From the NCBI RefSeq assembly GCF_964019385.1, contig NC_088647.1:15639794-15703793 (forward strand): a stretch of 64,000 nucleotides of DNA, in the 5' to 3' direction. The position numbers and the translations under genes are program-made. The first letter of the stretch is position 1, and every line of letters starts with the position of its first letter. The notes under the pieces are model-generated. The model made no database searches, had not been told where the DNA came from, and saw only the letters and a program-made list of their open reading frames with translations. Below, piece after piece: positions 1 through 64,000 of the stretch. This DNA is from Sycon ciliatum (lineage: Eukaryota > Porifera > Calcarea > Leucosolenida > Sycettidae).

Positions 1-430
1 TACGGAACTCCCTTCCAGCACGGTTCGTGGTGTCACTAGGAGACCAGTCAGAGTGGCGAGCATTCAAGTCTCCTGCAAGTACAATCGCCGAATCGGGGAG
101 GCTAATATTGGACAGACAGTCCTCTAGGAGGTCACTAAATGCCTGGACTTGGGAGATGCTGTCTCCAGGGGGTCTGTAAACAGAGCAGATGATGAGGGGA
201 AGTGACGGAAAGGATCACTGGCCGCAATTCGAGCCAAACCGCCTCCAGTCCACAGCGCTCAAGGTCGAAGCGGCGCTTGATGGACATGAACGATCTGTCA
301 GCTACAAGAGTAGCAACACCGCCATAGCCTCTTGCTGGCAGGTTATCAGAGCTGGTCGTGGGTATCGGCGCACAGGAGTAACGATGATTCCGAGACCTTT
401 GTTCGGAGGAGTTACTTTTGCCCCGCCCCC
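1..430 (-). pseudogene. LINE ORF2 apurinic endonuclease fragment, cut by the window edge
   Basis: Read on the minus strand, this stretch encodes pieces of an exonuclease-endonuclease-phosphatase domain of a non-LTR retrotransposon. The order is RGYGGVATLV, then CSVYRPPGDS, then LAGDLNARHSDW, the typical beta-strand signatures of LINE endonucleases. The pieces lie in two frames with at least one frameshift near 200, so it is not functional. The domain nicks target DNA in the intact element. The reverse transcriptase would lie below position 1. Family assignment (Jockey/I/CR1-like) is inferred from the motif style only. Confidence 0.72.
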
Positions 431-946
431 ACTTCCATCCAATATGCCACCGCCCCCGCTGTGCAGCATCTGATGGTACTGTGGTATTCAGTAAAAAAAG
501 GAAAAAAAACTGGGGCGAGGCGGGGACGGATGGGGGCGAGCGCAGCTCCACGGGGTCCGGTGCCGGGCGTGTGCCTGCGTGCGTGCACAGTTGGGCTGGT
601 ACGTCGGGCCCTAGACGATGGCTACTTTGGCCAACCGGACAACGAAGAAGTTGTGACCAAAGAGAATGATTTTATTTCTTGCGCATGCGTTTGTAGAATG
701 ACGTAATACTCAGTGAGTCAGGTCGCTACAACCCTCCAAAGACACACCTTCTGAACACGAATCCACAAAGGCCTAATGTCTAAAACCAACGAATACAGCC
801 AAGCTCCACTCAGAAAACACCCCACAATTGCAAGAAACAGCCCGTTTTGCCGTGCGCTGATTGGTCAAATCCAAATGACCGTTATTGACGCTTTGTACGG
901 TCGTGGTGAGCCCTGAAATTATGCCAATAATTATGCCGGCATAATC
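431..946. other. Unassigned spacer
   Basis: No gene, repeat end or RNA was recognised here. The first 200 bases are GC-rich with a short purine-rich run; the rest is unremarkable single-copy-looking sequence up to a LINE fragment. Confidence 0.4.
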
Positions 947-1372
947 CGCCGGTGCCTAGTCCTGGGCCCTCTTCTTTTCCTGGTGTACACGATCGACCTC
1001 CCCCCAGCATGTGCAAACTCCCACACCGGCCCAATGCAGCCAGTTCGCCTATGACACGGCACTCATCGCGACGCCGTACACGAGGGAATTATCAGCTGCA
1101 TTCCTCCAACGTGCCGTGGACGCAGCAGGACGATGGTTGAAGGATTGGCATCTCCTCGTCAACACCACGAAAACCGTCGTCCTTTCCTCCCAACCGGCCC
1201 CAACACACCACCCACATCACGCTCCACTCGACTCGGCTGCAGCAGGTCCACCAACATAGGCACCTTGGTGTTACACTCCAAGGCGATATGCAATGGACCC
1301 AACACATCATAGAAACCACCAACAAAGCCAAAAAACTACTACACCAGCTCCACAAGACACGTGGCACAATGA
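947..1372 (+). pseudogene. LINE reverse transcriptase fragment
   Basis: Three frames together give consecutive reverse-transcriptase motifs: LGPLLFLVYTIDLPP (motif B/C approach), then QFAYDTALIA where the catalytic FADD is changed to FAYD, then WHLLVNTTKTVVLS and RHLGVTLQGDMQWTQHI. At least two frameshifts and the loss of an active-site aspartate mark it as dead. It stops abruptly at an ATT-rich hairpin near 1375. It is on the opposite strand to the endonuclease fragment at the window start, so they are separate insertions. Confidence 0.75.
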
Positions 1373-1394
1373 ACGCTTATTATTATTGTAGTTG

Positions 1395-1490
1395 TAGTTT
1401 TAGTTCCTTGGTCTTTCTCTTTTGTGTAAATTATTATCATTATTATTATTTTATACAAAGAGAAAGACCAAGGAACTACAAGTTACGCTA
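1395..1490. repeat. Short hairpin repeat with CTTGGTCTTTCTCTTT ends
   Basis: Arms of about 22 bp (1401-1422 and 1457-1477) are near-perfect inverted repeats around an ATT-rich loop. The same arm sequence recurs at 3238-3262, 62430-62458 and 63176-63203. It therefore looks like the terminus of a dispersed MITE-like family. No target-site duplication was established. Confidence 0.6.
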
Positions 1491-1505
1491 TACTGTCCAC
1501 TAACA

Positions 1506-1957
1506 CCACCAGTTACTAAACAATCAGCTCATGCGATAACATTGCACGACACTGACCAACGGTACTGACGTTCTACAACTATCTCGCTAACAGCTCTAGC
1601 ACATCTTGGATGCGCACTCCAACAGAAGTTGTGTGGAATGTTGCTTTGCGTTCCTGAATCGTGGTTTGACCGTATTGTCCAATGGTCTTGCCAGTATCGT
1701 CATCGACATGCATGAACATCCGCCAACGTCCTTCACAGCTGAGACTTTCAGCTCGTGCTTATCTTGGTTGCGCTCACCTTCCCCTCCTTATGTTATTTTT
1801 ATAACTTAGAACCTTCCAAGTTGGAAGGCTGTTGGAGTGCGCATCCAAGATGTGCTAGAGCTGTTAGCCAGTTAGTTGTAGAACGTCAGTACCGTTGGTC
1901 AGTGTCGTGCAATGTTATCGCACGAGCTGAATGTTTAGTAACTGGTGGTGTTTTTTT
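1506..1957. repeat. Fold-back repeat with ~115-bp arms
   Basis: Positions 1506-1622 are repeated in inverted orientation at 1833-1957 with few mismatches. The spacer holds CTTCCAAGTTGGAAG, a self-complementary motif shared with the fold-back repeats at 4.3-5.7 kb and 57.8 kb. No coding capacity was seen. It belongs to a non-autonomous inverted-repeat family. Confidence 0.7.
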
Positions 1958-2139
1958 TATTGTTTTTTTTTACGAGAAACCACGAACCTCGAGAACAGAA
2001 TACTGCATGGTAGAGGTGGTTGCAGACGCAACTGTGGTGGTGAAACTGGAGCATCTCCGCCGACCTGAGGTCTCGGCTTCAGCGACACTTCAGAGCACCA
2101 AAAACTGGGGAGGAGTAGGCACAGGGGAGGGGAGGGGGG

Positions 2140-2311
2140 GGGGGGTACATTTATATAGAGGAAGGAAAAACGGAAAGATGATACATGTGATAGAGGAAGA
2201 AAAAAAAAAAATAAAAAAAAAAAATAAATAAATAAATAAAATAAGTAAAAAATAAAAAAAAATAAAAAAGGGGGAGCCAGGGTGCAAGCAGAGAGGGTGT
2301 TCAGGGAGTGT
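2140..2311. repeat. Low-complexity G-run and A-rich tract
   Basis: A run of G near 2136-2146 is followed by about 80 bases of A-rich sequence with AATA units (2200-2270). It lies just beyond the stop codon of the minus-strand LINE fragment, but is T-rich rather than A-rich on that strand, so it is not that element's poly-A tail. Confidence 0.5.
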
Positions 2312-3223
2312 TCAGAGGGCATCTGTGGCTGAACGCCAGTCTCGGCTGCGGAGCGACTTATAGGCGCCTTCCTTGAATGCCTGCATTCCCTTCTGCGTGG
2401 GAAGGTTGCGTAGCAGGGCAGATGGGAGACGATTCCAGTCTTGGATCGTGGCATGGGGGAATGATCCGAGAGCACTATTACGGGCTCCGGCGGGCAGTGT
2501 CGGTGCTAGTTGGTGCTGGTGCTGGTTCTTTTGCTGGTGGCGAGTGGAGCGCCGGTGCTGGTTTGCAACTGCCCTCGGTGGTGTCATGGTGGTCAGGATT
2601 GGGGGACCGTCGATCCAATGCAGCTTGTACAGGAATGTGAGTGCTGCGACTTGACGCCGAACAGTGAGGCTTGGGAGGTATGACCCTGGGCCGATGAGCT
2701 TTAGGGCTCGGTGCTGTACCCGGTCCAGCTGGTTCAGGGTAGACTGGGACGCACCCAACCATGAAAGCGGGCAGTACTCAAGTACTGGGCGGACGAAGCC
2801 GCGATACACTGCATACTTGGCCTTGCTGTCGAGAATGGGCAGGGCCTTCCTCATGAAGCCAAGACGTTGGTGACCACGGACTGCAACCTGTCGAATGTGG
2901 GAGCGAAAGGAGAGGCTCCGATCAAAGAGCACTCCGAGCAACTCCAGCTCCTCCACTTCCTCTATGGCCACCCCATTGAAAGTGGCTGGAGGAATCGGCC
3001 AGGGTTGACGGTGATGCGAAATTGTCAAGACTTGCGACTTTGTCGGCTCGAATGCGATCTTCCAGCTCTGGCCCCATTCAGCTAAGGCATCCACAGCAGT
3101 CTGGAGCTGTGCTACATTTTGTAGGCCAACTGGGAGAGCGGTCAGGGATGGGATGCACTGATAACGCGTGGTGTCATCTGCATATATGGCGAGCTGGGTT
3201 GTGGCTGGGAGGTGTTTGTGGAC
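2312..3223 (-). pseudogene. LINE reverse transcriptase C-terminal half
   Basis: The minus strand is open from the RT active site to the C-terminus: LAIYADDTT (intact YADD), then FEPTKSQVLTI, LELLGVLFDRSLSF, VLEYCPLSWLGA, LDRVQHRALKLIG and WNRLPSALL before the stop. This is the usual series of thumb and connection motifs of CR1/Jockey-type LINEs. It is 5'-truncated and joins at 3224 to a half copy of the CTTGGTCTTTCTCTTT repeat. The frame is largely intact, suggesting a fairly young copy. Without the endonuclease and fingers it cannot move by itself. Confidence 0.85.
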
Positions 3224-3279
3224 AGTATAGCGTAACTTGTAGTTCCTTGGTCTTTCTCTTTGTATAAATTAAACCTTGG

Positions 3280-3913
3280 CTCTCCATCTGAGCCCATAAT
3301 TTTATCACTCACCCCTCACGTGACCGTGGTCTCCTGCATATACACTCACACTGTTTGGGGATAGCGCGCTTCTTGTATTATGCCAAACTTGACACGCTGA
3401 GTCCAGCTTGACTCAGCTGAGTCCCTAACTACTATTTACTGCTCTAACATGAAGCCATGCCTGGAAGAAGGGAAAGAGCGAAAAAGAAAAAAATTCTGGC
3501 CTTCTGCAAGCAATAACAAGTAATGAGTGCCGGCTGTGTAAAGTCGCACAACCATGAAGTCGACCGGATGATGGTGAGTGTCCGGCACACATCTTGCTCT
3601 GCTGCTCCACCTGCGCATACCTGATACGGTGGTGCGCTTGCCTGGGCCCCAGATATGCCTCCCTGATGCGCCACGGAGTGCAGTCGAAGCGCCCGTATCA
3701 CTTCGGTGATCCAAATGCGAATGCAGCCTTGCCGGTCGCCCGCCGGCCTGCCGCCTACGCGGCCAGCCTGGGACTGGCCCTGCCGCATTTGGCGCTTCTA
3801 AACGCGGCGATCCGGTAGACAGCTCACTGGGCTGCCAAATACGTGACTGGCTTGAGGACAGTTCCATACTAGTATACAGTTTCCTCCTTCCTCTTCCGGA
3901 AACTACTTCCATT
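3280..3913. other. Unassigned spacer
   Basis: Open frames exist on both strands in a GC-rich patch (3590-3830), but none matches a family I can name. It may be an eroded LINE tail. No RNA or repeat ends were seen. Confidence 0.35.
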
Positions 3914-4046
3914 ACGGAGGATTAGCAAGACGAAATTCGCGTTCGCGTTCGCTCTCCAAGGAAAGTCGAACTCAGTGACGGAATTCGCGTTATGAGACGG
4001 ATTAGCAAACAGAATTCGCACATGCATGACGTTGACACGACGTACA
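3914..4046 (+). repeat. Truncated copy of the CGGAGGATTAGC MITE
   Basis: This is the left end of the element seen complete at 7627-7913, sharing CGGAGGATTAGCAAGACG and about 130 bases of interior. The right half is missing and replaced by fold-back sequence. Confidence 0.7.
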
Positions 4047-4725
4047 TTGTGTCAGAAAGTGCAACAACTATACTAGTCTATACTAGGCACACAACTGACA
4101 GAGTACTGAGACATTCGACGTCCTGACACCCATTATTATTATTATTATTATGATGATGAAGAAAGGAAAAGAACAACATGTTACGAGTTATGACAAACTG
4201 TCCACCAACGTAACCAGATCTTATACAGCCAGCAAGTGCGACAAAATGGCACAAAACTGACAAGGAGTACTGAGACATTCGGCGACCTGACACCCATCTA
4301 TGTTCTATGTTTATGTCATAAACTTGAGCCTCCCAAGTTGGGTGGTCTGTTGCTTTGCGTCGTCGAGTTGTAGTAAGGCCGGTCTGTCCAATAGTCTTAC
4401 TAGTTTCGTCATCATCCAGTAACTTTCGGCATTCTTTGTTGCCTTGATGCGTAGCTCATGCTCTTCTTCGTTGCGCTTTCCTTCCCCTCTTGGACCTTTC
4501 CGAACCTGAGCCTTCCAAGTTGGAAGGTTGTTGGTTTGCGCCTTGGAGAAGTGTTGGAGCTAGGTGTCAGGTCGCCGAATGTCTTCGTACTCCTTGTCAG
4601 TTTTGTGCCATTTTGTCGCACTTGCTGGCTTTATAAGATCTGGTTACGTTGGTGGACAGTTTGTCATAACTCGTAACATTTTGTCCTTTTCCTTTCTTCA
4701 TCATAACTATATTGGCTCACCATCC
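4046..4725. repeat. Fold-back element, first of the 4-6 kb cluster
   Basis: Sequence 4158-4300 returns in inverted orientation at 4557-4705, including GTAACCAGATCTTATA and the sequence around CATTCGGCGACCTGACACC. The interior has the self-complementary CTTCCAAGTTGGAAG motif (4510-4526). Further copies occur at 5498-5780, 57360-57540 and 61140-61235. Non-autonomous; no ORF. Confidence 0.7.
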
Positions 4726-4731
4726 GAGTTC

Positions 4732-4966
4732 AAATTATTATTATTATTATTTCTTATTTTGTTAGGGATTTCCCAACAGGCAATGTTGCCTTCTTACTGG
4801 GAACCCTAAATGAGACTTTGTGTGAGCGCGAAACAAAGCAGGCGACCCAGCCAGGCGACAAGATGGAGGCAGCGCATTCCACCTGTCGGCACCAAGATAC
4901 GCAATGGAATGGAAACCATACCGGGAGTGGCAGGCAGGCAAGACAAGAGCAGCTGTAGCTTAGCAC
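4732..4966 (-). pseudogene. LINE C-terminal end and 3' tail
   Basis: On the minus strand the sequence encodes DRWNALPPSCRLAGSP, the terminal WNxLP motif of CR1/L2-like LINE proteins. A short 3' UTR follows with a GCAACATTGCC stem and an (ATT)n tail at 4735-4756. The same 3' end occurs at 5775-5862 and, in plus orientation, at 58700-58797. The 5' end is truncated. Confidence 0.65.
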
Positions 4967-5415
4967 CAAGCTTCAACACATCTCCGTAGCGCTAACCGAC
5001 AGCCTTCCAACTTGGAAGGTTCAAGATTATGGAAAGACCAAAGAGGGGAAGGCAAGCGCAACGAAAATGAGCACAAGCTACAGTCCCAACGGAACAAAGA
5101 ATGTCGATTGCTACTGGACTATGACGAGACCAGTAGGATATTTGACAAAGCGGTCTAACTACAATTCGAAGCAGCAAAGCAGCACACCACCCAACTTGGG
5201 TGGGTAATAAATATCAAAGATAAGTAAGAAGGGGAAAATATCCTACTGGTCTTGTCATAGTCCAGTAACAATCGACATTCTTTGTTCCGTTGGGACTGTA
5301 GCTTGTGCTCATTTTCGTTGCGCTTGCCTTCCCCTCTTTGGTCTTTCCATACCCTTGAACCTTCCAAGTTGGAAGGCTGTCGGTTAGCGCTACGGAGATG
5401 TGTTGAAGCTAGGTG
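4967..5415. repeat. Long palindrome with ~180-bp arms
   Basis: Positions 4967-5143 and 5234-5415 are inverted copies. Both contain GCGCTAACCGACAGCC or its complement and the ACCAGTAGGATAT inner end. The ~90-bp loop carries a second small hairpin, ACCCAACTTGGGTGG. This is the clearest full-length copy of the CTTCCAACTTGGAAG family. Confidence 0.75.
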
Positions 5416-5774
5416 TCAGGACGTCGAATGTCTCAGTACTCTGTCAGTTTTGTGCCTAGTTATTGCACTTTCTGACTGTATATAGTATCTGGTTACAGTG
5501 ATGGAGAACTACTCTCAACTCGTATCTATATTTCCTTTTCCTTTCTACAATTATTATTATTGTGAAAAGAAGAAGGACAAAATGTTACGAGTTATGACTA
5601 ACTGTCCACCAACTCTTCCTCTCTTGGACCTTTCCGAACCTGAGCCTTCCAAGTTGGGAGGTTGTTGGTTTGCGCCTTGGAGAAGTATTGGAGCTAGGTG
5701 TCAGGTCGCCGAATTTCTCAATACTTGTCAGTTTTGTGCCATTTTGTCACACTCGCTGACTGTATAAGATCTGG
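5416..5774. repeat. Partial fold-back copies
   Basis: Two partial copies of the cluster repeat lie head to tail here (TGTCAGGACGTCGAATG and TGTCAGGTCGCCGAATT segments). They end at an ATT-rich tract that belongs to the next LINE tail. Confidence 0.55.
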
Positions 5775-6790
5775 TTACGTTATTATTATTATCATTATTA
5801 TTATCAAATTTTTGATAGGGCAATCCCCACAGGCCTAAGGCCTTCTTACAGGGTACCCTAGAAATGAAAGTACTGAATTACGGAATAGGTGCAGTGAAGA
5901 GCATAAGCGGACTGCAGCGGGGAGTGCATTCCAACGGTCGGAACCGATGAAAGAAACTGAAAAGAGACCGAAACGAGTTTTAGCTTTGGGTAGAGTCACA
6001 GACGAAGATACCTGAGAGGGAGTGCAGGAATTGGTACGAGTAGAAGTAGAACGAAGGCAAAAGCAATCAGTAAGGAGAGTAGTAGTTAACTGATTCAGGA
6101 CACGAAACGCTAAGATATAGAGTTTGAACTGATAGCGCACAGACAAAGGGAGAATGTTGATGGCGTGCATTAATAAGGGATACGTCAGAAAAACGAGGCA
6201 TACTGAACACAATGCGTAGAGCTCTATTACTAAGACGGACTAGACGGTCATGAAGAGTTACTGACAGGCAATGAGCCAATGAGTTACTCCCATACTCGAG
6301 TACTGTCTGAATGGAACAAAATGTAAAATGCACGCTTCGCAGTTACCGTCATGTGATCTCGGACCTTTCTGAACATGGCTAACTTACTTCCAACTTTCCG
6401 CTCTAGTTGCCTAACATGCTCTCCGAAGGAGAGATGTTCGTCGAGTACTATGCCAAGGTAACGAATGTGTGCACTAGGGTTGATTGTGACCTCACCCAGC
6501 TGTAGAGCGACGCTAGGGTCAAGGGGCTTGCACTTTGACCTGAACACGACTAACTGCGTCTTGGAAGGATTCAGCAGTAAGCCTCTGGCCGCCAAGAACT
6601 CTTTCACTTTGACAATGTCTTCTGTCAGCTCCTTGCACAACTGTTCAACGTTCTTGCCAGCTTTGTAAAGGGAGACATCGTCCGCGTACTGTCGAGCCGT
6701 GCAGTGCTGGGGTACAGAGGGGAGCTTTCTGACTGACAGATTGAAGAGAGAGGGCCCCAAGACGGAGCCTTGAGCCTTGCGGAACACTTA
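5775..6790 (-). pseudogene. LINE reverse transcriptase with 3' end
   Basis: Minus-strand motifs in order are SVLGPSLFNL, RQYADDVSLY (intact catalytic YADD), LLLNPSKTQLVVF, IRYLGIVLDEHLSF, VLEYGSNSLAH and DRWNALPAAVRL. A 3' UTR and (ATT)n tail end at 5775. At least two frameshifts (about 6300 and 6070) break the frame. It is 5'-truncated near 6790, beside a small duplication of the GGCTCAAGGCTCC type. It shares its 3' UTR with 4732-4966, so both come from one family. Confidence 0.82.
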
Positions 6791-7049
6791 TAATATAAGT
6801 AGCAGTCCACAGTGTAACTGGTGCATTTCTTCTTCATCTCTATATTATACGAGTAATGGAGAGACTTTGCGCAGTGCAGCAAGAGCGCCAGAGGTTAGGA
6901 CGCCTGATGGTTGACTCAGTTGACTCCTTGTATGTAAGTAGCTTAGCACTCAGCACGGCAATGGCGTCCGTAGTGGACTCCATCGAAGTAAGACAGTCGG
7001 CAATGGTACTTGGTACTGGATAAATCTCCACTGGGTCCTATTCTAACAC
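6791..7049. other. Unassigned spacer
   Basis: No gene or repeat end is recognisable between the LINE and the tandem duplication that follows. Confidence 0.35.
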
Positions 7050-7315
7050 ATATGTAGAGTGTGTGGAGCATTTGGACGTGTAATTGTTGCAACGAGTTGG
7101 GCGAAGGAGTCCAAGGTAACAGCGAAGATGTCCTGCAAGAAATCTGGGTCTCGCAGTTCATGAGTCGATATAGTGAACTCGATCCTGTGTGGAGCATCTG
7201 GACACGTAATTGTTGCAACGAGTTGGACAGAGGAGTCCAAGGTAACAGTGGAAGGTGTCCTGCAGGATATCTGGGTCTCGCAATTCATGAGTCGAAAAAG
7301 TGAACTCGATCCACG
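7050..7315. repeat. Two-copy ~122-bp tandem duplication
   Basis: Two adjacent direct copies begin at GTGTGGAGCATTTGGACG and GTGTGGAGCATCTGGACA, about 125 bases apart. They share CAACGAGTTGG, GTCCAAGGTAACAG and CTGGGTCTCGCA. Divergence is around 10-15 percent by eye. Both strands stay open through the repeat, but no protein family was recognised. Confidence 0.7.
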
Positions 7316-7626
7316 AAAGACGCGAACTTAGTCTATGAGGCACTGCCTTAGCACGAAGAAGTTCTGTAGCGGATCATCGTGATCTGTTTCTGGCAACACA
7401 CAGCCCTGCTCGTGTTCTACCTATCACACACTCGTCCCACTTCTTCAATGTCTTTTTCCTTCGTCTGTTTGTTTACAGTTCCTTTCTCCTCCTGCGCCCT
7501 CGTCATTCGTTGATTATAAGAAAAAGAGTATCAAGTTTGCGTTTGCGTTGTCATGTGGCGGGGCCATCAGGGGAGAACAACGCTACACTGTAGTACGGTT
7601 TCAATGCTTACACTTGTTACAGACAA

Positions 7627-7913
7627 TACGGAGGATTAGCAAGACGAAATTCGCGTTCGCGTTCGCTCTCCAAAGAAAGTCGAACTCAGTGACGGAATTC
7701 GCGTTATGAGAAGGATTAGCAAACAGAATTCGCACATGCACGATGTTGACACGACGTAGGCAGTACAGCGTGGTAAATTTATGACTGCCCTGACACGAAT
7801 CCACGATTCGTGTTCCGACTACTTTTCCGAACGAAAAATGCGAAAGTTCGCAATCCAGTTCGCGAACTGAAAAATGTTTGCGAACGCGAATTTCGTCTTG
7901 CTAATCCTCCGTA
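7627..7913. mobile_element. MITE with CGGAGGATTAGC inverted ends and TA target
   Basis: Terminal inverted repeats of about 32 bp begin CGGAGGATTAGCAAGACGAA and are flanked by TA on both sides, as in Tc1/mariner-type insertions. The ~285-bp body has no ORF. The 3914-4046 repeat is a broken copy of it. Confidence 0.78.
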
Positions 7914-7929
7914 ATACCGGTACTGGTAT

Positions 7930-7963
7930 CAAGAGTACATAACCCCGGGGTTATGTACTCTTG
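7930..7963. repeat. Perfect 34-bp palindrome
   Basis: The 17-bp arm CAAGAGTACATAACCCC is followed directly by its exact complement, with no loop. It lies a few bases after the MITE end. No downstream function is evident. Confidence 0.85.
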
Positions 7964-8210
7964 CTGGTATGTAGAGCAGTAGGTCACGGAATACACTATG
8001 CGAAAAACCCACTATGCGAAAGGGACAAGCTCAATTTTTTTGCGGATTTTCTCGGATTTTCTGTCATAAAATATAAACGTCACAGGCTGCTCTTCGTAGG
8101 TGTTCGCGTCGAAGCGGTCCGGGCGAGCGACCGCATCTCAGTGGGACACTTGGCCGTGGCCTTTGTACTGGAATCTGTGGGAGAGCCTTGCCAGGGGGTA
8201 GCGGGTACAC

Positions 8211-8255
8211 ACCAGGGAGTCGTCAAATATGGTATTAATTTTGACGACTCCCTGG
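8211..8255. repeat. Hairpin with ACCAGGGAGTCGTCAAA arms
   Basis: Arms 8211-8227 and 8239-8255 are exact inverted repeats with an 11-bp loop. A similar hairpin (CAGGGAGTCGTAAAAT) lies at 35904-35943. Confidence 0.75.
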
Positions 8256-8517
8256 TACACACCAATACAAGTTGAGCTTGTCCCTTTAGTCCTACCCATC
8301 CATCTATGCGGAAACGAAAAAATGGCTGCGGTGCTATGCTGACTGTCCCCAGTCTGACACAGCTACTGGTTACAAATTCAAATACAATCATGGCTTTCAC
8401 AGCGTACAATGCATTTTCATCTACATGTACTAGCAATCATTGAAGTGATATCTATTCATTCCTGAAGAATATTGATGACTGGATATCCTGGTTTGTCATG
8501 CCATTTTACAAAAAAAT

Positions 8518-8817
8518 TGTTTAAAAAAAGACACGCCCTGCAATTGAATACTGAGAGTACACAAGAGTGTTGCCTCAGGCTGATGATTGCGTGAGCATGA
8601 AACTTGAAGTAGCAGCAAACAAGCCTCGATTGTCCTTGTTCTGTTCTGTATTACGCTCTGCCTCCGCGGTGTTGAGCACTGTCAGCACTCTGGAGACATC
8701 CTCCGTGGTGTTGAGCACTGTCAGCACTCTGGATACATCGTCCGGTGAATACTGACAAGTTGTTTTAAAAAAAAGGGCACACCCTGCAATTGAATACTGA
8801 GAGTACACGTGTAGTGA
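8518..8817. repeat. ~50-bp direct repeats around a 2-copy minisatellite
   Basis: The segment ending CCTGCAATTGAATACTGAG occurs at about 8518-8566 and 8761-8812. Between them, GTTGAGCACTGTCAGCACTC is repeated with 37-bp spacing. The arrangement suggests a small element with direct ends, but its class is unknown. Confidence 0.55.
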
Positions 8818-9654
8818 GAATGTAGGACATGATTGCAGACACTTTCCAAAGAGGGCTCATCCTCATTTTTAGACTCAACGGGTACGGTTTATGTACTGTA
8901 ACACGGCAATATACGACTGCCCAACCGTCCTGCTTTGAGCAGGACAGTCCGGCTTTGGACGTAAACATTTGTATACATTTACATGGGACACAATTGCCTT
9001 TGTATACATTATGCTGTGGGTGTCCTGCTTTGGAATGGTGGCAAGGTTGGACAGACTGCAATATACAACCATGTGAAGCACACCACTTGACTACAACCAT
9101 GTTCAGTTAAAACAAGCCAAATCGCCTCGTATGATGATGAGCTGGGTAAGAAAACCGGTGAAATAGGCACGGTACTGAGCTGACAGGTACAGTGTACTAG
9201 GTCTCTTGTTTCACACCAGTAGCAGAAGGTTTCTTTGAATAGGAGGGGAACATTTATAGGTGACAGCATCATTCCACAATCTGTTCAGATCATCATAAGA
9301 GTGTTCTTGATTTGTGACCAACCCGCCAACCCACACTTCCTACATTGCTACCATACCAAATGCAGTTGCGCAAGTTTTATTGATGGGTGCAGCACAACAC
9401 TTGACAACAAGGAGAAGGAAGAAAGCAAAAATGGAATAGAGGCGGGAAGTGAGTTTTGCAAAGCCCCAAACGGCAGATGCTATCTAGCATTGAGTTAACT
9501 GCAAAAAACACGAGTAAATAGCTGCTTGCCTGCTCTTGTCTGCTCTATTTGGTAACTTGATCTTGGGCATATACCTTGAGAGTGAGAATGCTATTTTTTT
9601 TGTTATGTGCTTAGATAGAGTGAATGTTCAGCCGAACAATTGATCAAATCTTGC
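8818..9654. other. Unassigned sequence downstream of the last vWA exon
   Basis: This stretch should hold the next minus-strand exon if the gene continues. I searched it for a fifth CCP half-exon of the CPPLPSIQNG type and found none. No repeat ends were recognised. Confidence 0.4.
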
Positions 9655-10596
9655 TTTTACACTCGCTCTCTTTCTTGGCTACATCACAATGCAGAGCTCG
9701 ATGAGTGGCACCCTGAACACAGCTACATGAGCAACACTTGTGAACTTTATGCTCCACCGACGACACTGTATAGTTGACAAAAGCATCCACATGTGACGAG
9801 TTCACTTTCTCTTTTCTGAAGATGTAGTTCCAATCCCACATGGCTCCACCAAGTTCCAATGCAACTGATGTATAGTCTTTGTAAGTATTCCTGTAAACAC
9901 CTGCTCTCAGATTAGCTAGGGATTTATTTCCGTTTGTAACAGTCAGATCTGATGAGTAAAGCCGGTAACTGGAATCAACACCATAATAAGCACCCTCAAG
10001 ACCAATTTTATTGTCGACAATAACTTCCAAAAGGACTCCTTTCCTCTTCAATTTCCTCTTCAAATCTGACCGAGAAATTTGTGTCCCGGGCATAACATCT
10101 CGGTCCTCATCCGAGATCAATAGAACAATTACTGCTATATCTGGACGATCCAGTCTTAGCAGTTGGTCATTGGACCCGGGATCAGTGATGTTCTCCAAAG
10201 CAAACTCAATAGCATTGTAACCATCTTCTACGTGAGCATCGGTTTTTTTCAACAGCTTCTTGCTAGCCTCCTTAAATCCACCAATGTCATATACCAGTGA
10301 ATTTTTATCGTTACGAATGACACTTGGTACTCTCATCTTGTTACCAAAGCTGACAAGAGTATAATGATTGTCTATTCCAGGGTACAGGCCAAACCCATGC
10401 TCTCTAAGAGATGTTTCAAGACTTTCTGAGATCATTTGCAGCCGATCTATGCGTGATTCTGACATGCTTTTCGACTCGTCAAACACAACAATGATATCGG
10501 CAGCTGATCGTCCACATTGAAAGGTGGTGTTGGAGTTGTTTGACATTGCTTGCAACTGCGGCGGAAAATCGGCTGGTAGTGATGCACCACATTTCA
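9655..10596 (-). CDS. vWA-domain exon, module 4 of the CCP-vWA gene
   Basis: A 942-bp exon reads through without stops. It follows a pyrimidine-rich acceptor ending TGTGTGTCCAG and starts in phase 1. It encodes CGASLPADF, an N-glycosylation-rich linker, and a vWA domain with a DESKSMS metal-site motif (DxSxS, about residues 39-43 of the exon). A second acidic motif SDEDRD (about 160-165) and a Cys-rich tail (KCCSCSC) follow. vWA domains bind protein ligands outside the cell through a metal site. The third metal-site element (GGS/T in modules 2 and 3) is not seen here: the loop reads AHVED. The end differs from the other copies, with GCAAGA where they have a GTATGA donor. It may use a GC donor or be broken. 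This is the most divergent of four copies. Confidence 0.78.
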
Positions 10597-10686
10597 CTGG
10601 ACACACAAACAAAGACAAAGGAATACACTGACAATCACACCATAAGCCAGATTTCCTGATGCCGACAATCTTCATCATGAGAAAAT

Positions 10687-11613
10687 TAGGGCTGAAACGA
10701 TTATACCGAATAATCGAGTACTCGTTTGATAACTCTAACGATCGAGCAATCGTTTAGATTACCGATTACGATTATTTTGCGTTTTTTAAATTTTTGTCCA
10801 GAAAGTACTGTAAACCCTCGTTTTGTGAAGTTTGAATCAGTTTCCGCTGGGAGTATGCAGTTGCCAGGGGTATGGTTCATGTTCTGAGGTTAAATTGACT
10901 TCAAAACTGCCATGTTTGGGAGCTACCCTTTCCCTTATGCAGATTTGTTGGTATTATGAAGGCATAGTTTGTGGAAGCAGAGTGATGCTTGCACAGAATG
11001 AGGACACTACGGTAGGTATCGGTTATAGCGTGGGTGTTTGAAAAACGACTTTCTATTCTTATTTCCGATATTTCTTACACACGATACATCAAGTGTGACA
11101 TATCATATGCATGTGCGCAGGGGCAGGAAGATCACTGTACGTGCAACGACGGGTTACGTAGTCGCTTAGTGCTACTGTGCATGCGGCTGGCCATAGTCCC
11201 ATAGGCTTACCATGTGGGCTATCCAACAAGAGTTACATGACCACAACAGTTGAACCTGCGGCACTAGTGCCACTACGTCTACGACGCAACGCGAGTCAGA
11301 TCAGAACTGCATGGGACAGATGTTATTACTACAGGCGATACACTTTGTACTAATCTGGCATGTTTTGCTACACAAAGTCCATTCTTAGGACCGATATATT
11401 TTACTATGCGATAAAATTGCTTGTAAGAATAAAAGTGCACTTGAAAGCCATGTTATGATTATGAAAACAGTTCATTCTTGTAGGCGGTATATTATTTTAC
11501 ACGACCACGCTATAACCGATACGCATTGTATTTGCTAACGATTATAATCGATTACTCGATCGTTAAGGTAAAGAGTAATCGATACGTGAAAATCCACGAT
11601 CGTTTCAGCCCTA
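10687..11613. mobile_element. hAT-type non-autonomous element, 8-bp TSD
   Basis: Terminal inverted repeats TAGGGCTGAAACGAT bound a 927-bp element flanked by the exact 8-bp duplication GAGAAAAT (10679-10686 and 11614-11621). The paralogous intron at 27600 has the uninterrupted sequence GAGGAAAT, an empty site. Eight-base duplications and this TIR style indicate the hAT superfamily. There is no transposase. A second MITE is nested at 11019-11519. Confidence 0.9.
11019..11519. mobile_element. Nested MITE with CGGTTATAGCGTGG ends, TA target
   Basis: Inverted ends TCGGTTATAGCGTGG flanked by TA lie inside the hAT element. A second copy is at 44738-45189. The interior contains GAAAAACGACTT and CGATACATCAAGTGTGAC in both. 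Probably Tc1/mariner-like; no ORF. Confidence 0.68.
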
Positions 11614-11831
11614 GAGAAAATGGCTTTCTTCCCAACTCACATTGTGTTTGTAGGGTCTAGGATTGCAATTGTGAAAGGCTACAGCATCACTTTCTACTTT
11701 TGGAGCTGCTTGGTTTGCTGTTGTCAGCAGATGTTTTAGACACCACTGGCACTCAAAAATTCTAGTATCTGGAACTACAAAAGGTAACCCAACTGACTGA
11801 CCGCTGAATTTCTCGCCATGTTACCTGAAAC

Positions 11832-11960
11832 ATGCAGGCAGGCATAGTGGGATGGTCTAAGACCATGATTGAGAAACACAGGGTACCAGGTTCAATTGAA
11901 ATTGAAGTTCTCCCAATCCTTTCAAAAATTATTATTATGATTATTATTAACTCGTCCTCG
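11832..11960 (+). mobile_element. tRNA-derived SINE head with (ATT)n tail
   Basis: The sequence GGCAGGCATAGTGGGATGG to GGTACCAGGTTCAA matches the SINE at 61681-62011 and holds a pol III B-box (GGTTCAA). It then runs into a different ATT-rich tail. It interrupts the intron sequence that is continuous at 27815-27835. Confidence 0.6.
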
Positions 11961-12114
11961 GTCCTCAAAGGGGTAAGCCTCATCATCTTCAGGGGCGTCA
12001 CCGGACCCCTTCACAGGGGGTGCACAGGAATTTTGCACAGGAAAACACGAAAAAGTTCGCTGATAGCAGGCCCGTTGCACCGACTTTGGAGGTGGGGCGA
12101 CTATGGGGTACGGG

Positions 12115-13392
12115 GCCCTCCCCCGGGAAAAATTCAAAAATTGAAGCCAATTGCAAGCATTTCCGGGCATTTGATGCCATTTCAGTGTAACTACAATGAA
12201 AGACTTTTTGATTCTGCAACAAGCCAAGAAGACGCTACGATCGGGGACAAGAATTCTTCGTTATCCTCCCCCGGGAAAAAATTTCAAAAATTGAATTATT
12301 GCAAGCATTTCCGGGCATTTGGTGCCATTTCAGTGTAACTACAATGAAAGACTTTTTGATTCTGCAACAAGCCAAGAAGACGCTACGATCGGGGAGAAGA
12401 ATTCTTCGTTATCCTCCCCCGGGAAAAAATTTCAAAAATTGAAGGCAATTGCAAGCATTTCCGGGCATTTGGTGCCATTTCAGTGTAACTACAATGAAAG
12501 ACTTTTTGATTCTGCAACAAGCCAAGAAGACGCTACGATCGGGGACAAGAATTCTTCGTTATCCTCCCCCGGGAAAAAATTTCAAAAATTGAAGGCAATT
12601 GCAAGCATAACCGGGCATTTGGTGCCATTTCAGTGTAACTACAATGAAAGACTTTTTGATTCTGCAACAAGCCAAGAAGACACTACGATCGGGGACAAGA
12701 ATTCTTCGTTATCCTCCCCCGGGAAAAAATTTCAAAAATTGAAGGCAATTGCAAGCATTTCCAGGCATTTGGTGCCATTTCAGTGTAACTACAATGAAAG
12801 ACTTTTTGATTCTGCAACAAGCCAAGAAGACGCTACGATCGGGGACAAGAATTCTTCGTTATCCTCCCCCGGGAAAAAATTTCAAAAATTGAAGGCAATT
12901 GCAAGCATTTCCGGGAATTTGGTGCCATTTCAGTGTAACTACAATGAAAGACTTTTTGATTCTGCAACAAGCCAAGAAGACGCTACGATCGGGGACAAGA
13001 ATTCTTCGTTATCCTCCCCCGGGAAAAAATTTCAAAAATTGAAGGCAATTGCAAGCATTTCCGGGCATTTGGTGCCATTTCAGTGTAACTACAATGAAAG
13101 ACTTTTTGATTCTGCAACAAGCCAAGAAGACGCTACGATCGGGGACAAGAATTCTTCGTTATCCTCCCCCGGGAAAAAATTTCAAAAATTGAAGGCAATT
13201 GCAAGCATTTCCGGGCATTTGGTGCCATTTCAGTGTAACTACAATGAAAGACTTTTTGATTCTGCAACAAGCCAAGAAGACGCTACGATCGGGGACAAGA
13301 ATTCTTCGTTATCCTCCCCCGGGAAAAAATTTCAAAAATTGAAGGCAATTGCAAGCATTTTCAGGCATTTGCTGCCATTTCAGTGTAACTAG
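12115..13392 (+). repeat. 150-bp tandem repeat, about 8.5 copies
   Basis: The period is exactly 150 bp: CCTCCCCCGGGAAAAA recurs at 12115, 12265, 12415, 12565, 12715, 12865, 13015, 13165 and 13315. Copies are about 98 percent identical, with the first and last more diverged. Since 150 is a multiple of three and the unit has no stop in one frame, a 357-codon open frame results. That frame lacks any recognisable domain and lies inside a transposable element, so I treat it as satellite rather than gene. Confidence 0.93.
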
Positions 13393-13432
13393 TGTAACTA
13401 GTCTACGAGTCGTACTGGTACTCGTACTGGTC

Positions 13433-13785
13433 ATGTACATGCACTCGCTACATGCACTCGCTACATGCACTCGCTACATGCACTCGCTACATGCACTCGC
13501 TACATGCACTCGCTACATGCACTCGCTACATGCACTCGCTACATGCACTCGCTACTTGCACTCGCTACATGCACTCGCTACATGCACTCGCTACATGCAC
13601 TCGCTACATGCACTCGCTACTTGCACTCGCTACATGCACTCGCTACATGCACTCGCTACTTGCACTCGCTACATGCACTCGCTACATGCACTCGCTACAT
13701 GCACCCGCTACATGCACTCGCTACATGCACTCGCTACATGCACTCGCTACTTGCACTCGCTACATGCACTCACGCGATCGCGGCA
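13433..13785 (+). repeat. 13-bp minisatellite CTACATGCACTCG
   Basis: About 27 copies of CTACATGCACTCG lie in tandem, with sporadic CTACTTGCACTCG variants and one CACCCG unit. Thirteen is not a multiple of three, so all three forward frames give the same repeated peptide read in turn. There are no spacers, so this is not a CRISPR array. Confidence 0.95.
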
Positions 13786-14179
13786 GCACAGTACAACTAG
13801 TTTTAGTGCATGCAGTTTATTAGTCGATTCTACCAGCACTACACTTTTCATAACCAGGAGTTCGCAAGAAAACCAAGGTCGGATTTTTTAGGGGGGTGCA
13901 CGTGCCCCCCGTGCCCATCACGGGTGACGCCCCTGATCTTTCGTTTCAATGCCTGTCCACGTTTAAAGATGTGCTCAGTGCCTATTAGCTCTTTCAAACC
14001 TCATCTTGGACCATTGGAAAACTTGTACTTCCTCCGTATACAAAACAACTTCGTGACTTTTTTTGAAGGCTGCGCACAGCTCTGGAATTGTTCCGTTTGA
14101 CTTGGAATAACACTCGTGGCATTGTCCAACTTGTTTAAAAGTTATATGCAAAGAAAAAAAAGCAACTCAGACGAATGAG

Positions 14180-14610
14180 GTTGAGTTTATTCAGAGTCTT
14201 CGTAGCTCGTGTCATTGTCACCTGACAACAGTGACTCCGCATCGCCAACAGTCGCTGCTTCCGCTCGCAACTCGTTCAGTTTCTCGTCAGGCGCAGTGAC
14301 GATTCGACACTGGACTTTGGCTACGTCCTCTTCATCTCCAGAGCTGTGTGCGAATCTGTGTCGACTATATTCAGTTGTTCCAACCCGCGACCTCCATTAT
14401 GCCGTGAAACGAGTCGCACAAGCACATCCATGCGCTTTGCATTTTCTCGGCAGGATAATCCTTCCAGCATTCTACAACGGCTTCGAGGAGGTCCCTGCAA
14501 TTCCCCTTGGCGACAAAGGAGACATCTGACTGGAGAGAGGCGAAGAAAGCCAGGTCGTCGACACTCCGATCCGCAGTCTGCGCTGGTTGCAAGACGACTG
14601 AAATGTTTCA
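14180..14610 (-). pseudogene. Possible transposase C-terminal fragment
   Basis: The minus strand reads DLAFFASLQSDVSFV, LLEAVVECWKDYPAEKM and MCLCDSFHGIMEVAGWN. This resembles the C-terminal end of DDE transposases of the Tc/pogo type (aspartate-rich start, then W-x-YP and a hydrophobic helix). The match is by pattern memory only and there is a frameshift near 14370. It could also be an unrelated reading. Confidence 0.35.
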
Positions 14611-14731
14611 TCTTGCCGTGCGAGCGGAATGTTCTCACGCTGCGTATGAGGTCGCGCACTGTAAGTACGAGCCTGGCAAACTTCATGGCAACGAGTACAG
14701 CGTGACTCCGTGTTCCGCGAGCTCCACTTTC

Positions 14732-15453
14732 ATGGCCAGGAATCGAGGACATCTGAGAGTTGTAATTTTTGTACTCCTCCGAGGTGTGATTTTTGGCGTG
14801 CTGGGCCAAGCACAAGGAAGCCATCTGCAAAAAAACTGCAGAAAATGGTTGTTGTTTGATCCTTTGGTGTAATCTTTGTTTCTAGTCGAAGCTAGTTGCT
14901 GTTTGGAGCAGAAACGCTGAAATTGACTATTTTCTGCATGTACTCATACATGTACTCATGTACTCAGGCATGCAGTCTCACTCGTATTTTAGCTCTTTTT
15001 CTGGAATGGATGCTGCTCTGCGCCCCTTGGTGAACATTTCCTGCGCTCGTGGAGCAGCTGAAAAGGACCACTGGTATGTCTGGTTCCTGGTTTGAAAGTG
15101 GAGAGTCGACTTTTGTGTCTTGAAAAAGGAGTAGAGAGCGATAAAGGTACGTCTGTGGCTGATTTTTGAGTGCTCATCGTACATTTTTGATCATGATAGA
15201 AATTCTCAGCCCAAAGTCAGACCAAAGTCAGCGCGATGATGGTCGTACAGTTTTCTTGTGGATTTTTTAGTTGTTTCATCTCGTATCTATGTCAGTATCG
15301 TGATGGTGAAGTGGAGAGGGTGATTTTCTTCCTCTGGGCTTCGTTCGGCCGACTTTGCTTCGTCCTCGTTGAAAAGTGATCCCGAAAAAAAGGTCGATTC
15401 GCAAAATTATGTTGATTTTCAATGTACGTGATGACATGCGATTGCTGGCTATG
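14732..15453. mobile_element. TIR element ATGGCCAGCAATCG, copy 1
   Basis: Three near-identical ~0.7-kb blocks (here, 23544-24323 and 51690-52396) share the ends ATGGCCAGCAATCG and CGATTGCTGGCTAT, which are inverted repeats. In the third copy the block splits intron sequence that is continuous in the module 4 copy. No clear TSD. Internal ORFs on both strands are conserved only because the copies are young. Confidence 0.7.
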
Positions 15454-15671
15454 GTCACTGTGTCTGTTTCGGGCAAGTAAGTGTCCTCACACGCATAGCT
15501 TCCGTGGAGAATCTGTACGGGATCAACCCAACTTACCTCGACATGAATGTGGGTTGTCGATTACAGCCTTTGGCGCGGTTTGTTGAGCAGGTTCTTGCTC
15601 AAAATCACCGTTGCAATAAAGTCACGAAGGTTTTGTATACGGAGGAAGTAGTAAGATGTCCTTCTCCAATG

Positions 15672-15740
15672 TGACTGGTAAACTGACATGCATGCTACTG
15701 CTAAACTGAAATGCATGCTAAGGCTAAACTGTAAAACAGG
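15672..15740. repeat. Short run of the 23-bp ACTGACATGCATGCTATTGCTAA minisatellite
   Basis: Two to three degenerate units of the ATGCATGC-containing 23-bp repeat sit immediately before the pogo-like MITE. The same pairing occurs at 28.9, 36.4 and 55.4 kb. Confidence 0.7.
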
Positions 15741-15755
15741 CTAAAACAACTATTA

Positions 15756-15942
15756 CAGTCAACTTGGCTAATAACGACTGCGGATATAACAACAATTCGC
15801 GAATAACGACAGAACGTCCATGCCCAGAGCAAAGTCCCATCCAACTGTAATACGTTATAGAGACTTCGGGTATAACGACACTTCGCGAATCAGGACACTT
15901 TTCTGATGCCCCGCCGAGTGTCGTTATACGCAAAGTTGACTC
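15756..15942. mobile_element. Pogo/Tigger-like MITE, copy 1
   Basis: The ends CAGTCAACTTGGCTAATAA and TATACGCAAAGTTGACTC form imperfect inverted repeats with TA outside, as in pogo/Tigger elements. Other copies lie at 28934-29120, 55465-55655, a broken one at 36443-36905 and a right half at 40187-40283. It sits next to each second-half CCP exon, so it was inserted before module duplication. Confidence 0.75.
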
Positions 15943-15962
15943 TACTACACTGTAAGACTAAC

Positions 15963-16068
15963 CTTCACATGTTGGTGGCTCCTTTGACCAGTTGCCATTT
16001 TCCAGACACTCCAACTTATTATTTCCTTGCAGAATATAGCCTTTGTTACATCTGTATGTGTATATCAC
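15963..16068 (-). CDS. CCP second-half exon, module 4
   Basis: This 106-bp minus-strand exon lies between an acceptor ending CACCTGCAG and a donor GTTAGTC. In phase 0-1 it encodes the C-terminal half of a sushi/CCP domain: VIYTYRC, then GYILQG, LEC, NGNWS and PPTCE. That gives three of the four CCP cysteines plus the conserved tryptophan. The fourth (first) cysteine comes from the 74-bp exon at 24952-25025, upstream in transcription. Its last base G joins TG of the next vWA exon to make the valine of CEVKCG. CCP domains are ligand-binding modules of secreted or membrane proteins. Confidence 0.85.
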
Positions 16069-16099
16069 CTGCAGGTGCACAACAATAATCAGATAATAT

Positions 16100-17060
16100 A
16101 GCCGAGCTAGATCAAATCTAGGCCAAAATACTGCAAAACGATGTTTTCCATTTCAACTCGAGTTTCAAACGAAGATCAATCTCCAGGCAACAGATCAAAC
16201 CAAGAATATTCATTCTTTAACAAACGCCATGTAGCAGCTGGGTGATAACTGCGCTCCACCACTAGTGTGCTGTCACCTACAATGTGTCAATGTACAGCTT
16301 CAGGAGTGCTACATATACCAGGATACTAACTAGTAGTGAGCCCTTTTCCACCTCAAGGCCATCTAGTATGTACTTGTAGGTGATTAGGTCTTAGGATGTG
16401 TGAACACCGCTTGCACACTGTATCATCCCCTCCTCTTTCTCATCTACATACATGTAGCTGGTAGTATACTACTGGCTTCTGCACTGTACACGATTCTTGA
16501 ACAGAAGCCTCAAATCATCTTTCTAAACGTATTCTATGATGGACAACTTTTATACTACCTGCCAAGTAGAGACCGTGTTCTAATAGACTGAACGCAACAC
16601 AGCCACCCGCTACATGTAGTCTGATGTGCAACGTGTCCATGATAGGACCAAAACTAGTGTGGGAACGGCCACTTCAATGCAGAATACTGGAAGCAAGAGT
16701 ACATAAGAAAGAGTGTGCAACTCGACAATCCCCGAGCCCACGGCGAAATTTTTTCATGACATCTGCCTTTGGCGGCGGTTTGGCTCACTGATGCGATCAT
16801 GCGTAGCCAGAGATCAAAGCAAAAATAATTTGTATATTACAGCTACGGTAGTCGAAGCAGAACAACGGACAATAGACCGATTTGTCTTGAACCTGATGAA
16901 CTCTCACCATATCTACAAAATAAGGTAAGGGCGGGAAAGCATATACACACTTCATCATACTTCTGCCAAAGAATGACGTTTTTTAATAACACTCTTGCTG
17001 TAAGTCAACAAATATTCGGCGCATGTTTATTCGAATAAACGCAGCGGCGACAACAACTAT
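16100..17060. other. Intron sequence shared between modules
   Basis: Blocks here (16080-16600) recur at 29260-29510, 40430-42990 and 55800-57350 with the same order, split by different insertions. They serve as the empty-site reference for the piggyBac-like (40558) and TATGGTTCACGG (41838) elements. No exon with proper splice sites was recognised. Confidence 0.6.
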
Positions 17061-17146
17061 AATAAAGCAATGAATAGAACTAACTCTGCCATCGTCACCA
17101 TGAATCTACAAAGTCAAATGTTTTCCATAATCGATTTTCTTGTCAC
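17060..17146 (-). mobile_element. Penelope-like 3' fragment, inverted partner
   Basis: This segment is the inverted copy of 22536-22625, sharing AACTCTGCC, CCATAATCGATTTTCTTGTC and the region around it. It is cut at 17147 by the gypsy LTR. Together the two form a broken head-to-head pair of the retroelement tails described at 19104 and 49346. Confidence 0.55.
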
Positions 17147-17429
17147 TGTTGTAGGATTCCCTTTCCTAAGACAAGATTCCCATTCTCAGGTTTCACCAGG
17201 CACTCAAATTGCTCATATCGATAGTAAATCTTGTCATGGAGGAGAAGAGAAAGAAAGGCAAGAAATACGCGAGCATGCGCGCGGCTTACAAGGCCAGCGA
17301 TTCGTCACGTGGACAGGAGCAGGAAATACGAAATACAAATGTAAGAAATAACAATCGTCATGCAATGATTACAGTAATACTCAAGTAATCATTGGCCTAT
17401 ACTACACAATTATTGGCCTATACTACACA
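17147..17429 (-). mobile_element. Ty3/gypsy 3' LTR (putative)
   Basis: On the minus strand the polypurine tract AGAGGAGGGGAA is followed by TGTGTAGTATAGG and a ~283-bp segment ending CCTACAACA, giving TG...CA ends. A 21-bp ATTGGCCTATACTACACAAT unit is doubled at the LTR start. No second LTR is present in the window, so the boundaries are inferred from the polypurine tract and the junction with the Penelope-like fragment. Confidence 0.5.
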
Positions 17430-17534
17430 ATTCCCCTCCTCTCACCATTCACGACCTCGTGAATAATAGGCAAGCAGGGCAAAAACAATTAAATTTATAA
17501 TATAGAAAAAAATTACGGGTATACATTGACCTAA

Positions 17535-19103
17535 CTACAAAACATAGTCAAATCTCGCAGGAGCAGTGCGGGTCCGGCCTGATCGACGCACTAATACTGG
17601 AGTAGCAAAAGGAGGAGGTAGAGTTGATACGGCAACAGGCGGCGACAACGGAGGCGTACTCGGCACAGAGTCATCGGCATCATGTGGCACAACAGGAACA
17701 AAGTCATTAGCTGACAAACTCACTGCGTCGGGGAGATCATTGACAGACGACGGTAAGGTAACTGGGCACGATGAAGTTACTGGCTTCAAGCGATTGAAGT
17801 GAACAGTACGTTCAACTCCATTCAGCAATAATGTGTATGATGTCGAACCATGAACACGCACAATAGTATGTGGACCAGACCAGAAACGATGAAATTTACG
17901 GTGCTCGCCAGCACGGATAACTGGATCATGAAGATATACTTGCTGACCGACAACATAAGGCTCACCATGAACGCGATGGTTATAGAACTGTTCTTGAGAC
18001 GTATGAGCAAGATCAGCATTATGACGGGCTTCAACGTGAATATTCCGCAGAGAAGTGTCGAGACTACGGACATAGGTATGCATATCAGTGGAAGGTGGCG
18101 AAGGTAAATTGAACACAATATCAGTTGGTAACCGGACATCCGCACCATACAGAAGGCGCGCTGGACTGAATCCAGTGTGCAGCACGATGTGACAACAAGA
18201 CGAGAGGGAACGTTGCATCCCACTCCGTACTGGTTGGAGTAATGTGGGCACGCAGCAGACCTAGAAGAGTGAGGTTGACGCGCTCCACCAGACCATCACC
18301 AGAAGGATGATACGGCGTGGTTTGCGTCTTCCGGATACCAAGGAGACGGCAGATATCCCCAAATGGCCGAGATTTGAATTGGGCCCCTTGATCTGAATGA
18401 AGCTGTTCAGGTGCACCGAACCGACTGATCCAGCCATTAACGACAGCTGCAGTGACCGAAGCAGCAGTGATATCGCGCAAAGGGAATGCCTCGACCGCGA
18501 TTACATCGCGTAAAGTAATCTGCCATGACCAGGAGATACTTATGGCCCAGTGACGTTTCAGGCAGAGGACCGACAATGTCCAAGGCAACAATTTCGAACG
18601 GATAACCGGCAATCATTGGCTGAAGTGGTGCACGGTTTGTTGGATTCTTCGCTCGAATCTGTGCACAGGTGTGACAGCATCTAAAAAATTCGGTGATGTC
18701 AGAAGCCATTCCAACCCAGTAGAAACGCAGACGAGCTTGAGACAGGGTTTTCTCCACACCAGGATGGTTAGCAGTAGGAAGAGAATGTACAGCGATCATG
18801 GCCGCTCCTGAAGTGAGCATGGTACGACCAGACGGCGTGACTCACCAACGTGGTCATGATCCGCAAAAGGAGGCAATACATACAAGACAGAATCAAGCAA
18901 AGACAACTGATCAATCTGTGACCAGATAATCTTGACAGTTCGACTAACACCAGAAATGTCATCTTCCGGAGGGCGAACGAACTTGCCATTAGCCGCGTCA
19001 TACAATGACCAGACTGTGGATAGCTCCGGATCCGAGCGTTGAGCATCAACTATAGCAGCAGATGATACATCATCCAGCTCAACGGTGACAGCACTGCTCT
19101 GTA
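17535..19103 (-). pseudogene. Ty3/gypsy pol: integrase region
   Basis: The minus strand encodes, in order, the RNase H-integrase spacer, then the integrase zinc-binding motif HPGVEKTLSQARLRF...CHTCAQIR (HHCC). Next come the catalytic core (IVALDIVGPLP with the first Asp; LHSDQGAQF with the second; ERVNLTLLGLLR with the Glu) and the C-terminal domain ending HFNRLKPV. D, D and E residues are visible, but frameshifts near 18500 and 18215 separate them, so it is not functional. Protease, RT and RNase H are missing because the element is truncated at 19103, where a Penelope-like tail begins. Confidence 0.85.
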
Positions 19104-19141
19104 AACAAAAGAAGCATGTTGTCGCACTGAAATTGTTTTAA
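19104..19141 (+). pseudogene. Penelope-like C-terminal codons before a transposon insertion
   Basis: The plus strand encodes LCKQKKHVVALKLF and a stop, the same C-terminus as at 43015-43150 (minus) and 47020-47059 (plus). The THAP transposon has inserted at the TTAA overlapping the stop codon. The 3' UTR resumes at 22348. Confidence 0.6.
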
Positions 19142-22100
19142 TGATAGCTTGCATACCGTCCTACCGGTAGGACCACGGGTCCTACCGGTAGGACCCAAGA
19201 AATCGAGCTGCAAAAGTGCTTTTGGTTGAGAATTTTTTTAAACAATAGGTCTTTTGCCAAATAAGACACACAGTGACTTGGCGGGGCATGGCATGTGTAC
19301 TGAATGCGTGACCCGGGCACACCACATACATGCAGTGCATTACGAGTCACGCGCGAGCTCTTGTTCCTGAACCGCAACGATCAATCACCGCGTTTGGCGT
19401 GTACTCACCCACGCGTCGAGAAAATAGTGACCTTCTTTTTTTGTTTTGCTTACAAAAACTATGTTTCTTCAAGCGATCGCGATCGCGATCGACATTCTAG
19501 AACAATAGTGAGGACGGTCACTGGATTTTCTCTGCCTAGTTCTTGTAAAGGGTTTAGTTTTGTTTTCTAGAAGATCTCTCCAGATTTTTTAGCCATGGGA
19601 AAGGCGATCACTGCTGCGTTCCGCAGTACAACAGCGACCGAAGTTCAGGCAAAATACTTTGTTCAATGTCTTCCCTGCTAGCAAGGAATCGAAAACTGGA
19701 GAAGCTAAGAGCGTGAGCAGTGACGAGTTGGACACAAGAAAGTCTTGGATTGCCGCCATTCGTCGAGATGAGCGGAATGGCTACGGGTACCATCATGTCA
19801 TACAATATAGTGGTGTTGTTCTAACCATTTCACTGATGAACACTATAGTCGCTATCGACGATATCCAAGTGGAGTTCAGCCTGGAGATTTCGCTCGGTTT
19901 GAAGACTCTGACATTCAGTACTACACTGGTTTTCCTTTGCTTGCTGCGTTTGATGCATGTATTCAATTTCCTTACCTGGATTATAAGAGCGTCTTTCCTT
20001 TCGCAGTAAACCAGTGGATGCCGATTCCAGGAAGAAAAGGAAACCCGGTGATGAACGGAAGATTAAGTTAATTGGCTTGGAGAGCTTTTTCATAACCATG
20101 GTTAGTCTTCGCCATGGCACACATACCAATCTCTCCGCGTCCTTCCCAAGTGGCAGAACGATTGCTGGATGTTTTCAAAAAGCTGCATCCTACAACATTC
20201 ATGATCATAGATGCTACAGTGCTGAAATGTAATATCGCTTCCAGTCTGTCTGCGCAGTCGCAACTCTACAGCTCATATGAGACGCATAACGTTACTACCT
20301 TGACGTGCCTCATTCGTATGACCCCAGATGCTGGTGCGGCGCTTACCTCCAAGTCATTTACGCGATCCACCAGTGACCACGAGCTCACAATCAGAAGCCA
20401 CTACTTAGATCTTCTGCCAGTAGCTGGCTATGGGACTTTGATTATGGCAGACCAAGGATTTGACAGGGATCTCTTGATGCCACATGGCGTAAAGCTGAAC
20501 ATTCCCCCGTTCAAGCGATCAAGCAACAGATGGCCTTAGAAGATATCCAGAAAACGCAACAAATTGCCACGTTACGAATTCATGTTGAGCGTCTGATGGA
20601 GCGAATCAGGGAGTTCTCTATCTTTTCAAAGATCGTTCCAGTAATTCTTTTCCCTATCATCATTCAGATATGGTCCATTATGGATTGTTCTCTGCCTGCT
20701 CACAGTATTCTAGGCTCCTTTACTTGCTGAAGCAAAATAATATGTTTTCCATGCCAACTGTTGCTAGCATTGCATGGCGAATTGATCTTCAGCAACACGA
20801 ATTTTGTCATGCCTGAACAATCATGCACAATACGGAGCAGCTAATGACTTAGTGGGTATAAATGTGGATAGTATGATATAATTTAGATTGCAATATTTGC
20901 AAAAGTGCAATGAATAATAATACCCCTCTTGATGAATATGAGTGCTGGCGGTTTAGCAATTTCCATGGTCACAGCAGACTTACAAGGGCGAATATAAAAG
21001 TATCTTTGCAACCATACAATAGGTCCTTTGGTAGAGCAGAGCTGGACCCAGTTTCAGGAAAACTAGGACGAAATGTAGCTGCTAGAGGGACGATTATGCT
21101 CATTGCGTCGCTATGGGCTTCCATGAGCTCAGCGTCAGCAATGCTCTGAATGGCAGCGGTTTTCCGCTTTCCTTGCCGATGCCTGCCGCCAAATATATCT
21201 GGAGTGTACAGTATTGGATCGATGTGATAGAACCAGGCCCTGAACAGATGGAGAAAGTTAGAATGTAAAACATGACATTGTACTGAAGTATCGATAAATG
21301 TACTTTTTCTTGTGCGAAATGTTGAAGACTGCATCCTGAAGTGGTACTTACCGATCGAGCAAATCACCCAGTTTCCTGGACACTCCGGCTCCTCTAGCTC
21401 GCAGGTAAGTCTTCAACTGGTTGATTGTCCATTTTTCAAAGGACTCGTTGTCCAAAGGCATCAAAAACCGAGCTTTGGGATCGCTAATTCAACTTGATTC
21501 TCCCTCGCAGGACTACTATCAACATTCCCTTCATCGCAACGTACCGCCACAAGAGATGAAGTGCTCGGCTCATTGACCGCTTCATCAGCCATGTATCAAA
21601 CATATCACAAAGGTCCAGCAAGAAGTAAATGCAAAAAACCTTTCTACATATCGGACAGCAATGAAGAAGCGAGAAGAAAACAGAATCCTTCGCTGTCAGT
21701 TTTTTTTCCGATCCAGGAGAGTCTCGTTTTTTCTGGCCGCCTGGGTGAGTACACGCCAAACGCGGTGATTGATCGTTGCGGTTCCAGAACAAGAGCTCGC
21801 GCTGGGAGGAATGCACTGCATGTATGGCGTGCCTGGGTCACGCATTCAGTACGCATGCCATGCCCCGCCAAGTCACTGCGTGTCTTATTTGGCAAAAGAC
21901 CTATTGTTGAGATGAGGTCTTTGTCAGGCAAAGTAATGGCGCAAAATGCAAGGCTATGTCCAGTGCATTGCGTATGCGCAATTTTACCGATTGTCAAAAT
22001 GGCCGCACATAATCCTGTCGGTGCGCTAGCAACTCTGTCCAAAGTGAATTTTGACCATGGCACATCAATTGTGGTGAGGTCCTAATGTTTTTATTAGCTT

Positions 22101-22347
22101 GCCAAGGCCGTGGAATGCATAATTCCATACTCCGTTTCCATGGTTACCATGGGTTGTTACCATGGAATTTCGTAGTATGCCTTGTGCGATCACGTCTAAA
22201 ATTTGTGGACTTCTTCATTAGCCCCTTAGCAACAGTTTAGGATCAAGTTTTAGGTCAATGTTAGAACAGAGGCCATGCAGCATGTCTGTGTATGATGGTC
22301 CTACCGGTAGGTCCTACCGGTAGGACCGAGGTCTATGCAAGCTATCA
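19142..22347 (+). mobile_element. THAP/DDE transposon with TTAA target (Kolobok-like)
   Basis: The ends TGATAGCTTGCATA and TATGCAAGCTATCA are inverted repeats flanked by TTAA on both sides (19138-19141, 22348-22351). Just inside each end lie two copies of the palindrome GTCCTACCGGTAGGAC. Longer subterminal inverted repeats of ~180 bp (19235-19425 and 21735-21912) surround the coding part. TTAA duplication plus a THAP transposase suggests the Kolobok superfamily. The DDE_Tnp_4 type is also used by Harbinger and ISL2EU, so this is an inference. Confidence 0.78.
19606..20730 (+). pseudogene. Transposase: THAP finger plus DDE_Tnp_4 domain, frameshifted
   Basis: A THAP zinc-finger remnant comes first: HCCVPQYNSDR, then after a frameshift FPASKESK and RKSWIAAIRRDE, the THAP tryptophan helix. 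From 20114 the DDE nuclease follows: TTFMIIDAT (first Asp), SLSAQSQLYSSYETHN, IMADQGFDRDLL (second Asp), LNIPPFKR, and after a frameshift at about 20525 TLRIHVERLMERI with the catalytic Glu. All three acidic residues are present, but the frame breaks make this copy dead. It would cut and paste the surrounding element. Confidence 0.75.
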
Positions 22348-22650
22348 TTAAAGTCCTTTGTTTCCATAGTTGTTTTTTTCACTTCACTTCATACTTTCTA
22401 CATCCAGGTTGTCTCACCTTCCTTTGTGCCACCTACTTCCTATTTGTGTCGCTTGCTTGTAAATTTTATCACATTTTGAAATGCATGCTTAATCATTGTT
22501 TTTTGCTTGGCTTGCCTTCACTTCAGTCAAGATAATCCACTGATGATAGTGACAAGAAAATCGATTATGGAAAACCTTTGACTTCGTAGATGCATGGTGA
22601 TGACGGCAGAGTTAGTTTTATTCCTGTAGCTATGCAGAAGACGTTACTTC
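22348..22650 (+). mobile_element. Penelope-like 3' UTR with degenerate hammerhead-like motif
   Basis: After the transposon the retroelement 3' UTR continues. At 22541 it has CTGATGA, nine bases, then GAAA, with CCA before and TGG after, as expected for the core and helix I of a hammerhead ribozyme. Helix II does not pair, so cleavage is doubtful. The equivalent in the copy at 50046 keeps the same layout. Confidence 0.45.
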
Positions 22651-22756
22651 AGTAACGTCTGGCACTAGCCTGGGTACACACAGCTTTATTTTGGTGTTTA
22701 TTTGTTTGTTTGTTTAGGTGTGTGTGTCACGCCTGGCACTATCCCGTATCTGTCCC

Positions 22757-23275
22757 GTACCGTACCGTACCATCAAAGACAGCTGGCCACAATATTCAAA
22801 TAGGGCTTTCAAATGCAAGATCATAACGTGAAGCAACTTGGAAGAATGAGTATGAATGCGAAGTGTAGCGGGTAATGCATGTAGGGCGATTGTGCGGGTT
22901 CGAATCCTAGGTTATGCCTTGAAAAAATAGGAGAATTGAAAAATTTATAACATCCCTATGCTTTTTTTGCCTAGGTCATCAAGGTGGTAGACGTTGTCGT
23001 ATTACCCTCGACCGTACCTGTCCCGTACCGTACCGTACCATCAAAGACGGCTGGCCACGAACAGCTGGCCACAATATTAATAGGGCTTTCAAATGCAAGA
23101 TCATAACGTGAAGCAACTTGGAAGAATTAGTATGTATGCGAAGTCTATCGGGGGATGCATGCAGGGCGATAGTGCGGGTTCGAATCCCAAATTATGTCTT
23201 GAAAAAAAAAAGGAGAACTGAATACTTTATAACATCCCTATGCTTTTTTTTGCCTAGGTCATCAAGGCAAAAAAG
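22757..23275 (+). mobile_element. Tandem pair of tRNA-like SINE units
   Basis: Two direct copies of a ~250-bp unit begin with GTACCGTACCGTACCATCAA and contain a pol III B-box, GGGTTCGAATCC (22897-22908 and 23178-23189). An A-box-like TAGCGGGTAATGC precedes the first. The unit ends in ATGCTTTTTTTGCCTAGGTC. Head resembles a tRNA but no cloverleaf was closed, so it is a SINE rather than a tRNA gene. Confidence 0.55.
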
Positions 23276-23543
23276 CATAGCGTAGGGCCCTGAGCTTCTA
23301 AGCTCTCTCGTTTATTGCATACATGCATCAAAAATTTGATGAGGCCGAAATGAGTTTTAGCCCTGGGAGGCGAAATTTGAATGGGCGGAAAATTTGTTGA
23401 TTTACAGTATCTTTGAGGGTCATGCCATCTCTAGCAAATCTAATACGCATTTTTTTATTACTACAAAGCACTGGCCAGCAACATAAAAGGGAAGGTAGAC
23501 AAAATTGGACAAGCGAACATTGACAACACAGAGGAGCCTGGCC

Positions 23544-24323
23544 ATGGCCAGCAATCGAGGACATCTGAGAGTTGTAATTTTTGTACTCCTCCCAGGTGTG
23601 ATTTTTGGCGTGCTGGGCCAAGCACAAGGAAGCCATCTGCAAAAAAACTGCAGAAAATGGTTGTTGTTTGATCCTTTGGTGTAATCTTTGTTTCTTGTCG
23701 AAGCTAGTTGCTGTTTGGAGCAGAAACGCTGAAATTGACTATCTTCTGCATGTACTCATACATGTACGCTGTTTGGAGCAGAAACGCTGAAATTGACTAT
23801 CTTCTGCATGTACTCATACATGTACTCCTGTACTCAGGCATGCAGTCTCACTCGTATTTTAGCTCTTTTTCTGGAATGGATGCTGCTCTGCGCCCCTTGG
23901 TGAACCCCTCCTGCGCTCGTGGAGCAGCTGAAAAGGACCACTGGTATGTCTGGTTCCTGGTTTGAAAGTGGAGAGTCGACTTTTGTGCCTTGAAAAAGGA
24001 GTAGAGAGCGATAAAGGTACGTCTGTGGCTTATTTTTGAGTGCTCCTCGTACATTTTTGATCGTGATAGAAATTCTCAGACCAAAGTCAGACCAAAGTCA
24101 GCGCGATGATGGCCGTACAGTTTTCTTGTGGATTTTTTAGTTGTTTCATCTCGTATCTATGTCAGTATCGTGATGGTGAAGTGGAGAGGGTGATTTTCTT
24201 CCTCTAGGCTTCGTTCGGCCGACTTTGCTTCGTCCTCGTTGAAAAGTGATCCTGAAAAAAAGGTCGATTCGCAAAATTATGTTGATTTTCAATGTACGTG
24301 GTGACATGCGATTGCTGGCTATG
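23544..24323. mobile_element. TIR element ATGGCCAGCAATCG, copy 2
   Basis: Second copy of the element at 14732-15453, with an internal ~58-bp duplication (CTGTTTGGAGCAGAAACGC twice, at 23711 and 23769). Ends as described for copy 1. Confidence 0.7.
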
Positions 24324-24389
24324 ATGCGTGCCGATGAGGTAGGTCAACCTCCCCTGACCTAGTGGTCTCGGGTTCATCAGTTGGTCTAC

Positions 24390-24951
24390 GCATCAGGAAG
24401 GGGAAATGGGCAGAGAAAGGGAGAATGAGCATGAGGAGCTTCCCAGGAGAGGAAGAGTGAGAGAGAGAGAGAGAGAAACAGAAAATGATAATAATAGAGA
24501 CAACCGGTTATTCTCAGTGCTGGTGGACGTCAGTGGCCCATAGCCAATTGGTCTGGCGGAGGGTGCATTATAAAGCCTTATGATAGAGGTCAATGGAAGG
24601 AGAGGTCTTACAGGTGATGGGTGCATGATCATTGCTAATGTGGATGTTGTAGTACGTTATTTTGTGTACGTCGTGTGTCGTCGTGTTGGTGCATGCGCGT
24701 GTTGCTGTGGTGTGAAAAGCTGTCTTCGTCTTGAGTTCATCATGTCTTCGTCTTGAGTTCATCATGTCTTCGTCTGAGTTCGTCATGTCTAGTTGTGTTC
24801 CCGTCGTCCTCTCGTAATAAACAGTCTTCCTAAATGTAGTAATCGTTGTGTGTGTGTGTACAAGTGTGGAGATGGCACGGGACTGGGAGCAGGTAGAGAA
24901 AGGCAGTTACAACATGGACTCATGTAAAACAAGCAAATAAGGACCCCTTAC
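24390..24951. repeat. Duplicated intron block
   Basis: This segment (purine-rich GAGAGAGA tract, ACAACCGGTTATTCTCAG, CAATTGGTCTGGCGGAGG) recurs at 29540-30083 with about 97 percent identity. It is part of the ~5.1-kb tandem duplication that produced modules 3 and 2. Confidence 0.7.
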
Positions 24952-25025
24952 CTCCCTGTGGTACGTTGTGGATGAAAGAGTTCTAACGCCATTTTGGATG
25001 GATGGAAGAGGAGGGCACTGGGGAA
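24952..25025 (-). CDS. CCP first-half exon, module 4
   Basis: A 74-bp minus-strand exon runs from the acceptor TTCCCTTCCCACAG to the donor GTAAGG. Starting in phase 1 and ending in phase 0, it encodes PQCPPLPSIQNG and TLSSTTYHRE. This is the N-terminal half of a sushi/CCP domain, with its first Cys, the LPxxxNG motif and the following beta strand. It splices in frame to 15963-16068. The exon is too short for ORF searches and was found from the four-fold conservation of its splice sites. Confidence 0.83.
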
Positions 25026-25114
25026 CTGTGGGAAGGGAAATCACAAGAATACTTCTTTTGAGAAAAGTATCAACCAAATAAGTGTAGCAGGACACATAAA
25101 CGCTCATTACAAAC

Positions 25115-25125
25115 ACACACACACA

Positions 25126-25180
<55 letters not shown>

Positions 25181-25299
25181 TTCAATCATCAAAAATCACA
25201 AGAAAAATCACAAGAATGCTTTCATTAAGAAATTATCCACTAAATGTAGCAGGACACATAAACGCTCATTACATAAACACACACACAAGCACACACAAG

Positions 25300-25360
<61 letters not shown>
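25115..25360. repeat. (CA)n microsatellites
   Basis: Two CA/TG dinucleotide runs of about 60-70 bp each (25113-25178 and 25300-25360) are separated by a conserved 120-bp spacer. The same pair is at 30243-30335 and 30440-30540, and an interrupted remnant at 47345-47400. They account for the long His/Thr and Cys/Val open frames in this area. Confidence 0.95.
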
Positions 25361-25362
<2 letters not shown>

Positions 25363-26212
25363 CTTTCAATGGCTTCACCGTTGAGCCTATCCAAATCAAA
25401 TCACTTGCATGCACTGTAACACAATCAAGTCCAGGTTTGTTTCAAGACGTTTTCAGTTGGGGTGCACCTTTCGCTGGTGTTCACCTCTGGCTCACAAACA
25501 TTTCCAGCTACAAGATAACGGTCACTTTCCATCATGTCCTAAGTTGCTAGAACATGCTCATTGTAGTAAATCGGGTTTGGCGGAGTGCTAGCCGCACTTT
25601 ATTATGATCGAAAGACACAATTAGGAAAGTTTTGCTAGAACTTCATACTGTACTTGTCCTTCACTTTTCAAAAACCGGCACAATCTTCATACATGCATGA
25701 ACGGCTACATACGAAATTCAATTCATTTCTGATATTAATTTCACTGATTAAGCCCGGGGGTCCGACAATACCCAGTGATCACATCGATAGAGAACATCAG
25801 GATTGATTTTTTACTTCTCAATAGCAACCTTAGCATACTGCCTCTGTACTTCTCAATAGATCTCTTTTCCAAGTGTAGCCACTTGCCTCAGGCAGAATGC
25901 ACTGGCTCCACGTTGTGGATATATGCGTGACCTTCACTTGATTTCTGATTTCAGCTATATGCGTGCTGGCCTAGTATCTTTATCATCATCATTGTTTTGT
26001 TGAAATGCAATACAATTCACAGTCCTACGTGTGGCTTATGCTGCCAATATCAAACAAATTTCTATTTCGGCATGGAAGGAGGGGCGCTGCTTAGACCTAA
26101 GTGAGGCAGACATTCCGGAGAATTATGGCATATCAATTTTGCGGATGAATATAATGAATGCAATGGCTCCAGCAATATAATGCGGTCAAGCAAACACAAG
26201 ATCAGGTCATAC

Positions 26213-27151
26213 CTTTACACTCGCTCTCTTTCTTGGCCACATCACAATGCAGAGCTCGATGAGTGGCACCCTGAACACAGCTACATGAGCAACACTTGTG
26301 AACTTTATGCTCCACCGACGACACTGTATAGTTGACAAAAGCATCCACATGTGACGAGTTCACTTTCTCTTCTCTGAAGATGTAGTTCCAATCCCACATG
26401 GCTCCACCAAGTTCCAATGCAACTGATGTATAGTCTTTGTAAGTTCTCTTGTAAACATCTGTTCTCAGATTAGCTAAGGATTTATTTCCGTTTGTAACAG
26501 TCAGATCTGATGAGTAAAGCCGGTAACTGGAATCAACACCATAATAAGCACCCTCAAGACCAATTCTATTGTCGACAATAACTTCCATATGGACTCCGTT
26601 CCTCCTCAATTTCCTCTTCAAATCTGACCGAGAAATATTTGTCCCGGGCATAACATCTCGGTCCTCATCCGAGATCAAAAGAACAATTATTGCTATATCT
26701 GAACGATTCAGTCTTAGCAGTTGCTTATTGGACTGATCAGTGATGTTCTCCAAAGCAAACTCAATAGCATGGTAACCATATTCATTGGAACCTCCAGGTA
26801 TTTTCAACAGCTTGTTGCTAGCCTCCTTAAATCCACCAATGTCATATACCAGTGAATTGTCATTGTTACGAATGACACGTGGTACTCCATCACGGTTACC
26901 AAAGCTGACAAGAGTATAATGATTGTCTATTCCAGGGTACAGGCCAAACCCACGCTCCCTAAGAGATGTTTCAAGACTTTCTGAGATCATTTGCAGCCGA
27001 TCTAAGCGTGAATCTGACATGCTTTTGGACACATCAAACACAACAATGATATCGGCAGCTGATCGTCCACATTGAAAGGTGGTGTTGGAGTTGTTTGACA
27101 GTGCTTGCGACTGCTGCAGAAAATCGGCTGGTAGTGATGCACCACATTTCA
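26213..27151 (-). CDS. vWA-domain exon, module 3 of the CCP-vWA gene
   Basis: A 939-bp uninterrupted exon is bounded by a TGTGTGTCCAG acceptor and a GTATGA donor, phases 1-1. The protein has an Asn/Ser-rich linker (NNSNTT), then a vWA domain: IIVVFDVSKS with the DxSxS motif (residues 39-43), a GGS loop (119-121) at the usual place of the metal-site Thr/Ser, and LLISDEDRD (157-165). A Cys-rich segment VHKCCSCSCVQG and ECK end the exon. The exon continues in frame from the CCP exon at 29141-29246 and into that at 24952-25025. It differs from module 2 at few positions. An upstream start in the adjacent MITE gives a longer open frame, but the acceptor shows that the true exon begins at 27151. Confidence 0.87.
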
Positions 27152-27195
27152 CTGGACACACAAACAAAGACAAAGGAATACGCTTGCAACCACAC

Positions 27196-27558
27196 CAGTG
27201 TCTGCTCCAGAGCCGGGTGAGCCGGGTAATCCACCCGGTTGGGCGGCGCTTGGACCCGGTTGAAAATATAGTACCGGGCCACCTGTGACCCGGTTGGTAC
27301 TTTACACTTTCAAGCTTTGAAAGGATTGACTCCACGGCTTGTATGTGTCAGATACTTCTTCTTCTTTCGTAATTTTCTAATTCCTGTCCTCTCTTTTCTA
27401 AATGCGGCTTATCCATTCGCCTTTATATCATTGGGCCTAGTTCCTGTTTATTGTCCGAATTAAAATAAACCAACCAACCACCTGGCTCCGACCCGGTTGA
27501 AATGGTTGCGCCAGGTACACGTGTACCCGGCTGTCCTACAATCCTAGAGCAGACACTG
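27196..27558. mobile_element. MITE CAGTGTCTGCTC, 5-bp TSD, copy 1
   Basis: The ends CAGTGTCTGCTC and GAGCAGACACTG bound 363 bp flanked by CACAC. The module 4 intron at 10625-10640 has the empty sequence AATCACACCATAAG. An identical-length copy at 32374-32736 shows that insertion came before the module 2/3 duplication. The element contains several ACCCGGTTG repeats. The superfamily is unclear; 5-bp duplications occur in Transib and some CMC-like groups. Confidence 0.83.
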
Positions 27559-27968
27559 CACACCATAAGCCAGATTTCATGATGCCGACAATCATCATCA
27601 TGAGGAAATGGCTGTCTTCCCTCCTCACATTGTGTTAGTAGGGTCTAGCATCTCCATTATGAAAGACTACAGCCGATCACTTTCTACTTTTTGAGCCGCT
27701 TGGTTTGCTGTGGTCAGCAGATGTTTTAGACACCACTGTTACTCATGAATTATAATATCTGGTAAAAAAGGTAACCCGACGGACTGACCGCTGAAATTCT
27801 CGCCATGTTACCCGAAACAAAGATGTTATTCAGTTCGGCCTCATCATCTTTCTTTTCAATGCCTGTCCGTGTTTTACAGATATCTTTATTGAGTGATCAG
27901 TGTTCATTGGCTCCGATTCAAACCCTATCTTGGACCATTGGAAAACTTCAAATTACATGTGCTTCTAC

Positions 27969-28358
27969 AATGTGACTGGTAAACTGACATGCATGCTATT
28001 GCTAAACTGACATGCATGCTATTGGTAAACTGACATGCACGCTATTGCTAAACTGACATGCACGCTATTGCTAAACTGACATGCATGCTATTGCTAAACT
28101 GACATGCATGCTATTGCTAAACTGACATGCATGCTATTGCTGAACTGACATGCATGCTATTGCTAAACTGACATGCATGCTATTGCTAAACTGACATGCA
28201 TGCTATTGCTAAACTGACATGCATGCTATTGCTAAACTGACATGCATGCTATTGCTAAACTGACATGCATGCTATTGCTAAACTGACATGCATGCTATTG
28301 CTAAACTGACATGCATGCTATTGCTAAACTGACATGCATGCTATTGCTAAACTGACAT
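27969..28358. repeat. 23-bp minisatellite, ~17 copies
   Basis: Units of ACTGACATGCATGCTATTGCTAA run in tandem and continue at 28795-28905 after an inserted LTR. The core ATGCATGC is palindromic. Smaller arrays of the same unit lie at 15672, 33150, 36216, 53865 and 55331, at the same place in each module intron. Confidence 0.94.
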
Positions 28359-28794
28359 TGTAATCGAACTATGACTTTCTCTTGTATGACTCTGTCTTGT
28401 GTAGTTGACATTACTTCTTACCTCTTGTTGCCTGTCATGTGATTCATGGGCGTGATTCATCCTGTGGTTGCGGCTTTCTTGTACGCATGCGTGTATGCTG
28501 TTATAATAGTAGTGTCATGTTTCATGTATGCTGTGCAGCTGTTTGGGCTTGCTGTGGTACGCATGCATGCTCCAGTTCCTTTCTGATACACGCTGCTCTT
28601 AGCTCTTTTTACGGTAGTTCTGGTGTGTTCCGATGGCGATGGTTTTGTGAACAAAGTAATTCTCTCTCTGGTTGTACTGTCGTATGTATTAGCACAAACA
28701 ATAACCTTCCAGTTAGTATAATTACTTGTCCAGACCTGTGTGGTGTTTTGGCCGTGGTATGCCTGAGACCGGTTGTGGGGGTAATTTTCTAACA
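28359..28794. mobile_element. Putative solo LTR in the minisatellite
   Basis: A 436-bp segment with TG (TGTAATCGAAC) and CA (TTTTCTAACA) ends interrupts the 23-bp array and is flanked by ACAT on both sides, as expected for LTR integration. No internal region or second LTR remains. The open frames inside are not convincing. Confidence 0.5.
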
Positions 28795-28933
28795 ACATGC
28801 ATGCTATTGCTAAACTGACATGCATGCTATTGCTAAACTGACATGCATGCTAGTGCTAAACTGACATGCATGCTATTGCTAAACTGACATGCATGCTAAG
28901 GCTAAACTGTAAAACAGGCTAAAACAACTATTA

Positions 28934-29120
28934 CAGTCAACTTGGCTAATAACGACTGCGGATATAACAACAATTCGCGAATAACGACAGAACGTCCATG
29001 CCCAGGGCAAAGTCCCATCCAACTGTAATACGTTATAGAGACTTCGGGTATAACGACACTTCGCGAATCACGACACTTTTCTGATGCCCCGCCGAGTGTC
29101 GTTATACGCAAAGTTGACTC
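28934..29120. mobile_element. Pogo/Tigger-like MITE, copy 2
   Basis: Complete copy of the element at 15756-15942 with the same ends and interior, flanked by TA. Confidence 0.75.
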
Positions 29121-29140
29121 TACTACACTGTAAGACTAAC

Positions 29141-29246
29141 CTTCACATGTTGGTGGCTCCTTTGACCAGTTGCCATGTTCCAGACACTCCAACTTATTAT
29201 TTCCTTGCAGAATATAGCCTTTGTTACATCTGTATGTGTATATGAC
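29141..29246 (-). CDS. CCP second-half exon, module 3
   Basis: Same 106-bp exon type as 15963-16068, with acceptor GACCTTCAG and donor GTTAGTC. It encodes VIYTYRC, GYILQG, LEC, GNWSK and PPTCE. It receives the first-half exon at 30084-30157 and joins 26213-27151. The short distance (about 0.8 kb) to its first half makes this the most compact CCP pair in the gene. Confidence 0.85.
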
Positions 29247-30083
29247 CTGAAGGTCCACAACAATAATCAGATAATATAGCCGAGCTAGATCAAATCTAGG
29301 CCAAAATACTGCCACACGATGTTTTCCATTTCAACTCGAGTTTCAAACGAAGATCAATCTCCAGGCAACAGATCAAACCAAGAATATTCATTCTTTAATA
29401 AACGGCATGTAGCAGCTGGGTGATAACTGCGCTCCACCACTAGTGTGCTGTCAACTACAACGTGTCAATGTACAGCTTTAGGAGTGCTACACATACCAGG
29501 ATTATTATTACTATTATTATTACAGGGTGCGACAGAGCTCTCGGCCATTGAAGAAAGGGAGAATGAGCATGAGGAGCTTCCCAGGAGAGGAAGAGTGAGA
29601 GAGAGAGAAACAGAAAATGATAATAATAGAGACAACCGGTTATTCTCAGTGCTGGTGGACGTCAGTGGCCCATAGCCAATTGGTCTGGCGGAGGGTGCAT
29701 CATAACGCCTTATGATAGAGGTCAATGAAAGGAGAGGTCTTACAGGTGATAGTTGCATGATCATTGCTAATGTGGATGTTGTAGAACGTTATTTTGTGAA
29801 CTTCGTGTGTACGTCATGTTGGTGCATGCGCGTGTTGCTGTGGTGTGAAAAGCTGTCTTCGTCTTGAGTTCATCATGTCTTCGTCTTGAGTTCATCATGT
29901 CTTCGTCTTGAGTTCGTCATGTCTAGTTGTGTTTCCGTCGTCGTCTCGTAATAAACAGTCTTCCTAAATGTAGTTATCGTCGTCCCTTTGTACAAGTGTG
30001 GAGATGGCACGGGACTGGGACCAGGTAGAGAAAGGCAGTTACAACATGGACTCATGTCAAACAAGCAAATAAGGGCCCCTTAC

Positions 30084-30157
30084 CTCCCTTTGGTACGATG
30101 TGGATGAAAGAGTTCTAACGCCATTTTGGATGGATGGAAGAGGAGGGCACTGGGGAA
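30084..30157 (-). CDS. CCP first-half exon, module 3
   Basis: 74-bp exon with acceptor CTTCCCACAG and donor GTAAGG, encoding PQCPPLPSIQNG and TLSSTSYQRE. It differs from the module 4 copy by two residues near the end (TY to SY, H to Q). Phase 1 in, phase 0 out. Confidence 0.84.
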
Positions 30158-30242
30158 CTGTGGGAAGGGAAATCACAAGAATACTTCTTTTGAGAAAAGT
30201 ATCAACCAAATAAGTGTAGCAGGACACATAAACGCTCATTAC

Positions 30243-30257
30243 AAACACACACACACA

Positions 30258-30336
<79 letters not shown>

Positions 30337-30461
30337 TTCAATCATCAAAAAATCACAAGAAAATCACAAGAATGCTTTCATTAAGAAATTATCCACTAAA
30401 TGTAGCAGGACACATAAACGCTCATTACATAAACACACACACAAGCACACACAAGCACAAG

Positions 30462-30540
<79 letters not shown>
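30243..30540. repeat. (CA)n microsatellites, duplicated pair
   Basis: Two long CA runs (30243-30335, 30440-30540), the duplicate of those at 25.1-25.4 kb and longer by replication slippage. Confidence 0.95.
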
Positions 30541-30542
<2 letters not shown>

Positions 30543-31393
30543 TTCAATGGCTTCCGCAACGTCGAGCCTATTCAAATCAAATCACTTGCATGCACTGTAA
30601 CACAATCAAGTCCAGGTTTGTTTCAAGACGTTTTCAGTTGGGGTGCACCTTTCGCTGGTGTTCACCTCTGGCTCACAAACATTTCCAGCTACAAGATAAC
30701 GGTCACTTTCCATCATGTCCTAAGTTGCTAGAACATGCTCATTGTAGTAAATCGGGTTTGGCGGAGTGCTAGCCACACTTTATTATGATCGAAAGACACA
30801 ATTAGGAATGTTTTGCTAGAACTTCATACTGTACTTGTCCTTCACTTTTCAAAAACCGGCACAATCTTCATACATGCATGAACGGCTACATACGAAATTC
30901 AATTCATTTCTGATATTAATTTCACTGATTAAGCCCGGGGGTCCGACAATACCCAGTGATCACATCGATAGAGAACATCAGGATTGATTTTTTACTTCTC
31001 AATAGCAACCTTAGCATACTGCCTCTGTACTTCTCAATAGATCTCTTTTCCAAGTGTAGCCACTTGCCTCAGGCAGAATGCACTGGCTCCACGTTGTGGA
31101 TATATGCGTGACCTTCACTTGATTTCTGAGTTCAGCTATATGCGTGCTGGCCTAGTGTCTTTATCATCATCATTGTTTTGTTGAAATGCAATACAATTCA
31201 CAGTCCTACGTGTGGCTTATGCTGCCAATATCAAACAAATTTCTATTTCGGCATGGAAGGAGGGGCGCTGCTTAGACCTAAGTGAGGCAGACATTCCGGA
31301 GAATTATGGCATATCAATTTTGCGGATGAATATAATGAATGCAATGGCTCCAGCAATATAATGCGGTCAAGCAAACACAAGATCAGGTCATAC

Positions 31394-32329
31394 CTTTACA
31401 CTCGCTCTCTTTCTTGGCCACATCACAATGCAGAGCTCGATGAGTGGCACCCTGAACACAGCTACATGAGCAACACTTGTGAACTTTATGCTCCACCGAC
31501 GACACTGTATAGTTGACAAAAGCATCCACATGTGACGAGTTCACTTTCTCTTCTCTGAAGATGTAGTTCCAATCCCACATGGCTCCACCAAGTTCCAATG
31601 CAACTGATGTATAGTCTTTGTAAGTTCTCTTGTAAACATCTGTTCTCAGATTAGCTAAGGATTTATTTCCGTTTGTAACAGTCAGATCTGATGAGTAAAG
31701 CCGGTAACTGGAATCAACACCATAAGCACCCTCAAGACCAATTCTATTGTCGACAATAACTTCCATATGGACTCCGTTCCTCCTCAATTTCCTCTTCAAA
31801 TTTGACCGAGAAATATCTGTCCCGGGCATAACATCTCGGTCCTCATCCGAGATCAATAGAACAATTATTGCTATATCTGAACGATTCAGTCTTAGCAGTT
31901 GCTTATTGGACTGATCAGTGATGTGCTCCAAAGCAAACTCAATAGCATGGTAACCATATTCATTGGAACCTCCAGGTATTTTCAACAGCTTCTTGCTAGC
32001 CTCCTTAAATCCACCAATGTCATATACCAGTGAATTGTTATTGTTACGAATGACACGTGGTACTCCATCACGGTTACCAAAGCTGACAAGAGTATAATGA
32101 TTGTCTATTCCAGGGTACAGGCCAAACCCACGCTCCCTAAGAGATGTTTCAAGACTTTTTGAGATCATTTGCAGCCGATCTAAGCGTGAATCTGACATGC
32201 TTTTGGACACATCAAACACAACAATGATATCGGCAGCTGATCGTCCACATTGAAAGGTGGTGTTGGAGTTGTTTGACAGTGCTTGCGACTGCTGCAGAAA
32301 ATCGGCTGGTAGTGATGCACCACATTTCA
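31394..32329 (-). CDS. vWA-domain exon, module 2 of the CCP-vWA gene
   Basis: A 936-bp exon, one codon shorter than module 3 because a Tyr of GAYYGV is deleted. It has the same acceptor (TGTGTGTCCAG) and donor (GTATGA), phases 1-1. It has DVSKS, GGS and SDEDRD metal-site elements and the Cys-rich tail. It is joined upstream to 40300-40405 and downstream to 30084-30157. Near identity with module 3, including flanking introns and the shared MITE, shows a recent tandem duplication. Confidence 0.87.
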
Positions 32330-32373
32330 CTGGACACACAAACAAAGACAAAGGAATACGCTTGCAACCACAC

Positions 32374-32736
32374 CAGTGTCTGCTCCAGAGCCGGGTGAGC
32401 CGGGTAATCCACCCGGTTGGGCGGCGCTTGGACCCGGTTGAAAATATAGTACCGGGTCACCTGTGACCCGGTTGGTACTTTACACTTTCGAGCTTTGAAA
32501 GGATTGACTCCATGGCTTGTATGTGTCAGATACTTCTTCTTCTTTCGTAATTTTCTAATTCCTGTCCTCTCTTTTCTAAATGCGGCTTATCCATTCGCCT
32601 TTATATCATTGGGCCTAGTTCCCGTTTATTGTCCGAATTAAAATAAACCAACCAACCACCTGGCTCCGACCCGGTTGAAATGGTTGCGCCAGGTACACGT
32701 GTACCCGGCTGTCCTACAATCCTAGAGCAGACACTG
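32374..32736. mobile_element. MITE CAGTGTCTGCTC, copy 2
   Basis: Duplicate of 27196-27558, same length and same flanking CACAC, carried along by the module duplication. Confidence 0.83.
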
Positions 32737-33149
32737 CACACCATAAGCCAGATTTCATGATGCCGACAATCATCATCATGAGGAAATGGCTGTCTTCCCT
32801 CCTCACATTGTGTTAGTAGGGTCTAGCATCTCCATTATGAAAGACTACAGCATCACTTTCTACTTTTTGAGCTGCTTGGTTTGCTGTGGTCAGCAGATGT
32901 TTTAGACACCACTGTTACTCATGAATTATAATATCTGGTAAAAAAGGTAACCCGACGGACTGACCGCTGAAATTCTCGCCATGTTACCCGAAACAAAGAT
33001 GTTATTCAGTTCGGCCTCATCATCTTTCTTTTCAATGCCTGTCCGTGTTTTACAGATATCTTTATTGAGTGATCAGTGTCCATTGGCTCCGATTCAAACC
33101 CTATCTTGGACCATTGGAAAACTTCGAATTAGATGTGCTTCTACAATGT

Positions 33150-33265
33150 GACTGGTAAACTGACATGCATGCTATTGCTAAACTGACATGCATGCTATTG
33201 CTAAACTGACATGCACGCTATTGGTAAACTGACATGCACGCTATTGCTAAACTGACATGCATGCG
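33150..33265. repeat. 23-bp minisatellite, ~5 units
   Basis: Short array of the ACTGACATGCATGCTATTGCTAA family in the module 2 intron. It resumes at 36216 after a 2.9-kb insertion. Confidence 0.85.
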
Positions 33266-34144
33266 TGATGCATAATGTTGTTGTTTTTATCTTCCATATG
33301 TGCACTTTCATAAAAAATAAAATATAAAAAAATGCTATCAGGCGCGTACGCAGGGGGGGGGGGGTTCCCGTTGCCCGGAAAACCCCCAAATGTTCCAAAC
33401 GAGCAACGTTTTTGGGCATATTTTGGTAGGGCGCACGATCAATCTGGCAAGAATGCGAAACTTCGACAGATCGTAACTCAGACAAATCTCGCTCAAATCT
33501 AACGATCCAGATATCCAGGTCGAATAGAAAACGCTCAGCTGTCGGTTGAAACAATTTGCGACGCGCTGCGAGCAATGTCTCTTGAGATAAATCGTTCGTA
33601 AGTTGAGCCGCGATCTCGAAATTTCAAAAGCGCGCAGTGCGACTCGAGTATCGAGAATTTGAGACTTTTCGTCCCGCTGACTTGCTCAATTATTTGCAGG
33701 AGCTTCACTTGTGATATTGTCAAGAGTACACAGCAAAAAAACGAAACTCTGCGATCAAGAAAAGCGAAATCGCTGGAGCAGGACGCGTTTTTCGGCCTTT
33801 CGCCCAGTTTGGGCACTTTTTCGCACCGTCGCTGCACTCTACCGGCATAGCATATAGAGCTGGATATGTACATGGCTGTACTGAGTCCTGGCTATCATGG
33901 TCGACCTCATTCTCTCCCTGGTAGGTGTACCTTTCCACTTCCAGGAAGCCTCTAAGATAATGAAGATTGAGTGAGTAGAACTGAAGTTTATGATCCAAAG
34001 AACACGAAAAAATGCATCATTTTGAAAATTTCCTATATGGTATGTTATACCTCACTCCATATTCACCCACATACAATTGGCCATCTACATAAGTGGTGAT
34101 TATTGCTGAATATTCACCGCTTATATTCACCACTTTTCGATACT

Positions 34145-34500
34145 TACATTGTACTGTAAAGAGAGCAGTACTCGGTGCTGCGCTTGATTCCTCTTCAGTC
34201 AGCGCACCGGAGCTGTCGAGTGCCCTAGAAAATGTCTACGCTAACTTCCGTAGACAGGACTTTTCTGAGTACAAACGAAATTCCTTGCTTGCCATTGCCG
34301 CTGGATCCGCATGTGACTAGGTGCTGACAGTGAGCATCTTCACAGACGGAGCGTTCCAGCGAGCAAACAAGGTTTTGGACGCTCAACATGTCAATGGCCC
34401 GATGATTGCGGATTCAAGCGGCAAGCCAGGAATTTCGTTTGTTCAAGGACGTTAGCGTAGAATTTTCCTAGGGCACACAACAGCTCCGAAGCGCTGCCTA
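34145..34500. pseudogene. Inverted scraps resembling a tyrosine-recombinase N-terminal domain
   Basis: Plus strand 34190-34320 reads APELSSALENVYANFRRQ and EYKRNSLLAIAAG. Minus strand 34500-34400 reads a diverged copy, SELLCALGKFYANV. The LxxFYAxxRxxDxxxYxxxSL pattern recalls the N-terminal helical domain of Crypton/DIRS-type tyrosine recombinases. The catalytic domain is absent. Weak, pattern-based call. Confidence 0.33.
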
Positions 34501-34579
34501 AAAAGAAAAGAAGTGAGGGTAGAACCACTTGGCTCGCTGTTATAAACCGACTCGCAAATTGGCGCGATGATCGCGGACT

Positions 34580-34690
34580 GGTCAAATCTTCGCGTGAAAC
34601 GAAACCTCTCTCTGATTGGTCAAATCTTCGCGCGAAACGAAACCTCTCTCTGATTGGTCAAATCTTCGCGTGAAACGAAACCTCTCTAAT
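34580..34690 (+). repeat. Three-copy ~36-bp tandem repeat
   Basis: The unit GATTGGTCAAATCTTCGCG followed by TGAAACGAAACCTCTCT recurs three times in tandem, each containing a CCAAT-box complement (ATTGG). Confidence 0.75.
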
Positions 34691-34984
34691 GATTGGCTCC
34701 CGCCACAAAGCTGCACGAGTGTGTTCTCCATGGTGATTGGCACGAGCGTGTTCTCCAAGGTCGTCACCTCCCATGCCACATGCACCAGTACGTGTACACG
34801 ATCGATTGAACAAGATTCTGGACAAGCCGCCCTCCGATTCAGGCAAGAACACGCCAGTCGGTCTGAAGGCTCAGTGAAGCAACAATGACTTGCGTTAGTT
34901 CTGCGTACATGTATATGTATGACCAACAGGACTCGTTTGTTGGGTTTTAGGGACGAGAGGGTGAATATGGAGAGGTATAAGTCT

Positions 34985-35105
34985 AATATTACCTTCATCC
35001 TCGTGAATATGGGCGAATATTCACTAGTTATACAAACATCGGCTTCGCCTCGGTTTGTATATTAGTGAATATTCGCCCATATTCACTCGGCTTCAGGTAA
35101 TATTA
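34985..35105. repeat. Palindrome ATATGGGCGAATATTCACTA
   Basis: Arms of ~50 bp (34990-35035 and 35055-35103) are inverted repeats around a second small hairpin. Related sequence at 34060-34135 suggests this is one end of a fold-back element. Confidence 0.65.
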
Positions 35106-35364
35106 TATACGTATGGTACTGATTTATTTGAATTCGGTATCTCAACAGTACAATGTACAACTTGGGAAGATCCGAATGACATAGATACATAAACATAAAA
35201 GTGGAGTAGGTGCTACAGCTGATCATTTTATCGCAGGTTGTGGGGCTAAACTAATACCAGTATGCAAGTACACAAGAAATAAAAGCTGAATAAATACGAC
35301 TGCATGACATTGGGGAAAAGCACCAATCAAAGCAAAAAATAGCGACACATCACTCATTGATAAC

Positions 35365-36068
35365 TAGTGTTGAAACGAGCGTATCTATAACAAACGAGCG
35401 ATCGGTTCCACTAACGAGTAAGCTATCGAGCGAGCTAACGAGTTTCATTGATGTGGCAAATATGTTTTTTTTGAATGTTTTTTTTCTAAGTTACTTCGAA
35501 GTAGATTTTTTTCAGCTGGTACAAATCATCACCCCCGGCATTTGGGATTGCTGCTGCTTCACTTCGGACTTTCTGATTGGTGTCGATATGTCTTTTCAGC
35601 GCCGTCGTTGAGTAGCCTTTGTAAGAATAGACCATTTTGCAAAGATTGCAAGTTGCCCTGGTCTTCGCTGCATCGCGGGAGAAAACTTCCAAACGACTGA
35701 GCGTAACTTTCACTCGAATGGAGAGGTGACCGAACGGCGAAGCATATCCTGCGACAGGTCAGCAGATGCGGAACAAGACATCAGTAGAGTCCACCAAAGC
35801 TGCAACGACAACTGAAACAACTCAAGTGTCGTGCAGGCATACAGTCACCGTAACTGCGAGTGATTTTCACTTTGCTGTTTGCTCGGGACAGGACTCATGA
35901 TCGACCAGGGAGTCGTAAAATATTTTACGACTCCCCAGTCGACATGTACTGCCATGTGTACGGAGTGCGGTGTACGGTGTTCGTTAGTGCAAACGAGCTG
36001 GCCGCACAAACGAGCCGAGTTTCTGGCGAGCGAGCTAACGAGTATCCGGTGAGATCGTTTCAACACTA
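35365..36068 (-). mobile_element. hAT element with BED-finger fragment, 8-bp TSD
   Basis: The ends TAGTGTTGAAACGA and TCGTTTCAACACTA bound 704 bp flanked by the exact 8-bp repeat TTGATAAC (35357-35364, 36069-36076). The minus strand (35713-35550) encodes VFSRDAAKTRATCNLCKM and TTALKRHIDT. This is a BED zinc finger (C-x2-C...H), which is the usual DNA-binding N-terminus of hAT transposases. The catalytic part is deleted, so it is a non-autonomous derivative. Confidence 0.9.
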
Positions 36069-36215
36069 TTGATAACATTTTCGAAAAGGAGCTGTTTTAA
36101 CCGGGTACATTGTATATATATTGTAGGGCTCTTTAGACAGGGTTTAAAAACGAGTCAATGCTTGCGATTCGGTTGGAAACCCCACTAGAGGTGACCCTGC
36201 GTACGCGCCTGCTAT

Positions 36216-36415
36216 TCCTAAACTGACATGCATGCTATTGCTAAACTGACATGCATGCTATTGCTAAACTGACATGCATGCTATTGCTAAACTGACATGC
36301 ATGCTAGTGCTAAACTGACATGCATGCTATTGCTAAACTGACATGCATGCTAGTGCTAAACTGACATGCATGCTATTGCTAAACTGACATGCATGCTAGT
36401 GCTAAACTGTAAAAC
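36216..36415. repeat. 23-bp minisatellite, ~9 units
   Basis: Continuation of the array interrupted at 33335, with CTAGTGC and CTATTGC variants alternating. Confidence 0.88.
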
Positions 36416-36442
36416 AGGCTAAAACAACTACTACAGACCACC

Positions 36443-36905
36443 CTCCAGAACCGATCGCTGTAAAGACTCCCCACTGTACAAGTCCCTAGAATACTACAAT
36501 GCCCTCCCTGCTAGCATTCGTGACGTCTCCTCCCGACCTGCTTTCAAGCAAGAAATCTGCTCACTGCTGATTAACTCAATCTGCTCCTGCAGCGCTCACC
36601 CTCTCCCATACTTGTAAAGTTCAAAGTGATGTAAATCACTTTCCAACTGTTTAACCCACAATCTCACCTTCTCATCAATTTATCTCTTATTGGCGATGGT
36701 GCCATCGTGAGAATAAAGAATTCAAACTTCGCTAATAATGATTGCGGATTTAACAACAATTCGCAGAATTTTCATACCCACGGCAAAGTCCCATCTAACT
36801 GTGATGTAAATCACTTTCCAACTGTTTAACCCACAATCTCACCTTCTCATCAATTTATCTCTTATTGGCGATGGTGCCATCGTGAGAATAAAGAATTCAA
36901 ACTGT
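36443..36905 (+). mobile_element. Two 5'-truncated LINE tails nested in a pogo-like MITE
   Basis: The pogo-like MITE is split twice. The first insertion (about 36447-36730) encodes YYNALPASIRDVSSRPAFK, the C-terminal WNxLPxxIR-like motif of a LINE. Its stop is followed by a 3' UTR ending GAATAAAGAATTCAAA. The second (36798-36903) contains only the last ~105 bases of the same 3' UTR, starting GTGATGTAAATCACTTTCC. Their identical 3' ends and different 5' ends are typical of target-primed reverse transcription. Confidence 0.75.
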
Positions 36906-36974
36906 AATGCATTTTATCACTCTCTTGTTATAGACCCCCACAGAAACTTGTGATCTCTAAGCGGTCAAATAATA

Positions 36975-37330
36975 ATAATAATTCGCGTTGGCATCGCTTG
37001 AATGTTCAGAAACACACAAACTAGCCTTCGCTTCCGCAGGCCACCACTATGCCTATGCCTTGTACACCTTAGTGGCAAATGCAGACCTCAAAAGTGAGTC
37101 AGGGGAGAGTAGGTGAGTATCTCAACCAATCGGGCGTGTAACGGCCCATAACCCTGTAAACTGCATCCTTGTTACCCTTACTCCGAGCTGTGAGTACCCA
37201 GTTGACCGTGGGTGTCGGCGCAGTTCACCACGCATAAAAAGTCTTTACACGCTCCCTGCTACCAGTGCGGGTCTCGAACTCGGGACCTCATGATTCGCAG
37301 GCAGGCCTGCAAACCAATCGGCCATATGCG
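36975..37330 (-). mobile_element. tRNA-derived SINE
   Basis: The minus strand from 37325 reads TGGCCGATTGGTTTGCAGG (A-box region) and GAGTTCGAGACCC (pol III B-box, 37268-37281), then a ~250-bp non-tRNA body. A-to-B spacing fits a tRNA head. Confidence 0.6.
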
Positions 37331-37349
37331 TTGGTCAAATATCAGCATA

Positions 37350-39613
37350 ATATATTGACCGCTTATATCCTTAATCAGGCCAATGTTCCCAAAAGGGAAC
37401 ATATCTTTCCGCATGCGATTTGGTCAAGGGAAATTCATTTTTCCTCCGCATTTTCTGTTTATATACATATCAAGAAGGCTGATGATCATGAATCTTGGAA
37501 TAATTGTCAGGCTTTTGAAATTGTCAAGTATCGGGATATAACGCGAAATGTCGTGAATTTTCGGTATTCGGCCGTACTTCAGAAATTGAGAATTCTGGTG
37601 TGAAAAACAGTCTTTATCAGGCTAATCCACATGTAAGAATTGCACTCTGCTACTATGGCCACCCAACTGGCCTGAAGATTCACCGAAAATTTGGTCATAG
37701 CACATAGAAACCCGCCGTCTTCCTTCGATGTTCCCAAAAGGGAACATTGGCCTGATCCGAGACCCAGATATACCTCATTTTCACCAGATTTCAGGAACCA
37801 GCATATCTAACGCATATGCCTTGTTTGTAACATCCGTAAACGTGGATATAACTGATGGAGCCTTTTTGATGTTTTGATGGTGATTGGACCGTCTCCATGG
37901 TAACCAAATTTGGTATTATATTTGTGATTCACAAGCATGCGGAATACAGCAATGCTGTGCGAGCCTGACATTTGCCAAAGTAAAGATTGCTAAACAGTCT
38001 CCAAAGGGATATATTTCTGAAGTAGGTTTTCTTTTGTGTGAAAAGATTCACTTGAACAATATTCAGCAAAGTATGGGTGCTTTATGCCGTTCTCCTGGAC
38101 TTTCGATGATTTTTTCCTCCGCGCGGTTGCATTTTTGTCAGAAAATATCGCTTTACCTGTAATTAGGTATGGCAGAGGGACATTTTTACAGTAGCACAGC
38201 CCTTTCTGGAAAGGGACTCAAAAGTGATTCCAATGGAAGCTAAGGGCATTGTTGAGAACTCCAACACACTTCAGGACCTAGTCATAGCGCCACCGATTAC
38301 TGGCAATCTGAACGTAAGCGCTATAGGGGTAAGGCATTCTGCAGCTTCACAACTCGAAAAGAAGTGGTGAGCACACTTGCTCCTTCCCTGAGCACTGCAC
38401 ATTCACAACTCAGTTCACTGCATGGTGGGTATGGTTCAGTGATTCTGATGCAGTGAATTTGCTGTGCCCAGGGAAAGAGCATGTGTGCTCACCACTCTCG
38501 TTGATCTGAACATGGACGATGAACTAGAGTAGTAATCAGATGATTCAACGGATGATAAGGGTTTCATCGAACTTGCAAGATATATGGACCTAGACAACTA
38601 CCAGGTGACGAATGGAGAGGATGATGATGATGTTGGTGCCTGTCCTGTTGATAGTGAGTACGACGGCAAAAAAACGCCAACCCGCTGGAGCAACGCGTTG
38701 GGTGAAATAGACTGGTGTTTACGATAGGGGTCCTGAAATAGAACTGGACAAATCCCTTCACGATCACCACGAGATCACTACAGCATCACCCACTTGCCAA
38801 TTGCGAGATATACACACCCTGTACATCTCTAAACACTATTTGACGAGTAAGTACCGCGCGATACCGGCGATACGAACAAGGCCCACATTAGCTCCGAGAC
38901 CGACAATCTTGAGAGATTCAGTGTACTTCATGAAGTAATTCTTTTTGTCTGGCTCCACAGTCTTACAACTGATCTGGGAGTGCCAATTTTTCAAGCAGCG
39001 ACGAGCCCCAAGCCGACGTCCTACATCCAATTTCATTCCGAGATCGCCGTCCTATTTTATTATAGCCGACCCCGCCCAGAACCACCAGTGTCTTGCTGTT
39101 GATGTGCAATATAAGGGCGTTTGACAACACAGAATATGAAGAACACAATGTCGTTTTAAATGGTGCAGACAAACCACGATATGTTACTGTTCTAAGTGTG
39201 GAGTTCGACTGCATTTCGATCGTGGATCGAATACTACGGTGTATACGAGACGCGAACGGTATCAGACGAAAACACTAAGAAACATTGTTGGACACTCCTT
39301 GACGACTATTACATATTTTTTCTTCTCCATTACTGCTTGTTCATGTTTGCATTGCTCCACAAACACTTAGAAGGCAACATAATCCATTATATCATATTGC
39401 ATCTTCCCTTCATAAAAACCAGGGTCTTTTTGGTACGCGATCCGGCCAACGTTCCCTTTTGGGAACATATAAATATTTCCATAACGCATGGACATATTCA
39501 GTTCAAACTTATAAACATGCTTAATTGGTCCAATACAAGCCGAAACAAAACATAAAAACTGCAAGAATACGCTGAATTCTTGTGACGGCCAAATTAAGGA
39601 TATTGACCACTTA
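37350..39613. repeat. 2.2-kb inverted-repeat element with GTTCCCAAAAGGGAAC hairpins
   Basis: The outer ends ATTGACCGCTTATATCCTTAAT and ATTAAGGATATTGACCACTTAG are inverted. Inside lie three copies of the 18-bp palindrome TGTTCCCAAAAGGGAACA (37384, 37729, 39450). The interior open frames (e.g. 37884-38162) match nothing I know. Possibly a non-autonomous DNA transposon; TSD not defined. Confidence 0.55.
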
Positions 39614-40030
39614 GCCCGAGGACTTAGAACTTTTTCCTGAACTTAGAAAAAATCAGAAATGAAAGAAGAAAAATCTGAAGCCAAATGCTGGGACTTGAAC
39701 CCAAATTGTCAGATTCTCAGTCAAAGAACTTGGGGAACATACTACAAGTAACAACTGAAAACTTCTGTTTACAGAGAAGTAATGTCCAGTGTAAACGGCA
39801 CATGTACATACTATGTATTACATGTATTACAATAGTATTCCTTTCTTCCTATAAACAAAGTTAAAAACAGTTTAGGTATGCTATAAGAGAATTGGTGACC
39901 AAACATGCTCATTCCCTGGGCACTGAAAATTCACAACTCATTTCATTTTACATGATCATTTTCAACGGGAATGAGCATGTTTGCTCACCAATTCTCTTCG
40001 AGTTATGAAGCTGCAGGATGCCTCACCGCT
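38332..40030. repeat. Nested hairpins with GAGCATG/CATGCTC arms
   Basis: Two related hairpins (38364-38502 and 39885-39998) have GTGAGCACAC...GTGTGCTCAC-type arms and TTCCCTGGGCACTG inside. Flanking CTGCAGCTTCACAACTCG and CGAGTTATGAAGCTGCAG are inverted relative to each other over 1.6 kb. Confidence 0.55.
39680..39745 (-). mobile_element. Possible tRNA-like SINE fragment
   Basis: The minus strand has TTTGGGTTCAAGTCCCAGC, an exact B-box with a closable T-arm. The acceptor stem and A-box are not convincing, so this is not called as a tRNA gene. Confidence 0.35.
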
Positions 40031-40057
40031 ACTTCGTTAGGTATGCTATGTCGTGAT

Positions 40058-40170
40058 AAATCTATTATTGCCCTCATAATCGGTCAATATATGAAATATA
40101 GACCTCGTAAAAGACCTCGGGGGACCCATATATTTCATATATTGACCTCTTTAATCGTTCAATAATAGAT
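40058..40170. repeat. ~110-bp palindromic MITE
   Basis: ATCTATTATTG...ATATGAAATATA and its inverted partner TATATTTCATAT...CAATAATAGAT form a hairpin of about 45-bp arms. Confidence 0.7.
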
Positions 40171-40299
40171 ACATATAAAGAGACTTCGGGTATAATGACA
40201 CTTCGGGTATAATGACACTTCGCGAATCACGACACTTTTCTGATGCCCCGCCGAGTGTCGTTATGCGCAAAGTTGACTCTACTACACGGTAAGACTAAC

Positions 40300-40405
40300 C
40301 TTCACATGTTGGTGGCTCCTTTGACCAGTTGCCATTTTCCAGACACTCCAACTTATTATTTCCTTGCAGAATATAGCCTTTGTTACATCTGTATGTGTAG
40401 ATCAC
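40300..40405 (-). CDS. CCP second-half exon, module 2
   Basis: 106-bp exon with acceptor CACCTGCAG and donor GTTAGTC, encoding VIYTYRC, GYILQG, LEC, GNWSK and PPTCE as in the other modules. It receives 47184-47257 and joins 31394-32329 across an 8-kb intron swollen by transposons. The right half of a pogo-like MITE (40187-40283) lies just beyond the donor. Confidence 0.85.
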
Positions 40406-40557
40406 CTGCAGGTCCACAACAATAATCAGATAATATAGCCGAGCTAGATCAAATCTAGGCCAAAATACTGCAACACGATGTTTTCCACTTCAACTCGAGT
40501 TTCAAACGAAGATCAATCTCCAGGCAACAGATCAAACCAAGAATACTCATTCTTTAA

Positions 40558-41172
40558 CCCTTTCAGTGCCAAGGGGGTCAGAAAAATTCAAATTTTTCTG
40601 AGTTGAGCCAAACTCAAATTTTTCATAGCTCAGCTGTATATCCACGGATCTTTACAAACGATGGCTCTCTGGAAAGATATCATGGCCAGGCAGACAGCTG
40701 TGAAGAGAAAATGCAGCGAAAATAGTCTTCCTCGCGAGGGCGCCTGAGCGAAGTCCGTTTTCTGCATTTTCGTAGCATCTGCACTTTCTCACGCGCGCGA
40801 TCGATCACAGTGCAGTCAACGTTCAACGCACGAAATTCGGACAAAGTTGGCCCAAAAGCCACTGAAAATCTCGATGTTTTGATAGCCAATACGCATGGGT
40901 TGCCGCGAAAGAAATAGAGAAACCCGCGATGCGCATACGTCATGTTTTCTACGCGCGACAATTGTTTGTCCGAGCGCGCGCACTTCAGGCTTCGCCCTGG
41001 CGATATCTATCCCCACGGACACAAAGCGATGTGATGAGTCGATAGCCAAGGTCTTCCTGAACACGTAGAGTGGTCGTTTGTAACTCTCCTGTGTGTAGAA
41101 GTGGAGATACGAATTTATTTGTACACACATACTCATTCTGGGCGACTAAAGTCGCCCGTGGCACTGAGAGGG
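40558..41172. mobile_element. piggyBac-like MITE, TTAA TSD
   Basis: The ends CCCTTTCAGTGCCA and TGGCACTGAGAGGG are flanked by TTAA on both sides. The paralogous site at 16212-16225 reads TTCTTTAACAAACG without insertion. CCCTTT-type tips plus TTAA are hallmarks of piggyBac-related elements. 615 bp, no transposase. Confidence 0.9.
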
Positions 41173-41837
41173 TTAACAAACGGCATGCAGCAGCTGGGTA
41201 ATAACTGCGCTCCACCACAAGTGTGCTGTCAACTATAACGTGTCAATGTACAGTTTTAGGAGTGCTCCACATATCAGGATACTTGTTCAAGCTGTAGAGG
41301 CGTGCTCCTGCCTCGGCACACACTTCCAAACCACACAAAGGACCAGCTCACGACTATCAAGAGAACTCTGTTAGAAAACTCTGCCACTTGCTTGAAGCCT
41401 TCCAACGAACTCGTTAGCACTATAGCCAACTGACTCCCGCAGTGAAATCGTTTAGCTTATAACACTTGCATGCAAAGAACTCCATCAGCAGGCGCAAAAG
41501 AAGGTGAACACAAAGCCTGTGACTTAAAAGTGTGAACCCTAATGAAGGTCACAGCTACATGTAACACGAAACGAGGGTGCATGTCAGTGACATGTGCAAC
41601 CTCCTGAACAATACTAACTAGTAGTGAGCCCTTTTCCACCTCAAGGCCGTCTAGTATGTACTTGTAGGTGATTAGGTCTTAGGATGTGTGAACACCGCTT
41701 GCACACTGTATCATCCCCTCCTCTTTCTCATCTACATACATGTAGCTGGTAGTATACTACTGGCTTCTGCACTGTACACGATTCTTGAACAGAAGTCTCA
41801 AATCATCTTTCTAAACGTATTCTATGATGGACAACTT

Positions 41838-42886
41838 TATGGTTCACGGCTTGCCACTAAAAGCACCCGTCACGTGCGCCTCCATTTCGGATTATGGAGT
41901 CGCGCGACAGGCCGCGACAGCGCCTGTCGAAGTAAACAAATATCGACTCGAAGACTAGCCGGAGAGCGTACTTTTTGAATTTTTCCTTCACTTCACTCGG
42001 GCTTTGCATTTTTGCTTCGGTTTTTCTGACTGACCTGGACTTGATGATGACTTGGTGGCGGTCTTGGCGAAAAATCCAGTTCCATCTGAGACACTCTGTC
42101 GCCTTTTCTTGTCTGCTGAGGTTCTGGCAAAGCGCAGCTGCATCGAACCTGACTAGATGTAGCTTCACGCATCCTTTGTTTGCCTTGCAAATCTCGATCT
42201 GTTGCTTTTCTTGCTGTTTGGCCGAAATGGCTGATGCCAAGGAAGAACATATTCTTCCTGTAAAGAGGCCGAAACTGAGCAAGGGCACGTCAAGATATGT
42301 AGGGTATACAAAGAAAAAGAAATGTCATGGTCGTTTCAGCAGCTCGCGACAGCCAACACGCTCCATCGTGTTGGGATTGGAAGTATCCAGCACGGCTGTT
42401 CCGAGCGCTGCTGCTCTTGTTATTCTTCTTCTTCAGAAATTCTGCACACCTTGTCGGCCAAAGTATGCGCGCGCGCGCGCGTGCACGGAAAATAGATGCG
42501 CTGAGCCGTTTTTTGTTCGATTTTGACAAATAATGGCTTAATGTTTTGCTCTCAACCTTGGCTATCCTTTTACCGTTCAATATTTTACGGAAACACAACG
42601 GCTCCCCCTGTTTCCTTAGCCGAACTTTGGCCAAAGTTACTAGAAAACCCAGAACTCGTTTGAAAAAAAACGAACGGTGGAAGTCTTGGAACGTCTTTCG
42701 TGCGTGTGGATTCAAAAATTCAGGCAGCTTGAGCCAACCGTAATGAATCCCGTAGAGTTGAAAGTGAGTGATATTGATGGTAAAATGCGATTTGAGCACT
42801 GACCGATTGTGTGGTACAGTATATGCACGCGCCTGTCACGTGCATGATGTAGCTGGCGACACTAGCATGCCAATCCGTGAACCCTA
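41838..42886. mobile_element. 1.05-kb TIR element TATGGTTCACGG, 5-bp TSD
   Basis: The ends TATGGTTCACGGCTTGCCA and TGCCAATCCGTGAACCCTA are imperfect inverted repeats flanked by AACTT. The uninterrupted site GACAACTTTTATAC is seen at 16542 and 57341. A 99-codon plus-strand frame from 42230 starts MADAKEEHILPVKRPKLS and includes a basic stretch, but has no known match. Confidence 0.83.
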
Positions 42887-42989
42887 AACTTTTATACTAC
42901 CTGCCAAGTAGAGACCGTGTTCTAATAGACTGAACGCAACACAGCCACCCGCTACATGTAGTCTGATGTGCAATGTGAAAATTTGATTT

Positions 42990-43190
42990 TTGGGTATACG
43001 TCCCCTTTAACAAAACAATTTCAACGCGACAACATGCTTCTTCTGTTTACAGAGCACAGGCTTACGCAAATGAATACACACAGCTTCAAGAACCTTCAAC
43101 TGTCGGGCATAACGTGCACGACAGAACACAGTGCAAAAACACAGCAGACTTCTGACGATCAACACCTCCATCCAACCGTCAGGCGAAATA
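42990..43190 (-). pseudogene. Penelope-like element C-terminus, inverted copy
   Basis: The minus strand encodes CRARYARQLKVLEAVCIHL and RKPVLCKQKKHVVALKLFC followed by a stop. It is colinear with the C-terminus at 49700-49868. The pattern (FSVLxRAR, VLEAxxI, PxLCxQK) resembles the GIY-YIG-like tail of Penelope-like and related retroelements. Inverted partner at 46425-47060. Confidence 0.55.
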
Positions 43191-44060
43191 GCACGTCATA
43201 GTACATTCGAGATCAGCGGGAAGAAGATGACGACGTCCACTAATTTAGTATCTGTGCACACGAATCTGCTGTGTGTGTTACTCTGTGTGTCAGCTATGGC
43301 ATCATCGCCTGTGGTTCCATGGCTAGCATGTACGTCTGAACCATCCTGCAAAGTTTGAATGACGTAGGTTGAGCGATCACTCCACGAAACATACTTTTTG
43401 AAATTCTCTTCATAGTATATCTTCCACCATTGAAATTTCGAATTTCTTCGAATTTTTTGCTGAGAGGGGTGGCTTGCAACCTCGATATGGCTTGTTCCAG
43501 GTATGCTTTGGAGCCATCGCCTGTTGAAACAGTGGCGGGAAGCTGCCCTGCAACTGTTCCAACAGGAAATTAATCGATCCGAGAAAGCGCGAGTCCGCGA
43601 ATCTCGGTTGAATATTGAGTATTTCAAGCCTTTTCACGACGAAGATGGAGTTCTTTTTGGAGATGGACGTCGCGGCAAAGGACATGGTGTCCGACTTCTG
43701 GCATCTGGTGAAGCCAGGGATCATTTGTCCAGTCAGGTCGGCAGCCTAACCGTCGGTAAGCTTGTGTTTGGATCCCGTTCTGCTCGATGTGGTAGATCAC
43801 AAACAATTTGATATCGCACAAATTGATCTCAGCATCGTGCGTACGGTATTTTATATTCAGAAAATCCCAAAGTGTCTCTGTGTGGCCGTCCTATGCAACG
43901 AGAAACTGCAACCAGGCTCCTATGTCCTCTGCCTTCATGATTGAATGTCCACTTCGTTTGAACAACGAACACAACAATCGAGGACGGCTTTGCAATGAAA
44001 AATACAGCTATACTGGAGCTGAAAAAAAGAAGAAAGAAACGTGCTCAGGATGAGACTCGA
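43190..44060. repeat. ~870-bp segment duplicated at 45450-46310
   Basis: Sequence from GCGAAATAGCACGTCATAGTA to GACTCGAGTACACG is repeated in direct orientation at 45450-46310 with ~92 percent identity. The copy interrupts the Penelope-like sequence at both sites. A conserved minus-strand frame contains YHIEQNGIQTQ and CRPDWTN, but the family is unknown. Confidence 0.65.
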
Positions 44061-44149
44061 GTACACGCATACTCTCCCAGCAGGTGAAACGCAATTTTTT
44101 GTGAAAAATGCGTGACGCCGACTGACCAGTAATTTCGCCTGACGTCACC

Positions 44150-44660
44150 ATCATCATCAGCACCACCATCCATGTCGTCCTCCGATCCTTCATCCGTGCC
44201 AATCTCCGACTTCTCCTCCGCTCCATCCTCCTCCTCCTCGACCTCGCTCACTTCTCCATCCTGTCCATGTCCATTAGACGCCGCTGGTAGACTTCTCATT
44301 TCACCAGCATGGTAAGTATAATATGCATCAATTGATGTTGCAGTTGTCCTCGCAGTTTCTTCATATCCGGTGTCATAATAATTCATAGTGTAGTTCACAG
44401 TTGCTCTTCTTGGTCTCTCAATTCCCTGTCTATTTCTTGTTGTGGGTGGCGGCTCCGGATATCAAGAAACTGTGGACAATTGCAACATCAATTGATGCAA
44501 ATACTTACCGTGCTGGTGAATTAAGGAGTCTACCAGCGGCGTCTAATGGACATGGACAGGATGGAGAAGTGAGCGAGGTCGAAGAGGAGGATGGAGCAGA
44601 GGAAGAGTCGGAGATGGGTACGGATGAAAGATCGGAGGATCAGCGGCGGATACAGAGATC
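44150..44660. pseudogene. Inverted pair of acidic-region coding fragments
   Basis: Plus strand 44480-44650 and minus strand 44340-44160 encode the same peptide: SLPAASNGHGQDGEVSEVEE followed by a Glu/Asp-rich run. It corresponds to the acidic region upstream of the Penelope-like C-terminus in 49392-49870. The copies meet head to head at about 44400. Confidence 0.6.
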
Positions 44661-44664
44661 TCAA

Positions 44665-44692
44665 CAGGGGGGGGGGGGGGGGGGGGGGGGTT
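44665..44692. repeat. Poly-G run
   Basis: About 24 consecutive G residues follow CAACA. Length is likely unstable and may be an assembly risk point. Confidence 0.9.
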
Positions 44693-44737
44693 CCAGTATA
44701 GCCAAAACTGAATAGCTGATACATGTACAGTGGGTAT

Positions 44738-45189
44738 CGGTTATAGCGTGGGCGTTTGAAAAACGACTTCTATTCTTATTTCCGATATTTCTTACACACG
44801 ATACATCAAGTGTGACATATCCTATGCAATGTAGTGCTACTGTGCAGTACGGCTGGTCATAGCTCCATAGGCTAACCACGCGGCGGCTATCCAACATCAG
44901 TTACATGTACATGACCCCACAACAGTTGAACCTGCAGCAGCACTACCACGCAGCTAGAGTCAGATCAGAGCTGCATGGGACAGAATGTTATTACTACAGG
45001 CGATACACTTTGTACTAATCTGGCATGTTTTGCTACGCAAAGTCCATTCTTAGGACCGATATATTCTACTATGCGATAAAATTGCTTGTACGAATAAAAG
45101 TGCACTTGAAACCCATGTTATGATTATGAAAACATGAGAGTTCATTCTTGTAGGCAGTATATTCTTTTACACGACCACGCTATAACCGA
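44738..45189. mobile_element. MITE with CGGTTATAGCGTGG ends, copy 2
   Basis: Second copy of the element nested at 11019-11519, with TA flanks and the same interior, about 50 bp shorter. Confidence 0.7.
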
Positions 45190-45226
45190 TACGCACTGTA
45201 CATGGACAAGCATATGGTTGCCAGTA

Positions 45227-45412
45227 CAGTGGTCCCTCTATAATCCGGCACCATTTGTGCCACGGAAATCTGCTGTTTTAGGGAGGGTGCTGGATTAACA
45301 AATCGGATTTACTGCTGCAATGTGCATGAAGAGGACATTTTGGCTACTGAAAATTGTGCTGGTTTATCGAGGGTGCTGGTTTATAAAGTGCTGGATTAAA
45401 GAGGGACGACTG
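45227..45412. mobile_element. 186-bp pogo-type MITE
   Basis: The ends CAGTGGTCCCTCTATAATCC and GGATTAAAGAGGGACGACTG are inverted repeats flanked by TA. The CAGT-start with CCCTCTATAATCCGGCA is characteristic of Tigger/pogo-derived elements. Confidence 0.85.
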
Positions 45413-46577
45413 TAGTACATTCACGAAATTTAGGGGGTTCTGCCGTCAGGCGAAATAGCACATCATAGTACATTTGAGACCAGTGGGAAGAAGATGACGA
45501 CGCCCACTAATTTAGTACCTGTGCGCACGAATGTGCTGTGTGTGCGACTCTGTGTGTCAGCTATAACATCAAACCCTGTGGTTCCATGCCTAGCATGTAG
45601 GTCAGAACCATCCTGGAAAGTTTGAATGATGTAGGTTGAATGATCGCACCGCGAACCATACTTTTTGAAATTGTCTTCATACTATATCTTCCACCATTGA
45701 AATTTCGAATTTCTTGCTGAGAGGGATGGCCTGCAACCTCGATATGGCTTGTTCCAGGCATGCTTTGGAGCCAAACCCTGTTGAAGTGGTGGCGGGGATC
45801 TACCCTGCAACTGCTACAACAAAAAAATGATTTGATCTGAGAAAGCGTGAGCCCGCGAATCTCGGTTGAATATTGAATATTTCAAGCCCTTTTAGACGAA
45901 GATGGAGTTCTTTTTGGAGATGGACGTCTCGGCAAAGGATATGGTTTCTGACTTCTGGCGTCTGGTGAAGCCAGGGATTGTTTGTCCAGTCAGGTCGGCA
46001 GCCTAACCGTCGGTAAACTTGTGTTTGGATCCCGTTCTGCTCGATGTGGTAGATCACGAACAATCTTGATATCGCACAAATTGAAGTCTGCATCGTGCGT
46101 ACGGTATTTTATATTCAGAAAATCGCAAAGTGTCTCTGTGTGGCCGTCCTATGGCACGAGAAACTCCAATCAGGCTCGTATGTCCTCTGCCTTCTTGATT
46201 GAATGGCCACTTCGTTTTAACAAAGAACACAACAATCGAGGAAGGCTTTACAATGAAAAATACAGCTTTACTGGAGCTGGAAAAAAAAGAAAAAAGGTGC
46301 TCAGGATGAGACTCGAGTACACGTGTACCCTCCCAGCAGGTTCTGTGGATGTCGCTCATAGATGTGTAATTTCGCGTGACGCGGAACTCCTGGAACCCCT
46401 CCTGGATCCGCCCCCGAGGATGACATTGGACGGTGGGTGCTGATGATGATGGCGAGTAGATGGAGATGTTGATCGTCAGAAGTCTGCTGTGTTTTTGTAT
46501 TTGCATTTCTTATCTCACTCCAAGTGTTTGCAAGTGTAAGATGATTTTCGTTTTTCTGTGTTGTGTCGTGCACGTTA

Positions 46578-46959
46578 CTGTATAACGGGTAATTCTAGCG
46601 GCTATTAATTTTTAGCGTTTTCCCATTGTCAACCGGTTAGCGGCGTTCTATTTTAGCGATTTGCAGCGATTTTCAGGGGCGTGCTCGGCCCCCCAACTAG
46701 GGGGGTGCACGGGAGCCGAGGGGAGCCCCCCCCCCCCCCCTGGCAATTTTCTGCATATTTGCAATTACCCAGATTGAAAATTTTTGGGGGGTGCACGTGC
46801 CCCAGGTGCCCATCGCCGAGCACGCGCCTGGATTTTACTCACAGATCACCAGTGCACTACTAGTATCTCAACGGATTAGCGACTTGAAACTTTAGCGAAA
46901 ATGAGTTGATCGCTAAATTCGCTAGGGTTTTTACGTCGCTAAAATTACCCGTTCTACAG
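46578..46959. mobile_element. TA-flanked MITE CTGTATAACGGGTAATT
   Basis: The ends CTGTATAACGGGTAATT and AATTACCCGTTCTACAG bound 382 bp flanked by TA. The interrupted coding frame (CRAR|YGRQL) confirms the insertion point. It contains many short TTTAGCG/CGCTAAA blocks. Confidence 0.88.
46674..46830. mobile_element. 157-bp MITE CAGGGGCGTGCTCGG nested in the previous one
   Basis: The ends CAGGGGCGTGCTCGG and CCGAGCACGCGCCTG are flanked by GATTTT on both sides. The inner sequence has G/C runs and GGTGCACG motifs shared with the end of the 11990-13935 element. Confidence 0.8.
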
Positions 46960-47183
46960 TATGGCCGAAAGTTGAAGGTTCTTGAAGCTGTGTGTATTCA
47001 TTTGCGTAAACCTGTGCTCTGTAAACAAAAAAGCATGTTGTCGCACTGTTATCTCTAGCAAATCTAATACGCATTATAAAGCCTTATGATAGAGGTCAAT
47101 GGAAGGAGAGGTCTTACAGGCGATAGTTGCATGATCATTGCTAATGTGGGCTCATGTAAAACAAGCAAATAAGGACCCCTTAC

Positions 47184-47257
47184 CTCCCTGTGGTACTGTG
47201 TGGATGAAAGAGTTCTAAAGCCATTTCGGATGGATGGAGGAAGAGGGCACTGGAGAC
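47184..47257 (-). CDS. CCP first-half exon, module 2
   Basis: 74-bp exon with acceptor CTTCCCACAG and donor GTAAGG, encoding LQCPLPPSIRNG and TLSSTQYHRE. It is the most changed of the three closely related copies (VP to GL, LP to PP, QN to RN, GV to GF). It joins 40300-40405 downstream and follows the module 1 vWA exon. Confidence 0.83.
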
Positions 47258-48076
47258 CTGTGGGAAGGGAAATCACAAGAATGCTTCTTTTGAGAAACGT
47301 ATGAACTAAATAAGTGTGGAAGGACACATAAACGCTCATTACATAAACACACACACACACGCGCGCACGCGCGCGCACGCACGCACGCAAACACACACAA
47401 ACCTTTCAATGCCTTCATCGTTGAGCCTATTCAAATCAAATCACTTGCATGCACTGTAACACAACCAAGCCCAGTGTGTTTCAAGACGTTTTCAGTTGGG
47501 GTGCACCTTTCGCTGGTGTTCACCTCTGGCTCACAAACATTTCCAGCTACAAGATAACGGTCACTTTCCATCATGTCCTAAGTTGCTAGAACATGCTCAT
47601 TGTAGTAAATCGGGTTTGGCGGAGTGCTAGCCACACTTTATTATGATCGAAAGACACAATTAGGAATGTTTTGCTAGAACTTCATACTGTACTTGTCGTT
47701 CACTTTTCAAAAACCGGCACAATCTTCATACATGCATGAACGGCTACATACGAAATTCAATTAATTTCTAATATTGCTATGAATAGGATGAAGGCCGCAG
47801 ACATCATGCAACTACGTTACTTGTTCAACATGTATGACTGTGTATTTTATAACAAAAATATTATTGAAACCCAGGATCGATTTTCTCGTTCCTATCACCA
47901 GTGGGAAAAATACGGAACTAAAGGATACAATCAAAGAAACTGAAGTTAACTACTGTAATAGAAATGTGTTAGAAAGAATATCATGATACAAGTACAATAA
48001 AACCACTGGAGAAAACGCAAAAAAGGTAACAAGGTTACGTAACCAAAGGTGAGAAGGCACTGAACGAAGTGTCAAC

Positions 48077-48660
48077 CTACGAATACAACCTCAGTGCAAC
48101 AACGTGCTCTTTCTGCTTACACAAAACAGGCTTATGAATACGTATACAAACTGCCTCAAGGACTTTCAACTGTTGGACATAACGCGCACGACACAGTACA
48201 GAAAAATGAGAGTCATCATACACACCAAGACAGTCAGGACGAGATAACAAGTGTAGATACACAGCCGACTTCTTACAATCAATACATTCATCCGCCTCAT
48301 CTGGCTCTTTCCCATCCTACTCCTCGTCCATCTCATCGTCCTCTTCCTTGTTCCGCTTGTCATCCTCACGATCATCATCACTACCATCATCTGCCTCGTC
48401 CTCTGTCACTTCACCAACCGTTTCGTCATCCAGTTCCTCTTCCATCCTCTGATCATCCGTCTCATCCTCCGTTTCTGTACAGATCACTTTTCTCCCATTT
48501 GCTAGCTGCTCGTCCCGTGACCGGAGTTGTTCCTCCAGATCCGCTTCACTCACTGACTTATGATACTGCTCGACCCTCCTCCTGTTGGTACTGTCCGCAA
48601 CGCGCGGTCTTTGGCCGTTTCTGGCATACATCTCTGTGGAGTAGTTTGCTGTTGCCCTAC
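48077..48660 (-). pseudogene. Left-arm copy of the Penelope-like C-terminal ORF
   Basis: Same protein as 49346-49870, in two frames because of a one-codon-breaking indel near 48320. It keeps EADLEEQLRSRD, the acidic region, and ends VALRLYS. Confidence 0.65.
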
Positions 48661-48766
48661 GAGGTCTCTGGATTAATGATGTAGATTCAGTGAGATGTCT
48701 GCATTGCCTGTCTTACTGAGTAGGTGCTGCGGGCGCCGTGGCAATTCATGTGAGAGTTGGTGATGC

Positions 48767-49128
48767 CATCGCCATCCCATCTTTTGAGCCATTTTGTTTA
48801 CCAATTTGAGTGCCGGAATTGTGGTAGGCGGTACGTTGGTAGGACCCTTCAACCCTTGATCGCACGTATCAAACAGCATGTACCGCTGCATATTCTACTG
48901 GATGCATCTAAATCCAAGCGGCCGTAACGCCAGTGGCCGACCGCGCAAGAACCCACCCCCTGTGGCAGTGGCACAGACTGAGCCAACACAAAATGCAGTG
49001 CCGTGTGGGAGAGCTAAGCCGCCCAAGTTGCCAATTCCAGCAGCACCACCGTTGCCCTTGCCACCACCAGAACCGCCACCGGCTCTTCTTGTGGCGGGGC
49101 CTGGGGTGGACCCACCTACACCTGCGCT
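48767..49128. other. Centre of the inverted repeat
   Basis: The two arms are joined by different sequence. On the left is a minus-strand frame YMLFDTCDQGLKGPTNVPP. On the right is a plus-strand proline-rich frame LPLPPPEPPPALL. Neither resembles RT. The RT core expected in a complete element is missing. Confidence 0.5.
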
Positions 49129-49312
49129 GGCATCACCAACTCTCACATGAATTGCCACGGCGCCCGCAGCACCTACTCAGCAAGACAGGCAATGCAGACA
49201 TCTCACTGAATCTACACCATTAATCCAGAGACCTCGGAGGGCAACAGCAAACTACTCCACAGAGATTTATGCCAGAAACAGCCAAGGACCGCGCGTTGCG
49301 GACAGTACCAAG

Positions 49313-49422
49313 TTGTTCCTCCAGATCCGCTTCACTCACTGACTCATGATATTGCTCGACCCTCCTCCTGTTGGTACTGTCCGCGAGTCAGTGAGTGAAG
49401 CGGATCTGGAGGAACAACTCCG
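49313..49422. repeat. Secondary fold-back inside the right arm
   Basis: GTTGTTCCTCCAGATCCGC...CACTGACT and its inverted partner AGTCAGTG...GCGGATCTGGAGGAACAAC lie ~40 bp apart. The left arm lacks this extra copy, which accounts for its shorter length. Confidence 0.75.
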
Positions 49423-49870
49423 GTCACGAGACCAGCAGCTAGCAAATGGGAGACAAGCGGTCTATACAGAAACGGAGGATGAGACGGATGATCAGAGGAT
49501 GGAAGAGGAACTGGATGACGAAACAGTTGGTGAAGAGACAGAGGACGAGGCAGATGATGGTAGTGATGATGATCGTGAGGATGACAAGCGGAACAAGGAA
49601 GAGGACGATGAGATGGACGAGGAGGAGTCGGATGGGAAAGAGCCAGATGAGGCGGATGAATGTGTTGATTGTAAGAAGTCGGCTGTGTATCTACACTTGT
49701 TATCTCGTCCTGACTGTCTTGGTGTGTATGATGACTCTCATTTTTCTGTACTGTGTCGTGCGCGTTATGTCCAACAGTTGAAAGTCCTTGAGGCAGTTTG
49801 TATACGTATTCATAAGCCTGTTTTGTGTAAGCAGAAAGAGCACGTTGTTGCACTGAGGTTGTATTCGTAG
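49346..49870 (+). CDS. Penelope-like C-terminal ORF, intact in the right arm
   Basis: The frame is open for 174 codons. From about residue 16 it has EADLEEQLRSRD, then an Asp/Glu-rich stretch of ~80 residues. The C-terminal segment has CVDCKKSAVYLHLLSRPDC, HFSVLCRARYV, LKVLEAVCIRIHKPVLCKQK and ends RLYS. Conservation of the last segment between four fragments in three frames-preserving copies shows that it was a real protein. The VLEAxxI...PxLCxQK pattern matches my recollection of GIY-YIG-like tails of Penelope-like elements; the catalytic GIY and YIG motifs are not visible. The first ~15 codons lie in a secondary inversion, so the start is not meaningful. Confidence 0.55.
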   Translation: MILLDPPPVGTVRESVSEADLEEQLRSRDQQLANGRQAVYTETEDETDDQRMEEELDDETVGEETEDEADDGSDDDREDDKRNKEEDDEMDEEESDGKEPDEADECVDCKKSAVYLHLLSRPDCLGVYDDSHFSVLCRARYVQQLKVLEAVCIRIHKPVLCKQKEHVVALRLYS

Positions 49871-50702
49871 GTTGACACTTCGTTCAGTGCCTTCTCACCT
49901 TTGGTTACGTAATCTTGCTACCTTTTTTGCGTTTTCTCCAGTGGTTTTATTGCACTTGTATCATGATATTCTTTCTAACACCTTTCTATTACAGTAGTTA
50001 ACTTCAGTTTCTTTGGTTGTATCCTTCAGTTCCGTATTTTTCCCACTGATGATAGGAATGAGAAAATTGATTCTGGGTTTCAATAATATTTTCGTTATAA
50101 AACACACAGTCATACATGTTGAACCAGTAATGTAGTTGCGTGATGTCTGCGGCCTTCATCCTATTCATAGCTATATTAAAATTATTATCTCCACGTAGAC
50201 TATTTGTACAATTCATTTCTGATATTAATTTCACTGATTAAGCTCGGGGTTCCGACAATACCCAGTGATCTCATGGATAGAGAACATCAGGATTGATTTT
50301 TTACTTCTCAATAGCAACGTAAGCATACTGCTTCTGTACTTCTCAATAGATCTCTTTTCCAAGTGTAGCCACTTGCCTCAGGCAGAATGCACTGGCTCCA
50401 CGTTGTGGATATATGCGTGACCTTCACTTGATTTCTGAGTTCAGCTATATGCGTGCTGGCCTAGTGTCTTTATCATCATCATTGTTTTGTTGAAATGCAA
50501 TACAATTCACAGTCCTACGTGTGGCTTATGCTGCCAATATCAAACAAAATTCTATTTCGGCATGGAAGGAGGGGCACTGCTTAGACCTTGGTGAGGCAGA
50601 CATTCCGGAGAATTACGGCATATCAATTTTGCGGATGAATATAATGAATGCAATGGCTCCAGCAATATAATGCGGTCAAGCAAACACAAGATCAGGTCAT
50701 AC

Positions 50703-51641
50703 CTTTACACTCGCTCTCTTTCTTGGCCACATCACAATGCAGAGCTCGATGAGTGGCACCCTGAACACAGCTACATGAGCAACACTTGTGAACTTTATGC
50801 TCCACCGACGACACTGTATAGTTGACAAAAGCATCCACATGTGACGAGTTCACATTCTCTTCTCTGAAGATGTAGTTCCAATCCCACATGGCTCCACCAA
50901 GTTCCAATGCAACTGATGTATAGTCTTTGTAAGTTCTCTTGTAAACATCTGCTCTCAGATTAGCTAAGGATTTATTTCCGTTTGTAACAGTCAGATCTGA
51001 TGAGTAAAGCCGGTAACTGGAATCAACACCATAATAAGCACCCTCAAGACCAATTCTATTGTCGACTATAACTTCCATATGGACTCCGTTCCTCCTCAAT
51101 TTCCTCTTCAAATCTGACCGAGAAATATTTGTCCCGGGCATAACATCTCGGTCCTCATCCGAGATCAAAAGAACAATTATTGCTATATCTGAACGATTCA
51201 GTCTTAGCAGTTGCTTATTGGACTGATCAGTGATGTTCTCCAAAGCAAACTCAATAGCATGGTAACCATCTTCTTTGTTTCCTTCCTTTCTTGTCAACAG
51301 CTGCTCGCTAGCCTCCTTAAATCCACCAATGTCATATACCAGTGAATTGTTATTGTTACGAATGACACGTGGTACTCCATCACGGTTACCAAAGCTGACA
51401 AGAGTATAATGATTGTCTATTCCAGGGTACAGGCCAAACCCACGCTCCCTAAGAGATGTTTCAAGACTTTCTGAGATCATTTGCAGCCGATCTATGCGTG
51501 AGTCTACCATGCTTTCCGACACATCAAACACAACAATGATATCGGCAGCTGATCGTCCACATTGAAAGGTGGTGTTGGAGTTGTTTGACAGTGCTTGCGA
51601 CTGCTGCAGAAAATCGGCTGGTAGTGATGCACCACATTTCG
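50703..51641 (-). CDS. vWA-domain exon, module 1 of the CCP-vWA gene
   Basis: 939-bp exon with acceptor TGTGTGTCCAG and donor GTATGA, phases 1-1. The metal-site motif is DVSESMV (DxSxS) and SDEDRD is kept. The loop that is PGGSNEY in modules 2 and 3 reads KEGNKED, so the GGS/T residue is not obvious. The tail KCCSCSC is unchanged. It joins 55676-55781 upstream (giving EAKCG at the junction) and 47184-47257 downstream. A TIR element (51690-52396) is inserted only ~50 bp before the acceptor. Confidence 0.86.
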
Positions 51642-51689
51642 CTGGACACACAAACAAAGACAAAGGAAAATGCTTGCAATCACATCATC

Positions 51690-52396
51690 ATGGCCAGCAA
51701 TCGAGGACATCTGGGCATTGTAATATTTGTACTCCTCCGAGGTGTGATTTTTGGCGTGCTCGGCCAAGCACAAGGAAGCCACCTGTCAAAAAAATGAAGA
51801 AAACGGTTGTTTGATCCTTTGGTGTAATCTTTGTAGCTAGTCGAAGCAAGTTGCTGTTTGGAGCAGAAACGCTGAAATTGACTATTTTCTGCATGTACTC
51901 ATGCATGTACTCATGTACTCAGGCATGCAGTCTCACTCGTATTTTAGCTCTTTTTCTGGAATGGATGCTGCTCTGCGCCCCTTGGTGAACATTTCCTGCG
52001 CTCGTGGAGCAGCTGAAAAGGACCACTGGTATGTCTGGTTCCTGGTTTGAAAGTGGAGAGTCGACTTTTGTGCCTTGAAAAAGGAGTAGAGAGTGATAAA
52101 GGTACGTCTGTAGCTTATTTTGTGTGCTCCTCGTACATTTTTGATCGTGATAGAAATTCTCAGACCAAAGTCAGCGCGATGATGGCCGATCAGTTTTCTT
52201 GTGGATTTTTTAGTTGTTTCGTCTCGTATCTATGTCAGTATCGTGATGGTGAAGTGGAGAGGGTGATTTTCTTCCTCTGGGCTTCGTTCGGCCGACTTTG
52301 CTTCGTCCTCGTTGAAAAGTGATGCTGAAAAAAAGTTCGATTCGCAAAATTATGTTGATTTTGAATGTACGCGATGACATGCGATTGCTGGCTATG
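51690..52396. mobile_element. TIR element ATGGCCAGCAATCG, copy 3
   Basis: Third copy of 14732-15453. It replaces the continuous intron sequence ATCACACCATAAGCC of module 4. Since it lies close to the vWA acceptor, it could affect branch-point choice. Confidence 0.72.
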
Positions 52397-52706
52397 AAGC
52401 CAGATTTCATGATGCCGACAATCTTCATCATGAGGAAATGGCTGTCTTCCCTCCTCACATTGTGTTAGTAGGGTCTAGCATCTCCATTATGAAAGACTAC
52501 AGCATCACTTTCTACTTTTTGAGCTGCTTGGTTTGCTGTGGTCAGCAGATGTTTTAGACACCACTGTTACTCATGAATTATAATATCTGGTAAAAAAAGG
52601 TAACCCGACGGACTGACCGCTGAAATTCTCGCCATGTTACCCGAAACAAAGATGTTATTCAGTTCGGCCTCATCATCTTTCTTTTCAATGCCTGTTCATG
52701 TTTTAG

Positions 52707-53759
52707 CCCTTTGCATGCTGAGCCCCTTTTCTCCAATCCACTGGCTTTCCAGCGCACTGACTCTCTTGGTGGAGTATGCACTCACAGCTCCGAACGAAAT
52801 GTATTCTCATTTCACTCCACCTTGATGGATTTTCATCATCTTGGGCTCGTTGCAAAAATCAGGACCAAGCGAATCCATCCTGGCAGCTCTCAGCACCATA
52901 GACACATCAGGGCCAATTCCACGTCCTCTATAAACTACTCCACCGTGCCTCGGAACGGCACAACAACTCAATTTCACATTCTTGTTCGGCTTCTTGCCCA
53001 AAGTCAACCGATTTTCACGATTCAAACTGCGCTGCAAAGCTGAGATCCAAGCGCTTCATTTGATATCCATCACGCATGTGCCGTGCCAAAGGGAAATCCC
53101 TTGGCACGCTCCTCAACAAAAAGAAGTAATGAACAAAACAATTTGCGTTCCCTCTGGCCCATGATTTCCTGTTCATCTTGTTGCCGCTCAATGAATTCTT
53201 ATCCTATCGCGAAGAACTTTATATCCCCGGAAAGATGAGGTCAAGACCTTTCCAACGGTGTATTGATTGTCGCGATGCGTTTATGTTGGACGAAGATACG
53301 AAAGTTTGTACACTCGGACGTCTCTTATCCGGGCACCTTGAGACCGGGCATTGCCCGTATCTCAGATTTGTCCGTATCTCAGGATAACTCATCGACCATG
53401 TATCATATCATTTTTGAAGAAGTTTATTTTGAACACATTGCACATGTTCAGGATACAAAAGGAACCGATTGATAAAAATGTGTGAATTACATTGGTTGGC
53501 AGTGAAAAATAAGCACTTCCACATGCGGAAAAAAGTTCAAAACCCCCGAATTCGAATCATTTGTGCTATAGGAACTCAAGCTGAAGGTGCCCGGTAGAGA
53601 TACGTGCCCGTATCTGAGGCGTCCGGATAAGAGGCGTTTGAGTGTACACTGGTCTATGCACTGCAATACATCGCGAGAATATTTTTGCGAGTTAACTCGT
53701 ACGTAGTGAATCAGGTCATGCATAAAGCGCGAGTTAACTCGTACTCAGCACGTAAAGGG
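52707..53759. mobile_element. piggyBac-like element, TTAA target
   Basis: The ends CCCTTTGCATGCTGAG and CTCAGCACGTAAAGGG are inverted. The right flank is TTAA and the left TTAG (one change). The continuous paralogous site is at 13970-13980 and 33045. No transposase. A pogo-type MITE is nested at 53311-53644. Confidence 0.82.
53311..53644. mobile_element. Nested pogo-type MITE CACTCGGACGTCTCTTATCC
   Basis: The ends CACTCGGACGTCTCTTATCC and GGATAAGAGGCGTTTGAGTG are inverted repeats flanked by TA. Interior has CCGTATCTCAG repeats. Confidence 0.85.
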
Positions 53760-53904
53760 TTAAAGATGTCTTTATTGAGTGATCAGTGTCCATTGGCTCC
53801 GATTCAAACCCTATCTTGGACCATTGGAAAACTTCGAATTAGATGTGCTTCTACAATGTGACTGGTAAACTGACATGCATGCTATTGCTAAACTGACATG
53901 CATG

Positions 53905-55330
53905 TGTCGTGTCCGTGTGTTTCTATCTGTATTGTATTCCGTCTGCTCCTACATGCATCTTTGTCAAGTGTTTGCCGTGGCGTCGATGTGTCTCGTCTAT
54001 GAATAGCGTTGGGAAACCTATCACTATTCATGCTTTGCTGGCTGGCTGCTCGCGCCCTTCGCTCCTTCAGCTTGCACGCTGCTAGGACATAATGGCAGTA
54101 TATAGCTCGATGCTTTGCTTCGAGAGGGGTTGTTGTTCTTGTTGCTTCTCTGTTGCTTGGAATTTGGTCCTAGAGTGTAGCTTTGGTCTTCTTGTGTGGT
54201 GAGGGTGAGGAATGGGTATCTGGACTCCTGGTATATTTCCGTAAAGAACCTGGAATCGTAGAATCCTGAGATATGTCTGGCCCACTCCCCGGTCATGACA
54301 TTTGGCGACCACGCCAGGATGTCCAGTGCCACTAACATTCCGAACCCTCGGCAGCGAGAGGGAGCGCTGCCAATAGCCATCGCCACCACACCGCAGCCCG
54401 TCCTGGGTACGACGATAAACTGCACCCTGGCGACCGCGGTTGGTCACCATCACCAACGCGCCCGTCCCGGAGCATGACGATAAACTGCTGGACGTAGCCA
54501 GAGCTGGAGAGGAGGTACATCGAGGAAGTCAAGATGAAGGCAACACGCAAACGGGAGCCGCGGATTTCAAGTGAAGTTAGTTCGGGTCAGTTACCAGTTC
54601 CTGGACACGTTTCTGGTCTTGTCACCCGTCTAGTCTTGATTTGTCTTATTATATAATAGTTCATAATGATAGTAACACAGAAGCCATCCCTGCAGGCTGA
54701 CCAATAGCTTGTTCGAACGTAGTTGTAACGGCATAACCTATTTATTTTTTCTAACACTGCTGTGGCTGAGAGTCTGTGCAAGACTGGCGCATTATGTGTT
54801 TCTTTGGTTCTTGGGTCGGAAGAGGTTGGTTCCTTCCTTTCAAGTTTTCAAGAGTTTTATTATTTTGCTTTCTTTTTCAGTGCCGTTACTTTTCTTCTGT
54901 TACGAGGACGTAACATGTTCGTAGGCGGGGGATATGTCGTGTCCGTGTGTTTCTATCTGTATTGTATTCCGTCTGCTCCTACATGTATCTTTGTCAAGTG
55001 TTTGCCGTGGCGTCGATGTGTCTCGTCTATGAATAGCGTTGGGAAACATATCACTATTCATGCTTTGCTGGCTGGCTGCTCGCGCCCTTCGCTCTTTCAG
55101 CTTGCACGCTACTAGGACATAATAGCAGTATATAGCTCGATGTTTTGCTTCGAGAGGGGTTGTTGTTCTTGTTGCTTCTCTGTTGCTTGGAATTTGGTCC
55201 TAGAGTGTAGCTTTGGTCTTCTTGTGTGGTGAGGGTGAGGAATGGGTATCTGGACTCCTGGTATATTTCCGTAAAGAACCTGGAATCGTAGAATCCTGAG
55301 ATATGTCTGGCCCACTCCCCGGTCATGACA
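53905..55330 (+). mobile_element. Short LTR retrotransposon (TRIM-like), complete
   Basis: Two direct 396-bp LTRs (53905-54300 and 54935-55330) begin TGTCGTGTCC and end GGTCATGACA. They differ at roughly six sites. The element is flanked by CATG on both sides. The 634-bp interior starts TTTGGCGACCACGCC, a likely primer-binding site, and ends in a purine-rich GGCGGGGGATA tract. There is no gag or pol, so it depends on another element. Strand is set by primer site and purine tract. Confidence 0.9.
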
Positions 55331-55440
55331 CATGCTATTGCTAAACTGACATGCATGCTAAGGCTAAACTGACATGCATGCTATTGCTAAACTGACATGC
55401 ATGCTAAGGCTAAACTGACATGCATGCTAAGGCTAAACTG
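55331..55440. repeat. 23-bp minisatellite remnant
   Basis: About five units of the ACTGACATGCATGC family, with CTAAGGC variants, split from 53865-53904 by the LTR element. Confidence 0.85.
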
Positions 55441-55464
55441 TAAAACAGGCTAAAACAACTATTA

Positions 55465-55655
55465 CAGTCAACTTGGCTAATAACGACTGCGGATATAACA
55501 ACAATTCGCGAATAACGGCAGAATGTCTATGCCCAGGGCAAAGTCCCATCCAACCGTAATACATTATATAAAGAGACTTCGGGTATAATGACACTTCGCG
55601 AATCACGACACTTTTCTGATGCCCCGCCGAGTGTCGTTATACGCAAAGTTGACTC
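55465..55655. mobile_element. Pogo/Tigger-like MITE, copy 3
   Basis: As at 15756-15942; contains an extra ATATAAAG in the middle also seen in the half copy at 40187. Confidence 0.75.
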
Positions 55656-55675
55656 TACTACACTATAAGACTAAC

Positions 55676-55781
55676 CTTCACATGTTGGTGGCTCCTTTGA
55701 CCAGTTGCCATTTTCCAGACACTCCAACTTATTATTTCCTTGCAGAATATAGCCTTTGTTACATCTGTATGTGTATATCAC
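55676..55781 (-). CDS. CCP second-half exon, module 1
   Basis: 106-bp exon with acceptor CACCTGCAG and donor GTTAGTC, encoding VIYTYRC, GYILQG, LEC, GNWSK and PPTCE. It receives the divergent first-half exon 62654-62727 and splices to 50703-51641 over a 4-kb intron holding the LTR and piggyBac-like insertions. Confidence 0.85.
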
Positions 55782-56021
55782 CTGCAGGTCCACAACAATA
55801 ATCAGATAATATAGCCGAGCTAGATCAAATCTAGGCCAAAATACTGCAACACGATGTTTTCCACTTCAACTCGAGTTTCAAACGAAGATCAATCTCCAGG
55901 CAACAGATCAAACCAAGAATATTCATTCTTTAATAAACGGCATGTAGCAGCTGGGTGATAACTGCGCTCCACCACTAGTGTGCTGTCAACTGCAACGTGT
56001 CAATGTACAGCTTCAGGAGTT

Positions 56022-57117
56022 TTTTATTATCTTTATTCACACGATGGTCGTAACCAGTAAGAGAGAGACAGTACAATGTGTTATCAATCAGAGTGGGTGC
56101 AATAAACCGGGAGAAACAGTGGCTAGTGGCAGCCGTGGTTTGGGTGCTTCATTTAAGTAAAGACGAAGAAGGAAGTATATCCATTGCGAAGGCAGGTAGG
56201 CGATAGAGCTTGATTAAAATACACCTAGGCTGGGCTACAGCAGGGGTTGGAATATGTGCAAATTGATGATACTATGATCGGGGTAACTTCTCTTTTGAGT
56301 GCATTTATTTCTCGGAGGGAGTAACAGTGTGGTGGCAGGTGGTTGTACTGAGTGCATGCGGAGTACAAGGGTGAACGTTGAAGGCGGGTGGAGTGGGTGG
56401 TGGGGAGGGCAACGGCTCGATGACGCCTCAATTCTCGGCTTGGTGGCTCGGTGATGTAGCCTGAGGTCGCAAGCTGGATGTGTGGCGGGGATCGTTTGAC
56501 AGCGATGGTGTGTGCAAAGAGTAGCTGCTTGAGTTTCCGGCGGGATGAGAGGGTTGGCCAAGTGACGTGGTGGAGTAATGAACTGTGGTGGCAAGGACTG
56601 AAGAGGGAGAGTCGGAGGCAAAGGTTTGCTGACCGCCGTTGGAGACGTTCGAGGGTATCTTGTTGCTGAACATTCATAGCTGACATAGCCAGAGGACCAT
56701 ATCTGTGCGATAACGGGGCATATATACGTGTTGTACAGTGCTGACAGCGCTGTGGGTGAAAGACGTCCACGAATCCGTCTCAAGAGGTGGAGAGTGCGCG
56801 CAACTTTGCTCTCGATGTGCTGGATGTGGGCATTCCACTTCAGGTCGGCCTGAATGATGATACCCAGGTGTCGCTGGCTCTGGACTCTGTTCAGTGTTTT
56901 GTCTCTCAACGTTATTGTCAGGGGGAAGGCACCGCACAGTGTCATCACGACCGTCTTCGTTTCGTTGACGGTCAGGTGCCAGGTGTCGAGCCACGTAGCG
57001 ACTTTAGTCACACTGGACTGGAGCGCTCGCTCCGCTGCCCCTGCTGAGTGGTCGCTAGCGACTAAGGCGGTGTCGTCGGCGAAGAGGATGCTTCGTGTGG
57101 CTTGGAAGTTGCAAGCT
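56022..57117 (-). mobile_element. 5'-truncated LINE with RT domain and poly-A tail
   Basis: The minus strand has ILFADDTALVAS (intact FADD), WHLTVNETKTVVMTL, RHLGIIIQADLKWNAHI and LERLQRRSANLCLRL, across two frameshifts. It ends with a 3' UTR and GAATAAAGATAATAAAAAA at 56022. It interrupts the intron block that is continuous at 16290-16340, with loss of about 20 target bases (GTGCTACATATACCAGG absent). It includes a minus-strand pseudogene, not a host gene. Confidence 0.85.
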
Positions 57118-57359
57118 GATACTAACTAGTAGTAAGCCCTTTTCCACCTCAAGGCCGTCTAGTATGTACTTGTAGGTGATTAGGTCTTAGGATGTGTGAA
57201 CACCGCTTGCACACTGTATCATCCCCTCCTCTTTCTCATCTACATACATGTAGCTGGTAGTATACTACTGGCGTCTGCACTGTACACGATTCTTGAACAG
57301 AAGTCTCAAATCATCTTTCTAAACGTATTCTATGATGGACAACTTTTATACTATGGTGA

Positions 57360-57540
57360 AAAAGGTGAAGGACAAAATGTTACGAGTTATGACTAACTGT
57401 CCACCAACGTAACCAGATCTTATACAGTCAGCGAGTGCGACAAAATGTTACGACTAACTGTCCACCAACGTAACCAGATCTTATACAGTCAGCGAGTGCG
57501 ACAAAAATGGCACACAACTGGCAAGGAGTACTCTAACTTC
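57360..57540. repeat. Fold-back family fragments, tandem
   Basis: GTAACCAGATCTTATACAGTCAGCGAGTGCGACAAAA-type sequence occurs twice in tandem (57412-57446, 57471-57506). Related to the 4-6 kb cluster. Confidence 0.65.
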
Positions 57541-57719
57541 AGACATTTTCGGTGCTCAATATTTTCGGTATGAGGGCAACAGGCTAGGTTAGGTGAACAG
57601 AAATTTTAGGTACAGAGAAGCAGTTTCCTATTGGATTATGTGTGTTGGTGTTTGTTCGGTGTATTGAAATTTTAGGTATGAAAAAGACGCACCGAAAGTA
57701 CCGAAAATAAAAGTACACC

Positions 57720-58170
57720 GAAAATTTGTGAAATTACAGTGCTGAGACAGTCGGCGACCTGACATCTAGCTCCAACACTTCCCCAAGGCGCAAACCAACA
57801 ACCTTCCAACTTGGAAGGCTCAGGTTCGGAAAGGTCCAAGGCAAGGGGGGGGGGGAGGAAACCGCAACGAAGAAGAGCACGAGCTACGCATCACGGCAAC
57901 AAAGAATGCCGAAAGTTACCGGATGATGACGAAACTAGTGAGACTATTGGACATACCGGCCTTTCTCTGGCACATCTTTCATCATCTACATGCATTATCC
58001 CAGTTCTGCACGCTTACAACCAAGCGCAGAGCTCTGCCCTAGACTATGTCTTTTTCTCTTTCTTTGCTCACCTATTTCTCATACCTTCTTTTACAGATTT
58101 GGTATTATGGAAAGTTTGGAAACCCCCTCGATAGGCGAAAAGATTTGGGGAATCCTTAACAGCCACAAAT
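57720..58170. repeat. Further fold-back fragment and unassigned sequence
   Basis: The CTTCCAACTTGGAAG core (57802-57817) with GCAACAAAGAATGCCGAAAG identifies the same family as 4300-4600. A G run at 57845 interrupts it. Sequence after 57960 is unassigned. Confidence 0.55.
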
Positions 58171-59568
58171 AATCGTCTTGAAAATAGCCAATTTACAAGC
58201 GCGGGCAAAACAGCCAGCTACGTCCTCAATTGGCAAGAACTATACACCGGCAGATAGTAGAACACCTCTTCTAGCGCTGAGAATATGTCCCCCATCTTCC
58301 TTTTGGGGTTTTCTTGAAATAAGCCTTTTTGAATTTTTCCACTCGACCATGCTGAAATACGGCCAAAGTCATACCTGCGCAGGAAAGCTTGCCCCTCCGC
58401 GACGTCTCCTCAGCAATTTCTACTCCAACAATACTCCCAACGCCGCAGAACAAAGTGTATTGTTGACTCTGACAAGGAAAAGCAGCGGTGATCACTTGTC
58501 ACTCCAAACGACAAGCTTCTCCTTGCGCCACCAATATTTTTTTGTGCGACTGTTGATGCAAAAGTGACTGAAGGCCTGCGCCACCAATATTTTTTTGTGC
58601 GACTGTTGATGCAAAAGTGACTGAAGGCCTGAGCGCAATTCTTGAATTTTACTACAAGAGGAACGGTGAAATCACGTGCCTTGTGACGCAAGAATGCCAA
58701 GTCGTGTGGATCACGGCTTCCCAGTAAAAAGGCAACGCCTGTTGGGACTCCCCTAGTAAAATAATAAAATCTACTACTACAACTACTACTACGGCTCACG
58801 AGATTTCAGAGTCACCTTCGTCACGTGCGCTTGTTACTCGCCTTGAACGCCCGTTGGTCTGGAAGTGATCACACTCGTGTTGTTACTGCGCTCAAGAACA
58901 CACTGACCGTGTTGTAGGCCTACGAACCGGGACTTTCCCTAACCATGTAGGTCGAAGACGAGTGAAATGATGATGAAATCACGTTCTTTATGACGTAAGA
59001 AATCTCTCATGCAGTTCACGCGACAAGTGCGTGCAGCCAGTGCTGCTGGCGTGCCATGCCAGTCAACACAAAGCGACCGAGCTAGCAGCTTTTGTCGAGC
59101 ATCGACATGAAAACAAGGGACTTTTACTGTTGGACTATGTTCGAGATTGCAGGAGGTAAGTATGAAAGACGAATAACTCTACATGCTGTACGGGGCATAT
59201 TTCAACGGCTTGCTGCCATTGCAACACTCCTAGGACAGTTTGTGGGGGTTCTCAGCAGATCAAGCAGGAAATGCAGCTCATCTTACCTCAGCCATCACGG
59301 TCTGTTCCGAGTAACGTTCCAGACGATGGCCACAGGTCGTGATCCAGGAAGCGTCATCCTACGTCACAGAGCACGCGATCTCACCTTGCATCTTGCAATA
59401 AAATTCAAAAACTGCGCTCAGACCTTCAGTCACTTTTGCGTCAACAGTAGCACAAATAATTATTGGTGGCGCAAGGAGAAGCTTGTCGTTTGGAGTGACA
59501 AGAGATCACCGCTGCTTTTCCTTGTCAGAGTCAACAATACATGAAAATTGGCTATTTTCAAGACGATC
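58171..59568. repeat. 1.4-kb inverted-repeat element
   Basis: The ends ATCGTCTTGAAAATAGCCA and TGGCTATTTTCAAGACGAT are inverted. Inner arms 58453-58690 and 59350-59540 also match in inverted orientation. The left arm has a 54-bp direct duplication (GCGCCACCAATATTTTTTTG twice, at 58524 and 58579). A LINE 3' tail is nested at 58700-58797. No transposase. Confidence 0.7.
58700..58797 (+). mobile_element. LINE 3' tail, plus orientation
   Basis: CCCAGTAAAAAGGCAACGCC and CTGTTGGGACTCCC followed by an (ACT)n tail is the 3' UTR of the family at 4732-4966 and 5775-6790, here almost fully 5'-truncated. Confidence 0.65.
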
Positions 59569-60099
59569 GTTTGTTTTATTAATATTTTATTGAAAGGATC
59601 TCCCAGAGGCGATGGCCTGTCGAGGGGATCTCCTAATGCAAATCATGCAATAGAAATAAACAGTGAGGAAAACTACACGTGTTACAGTATATGCTACATA
59701 ATAAGCAATAAACACAGGGCTGGGTTGTTCAAAATAAAACAATTCGTTTGGCGTCAGGGGGTGATGGACCTCGTTTTCTGGGATCCTGGCGTGGCTCAGT
59801 AAGTAAGCCGTACTACTCCAGGAACTCTTCTAAGGTGAGGCAATGTTGGCTTGATGGAGTTTTGTTCGTAGCTTGTTCGTATACACTGTGGCGTGACTCG
59901 TTTCTAGACCCATAAATAATGTGATATCTCAGCCATTTTTGAGGGGTGTGCAAGTTTCAAGGTTCCCTTCAGAAACTTTTTCAAGGACTTTGCACAACCG
60001 ATCTACACCACAAAGGGAACATACCTGCAAATTTTGAGCGAAATCGGAGAGATCCACTTACACACATACTTTGGTATTCTCAGACATTCTCTCTTAAAA

Positions 60100-60953
60100 A
60101 GGGGAAGTTAAGCCTAAAATCAAATTTTCACCAGTTGTAGTCTTCGGGGTGCTGAGTCGAATGGTCTTGGTTCGAGGAAGCTGAGATGCTCCCTTCCTCC
60201 TTTATTCCCAATCGAACTCGCGCACTTCCATCGAAACTGGGTGACTGCGCCCTACTAGATGGGGATTTGTATGCAAAATGTCACTAAAAGCGCCATTTCG
60301 TTCTTATAAAAGCACGGATGACTGCGATTGGCCCATATGTTGTAGTCTTTTGGACGCCGAGTCGACTGGTTTTGGTCCGAAAAGGCTGCGATGCAGCGTT
60401 CCTCCTTTATTCCCAATCGAACATGGTTGAACAAGCGGTCATGTGCTCCTGCGTACACCAGTCACCTGGTCACCATGCCTGCAAGGTACAACTTACAGCC
60501 TGTTCGACCTTTTTGGGTGCAGTCCTGTCACTCGAGTTGAACTCGAGTTGAACCTTGGTGTGAAATGTGTCGCCTGCTGGCGCGGTGACCAGGTGACTTG
60601 GGCACGCAGGAGCACGTGACCGCTTGTTCAACCATGTTCGATTGGGAATAAAGGAAGAACGCTGCATCGCAGCATTCTCGGACCAAAACCAGTCGACTCA
60701 GCGTCCAAAAGACTACAACATATGGGCCAATCGCGGTCCTCTGGGCTTTTATAAGAACGAAATGGCGCTTTTAGTGACATTTTGCACACAAATTCCCATC
60801 TAGTAGGGCGCAGTTACCCAGTTTCGGTGGAAGTGCGCCAGTTCGATTGGGAATAAAGGAAGAAGGGAGCGTCTCAGCTTCCTCGGACCAAGACCATTCG
60901 ACTCAGCACCCCGAAGACTACAACTGGTGAAAATTTGAGGCTTAACCTCCCCT
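60100..60953. repeat. Giant palindrome, ~370-bp arms
   Basis: Positions 60100-60474 and 60584-60953 are inverted copies at >90 percent identity around a ~110-bp centre with a CTCGAGTTGAA doublet. Landmarks are AGGGGAAGTTAAGCC, CCCATCTAGTAGGGCG, GGAATAAAGGA and their complements. Both arms include GAACGAAATGGCGC. No ORF of note. Probably a non-autonomous fold-back element; TSD not seen. Confidence 0.85.
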
Positions 60954-60979
60954 ATAAACAATAAAAATACAATTACTAC

Positions 60980-61235
60980 AACTCAACGACGCAAAGCAAC
61001 AGACCACCCAACTTACTTGGGAGGCTCAAGTTTATGTAATAAACATAGAAAGGGGAAGCTAAGCAAAGACGAATTGTGACAAACCGAAACGTCAACATCC
61101 TACTGAACTCCACCATCATGTAGAATGGACTAGATATGTACAATAACAAGTCAGTTTTGTGCCATTTTGTCGCACTCGCTGACTGTATAAGATCTGGTTA
61201 CGTTTGTGGACAGTTAGTCATAACTCGTAACATAA
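60980..61235. repeat. Fold-back family fragment
   Basis: Contains CACCCAACTTACTTGGGAGGC (hairpin core with a short insertion) and the GACTGTATAAGATCTGGTTACG end of the 4-6 kb family. Confidence 0.65.
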
Positions 61236-61670
61236 AATCTATGATCACTTCGTGCATAAAATTTCCGAAATAGGATGTTTGTTATCCAATCGCTTAGAAA
61301 TTTATATGAGAAAATCGCGGGAGTTGCCTGAGCCATACTCCGAAGAAATTTCTCAGAAAGCCAAAAACAAATTTGAATTATTCGAAAAAGTCTAGAAGTC
61401 TATACTTTTTAAACGCGCTATAGCTAGGAGCTATATCTGCGCCACTATCAATGAAGGTCATGAAATTCCAATGCATGCATAAAAGCCAGCCCGAATGTAT
61501 CTCGTTCCCACAATAACTTCGAATCGCAAGAGGAACATGATTCTTTTTTCGTCCAAATCACTATCTCCTTTGCTGGACTGTCGTCATCAAACACACCACA
61601 GTGCACTCACTCATCACCGATTCACTGCTCCAATCTCTAGTAGAATCAATTTCTTTAAATCCGGGTAATT
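61236..61670. other. Unassigned spacer
   Basis: No gene or repeat recognised between the fold-back fragment and the SINE. Confidence 0.4.
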
Positions 61671-61680
61671 ATGTTCTTTA

Positions 61681-62011
61681 GGCAGGCAGGCATAGTGTGA
61701 TGGTCTAAGATCATGATTGAGAAACAGAGGGTACCAGGTTCAAGTCCTGCTTGGAAGCCGAAGGATTTTTTCCAGCCGTGCTGCGACCCACAGTTAATTG
61801 GGAACTCGTGGCCTGGCACGAGGAAAACATGGATGCAGTGAATGGGATTTTCGGTCTTTGACCACTTGCTGGCGAGCTGATCTACTCACCTCCCACCGCT
61901 TTAGGAACTGCACCTGCGCCTTGATCCTTGAAGGGTGGTGGTGTTCCTACGGATGCGGAAAGCCCGGCTTCCAGCCGAGTCTCACGCGAACCGTGAATTT
62001 TTTGTTTTTTA
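61681..62011 (+). mobile_element. Full-length tRNA-derived SINE, 10-bp TSD
   Basis: The unit starts GGCAGGCAGGCATAGTGTG and has a near A-box TAGTGTGATGG and an exact B-box GGTTCAAGTCC (61737-61747). A ~260-bp body follows and a T-rich end. ATGTTCTTTA occurs on both sides (61671-61680, 62012-62021). A second head is at 11832. Transcription would be by RNA polymerase III. Confidence 0.75.
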
Positions 62012-62021
62012 ATGTTCTTTA

Positions 62022-62417
62022 GGCGAGACCAAAAAAATTGAGATTCCCGGGCCCTCCCGCACCAAAATCGAGCAAAAGCCAATTTTTTTTATTTTTTACT
62101 TGAACACTGAGTTAATTTGCATGTACAGTACTGCTTGTGCGAGTAGATCTGTGACGTGGAGGCACACAAACCCGGGCTTGTACGACTCCCTGATGTACAG
62201 ATCAGGGCCATCGTTGGCCGAAATACAGAAAAATTCAATGGGTAAAATACGTGCCTGTTTTCTTTAAAAAATGAATAAAAATTACCGGAAAATACTGTAA
62301 AAAAAGTTCAGCGTGGCACACACGTACATACATACATAGGAAAAATAAAAAATTGCCCGCCCGCACCAATTTCACATGGGTCCTTCCCGGGAATCTCGAT
62401 TTGATTTTGGTCTCGCC
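62022..62417. mobile_element. PIF/Harbinger-like MITE, TTA TSD
   Basis: The ends GGCGAGACCAAAA and TTTTGGTCTCGCC, extending as ATTGAGATTCCCGGG, are inverted repeats flanked by TTA on both sides. The three-base TWA duplication is diagnostic of PIF/Harbinger. It inserted in the right-hand TSD of the SINE. 396 bp, no ORF. Confidence 0.85.
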
Positions 62418-62653
62418 TTATTGAAAAGAAAAAGGACCAAGGAACTACAAGTTACGCTATAATTATATTCTTTCTTCATTCTTTTCTTTCTCTTGCCAGT
62501 GGCTTTTGCCATTTGACGGTGGTTGAGATAATATAAAATAAAAAACCTTGCGTGCGCGGTGAATAGGAGACGTTGTACAGGTTATACCCACAGCGTGAGC
62601 ACAATCACTGGTAATGTGGTCTCATAAAATGCAACCAAACCTGCATGTCTTAC

Positions 62654-62727
62654 CTTCCTTTGGTACTGATCGGCTGAAAGTGTTTTCTTGCCATTTTGAA
62701 TGGATGGAAGAGTAGGGCAGTCATCAA
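62654..62727 (-). CDS. CCP first-half exon, module 1 (divergent)
   Basis: 74-bp exon with acceptor CCTTCCCACAG and donor GTAAGA, phase 1-0, encoding DDCPTLPSIQNG and TLSADQYQRK. It has the same length, phases and splice context as the three later copies but is clearly more diverged. It is therefore probably the ancestral 5' member outside the recent duplications. The preceding exon must end in phase 1; none was confidently seen up to 64000. Confidence 0.8.
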
Positions 62728-62902
62728 CTGTGGGAAGGAAATAGTAAGAAAACTAAAGAATTTAAGGTCCCGGATGGAGAGCCAATGATTAATTTATACA
62801 AAAGAAAAATGCTACCTGGGGCTTCACGAGGTGTTTGTCGCGCTGGAAACAAAGCGTCTCTGTAAGTTTGTATCCCTGGTGATGGTTTGGCCTGAGGAGC
62901 AG

Positions 62903-62910
62903 TATATAAG
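62903..62910 (+). promoter_or_regulatory. Possible TATA box
   Basis: TATATAAG on the plus strand lies about 40 bases before the hammerhead ribozyme. It could drive the ribozyme-bearing transcript. No other promoter element was identified. Confidence 0.25.
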
Positions 62911-62948
62911 TGGTGCTTTTCAGGCACAATCTTCCTCAGCCTACTCAA

Positions 62949-62994
62949 GCTCAACTGATGAGGGGTGAATTCCCCGAAACACTGTGTATTGAGC
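62949..62994 (+). ncRNA. Type I hammerhead ribozyme, minimal form
   Basis: All parts of the fold are present in order. Helix I 5' strand is GCTCAA (62949-62954), followed by core CTGATGA (62955-62961). Helix II is GGGG/CCCC with a 6-base loop (62962-62975), then core GAAA (62976-62979). Helix III is C-G with the loop ACTGT (62980-62986), then TA at 62987-62988, and helix I 3' strand TTGAGC (62989-62994), exactly complementary to GCTCAA. Self-cleavage is expected after A62988. Short helix III is typical of ribozymes in Penelope-like elements and retrozymes. Confidence 0.82.
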
Positions 62995-63205
62995 AGGGAG
63001 TGGTGCTTTCTTTCAGGTTTGCCGAGCGGAAGGTGCGACGTGCTCCTGGTGTGCTCCGGATGGCAGTCGTGAGTCAGTCAAGTGTCAAGTTCGGCAAGAA
63101 GCGTGTGCTCCTCGTTGGAGCAACCAACTTCATGACATTACCGCCGAAGTCGCAACTTCTAAGTTCGAAAAGAAAAATGGACCAAGGAACTACAAGTTAC
63201 GTTAA

Positions 63206-63330
63206 AATGTCCACTAACACCACCAGTTACATTACATTACATTACACTTTTTCGTGTTCTTTGGATCATTTCGGTTCTACGCACTCAATCTTCCTGAAAA
63301 GGTCCCAGCAAACGTAGGTAGTCATCGCAA
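63206..63330. other. ATTAC repeat and spacer
   Basis: A short CATTA repeat (63228-63245) and otherwise unassigned sequence lie before the satellite. Confidence 0.5.
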
Positions 63331-63334
63331 GCTG

Positions 63335-64000
63335 TGCGCATACCCACACTGCCCCCGTCTTCTTTCCATACCCACACTGCCCCTGTATTCTTTTCATACC
63401 CGCACAGCCACCGTCTGCTTTTCATACTCGTACTGCCCCCATCTTCTTTTCCTACTCACACTGCCCCAGTCTTCTTTTCATACTCGCACTGCCTCCGTCT
63501 TCTTTTCATACTCCCACTGCCACCGTCTTCATTTCATACTCGCACTGCCCACGTCTTCTTTCATACTCGCACTGCCCCCGTCTTCGTTTCATACTCGCAC
63601 TGCCCCTGTCTTCTTTTCATACTCGCACTGCCCCCGTCTTCTTTTCATACTTGCACTGCCCCCGTCTTCTTTTCATACTCGCACTGCCTCCGTCTTCTTT
63701 TCATATTTGCACCGCCTCTGTCTTCTTTTCACACTCGCACTGCCTCCGTCTTCTGTTCATACTCGCACTGGCCCCGTCTTCTTTTCATACTCGCACTGCC
63801 CCCGTCTTCTTTTCATACCCGCACTACCCCCGTCTTCGCTTCATACTCGCACTGCCCCTGTCCTCTTTTCATACTCGCACTGCCTCCGTCTCCTTTTCAT
63901 ACTCGCACTGCCTCCGTCTTCTGTTCATACTCGCACTGCCCCGTCTTCTTTTCATACTCGCACTGCCCCCGTCTTCTTTCCATACCCGCACTGCCCCCGT
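63335..64000 (+). repeat. 28-bp satellite, ~23+ copies, cut by the window end
   Basis: Units of TCTTCTTTTCATACTCGCAC followed by TGCCCCCG run to the window edge. Copies vary at several positions (CCCC/CTCC/CCAC, TTTT/TTTC) and a few are one or two bases short. There are no unique spacers. Confidence 0.95.

Follow-up and report, generated by a model that had tools for sequence, protein, structure and literature searches.

A Sycon ciliatum gene with four tandem CCP-vWA modules, encoding a probable secreted adhesion or recognition protein

We observed that a gene of the calcareous sponge Sycon ciliatum encodes four consecutive CCP-vWA modules in one protein of 1524 residues. According to the exon model that we built, it consists of 14 coding exons and occupies 60.8 kb of the minus strand. 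Twelve of these exons are located in the window, by which we mean the whole 64,000-nucleotide stretch analysed (C5:15639794-15703793), and the genome examined comprised 538 Mb in 313 contigs. Our main reading, to which we assign a probability of approximately 0.6, is that this single gene produces a soluble multivalent adhesion or recognition molecule and that its array arose by internal tandem duplication. We are not aware that an equivalent of the demosponge aggregation factors has been described in calcareous sponges; in this class, a fast-changing multivalent CCP-vWA protein is a concrete candidate for a role in adhesion, matrix or recognition.

An earlier note had proposed that twelve minus-strand exons follow a strict order of CCP exon a, CCP exon b and vWA exon, repeated four times. 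We checked these exons in the sequence and confirmed the order, which the exon lengths strictly follow (74, 106 and 936-942 bp, four times). Module 1 comprises CCP exon a (62654..62727), the third exon of the gene, CCP exon b (55676..55781) and the vWA exon with its Cys-rich tail (50703..51641). The respective exons are positioned at 47184..47257, 40300..40405 and 31394..32329 in module 2, at 30084..30157, 29141..29246 and 26213..27151 in module 3, and at 24952..25025, 15963..16068 and 9644..10596 in module 4, all on the minus strand. We detected AG directly upstream of 12/12 window exons and GT directly downstream of the first 11, with GC after the 12th; each of the three internal vWA exons ends in the donor G|GTATGA. 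The splice phases match at the joints, as had been claimed, and the 12 joined exons are open in one frame (0 stops in 1491 codons; 70 and 114 stops in the other two frames). Cysteine 1 of the CCP is encoded by the 74-bp exon and cysteines 2-4 with the Trp by the 106-bp exon, and it is correct that the complete set is restored only by splicing.

The beginning of the gene lies outside the window. The neighbouring P0001 gene (scpid100038), next on C5, served as a guide: its signal-peptide exon and second exon have close copies upstream of the array (91.8 and 95.7% DNA identity of the respective regions). The signal-peptide exon of the array (exon 1, positions 70441-70400 on the window scale, minus strand, 6.4 kb past the window edge) reads MEHYKLLSVLLIIQ, exon 2 (65552-65507, minus strand, 1.5 kb past the edge) reads VLLLAVDGASINNEM, and the donors and phases of both fit CCP exon a of module 1. 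Joining exon 2 to CCP exon a restores Ile (A|TT) followed by DDCPTL, as in proteins P0002 and P0004; P0002 starts with MIDDCPTL. Each of the two upstream exons has two close copies in the 203.5 kb examined, one for the array and one for the P0001 gene. No further close copy was found among the modules, where a strongly diverged one could escape. At the opposite end, the last vWA exon had been drawn to position 9655; the exon is real, but it is terminal and reads ...ECKSKI up to the TGA at 9646-9644, and the C terminus of P0004 is identical. GC stands there at the place of the GT donor of the other three vWA exons. An AATAAA at 9376..9381 (minus strand) resembles a polyadenylation signal by consensus match only. 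The initial proposal of a single gene of more than 53 kb is right; the gene is longer than the part described there, starts outside the window and has two more exons.

Further, the 14-exon model was identical over 1524/1524 residues with the NCBI 'uncharacterized protein LOC135817798' [Sycon ciliatum] (P0004). The gene has therefore already been annotated automatically by NCBI, and this annotation did not miss the 74- and 106-bp exons, which had been expected to escape ORF searches. The NCBI name carries no function. In the literature searched we found no paper on this gene and no mention of LOC135817798, odSycCili1 or scpid100039; searches on sushi or complement in Sycon, on calcareous sponges with Willebrand and sushi, on factor B in sponges and on sponge allorecognition returned nothing on it.

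The modules are tandem duplicates with a DNA identity of 93.3-98.3%, and therefore the four agreeing sets of splice sites should not be counted as fourfold evidence. The identity with P0004, the single signal-peptide exon of the array and the presence of approximately 104 substitutions among the modules without a stop are more independent arguments. Overall, the data support one gene carrying four CCP-vWA modules. The vWA-to-CCPa joins are predicted from the sequence and from the NCBI model. P0002, a EukProt protein with a Sycon transcript-style name, presents only the exon 2-CCPa-CCPb-vWA joins. Names of the scpid type denote Sycon sequences in a table of PMC6526912, and in our reading these sequences derive from transcripts. 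P0002 is a mosaic of modules and looks like a fragment of the LOC135817798 protein; therefore other animals may differ in copy number or allelic state.

We wanted to relate the array to other vWA sequences of this sponge. With a threshold of E 0.001, the vWA exon matched 67 places in the genome. Four of them are in the window, two strong matches with 62-63% identity lie within 70 kb on C5, and the other 61 include three weaker ones on C5. We inspected 14 of these 61 with short flanks. A stop was present within 21 codons of the match in 10 loci, one of which (C12:17687750) also has a possible donor, AAAG|GTAGGA, and the remaining four (the C1:72.15-72.23 Mb set) had no stop in the 30 codons shown. 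The protein searches, which reach only relatives sharing short words and two of which scored the best 7989 and 7995 candidates, returned at least 24 proteins. According to the profile, 16 of them hold the vWA: 13 from Sycon (7 NCBI-named, 6 with scpid names) and 3 from the source 'lgn' (P0003, P0016, P0024). Besides P0004 and P0002, the vWA lies 3 to 60 residues before the C terminus in the other 11 Sycon proteins, 10 of which have one vWA; P0017 has two, the first divergent. Eight of the 11 resemble the array in carrying the same vWA subtype near the C terminus with one or more CCPs before it, and differ from it in having a single vWA (P0005, which is fibropellin-1-like; P0007, which is LOC135824928; P0008; P0019-P0023). 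EGF repeats precede these domains in P0005 and P0008, further CCPs occur in some of these eight proteins, and P0007 has a weak, below-cut-off lectin match in front of its vWA. P0018 has LRRs; P0001 and P0017 have neither LRRs nor a CCP. P0001, also a EukProt protein and 100% identical over 319 aa to C5:15604369-15605325, shares the vWA with the array and has a similar end, SNI in P0001 and SKI in the array; it differs in the single vWA, the lack of a CCP and an unassigned N-terminal region without a Pfam match. Among the proteins found, only P0004 has the fourfold array, and the CCP-vWA pair is a common end-unit in proteins of this sponge.

We infer that such an end-unit gave rise to the array. 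Tandem duplication within the gene would have multiplied the C-terminal CCP-vWA unit, and in the internal vWA exons the end near the stop would have turned into a splice donor whose phase suits the following CCP exon. Where single-copy relatives have a stop, a donor is present in the three internal vWA exons. The sequence that follows the vWA exon is GGTATGACCTGATC in the three internal copies and AGCAA(G/C)ATTTGATC in module 4 and the two single-copy relatives on C5; in the flanks of the internal modules a TGA is present at the same place, now intronic. We compared these flanks by gapped local alignment (module 1 and module 4, 60 bases), which was not significant (0.608 of 1000 shuffles reached the score). 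An ungapped count made afterwards, with 12 comparisons of module 1 with three references at four lengths, gave shuffle fractions from 0 to 0.01; module 1 and module 4 agreed in 18/30 bases (0/5000 shuffles) and 20/40 bases (0.0016), and module 1 and P0001 in 16/30 (0.001). Since the gapped alignment failed and the ungapped count succeeded only later, we have moderate confidence that a former stop region turned into a donor and that its TGA came to lie within the intron. The gene would suggest a stepwise route from an end-of-gene unit to a domain repeat. Modules 2 and 3 share 3.7 kb in one block at 96.9%, from the vWA to CCPa of the next module (33264-29552 and 28088-24414); most other matches between modules are islands around exons.

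Two explanations concern the array itself. It could consist of four separate tandem CCP-vWA genes fused by annotation. Single-copy CCP-vWA genes do exist in the genome, four copies of the vWA follow one another on the same strand in the C1:72.15-72.23 Mb set, and each vWA exon soon meets a stop if read through. We rejected this explanation, which we find very improbable, because we found just one close copy each of the signal-peptide exon and of exon 2 serving the array, and because the internal vWA exons carry in-phase donors and the last one a stop; the identical NCBI model also speaks against it. Somewhat less improbable, yet still doubtful, is that the assembly placed two haplotypes of one module side by side as modules 2 and 3 and that the true gene has three modules. 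The 3.7-kb block would fit such an error, as would the vWA exons of these two modules, which differ by 7 substitutions and one 3-bp gap, and the mixing of modules in P0002. Against it, the block keeps the register of a 5.2-kb unit within the array, and modules 1 and 4 are clearly distinct. The kind of protein would be unchanged either way.

Judged by their DNA identity, the modules are young. We observed that the differences between them were unevenly distributed: CCP exon b was 99-100% identical between modules, while the identity of CCP exon a was as low as 76%. Variable positions comprised 64 of 374 alignment columns, with a maximum of 11 in one 20-column stretch (reached by 20/2000 shuffles); 13 were clustered in columns 1-25, the first CCP exon, and 11 in columns 176-200, around E-D-G. 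All gaps among the modules are of 3 bp, and the probability that approximately 104 substitutions leave no stop was 0.0106 in a simple neutral simulation. With four modules free of stops and frame-breaking gaps, a pseudogene array is unlikely. The dN/dS values of the vWA exon were 1.15-1.86 in the six module pairs and 1.51 for the P0001 gene and its inverted copy; none of these 7 C5 pairs was significantly above 1 (p 0.054-0.54). Nine other Sycon paralog pairs gave 0.13-0.94, and three deeper comparisons gave 0.53, 0.22 and one undefined value. It seems that the frame has been maintained and that residues are free to change at certain places. Both diversifying selection and relaxed constraint would fit this pattern, and we make no firm claim of positive selection, as no pairwise test was significant.

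The spliced product was compared with Pfam. Sushi (PF00084) matched four stretches of the full protein with 157.1 bits in all (cut-off 20.7), with the four cysteines and the Trp present; the match of module 1 covers residues 33-88 of P0004. For the vWA the outcome was mixed: the whole protein exceeded the curated cut-offs of PF00092 and PF13519 (57.2 and 61.2 bits), and a single-vWA query remained below them (18.3 and 19.8 bits against 23.8 and 27). The relatives P0017 and P0003 narrowly pass PF00092, and P0001 has no Pfam match at all. A profile of the vWA family reached the vWA protein PTMP1 at 3.3e-6, with weaker integrin matches (0.026 and above). The single vWA found no more than a chance-level match in a PDB sequence search, and NCBIfam gave no match for the window vWA. 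By its motifs, each module is a CCP followed by a vWA of a distinctive subtype (DxSxS, E-D-G, DEDRD, Cys-rich tail). The DxSxS of the MIDAS is present in 4/4 modules (DVSES, DVSKS, DVSKS, DESKS), and so is the loop 3 Asp (ISDEDRD). Loop 2 of the canonical MIDAS usually has Thr; here the Glu of E-D-G or E-Y-G occupies this place, as judged only by the spacing to the following A-I. Modules 1 and 4 retain E-D-G, and modules 2 and 3 have E-Y-G. As Glu replaces the loop 2 Thr and the Asp is lost in modules 2 and 3, metal binding is not certain.

Secretion of the protein is most likely. The N terminus is hydrophobic, with hydropathy peaking at 2.29 (residue 7), and from residue 26 onward the highest value of any 19-residue window was 0.99; judged by hydropathy only, the protein has a signal peptide and no transmembrane segment. 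Because no other hydrophobic stretch follows, secretion is likelier than membrane anchoring, which makes the earlier suggestion of a secreted or surface recognition protein plausible and favours its first part. The 34 NxS/T sites and 48 cysteines of the protein are in line with an extracellular location.

In many vWA domains, ligand binding is mediated by a metal on one face, and CCPs serve as spacers held by disulfides. The protein comprises a signal peptide, a short linker and four CCP-vWA modules, in which each vWA may offer one metal-dependent binding face and the CCP may act as a disulfide-locked spacer. Four copies would give avidity and the diverged loops a range of ligands. CCP and vWA domains are combined also in complement factor B/C2, a secreted protein with three CCPs, one vWA and a serine protease domain, and in SVEP1/polydom, which contains vWA, sushi, EGF and pentraxin domains. 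The array resembles both in this combination, but the 17 Pfam families listed include no protease, EGF or pentraxin domain; membership in complement factor B was rejected in the absence of the protease.

The role of the protein could be different with the same gene structure. It is possible, but in our opinion unlikely, that the repeats build a structural or mineral-associated polymer of the extracellular or spicule matrix, and do not recognise foreign or self markers. A soluble repeat protein would be in keeping with a matrix, vWA domains are found in proteins of biominerals, with two vWA proteins in the Vaceletia skeletal proteome (PMC4633127), and S. ciliatum makes calcite spicules (PMC12419799). 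The main text of the latter paper, on the spicule matrix, does not contain the terms Willebrand, VWA, sushi or CCP, and the matrix calcarins it describes have 10-23 di-cysteines (PMC12419799), while one CC pair per vWA is present here. To the same limited degree we would credit a sharper version of our main reading, namely a complement-type immune or allorecognition protein whose binding faces diversify. The domain pair of factor B/C2 agrees with it, as do the higher dN/dS values of the C5 pairs, which are not mutually independent, compared with the nine other pairs. Some sushi and vWA genes of the demosponge A. aerophoba respond to microbial patterns with higher or lower expression (PMC6208332). 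Against it, the protease domain is lacking, the number and order of CCPs are unlike those of factor B, no single dN/dS test was significant, and values near 1 (0.83, 0.94) occur also in two of the nine other pairs. A bolder and clearly less probable proposal combines role and origin: a soluble recognition array would have formed via a donor born at the stop codon and grown from one module to four, its CCP first halves and metal-site loops would diverge under selection, the number of modules may vary between individuals, and the function would be allorecognition or microbe binding.

Relatives of the vWA were also detected in prokaryotes. A scan of prokaryotic genomes with two peptide patterns gave 76 loci (L037-L112) at 23-36% identity, 76/76 of which match the family profile. 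The prokaryotic vWA proteins share the motif set DESGSM - EDG - TDEDRD with the sponge vWA. The residues of D-E-S-x-S were conserved in almost all loci (D 71/71, E 70/71, S 70/71, second S 71/71) and those of E-D-G in 75/75 each; DEDRD was present in 76/76, at least partly because it was included in a search pattern. The gene thus points to a vWA subtype shared by bacteria and S. ciliatum, with Glu-Asp, as judged by spacing, at the place of the usual loop Thr.

We compared P0002, a Sycon protein of EukProt with a transcript-style name, with the four tandem CCP-vWA modules of the array gene LOC135817798, part of which it resembles, and observed that this fragment is a mosaic. Its CCPa was module 1-like and its CCPb module 3-like; the first part of its vWA resembled modules 2/3 and the later part module 4. 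The mosaic is due either to collapse in the assembly or to a different allele.

The vWA exon of the neighbouring gene, which encodes P0001 (scpid100038), has an inverted copy to the left of the window (G000:C5:15581168-15582124, plus strand), with an amino-acid identity of 91.5% and dN/dS of 1.51 between the two. Four more vWA exons of the same family were located on one strand of another Sycon contig, 23-31 kb apart (G000:C1:72146538-72226466, minus strand), and are probably another tandem set of genes. The Sycon family is also related to a vWA subtype observed at 76 prokaryotic loci (L037-L112), in which E-D-G and DEDRD are constant; the genomes concerned carry the names of several bacterial phyla.

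Three long open frames on the minus strand of the window (2312-3268, 17535-18260 and 56235-57125) were judged by eye to resemble retrotransposon remnants, two being reverse transcriptase-like and one the end of an LTR polyprotein. Such frames may partly account for the long introns of the array gene. The window also contains a 150-bp tandem repeat (12000-13497, plus strand), in which one frame is open over 365 residues (12295-13392), and after which comes a minisatellite with a 13-bp unit. Another minisatellite, with a 23-bp unit, is located inside 27876-29013 and, among the matches listed, recurs near 33.1 and 36.1 kb.
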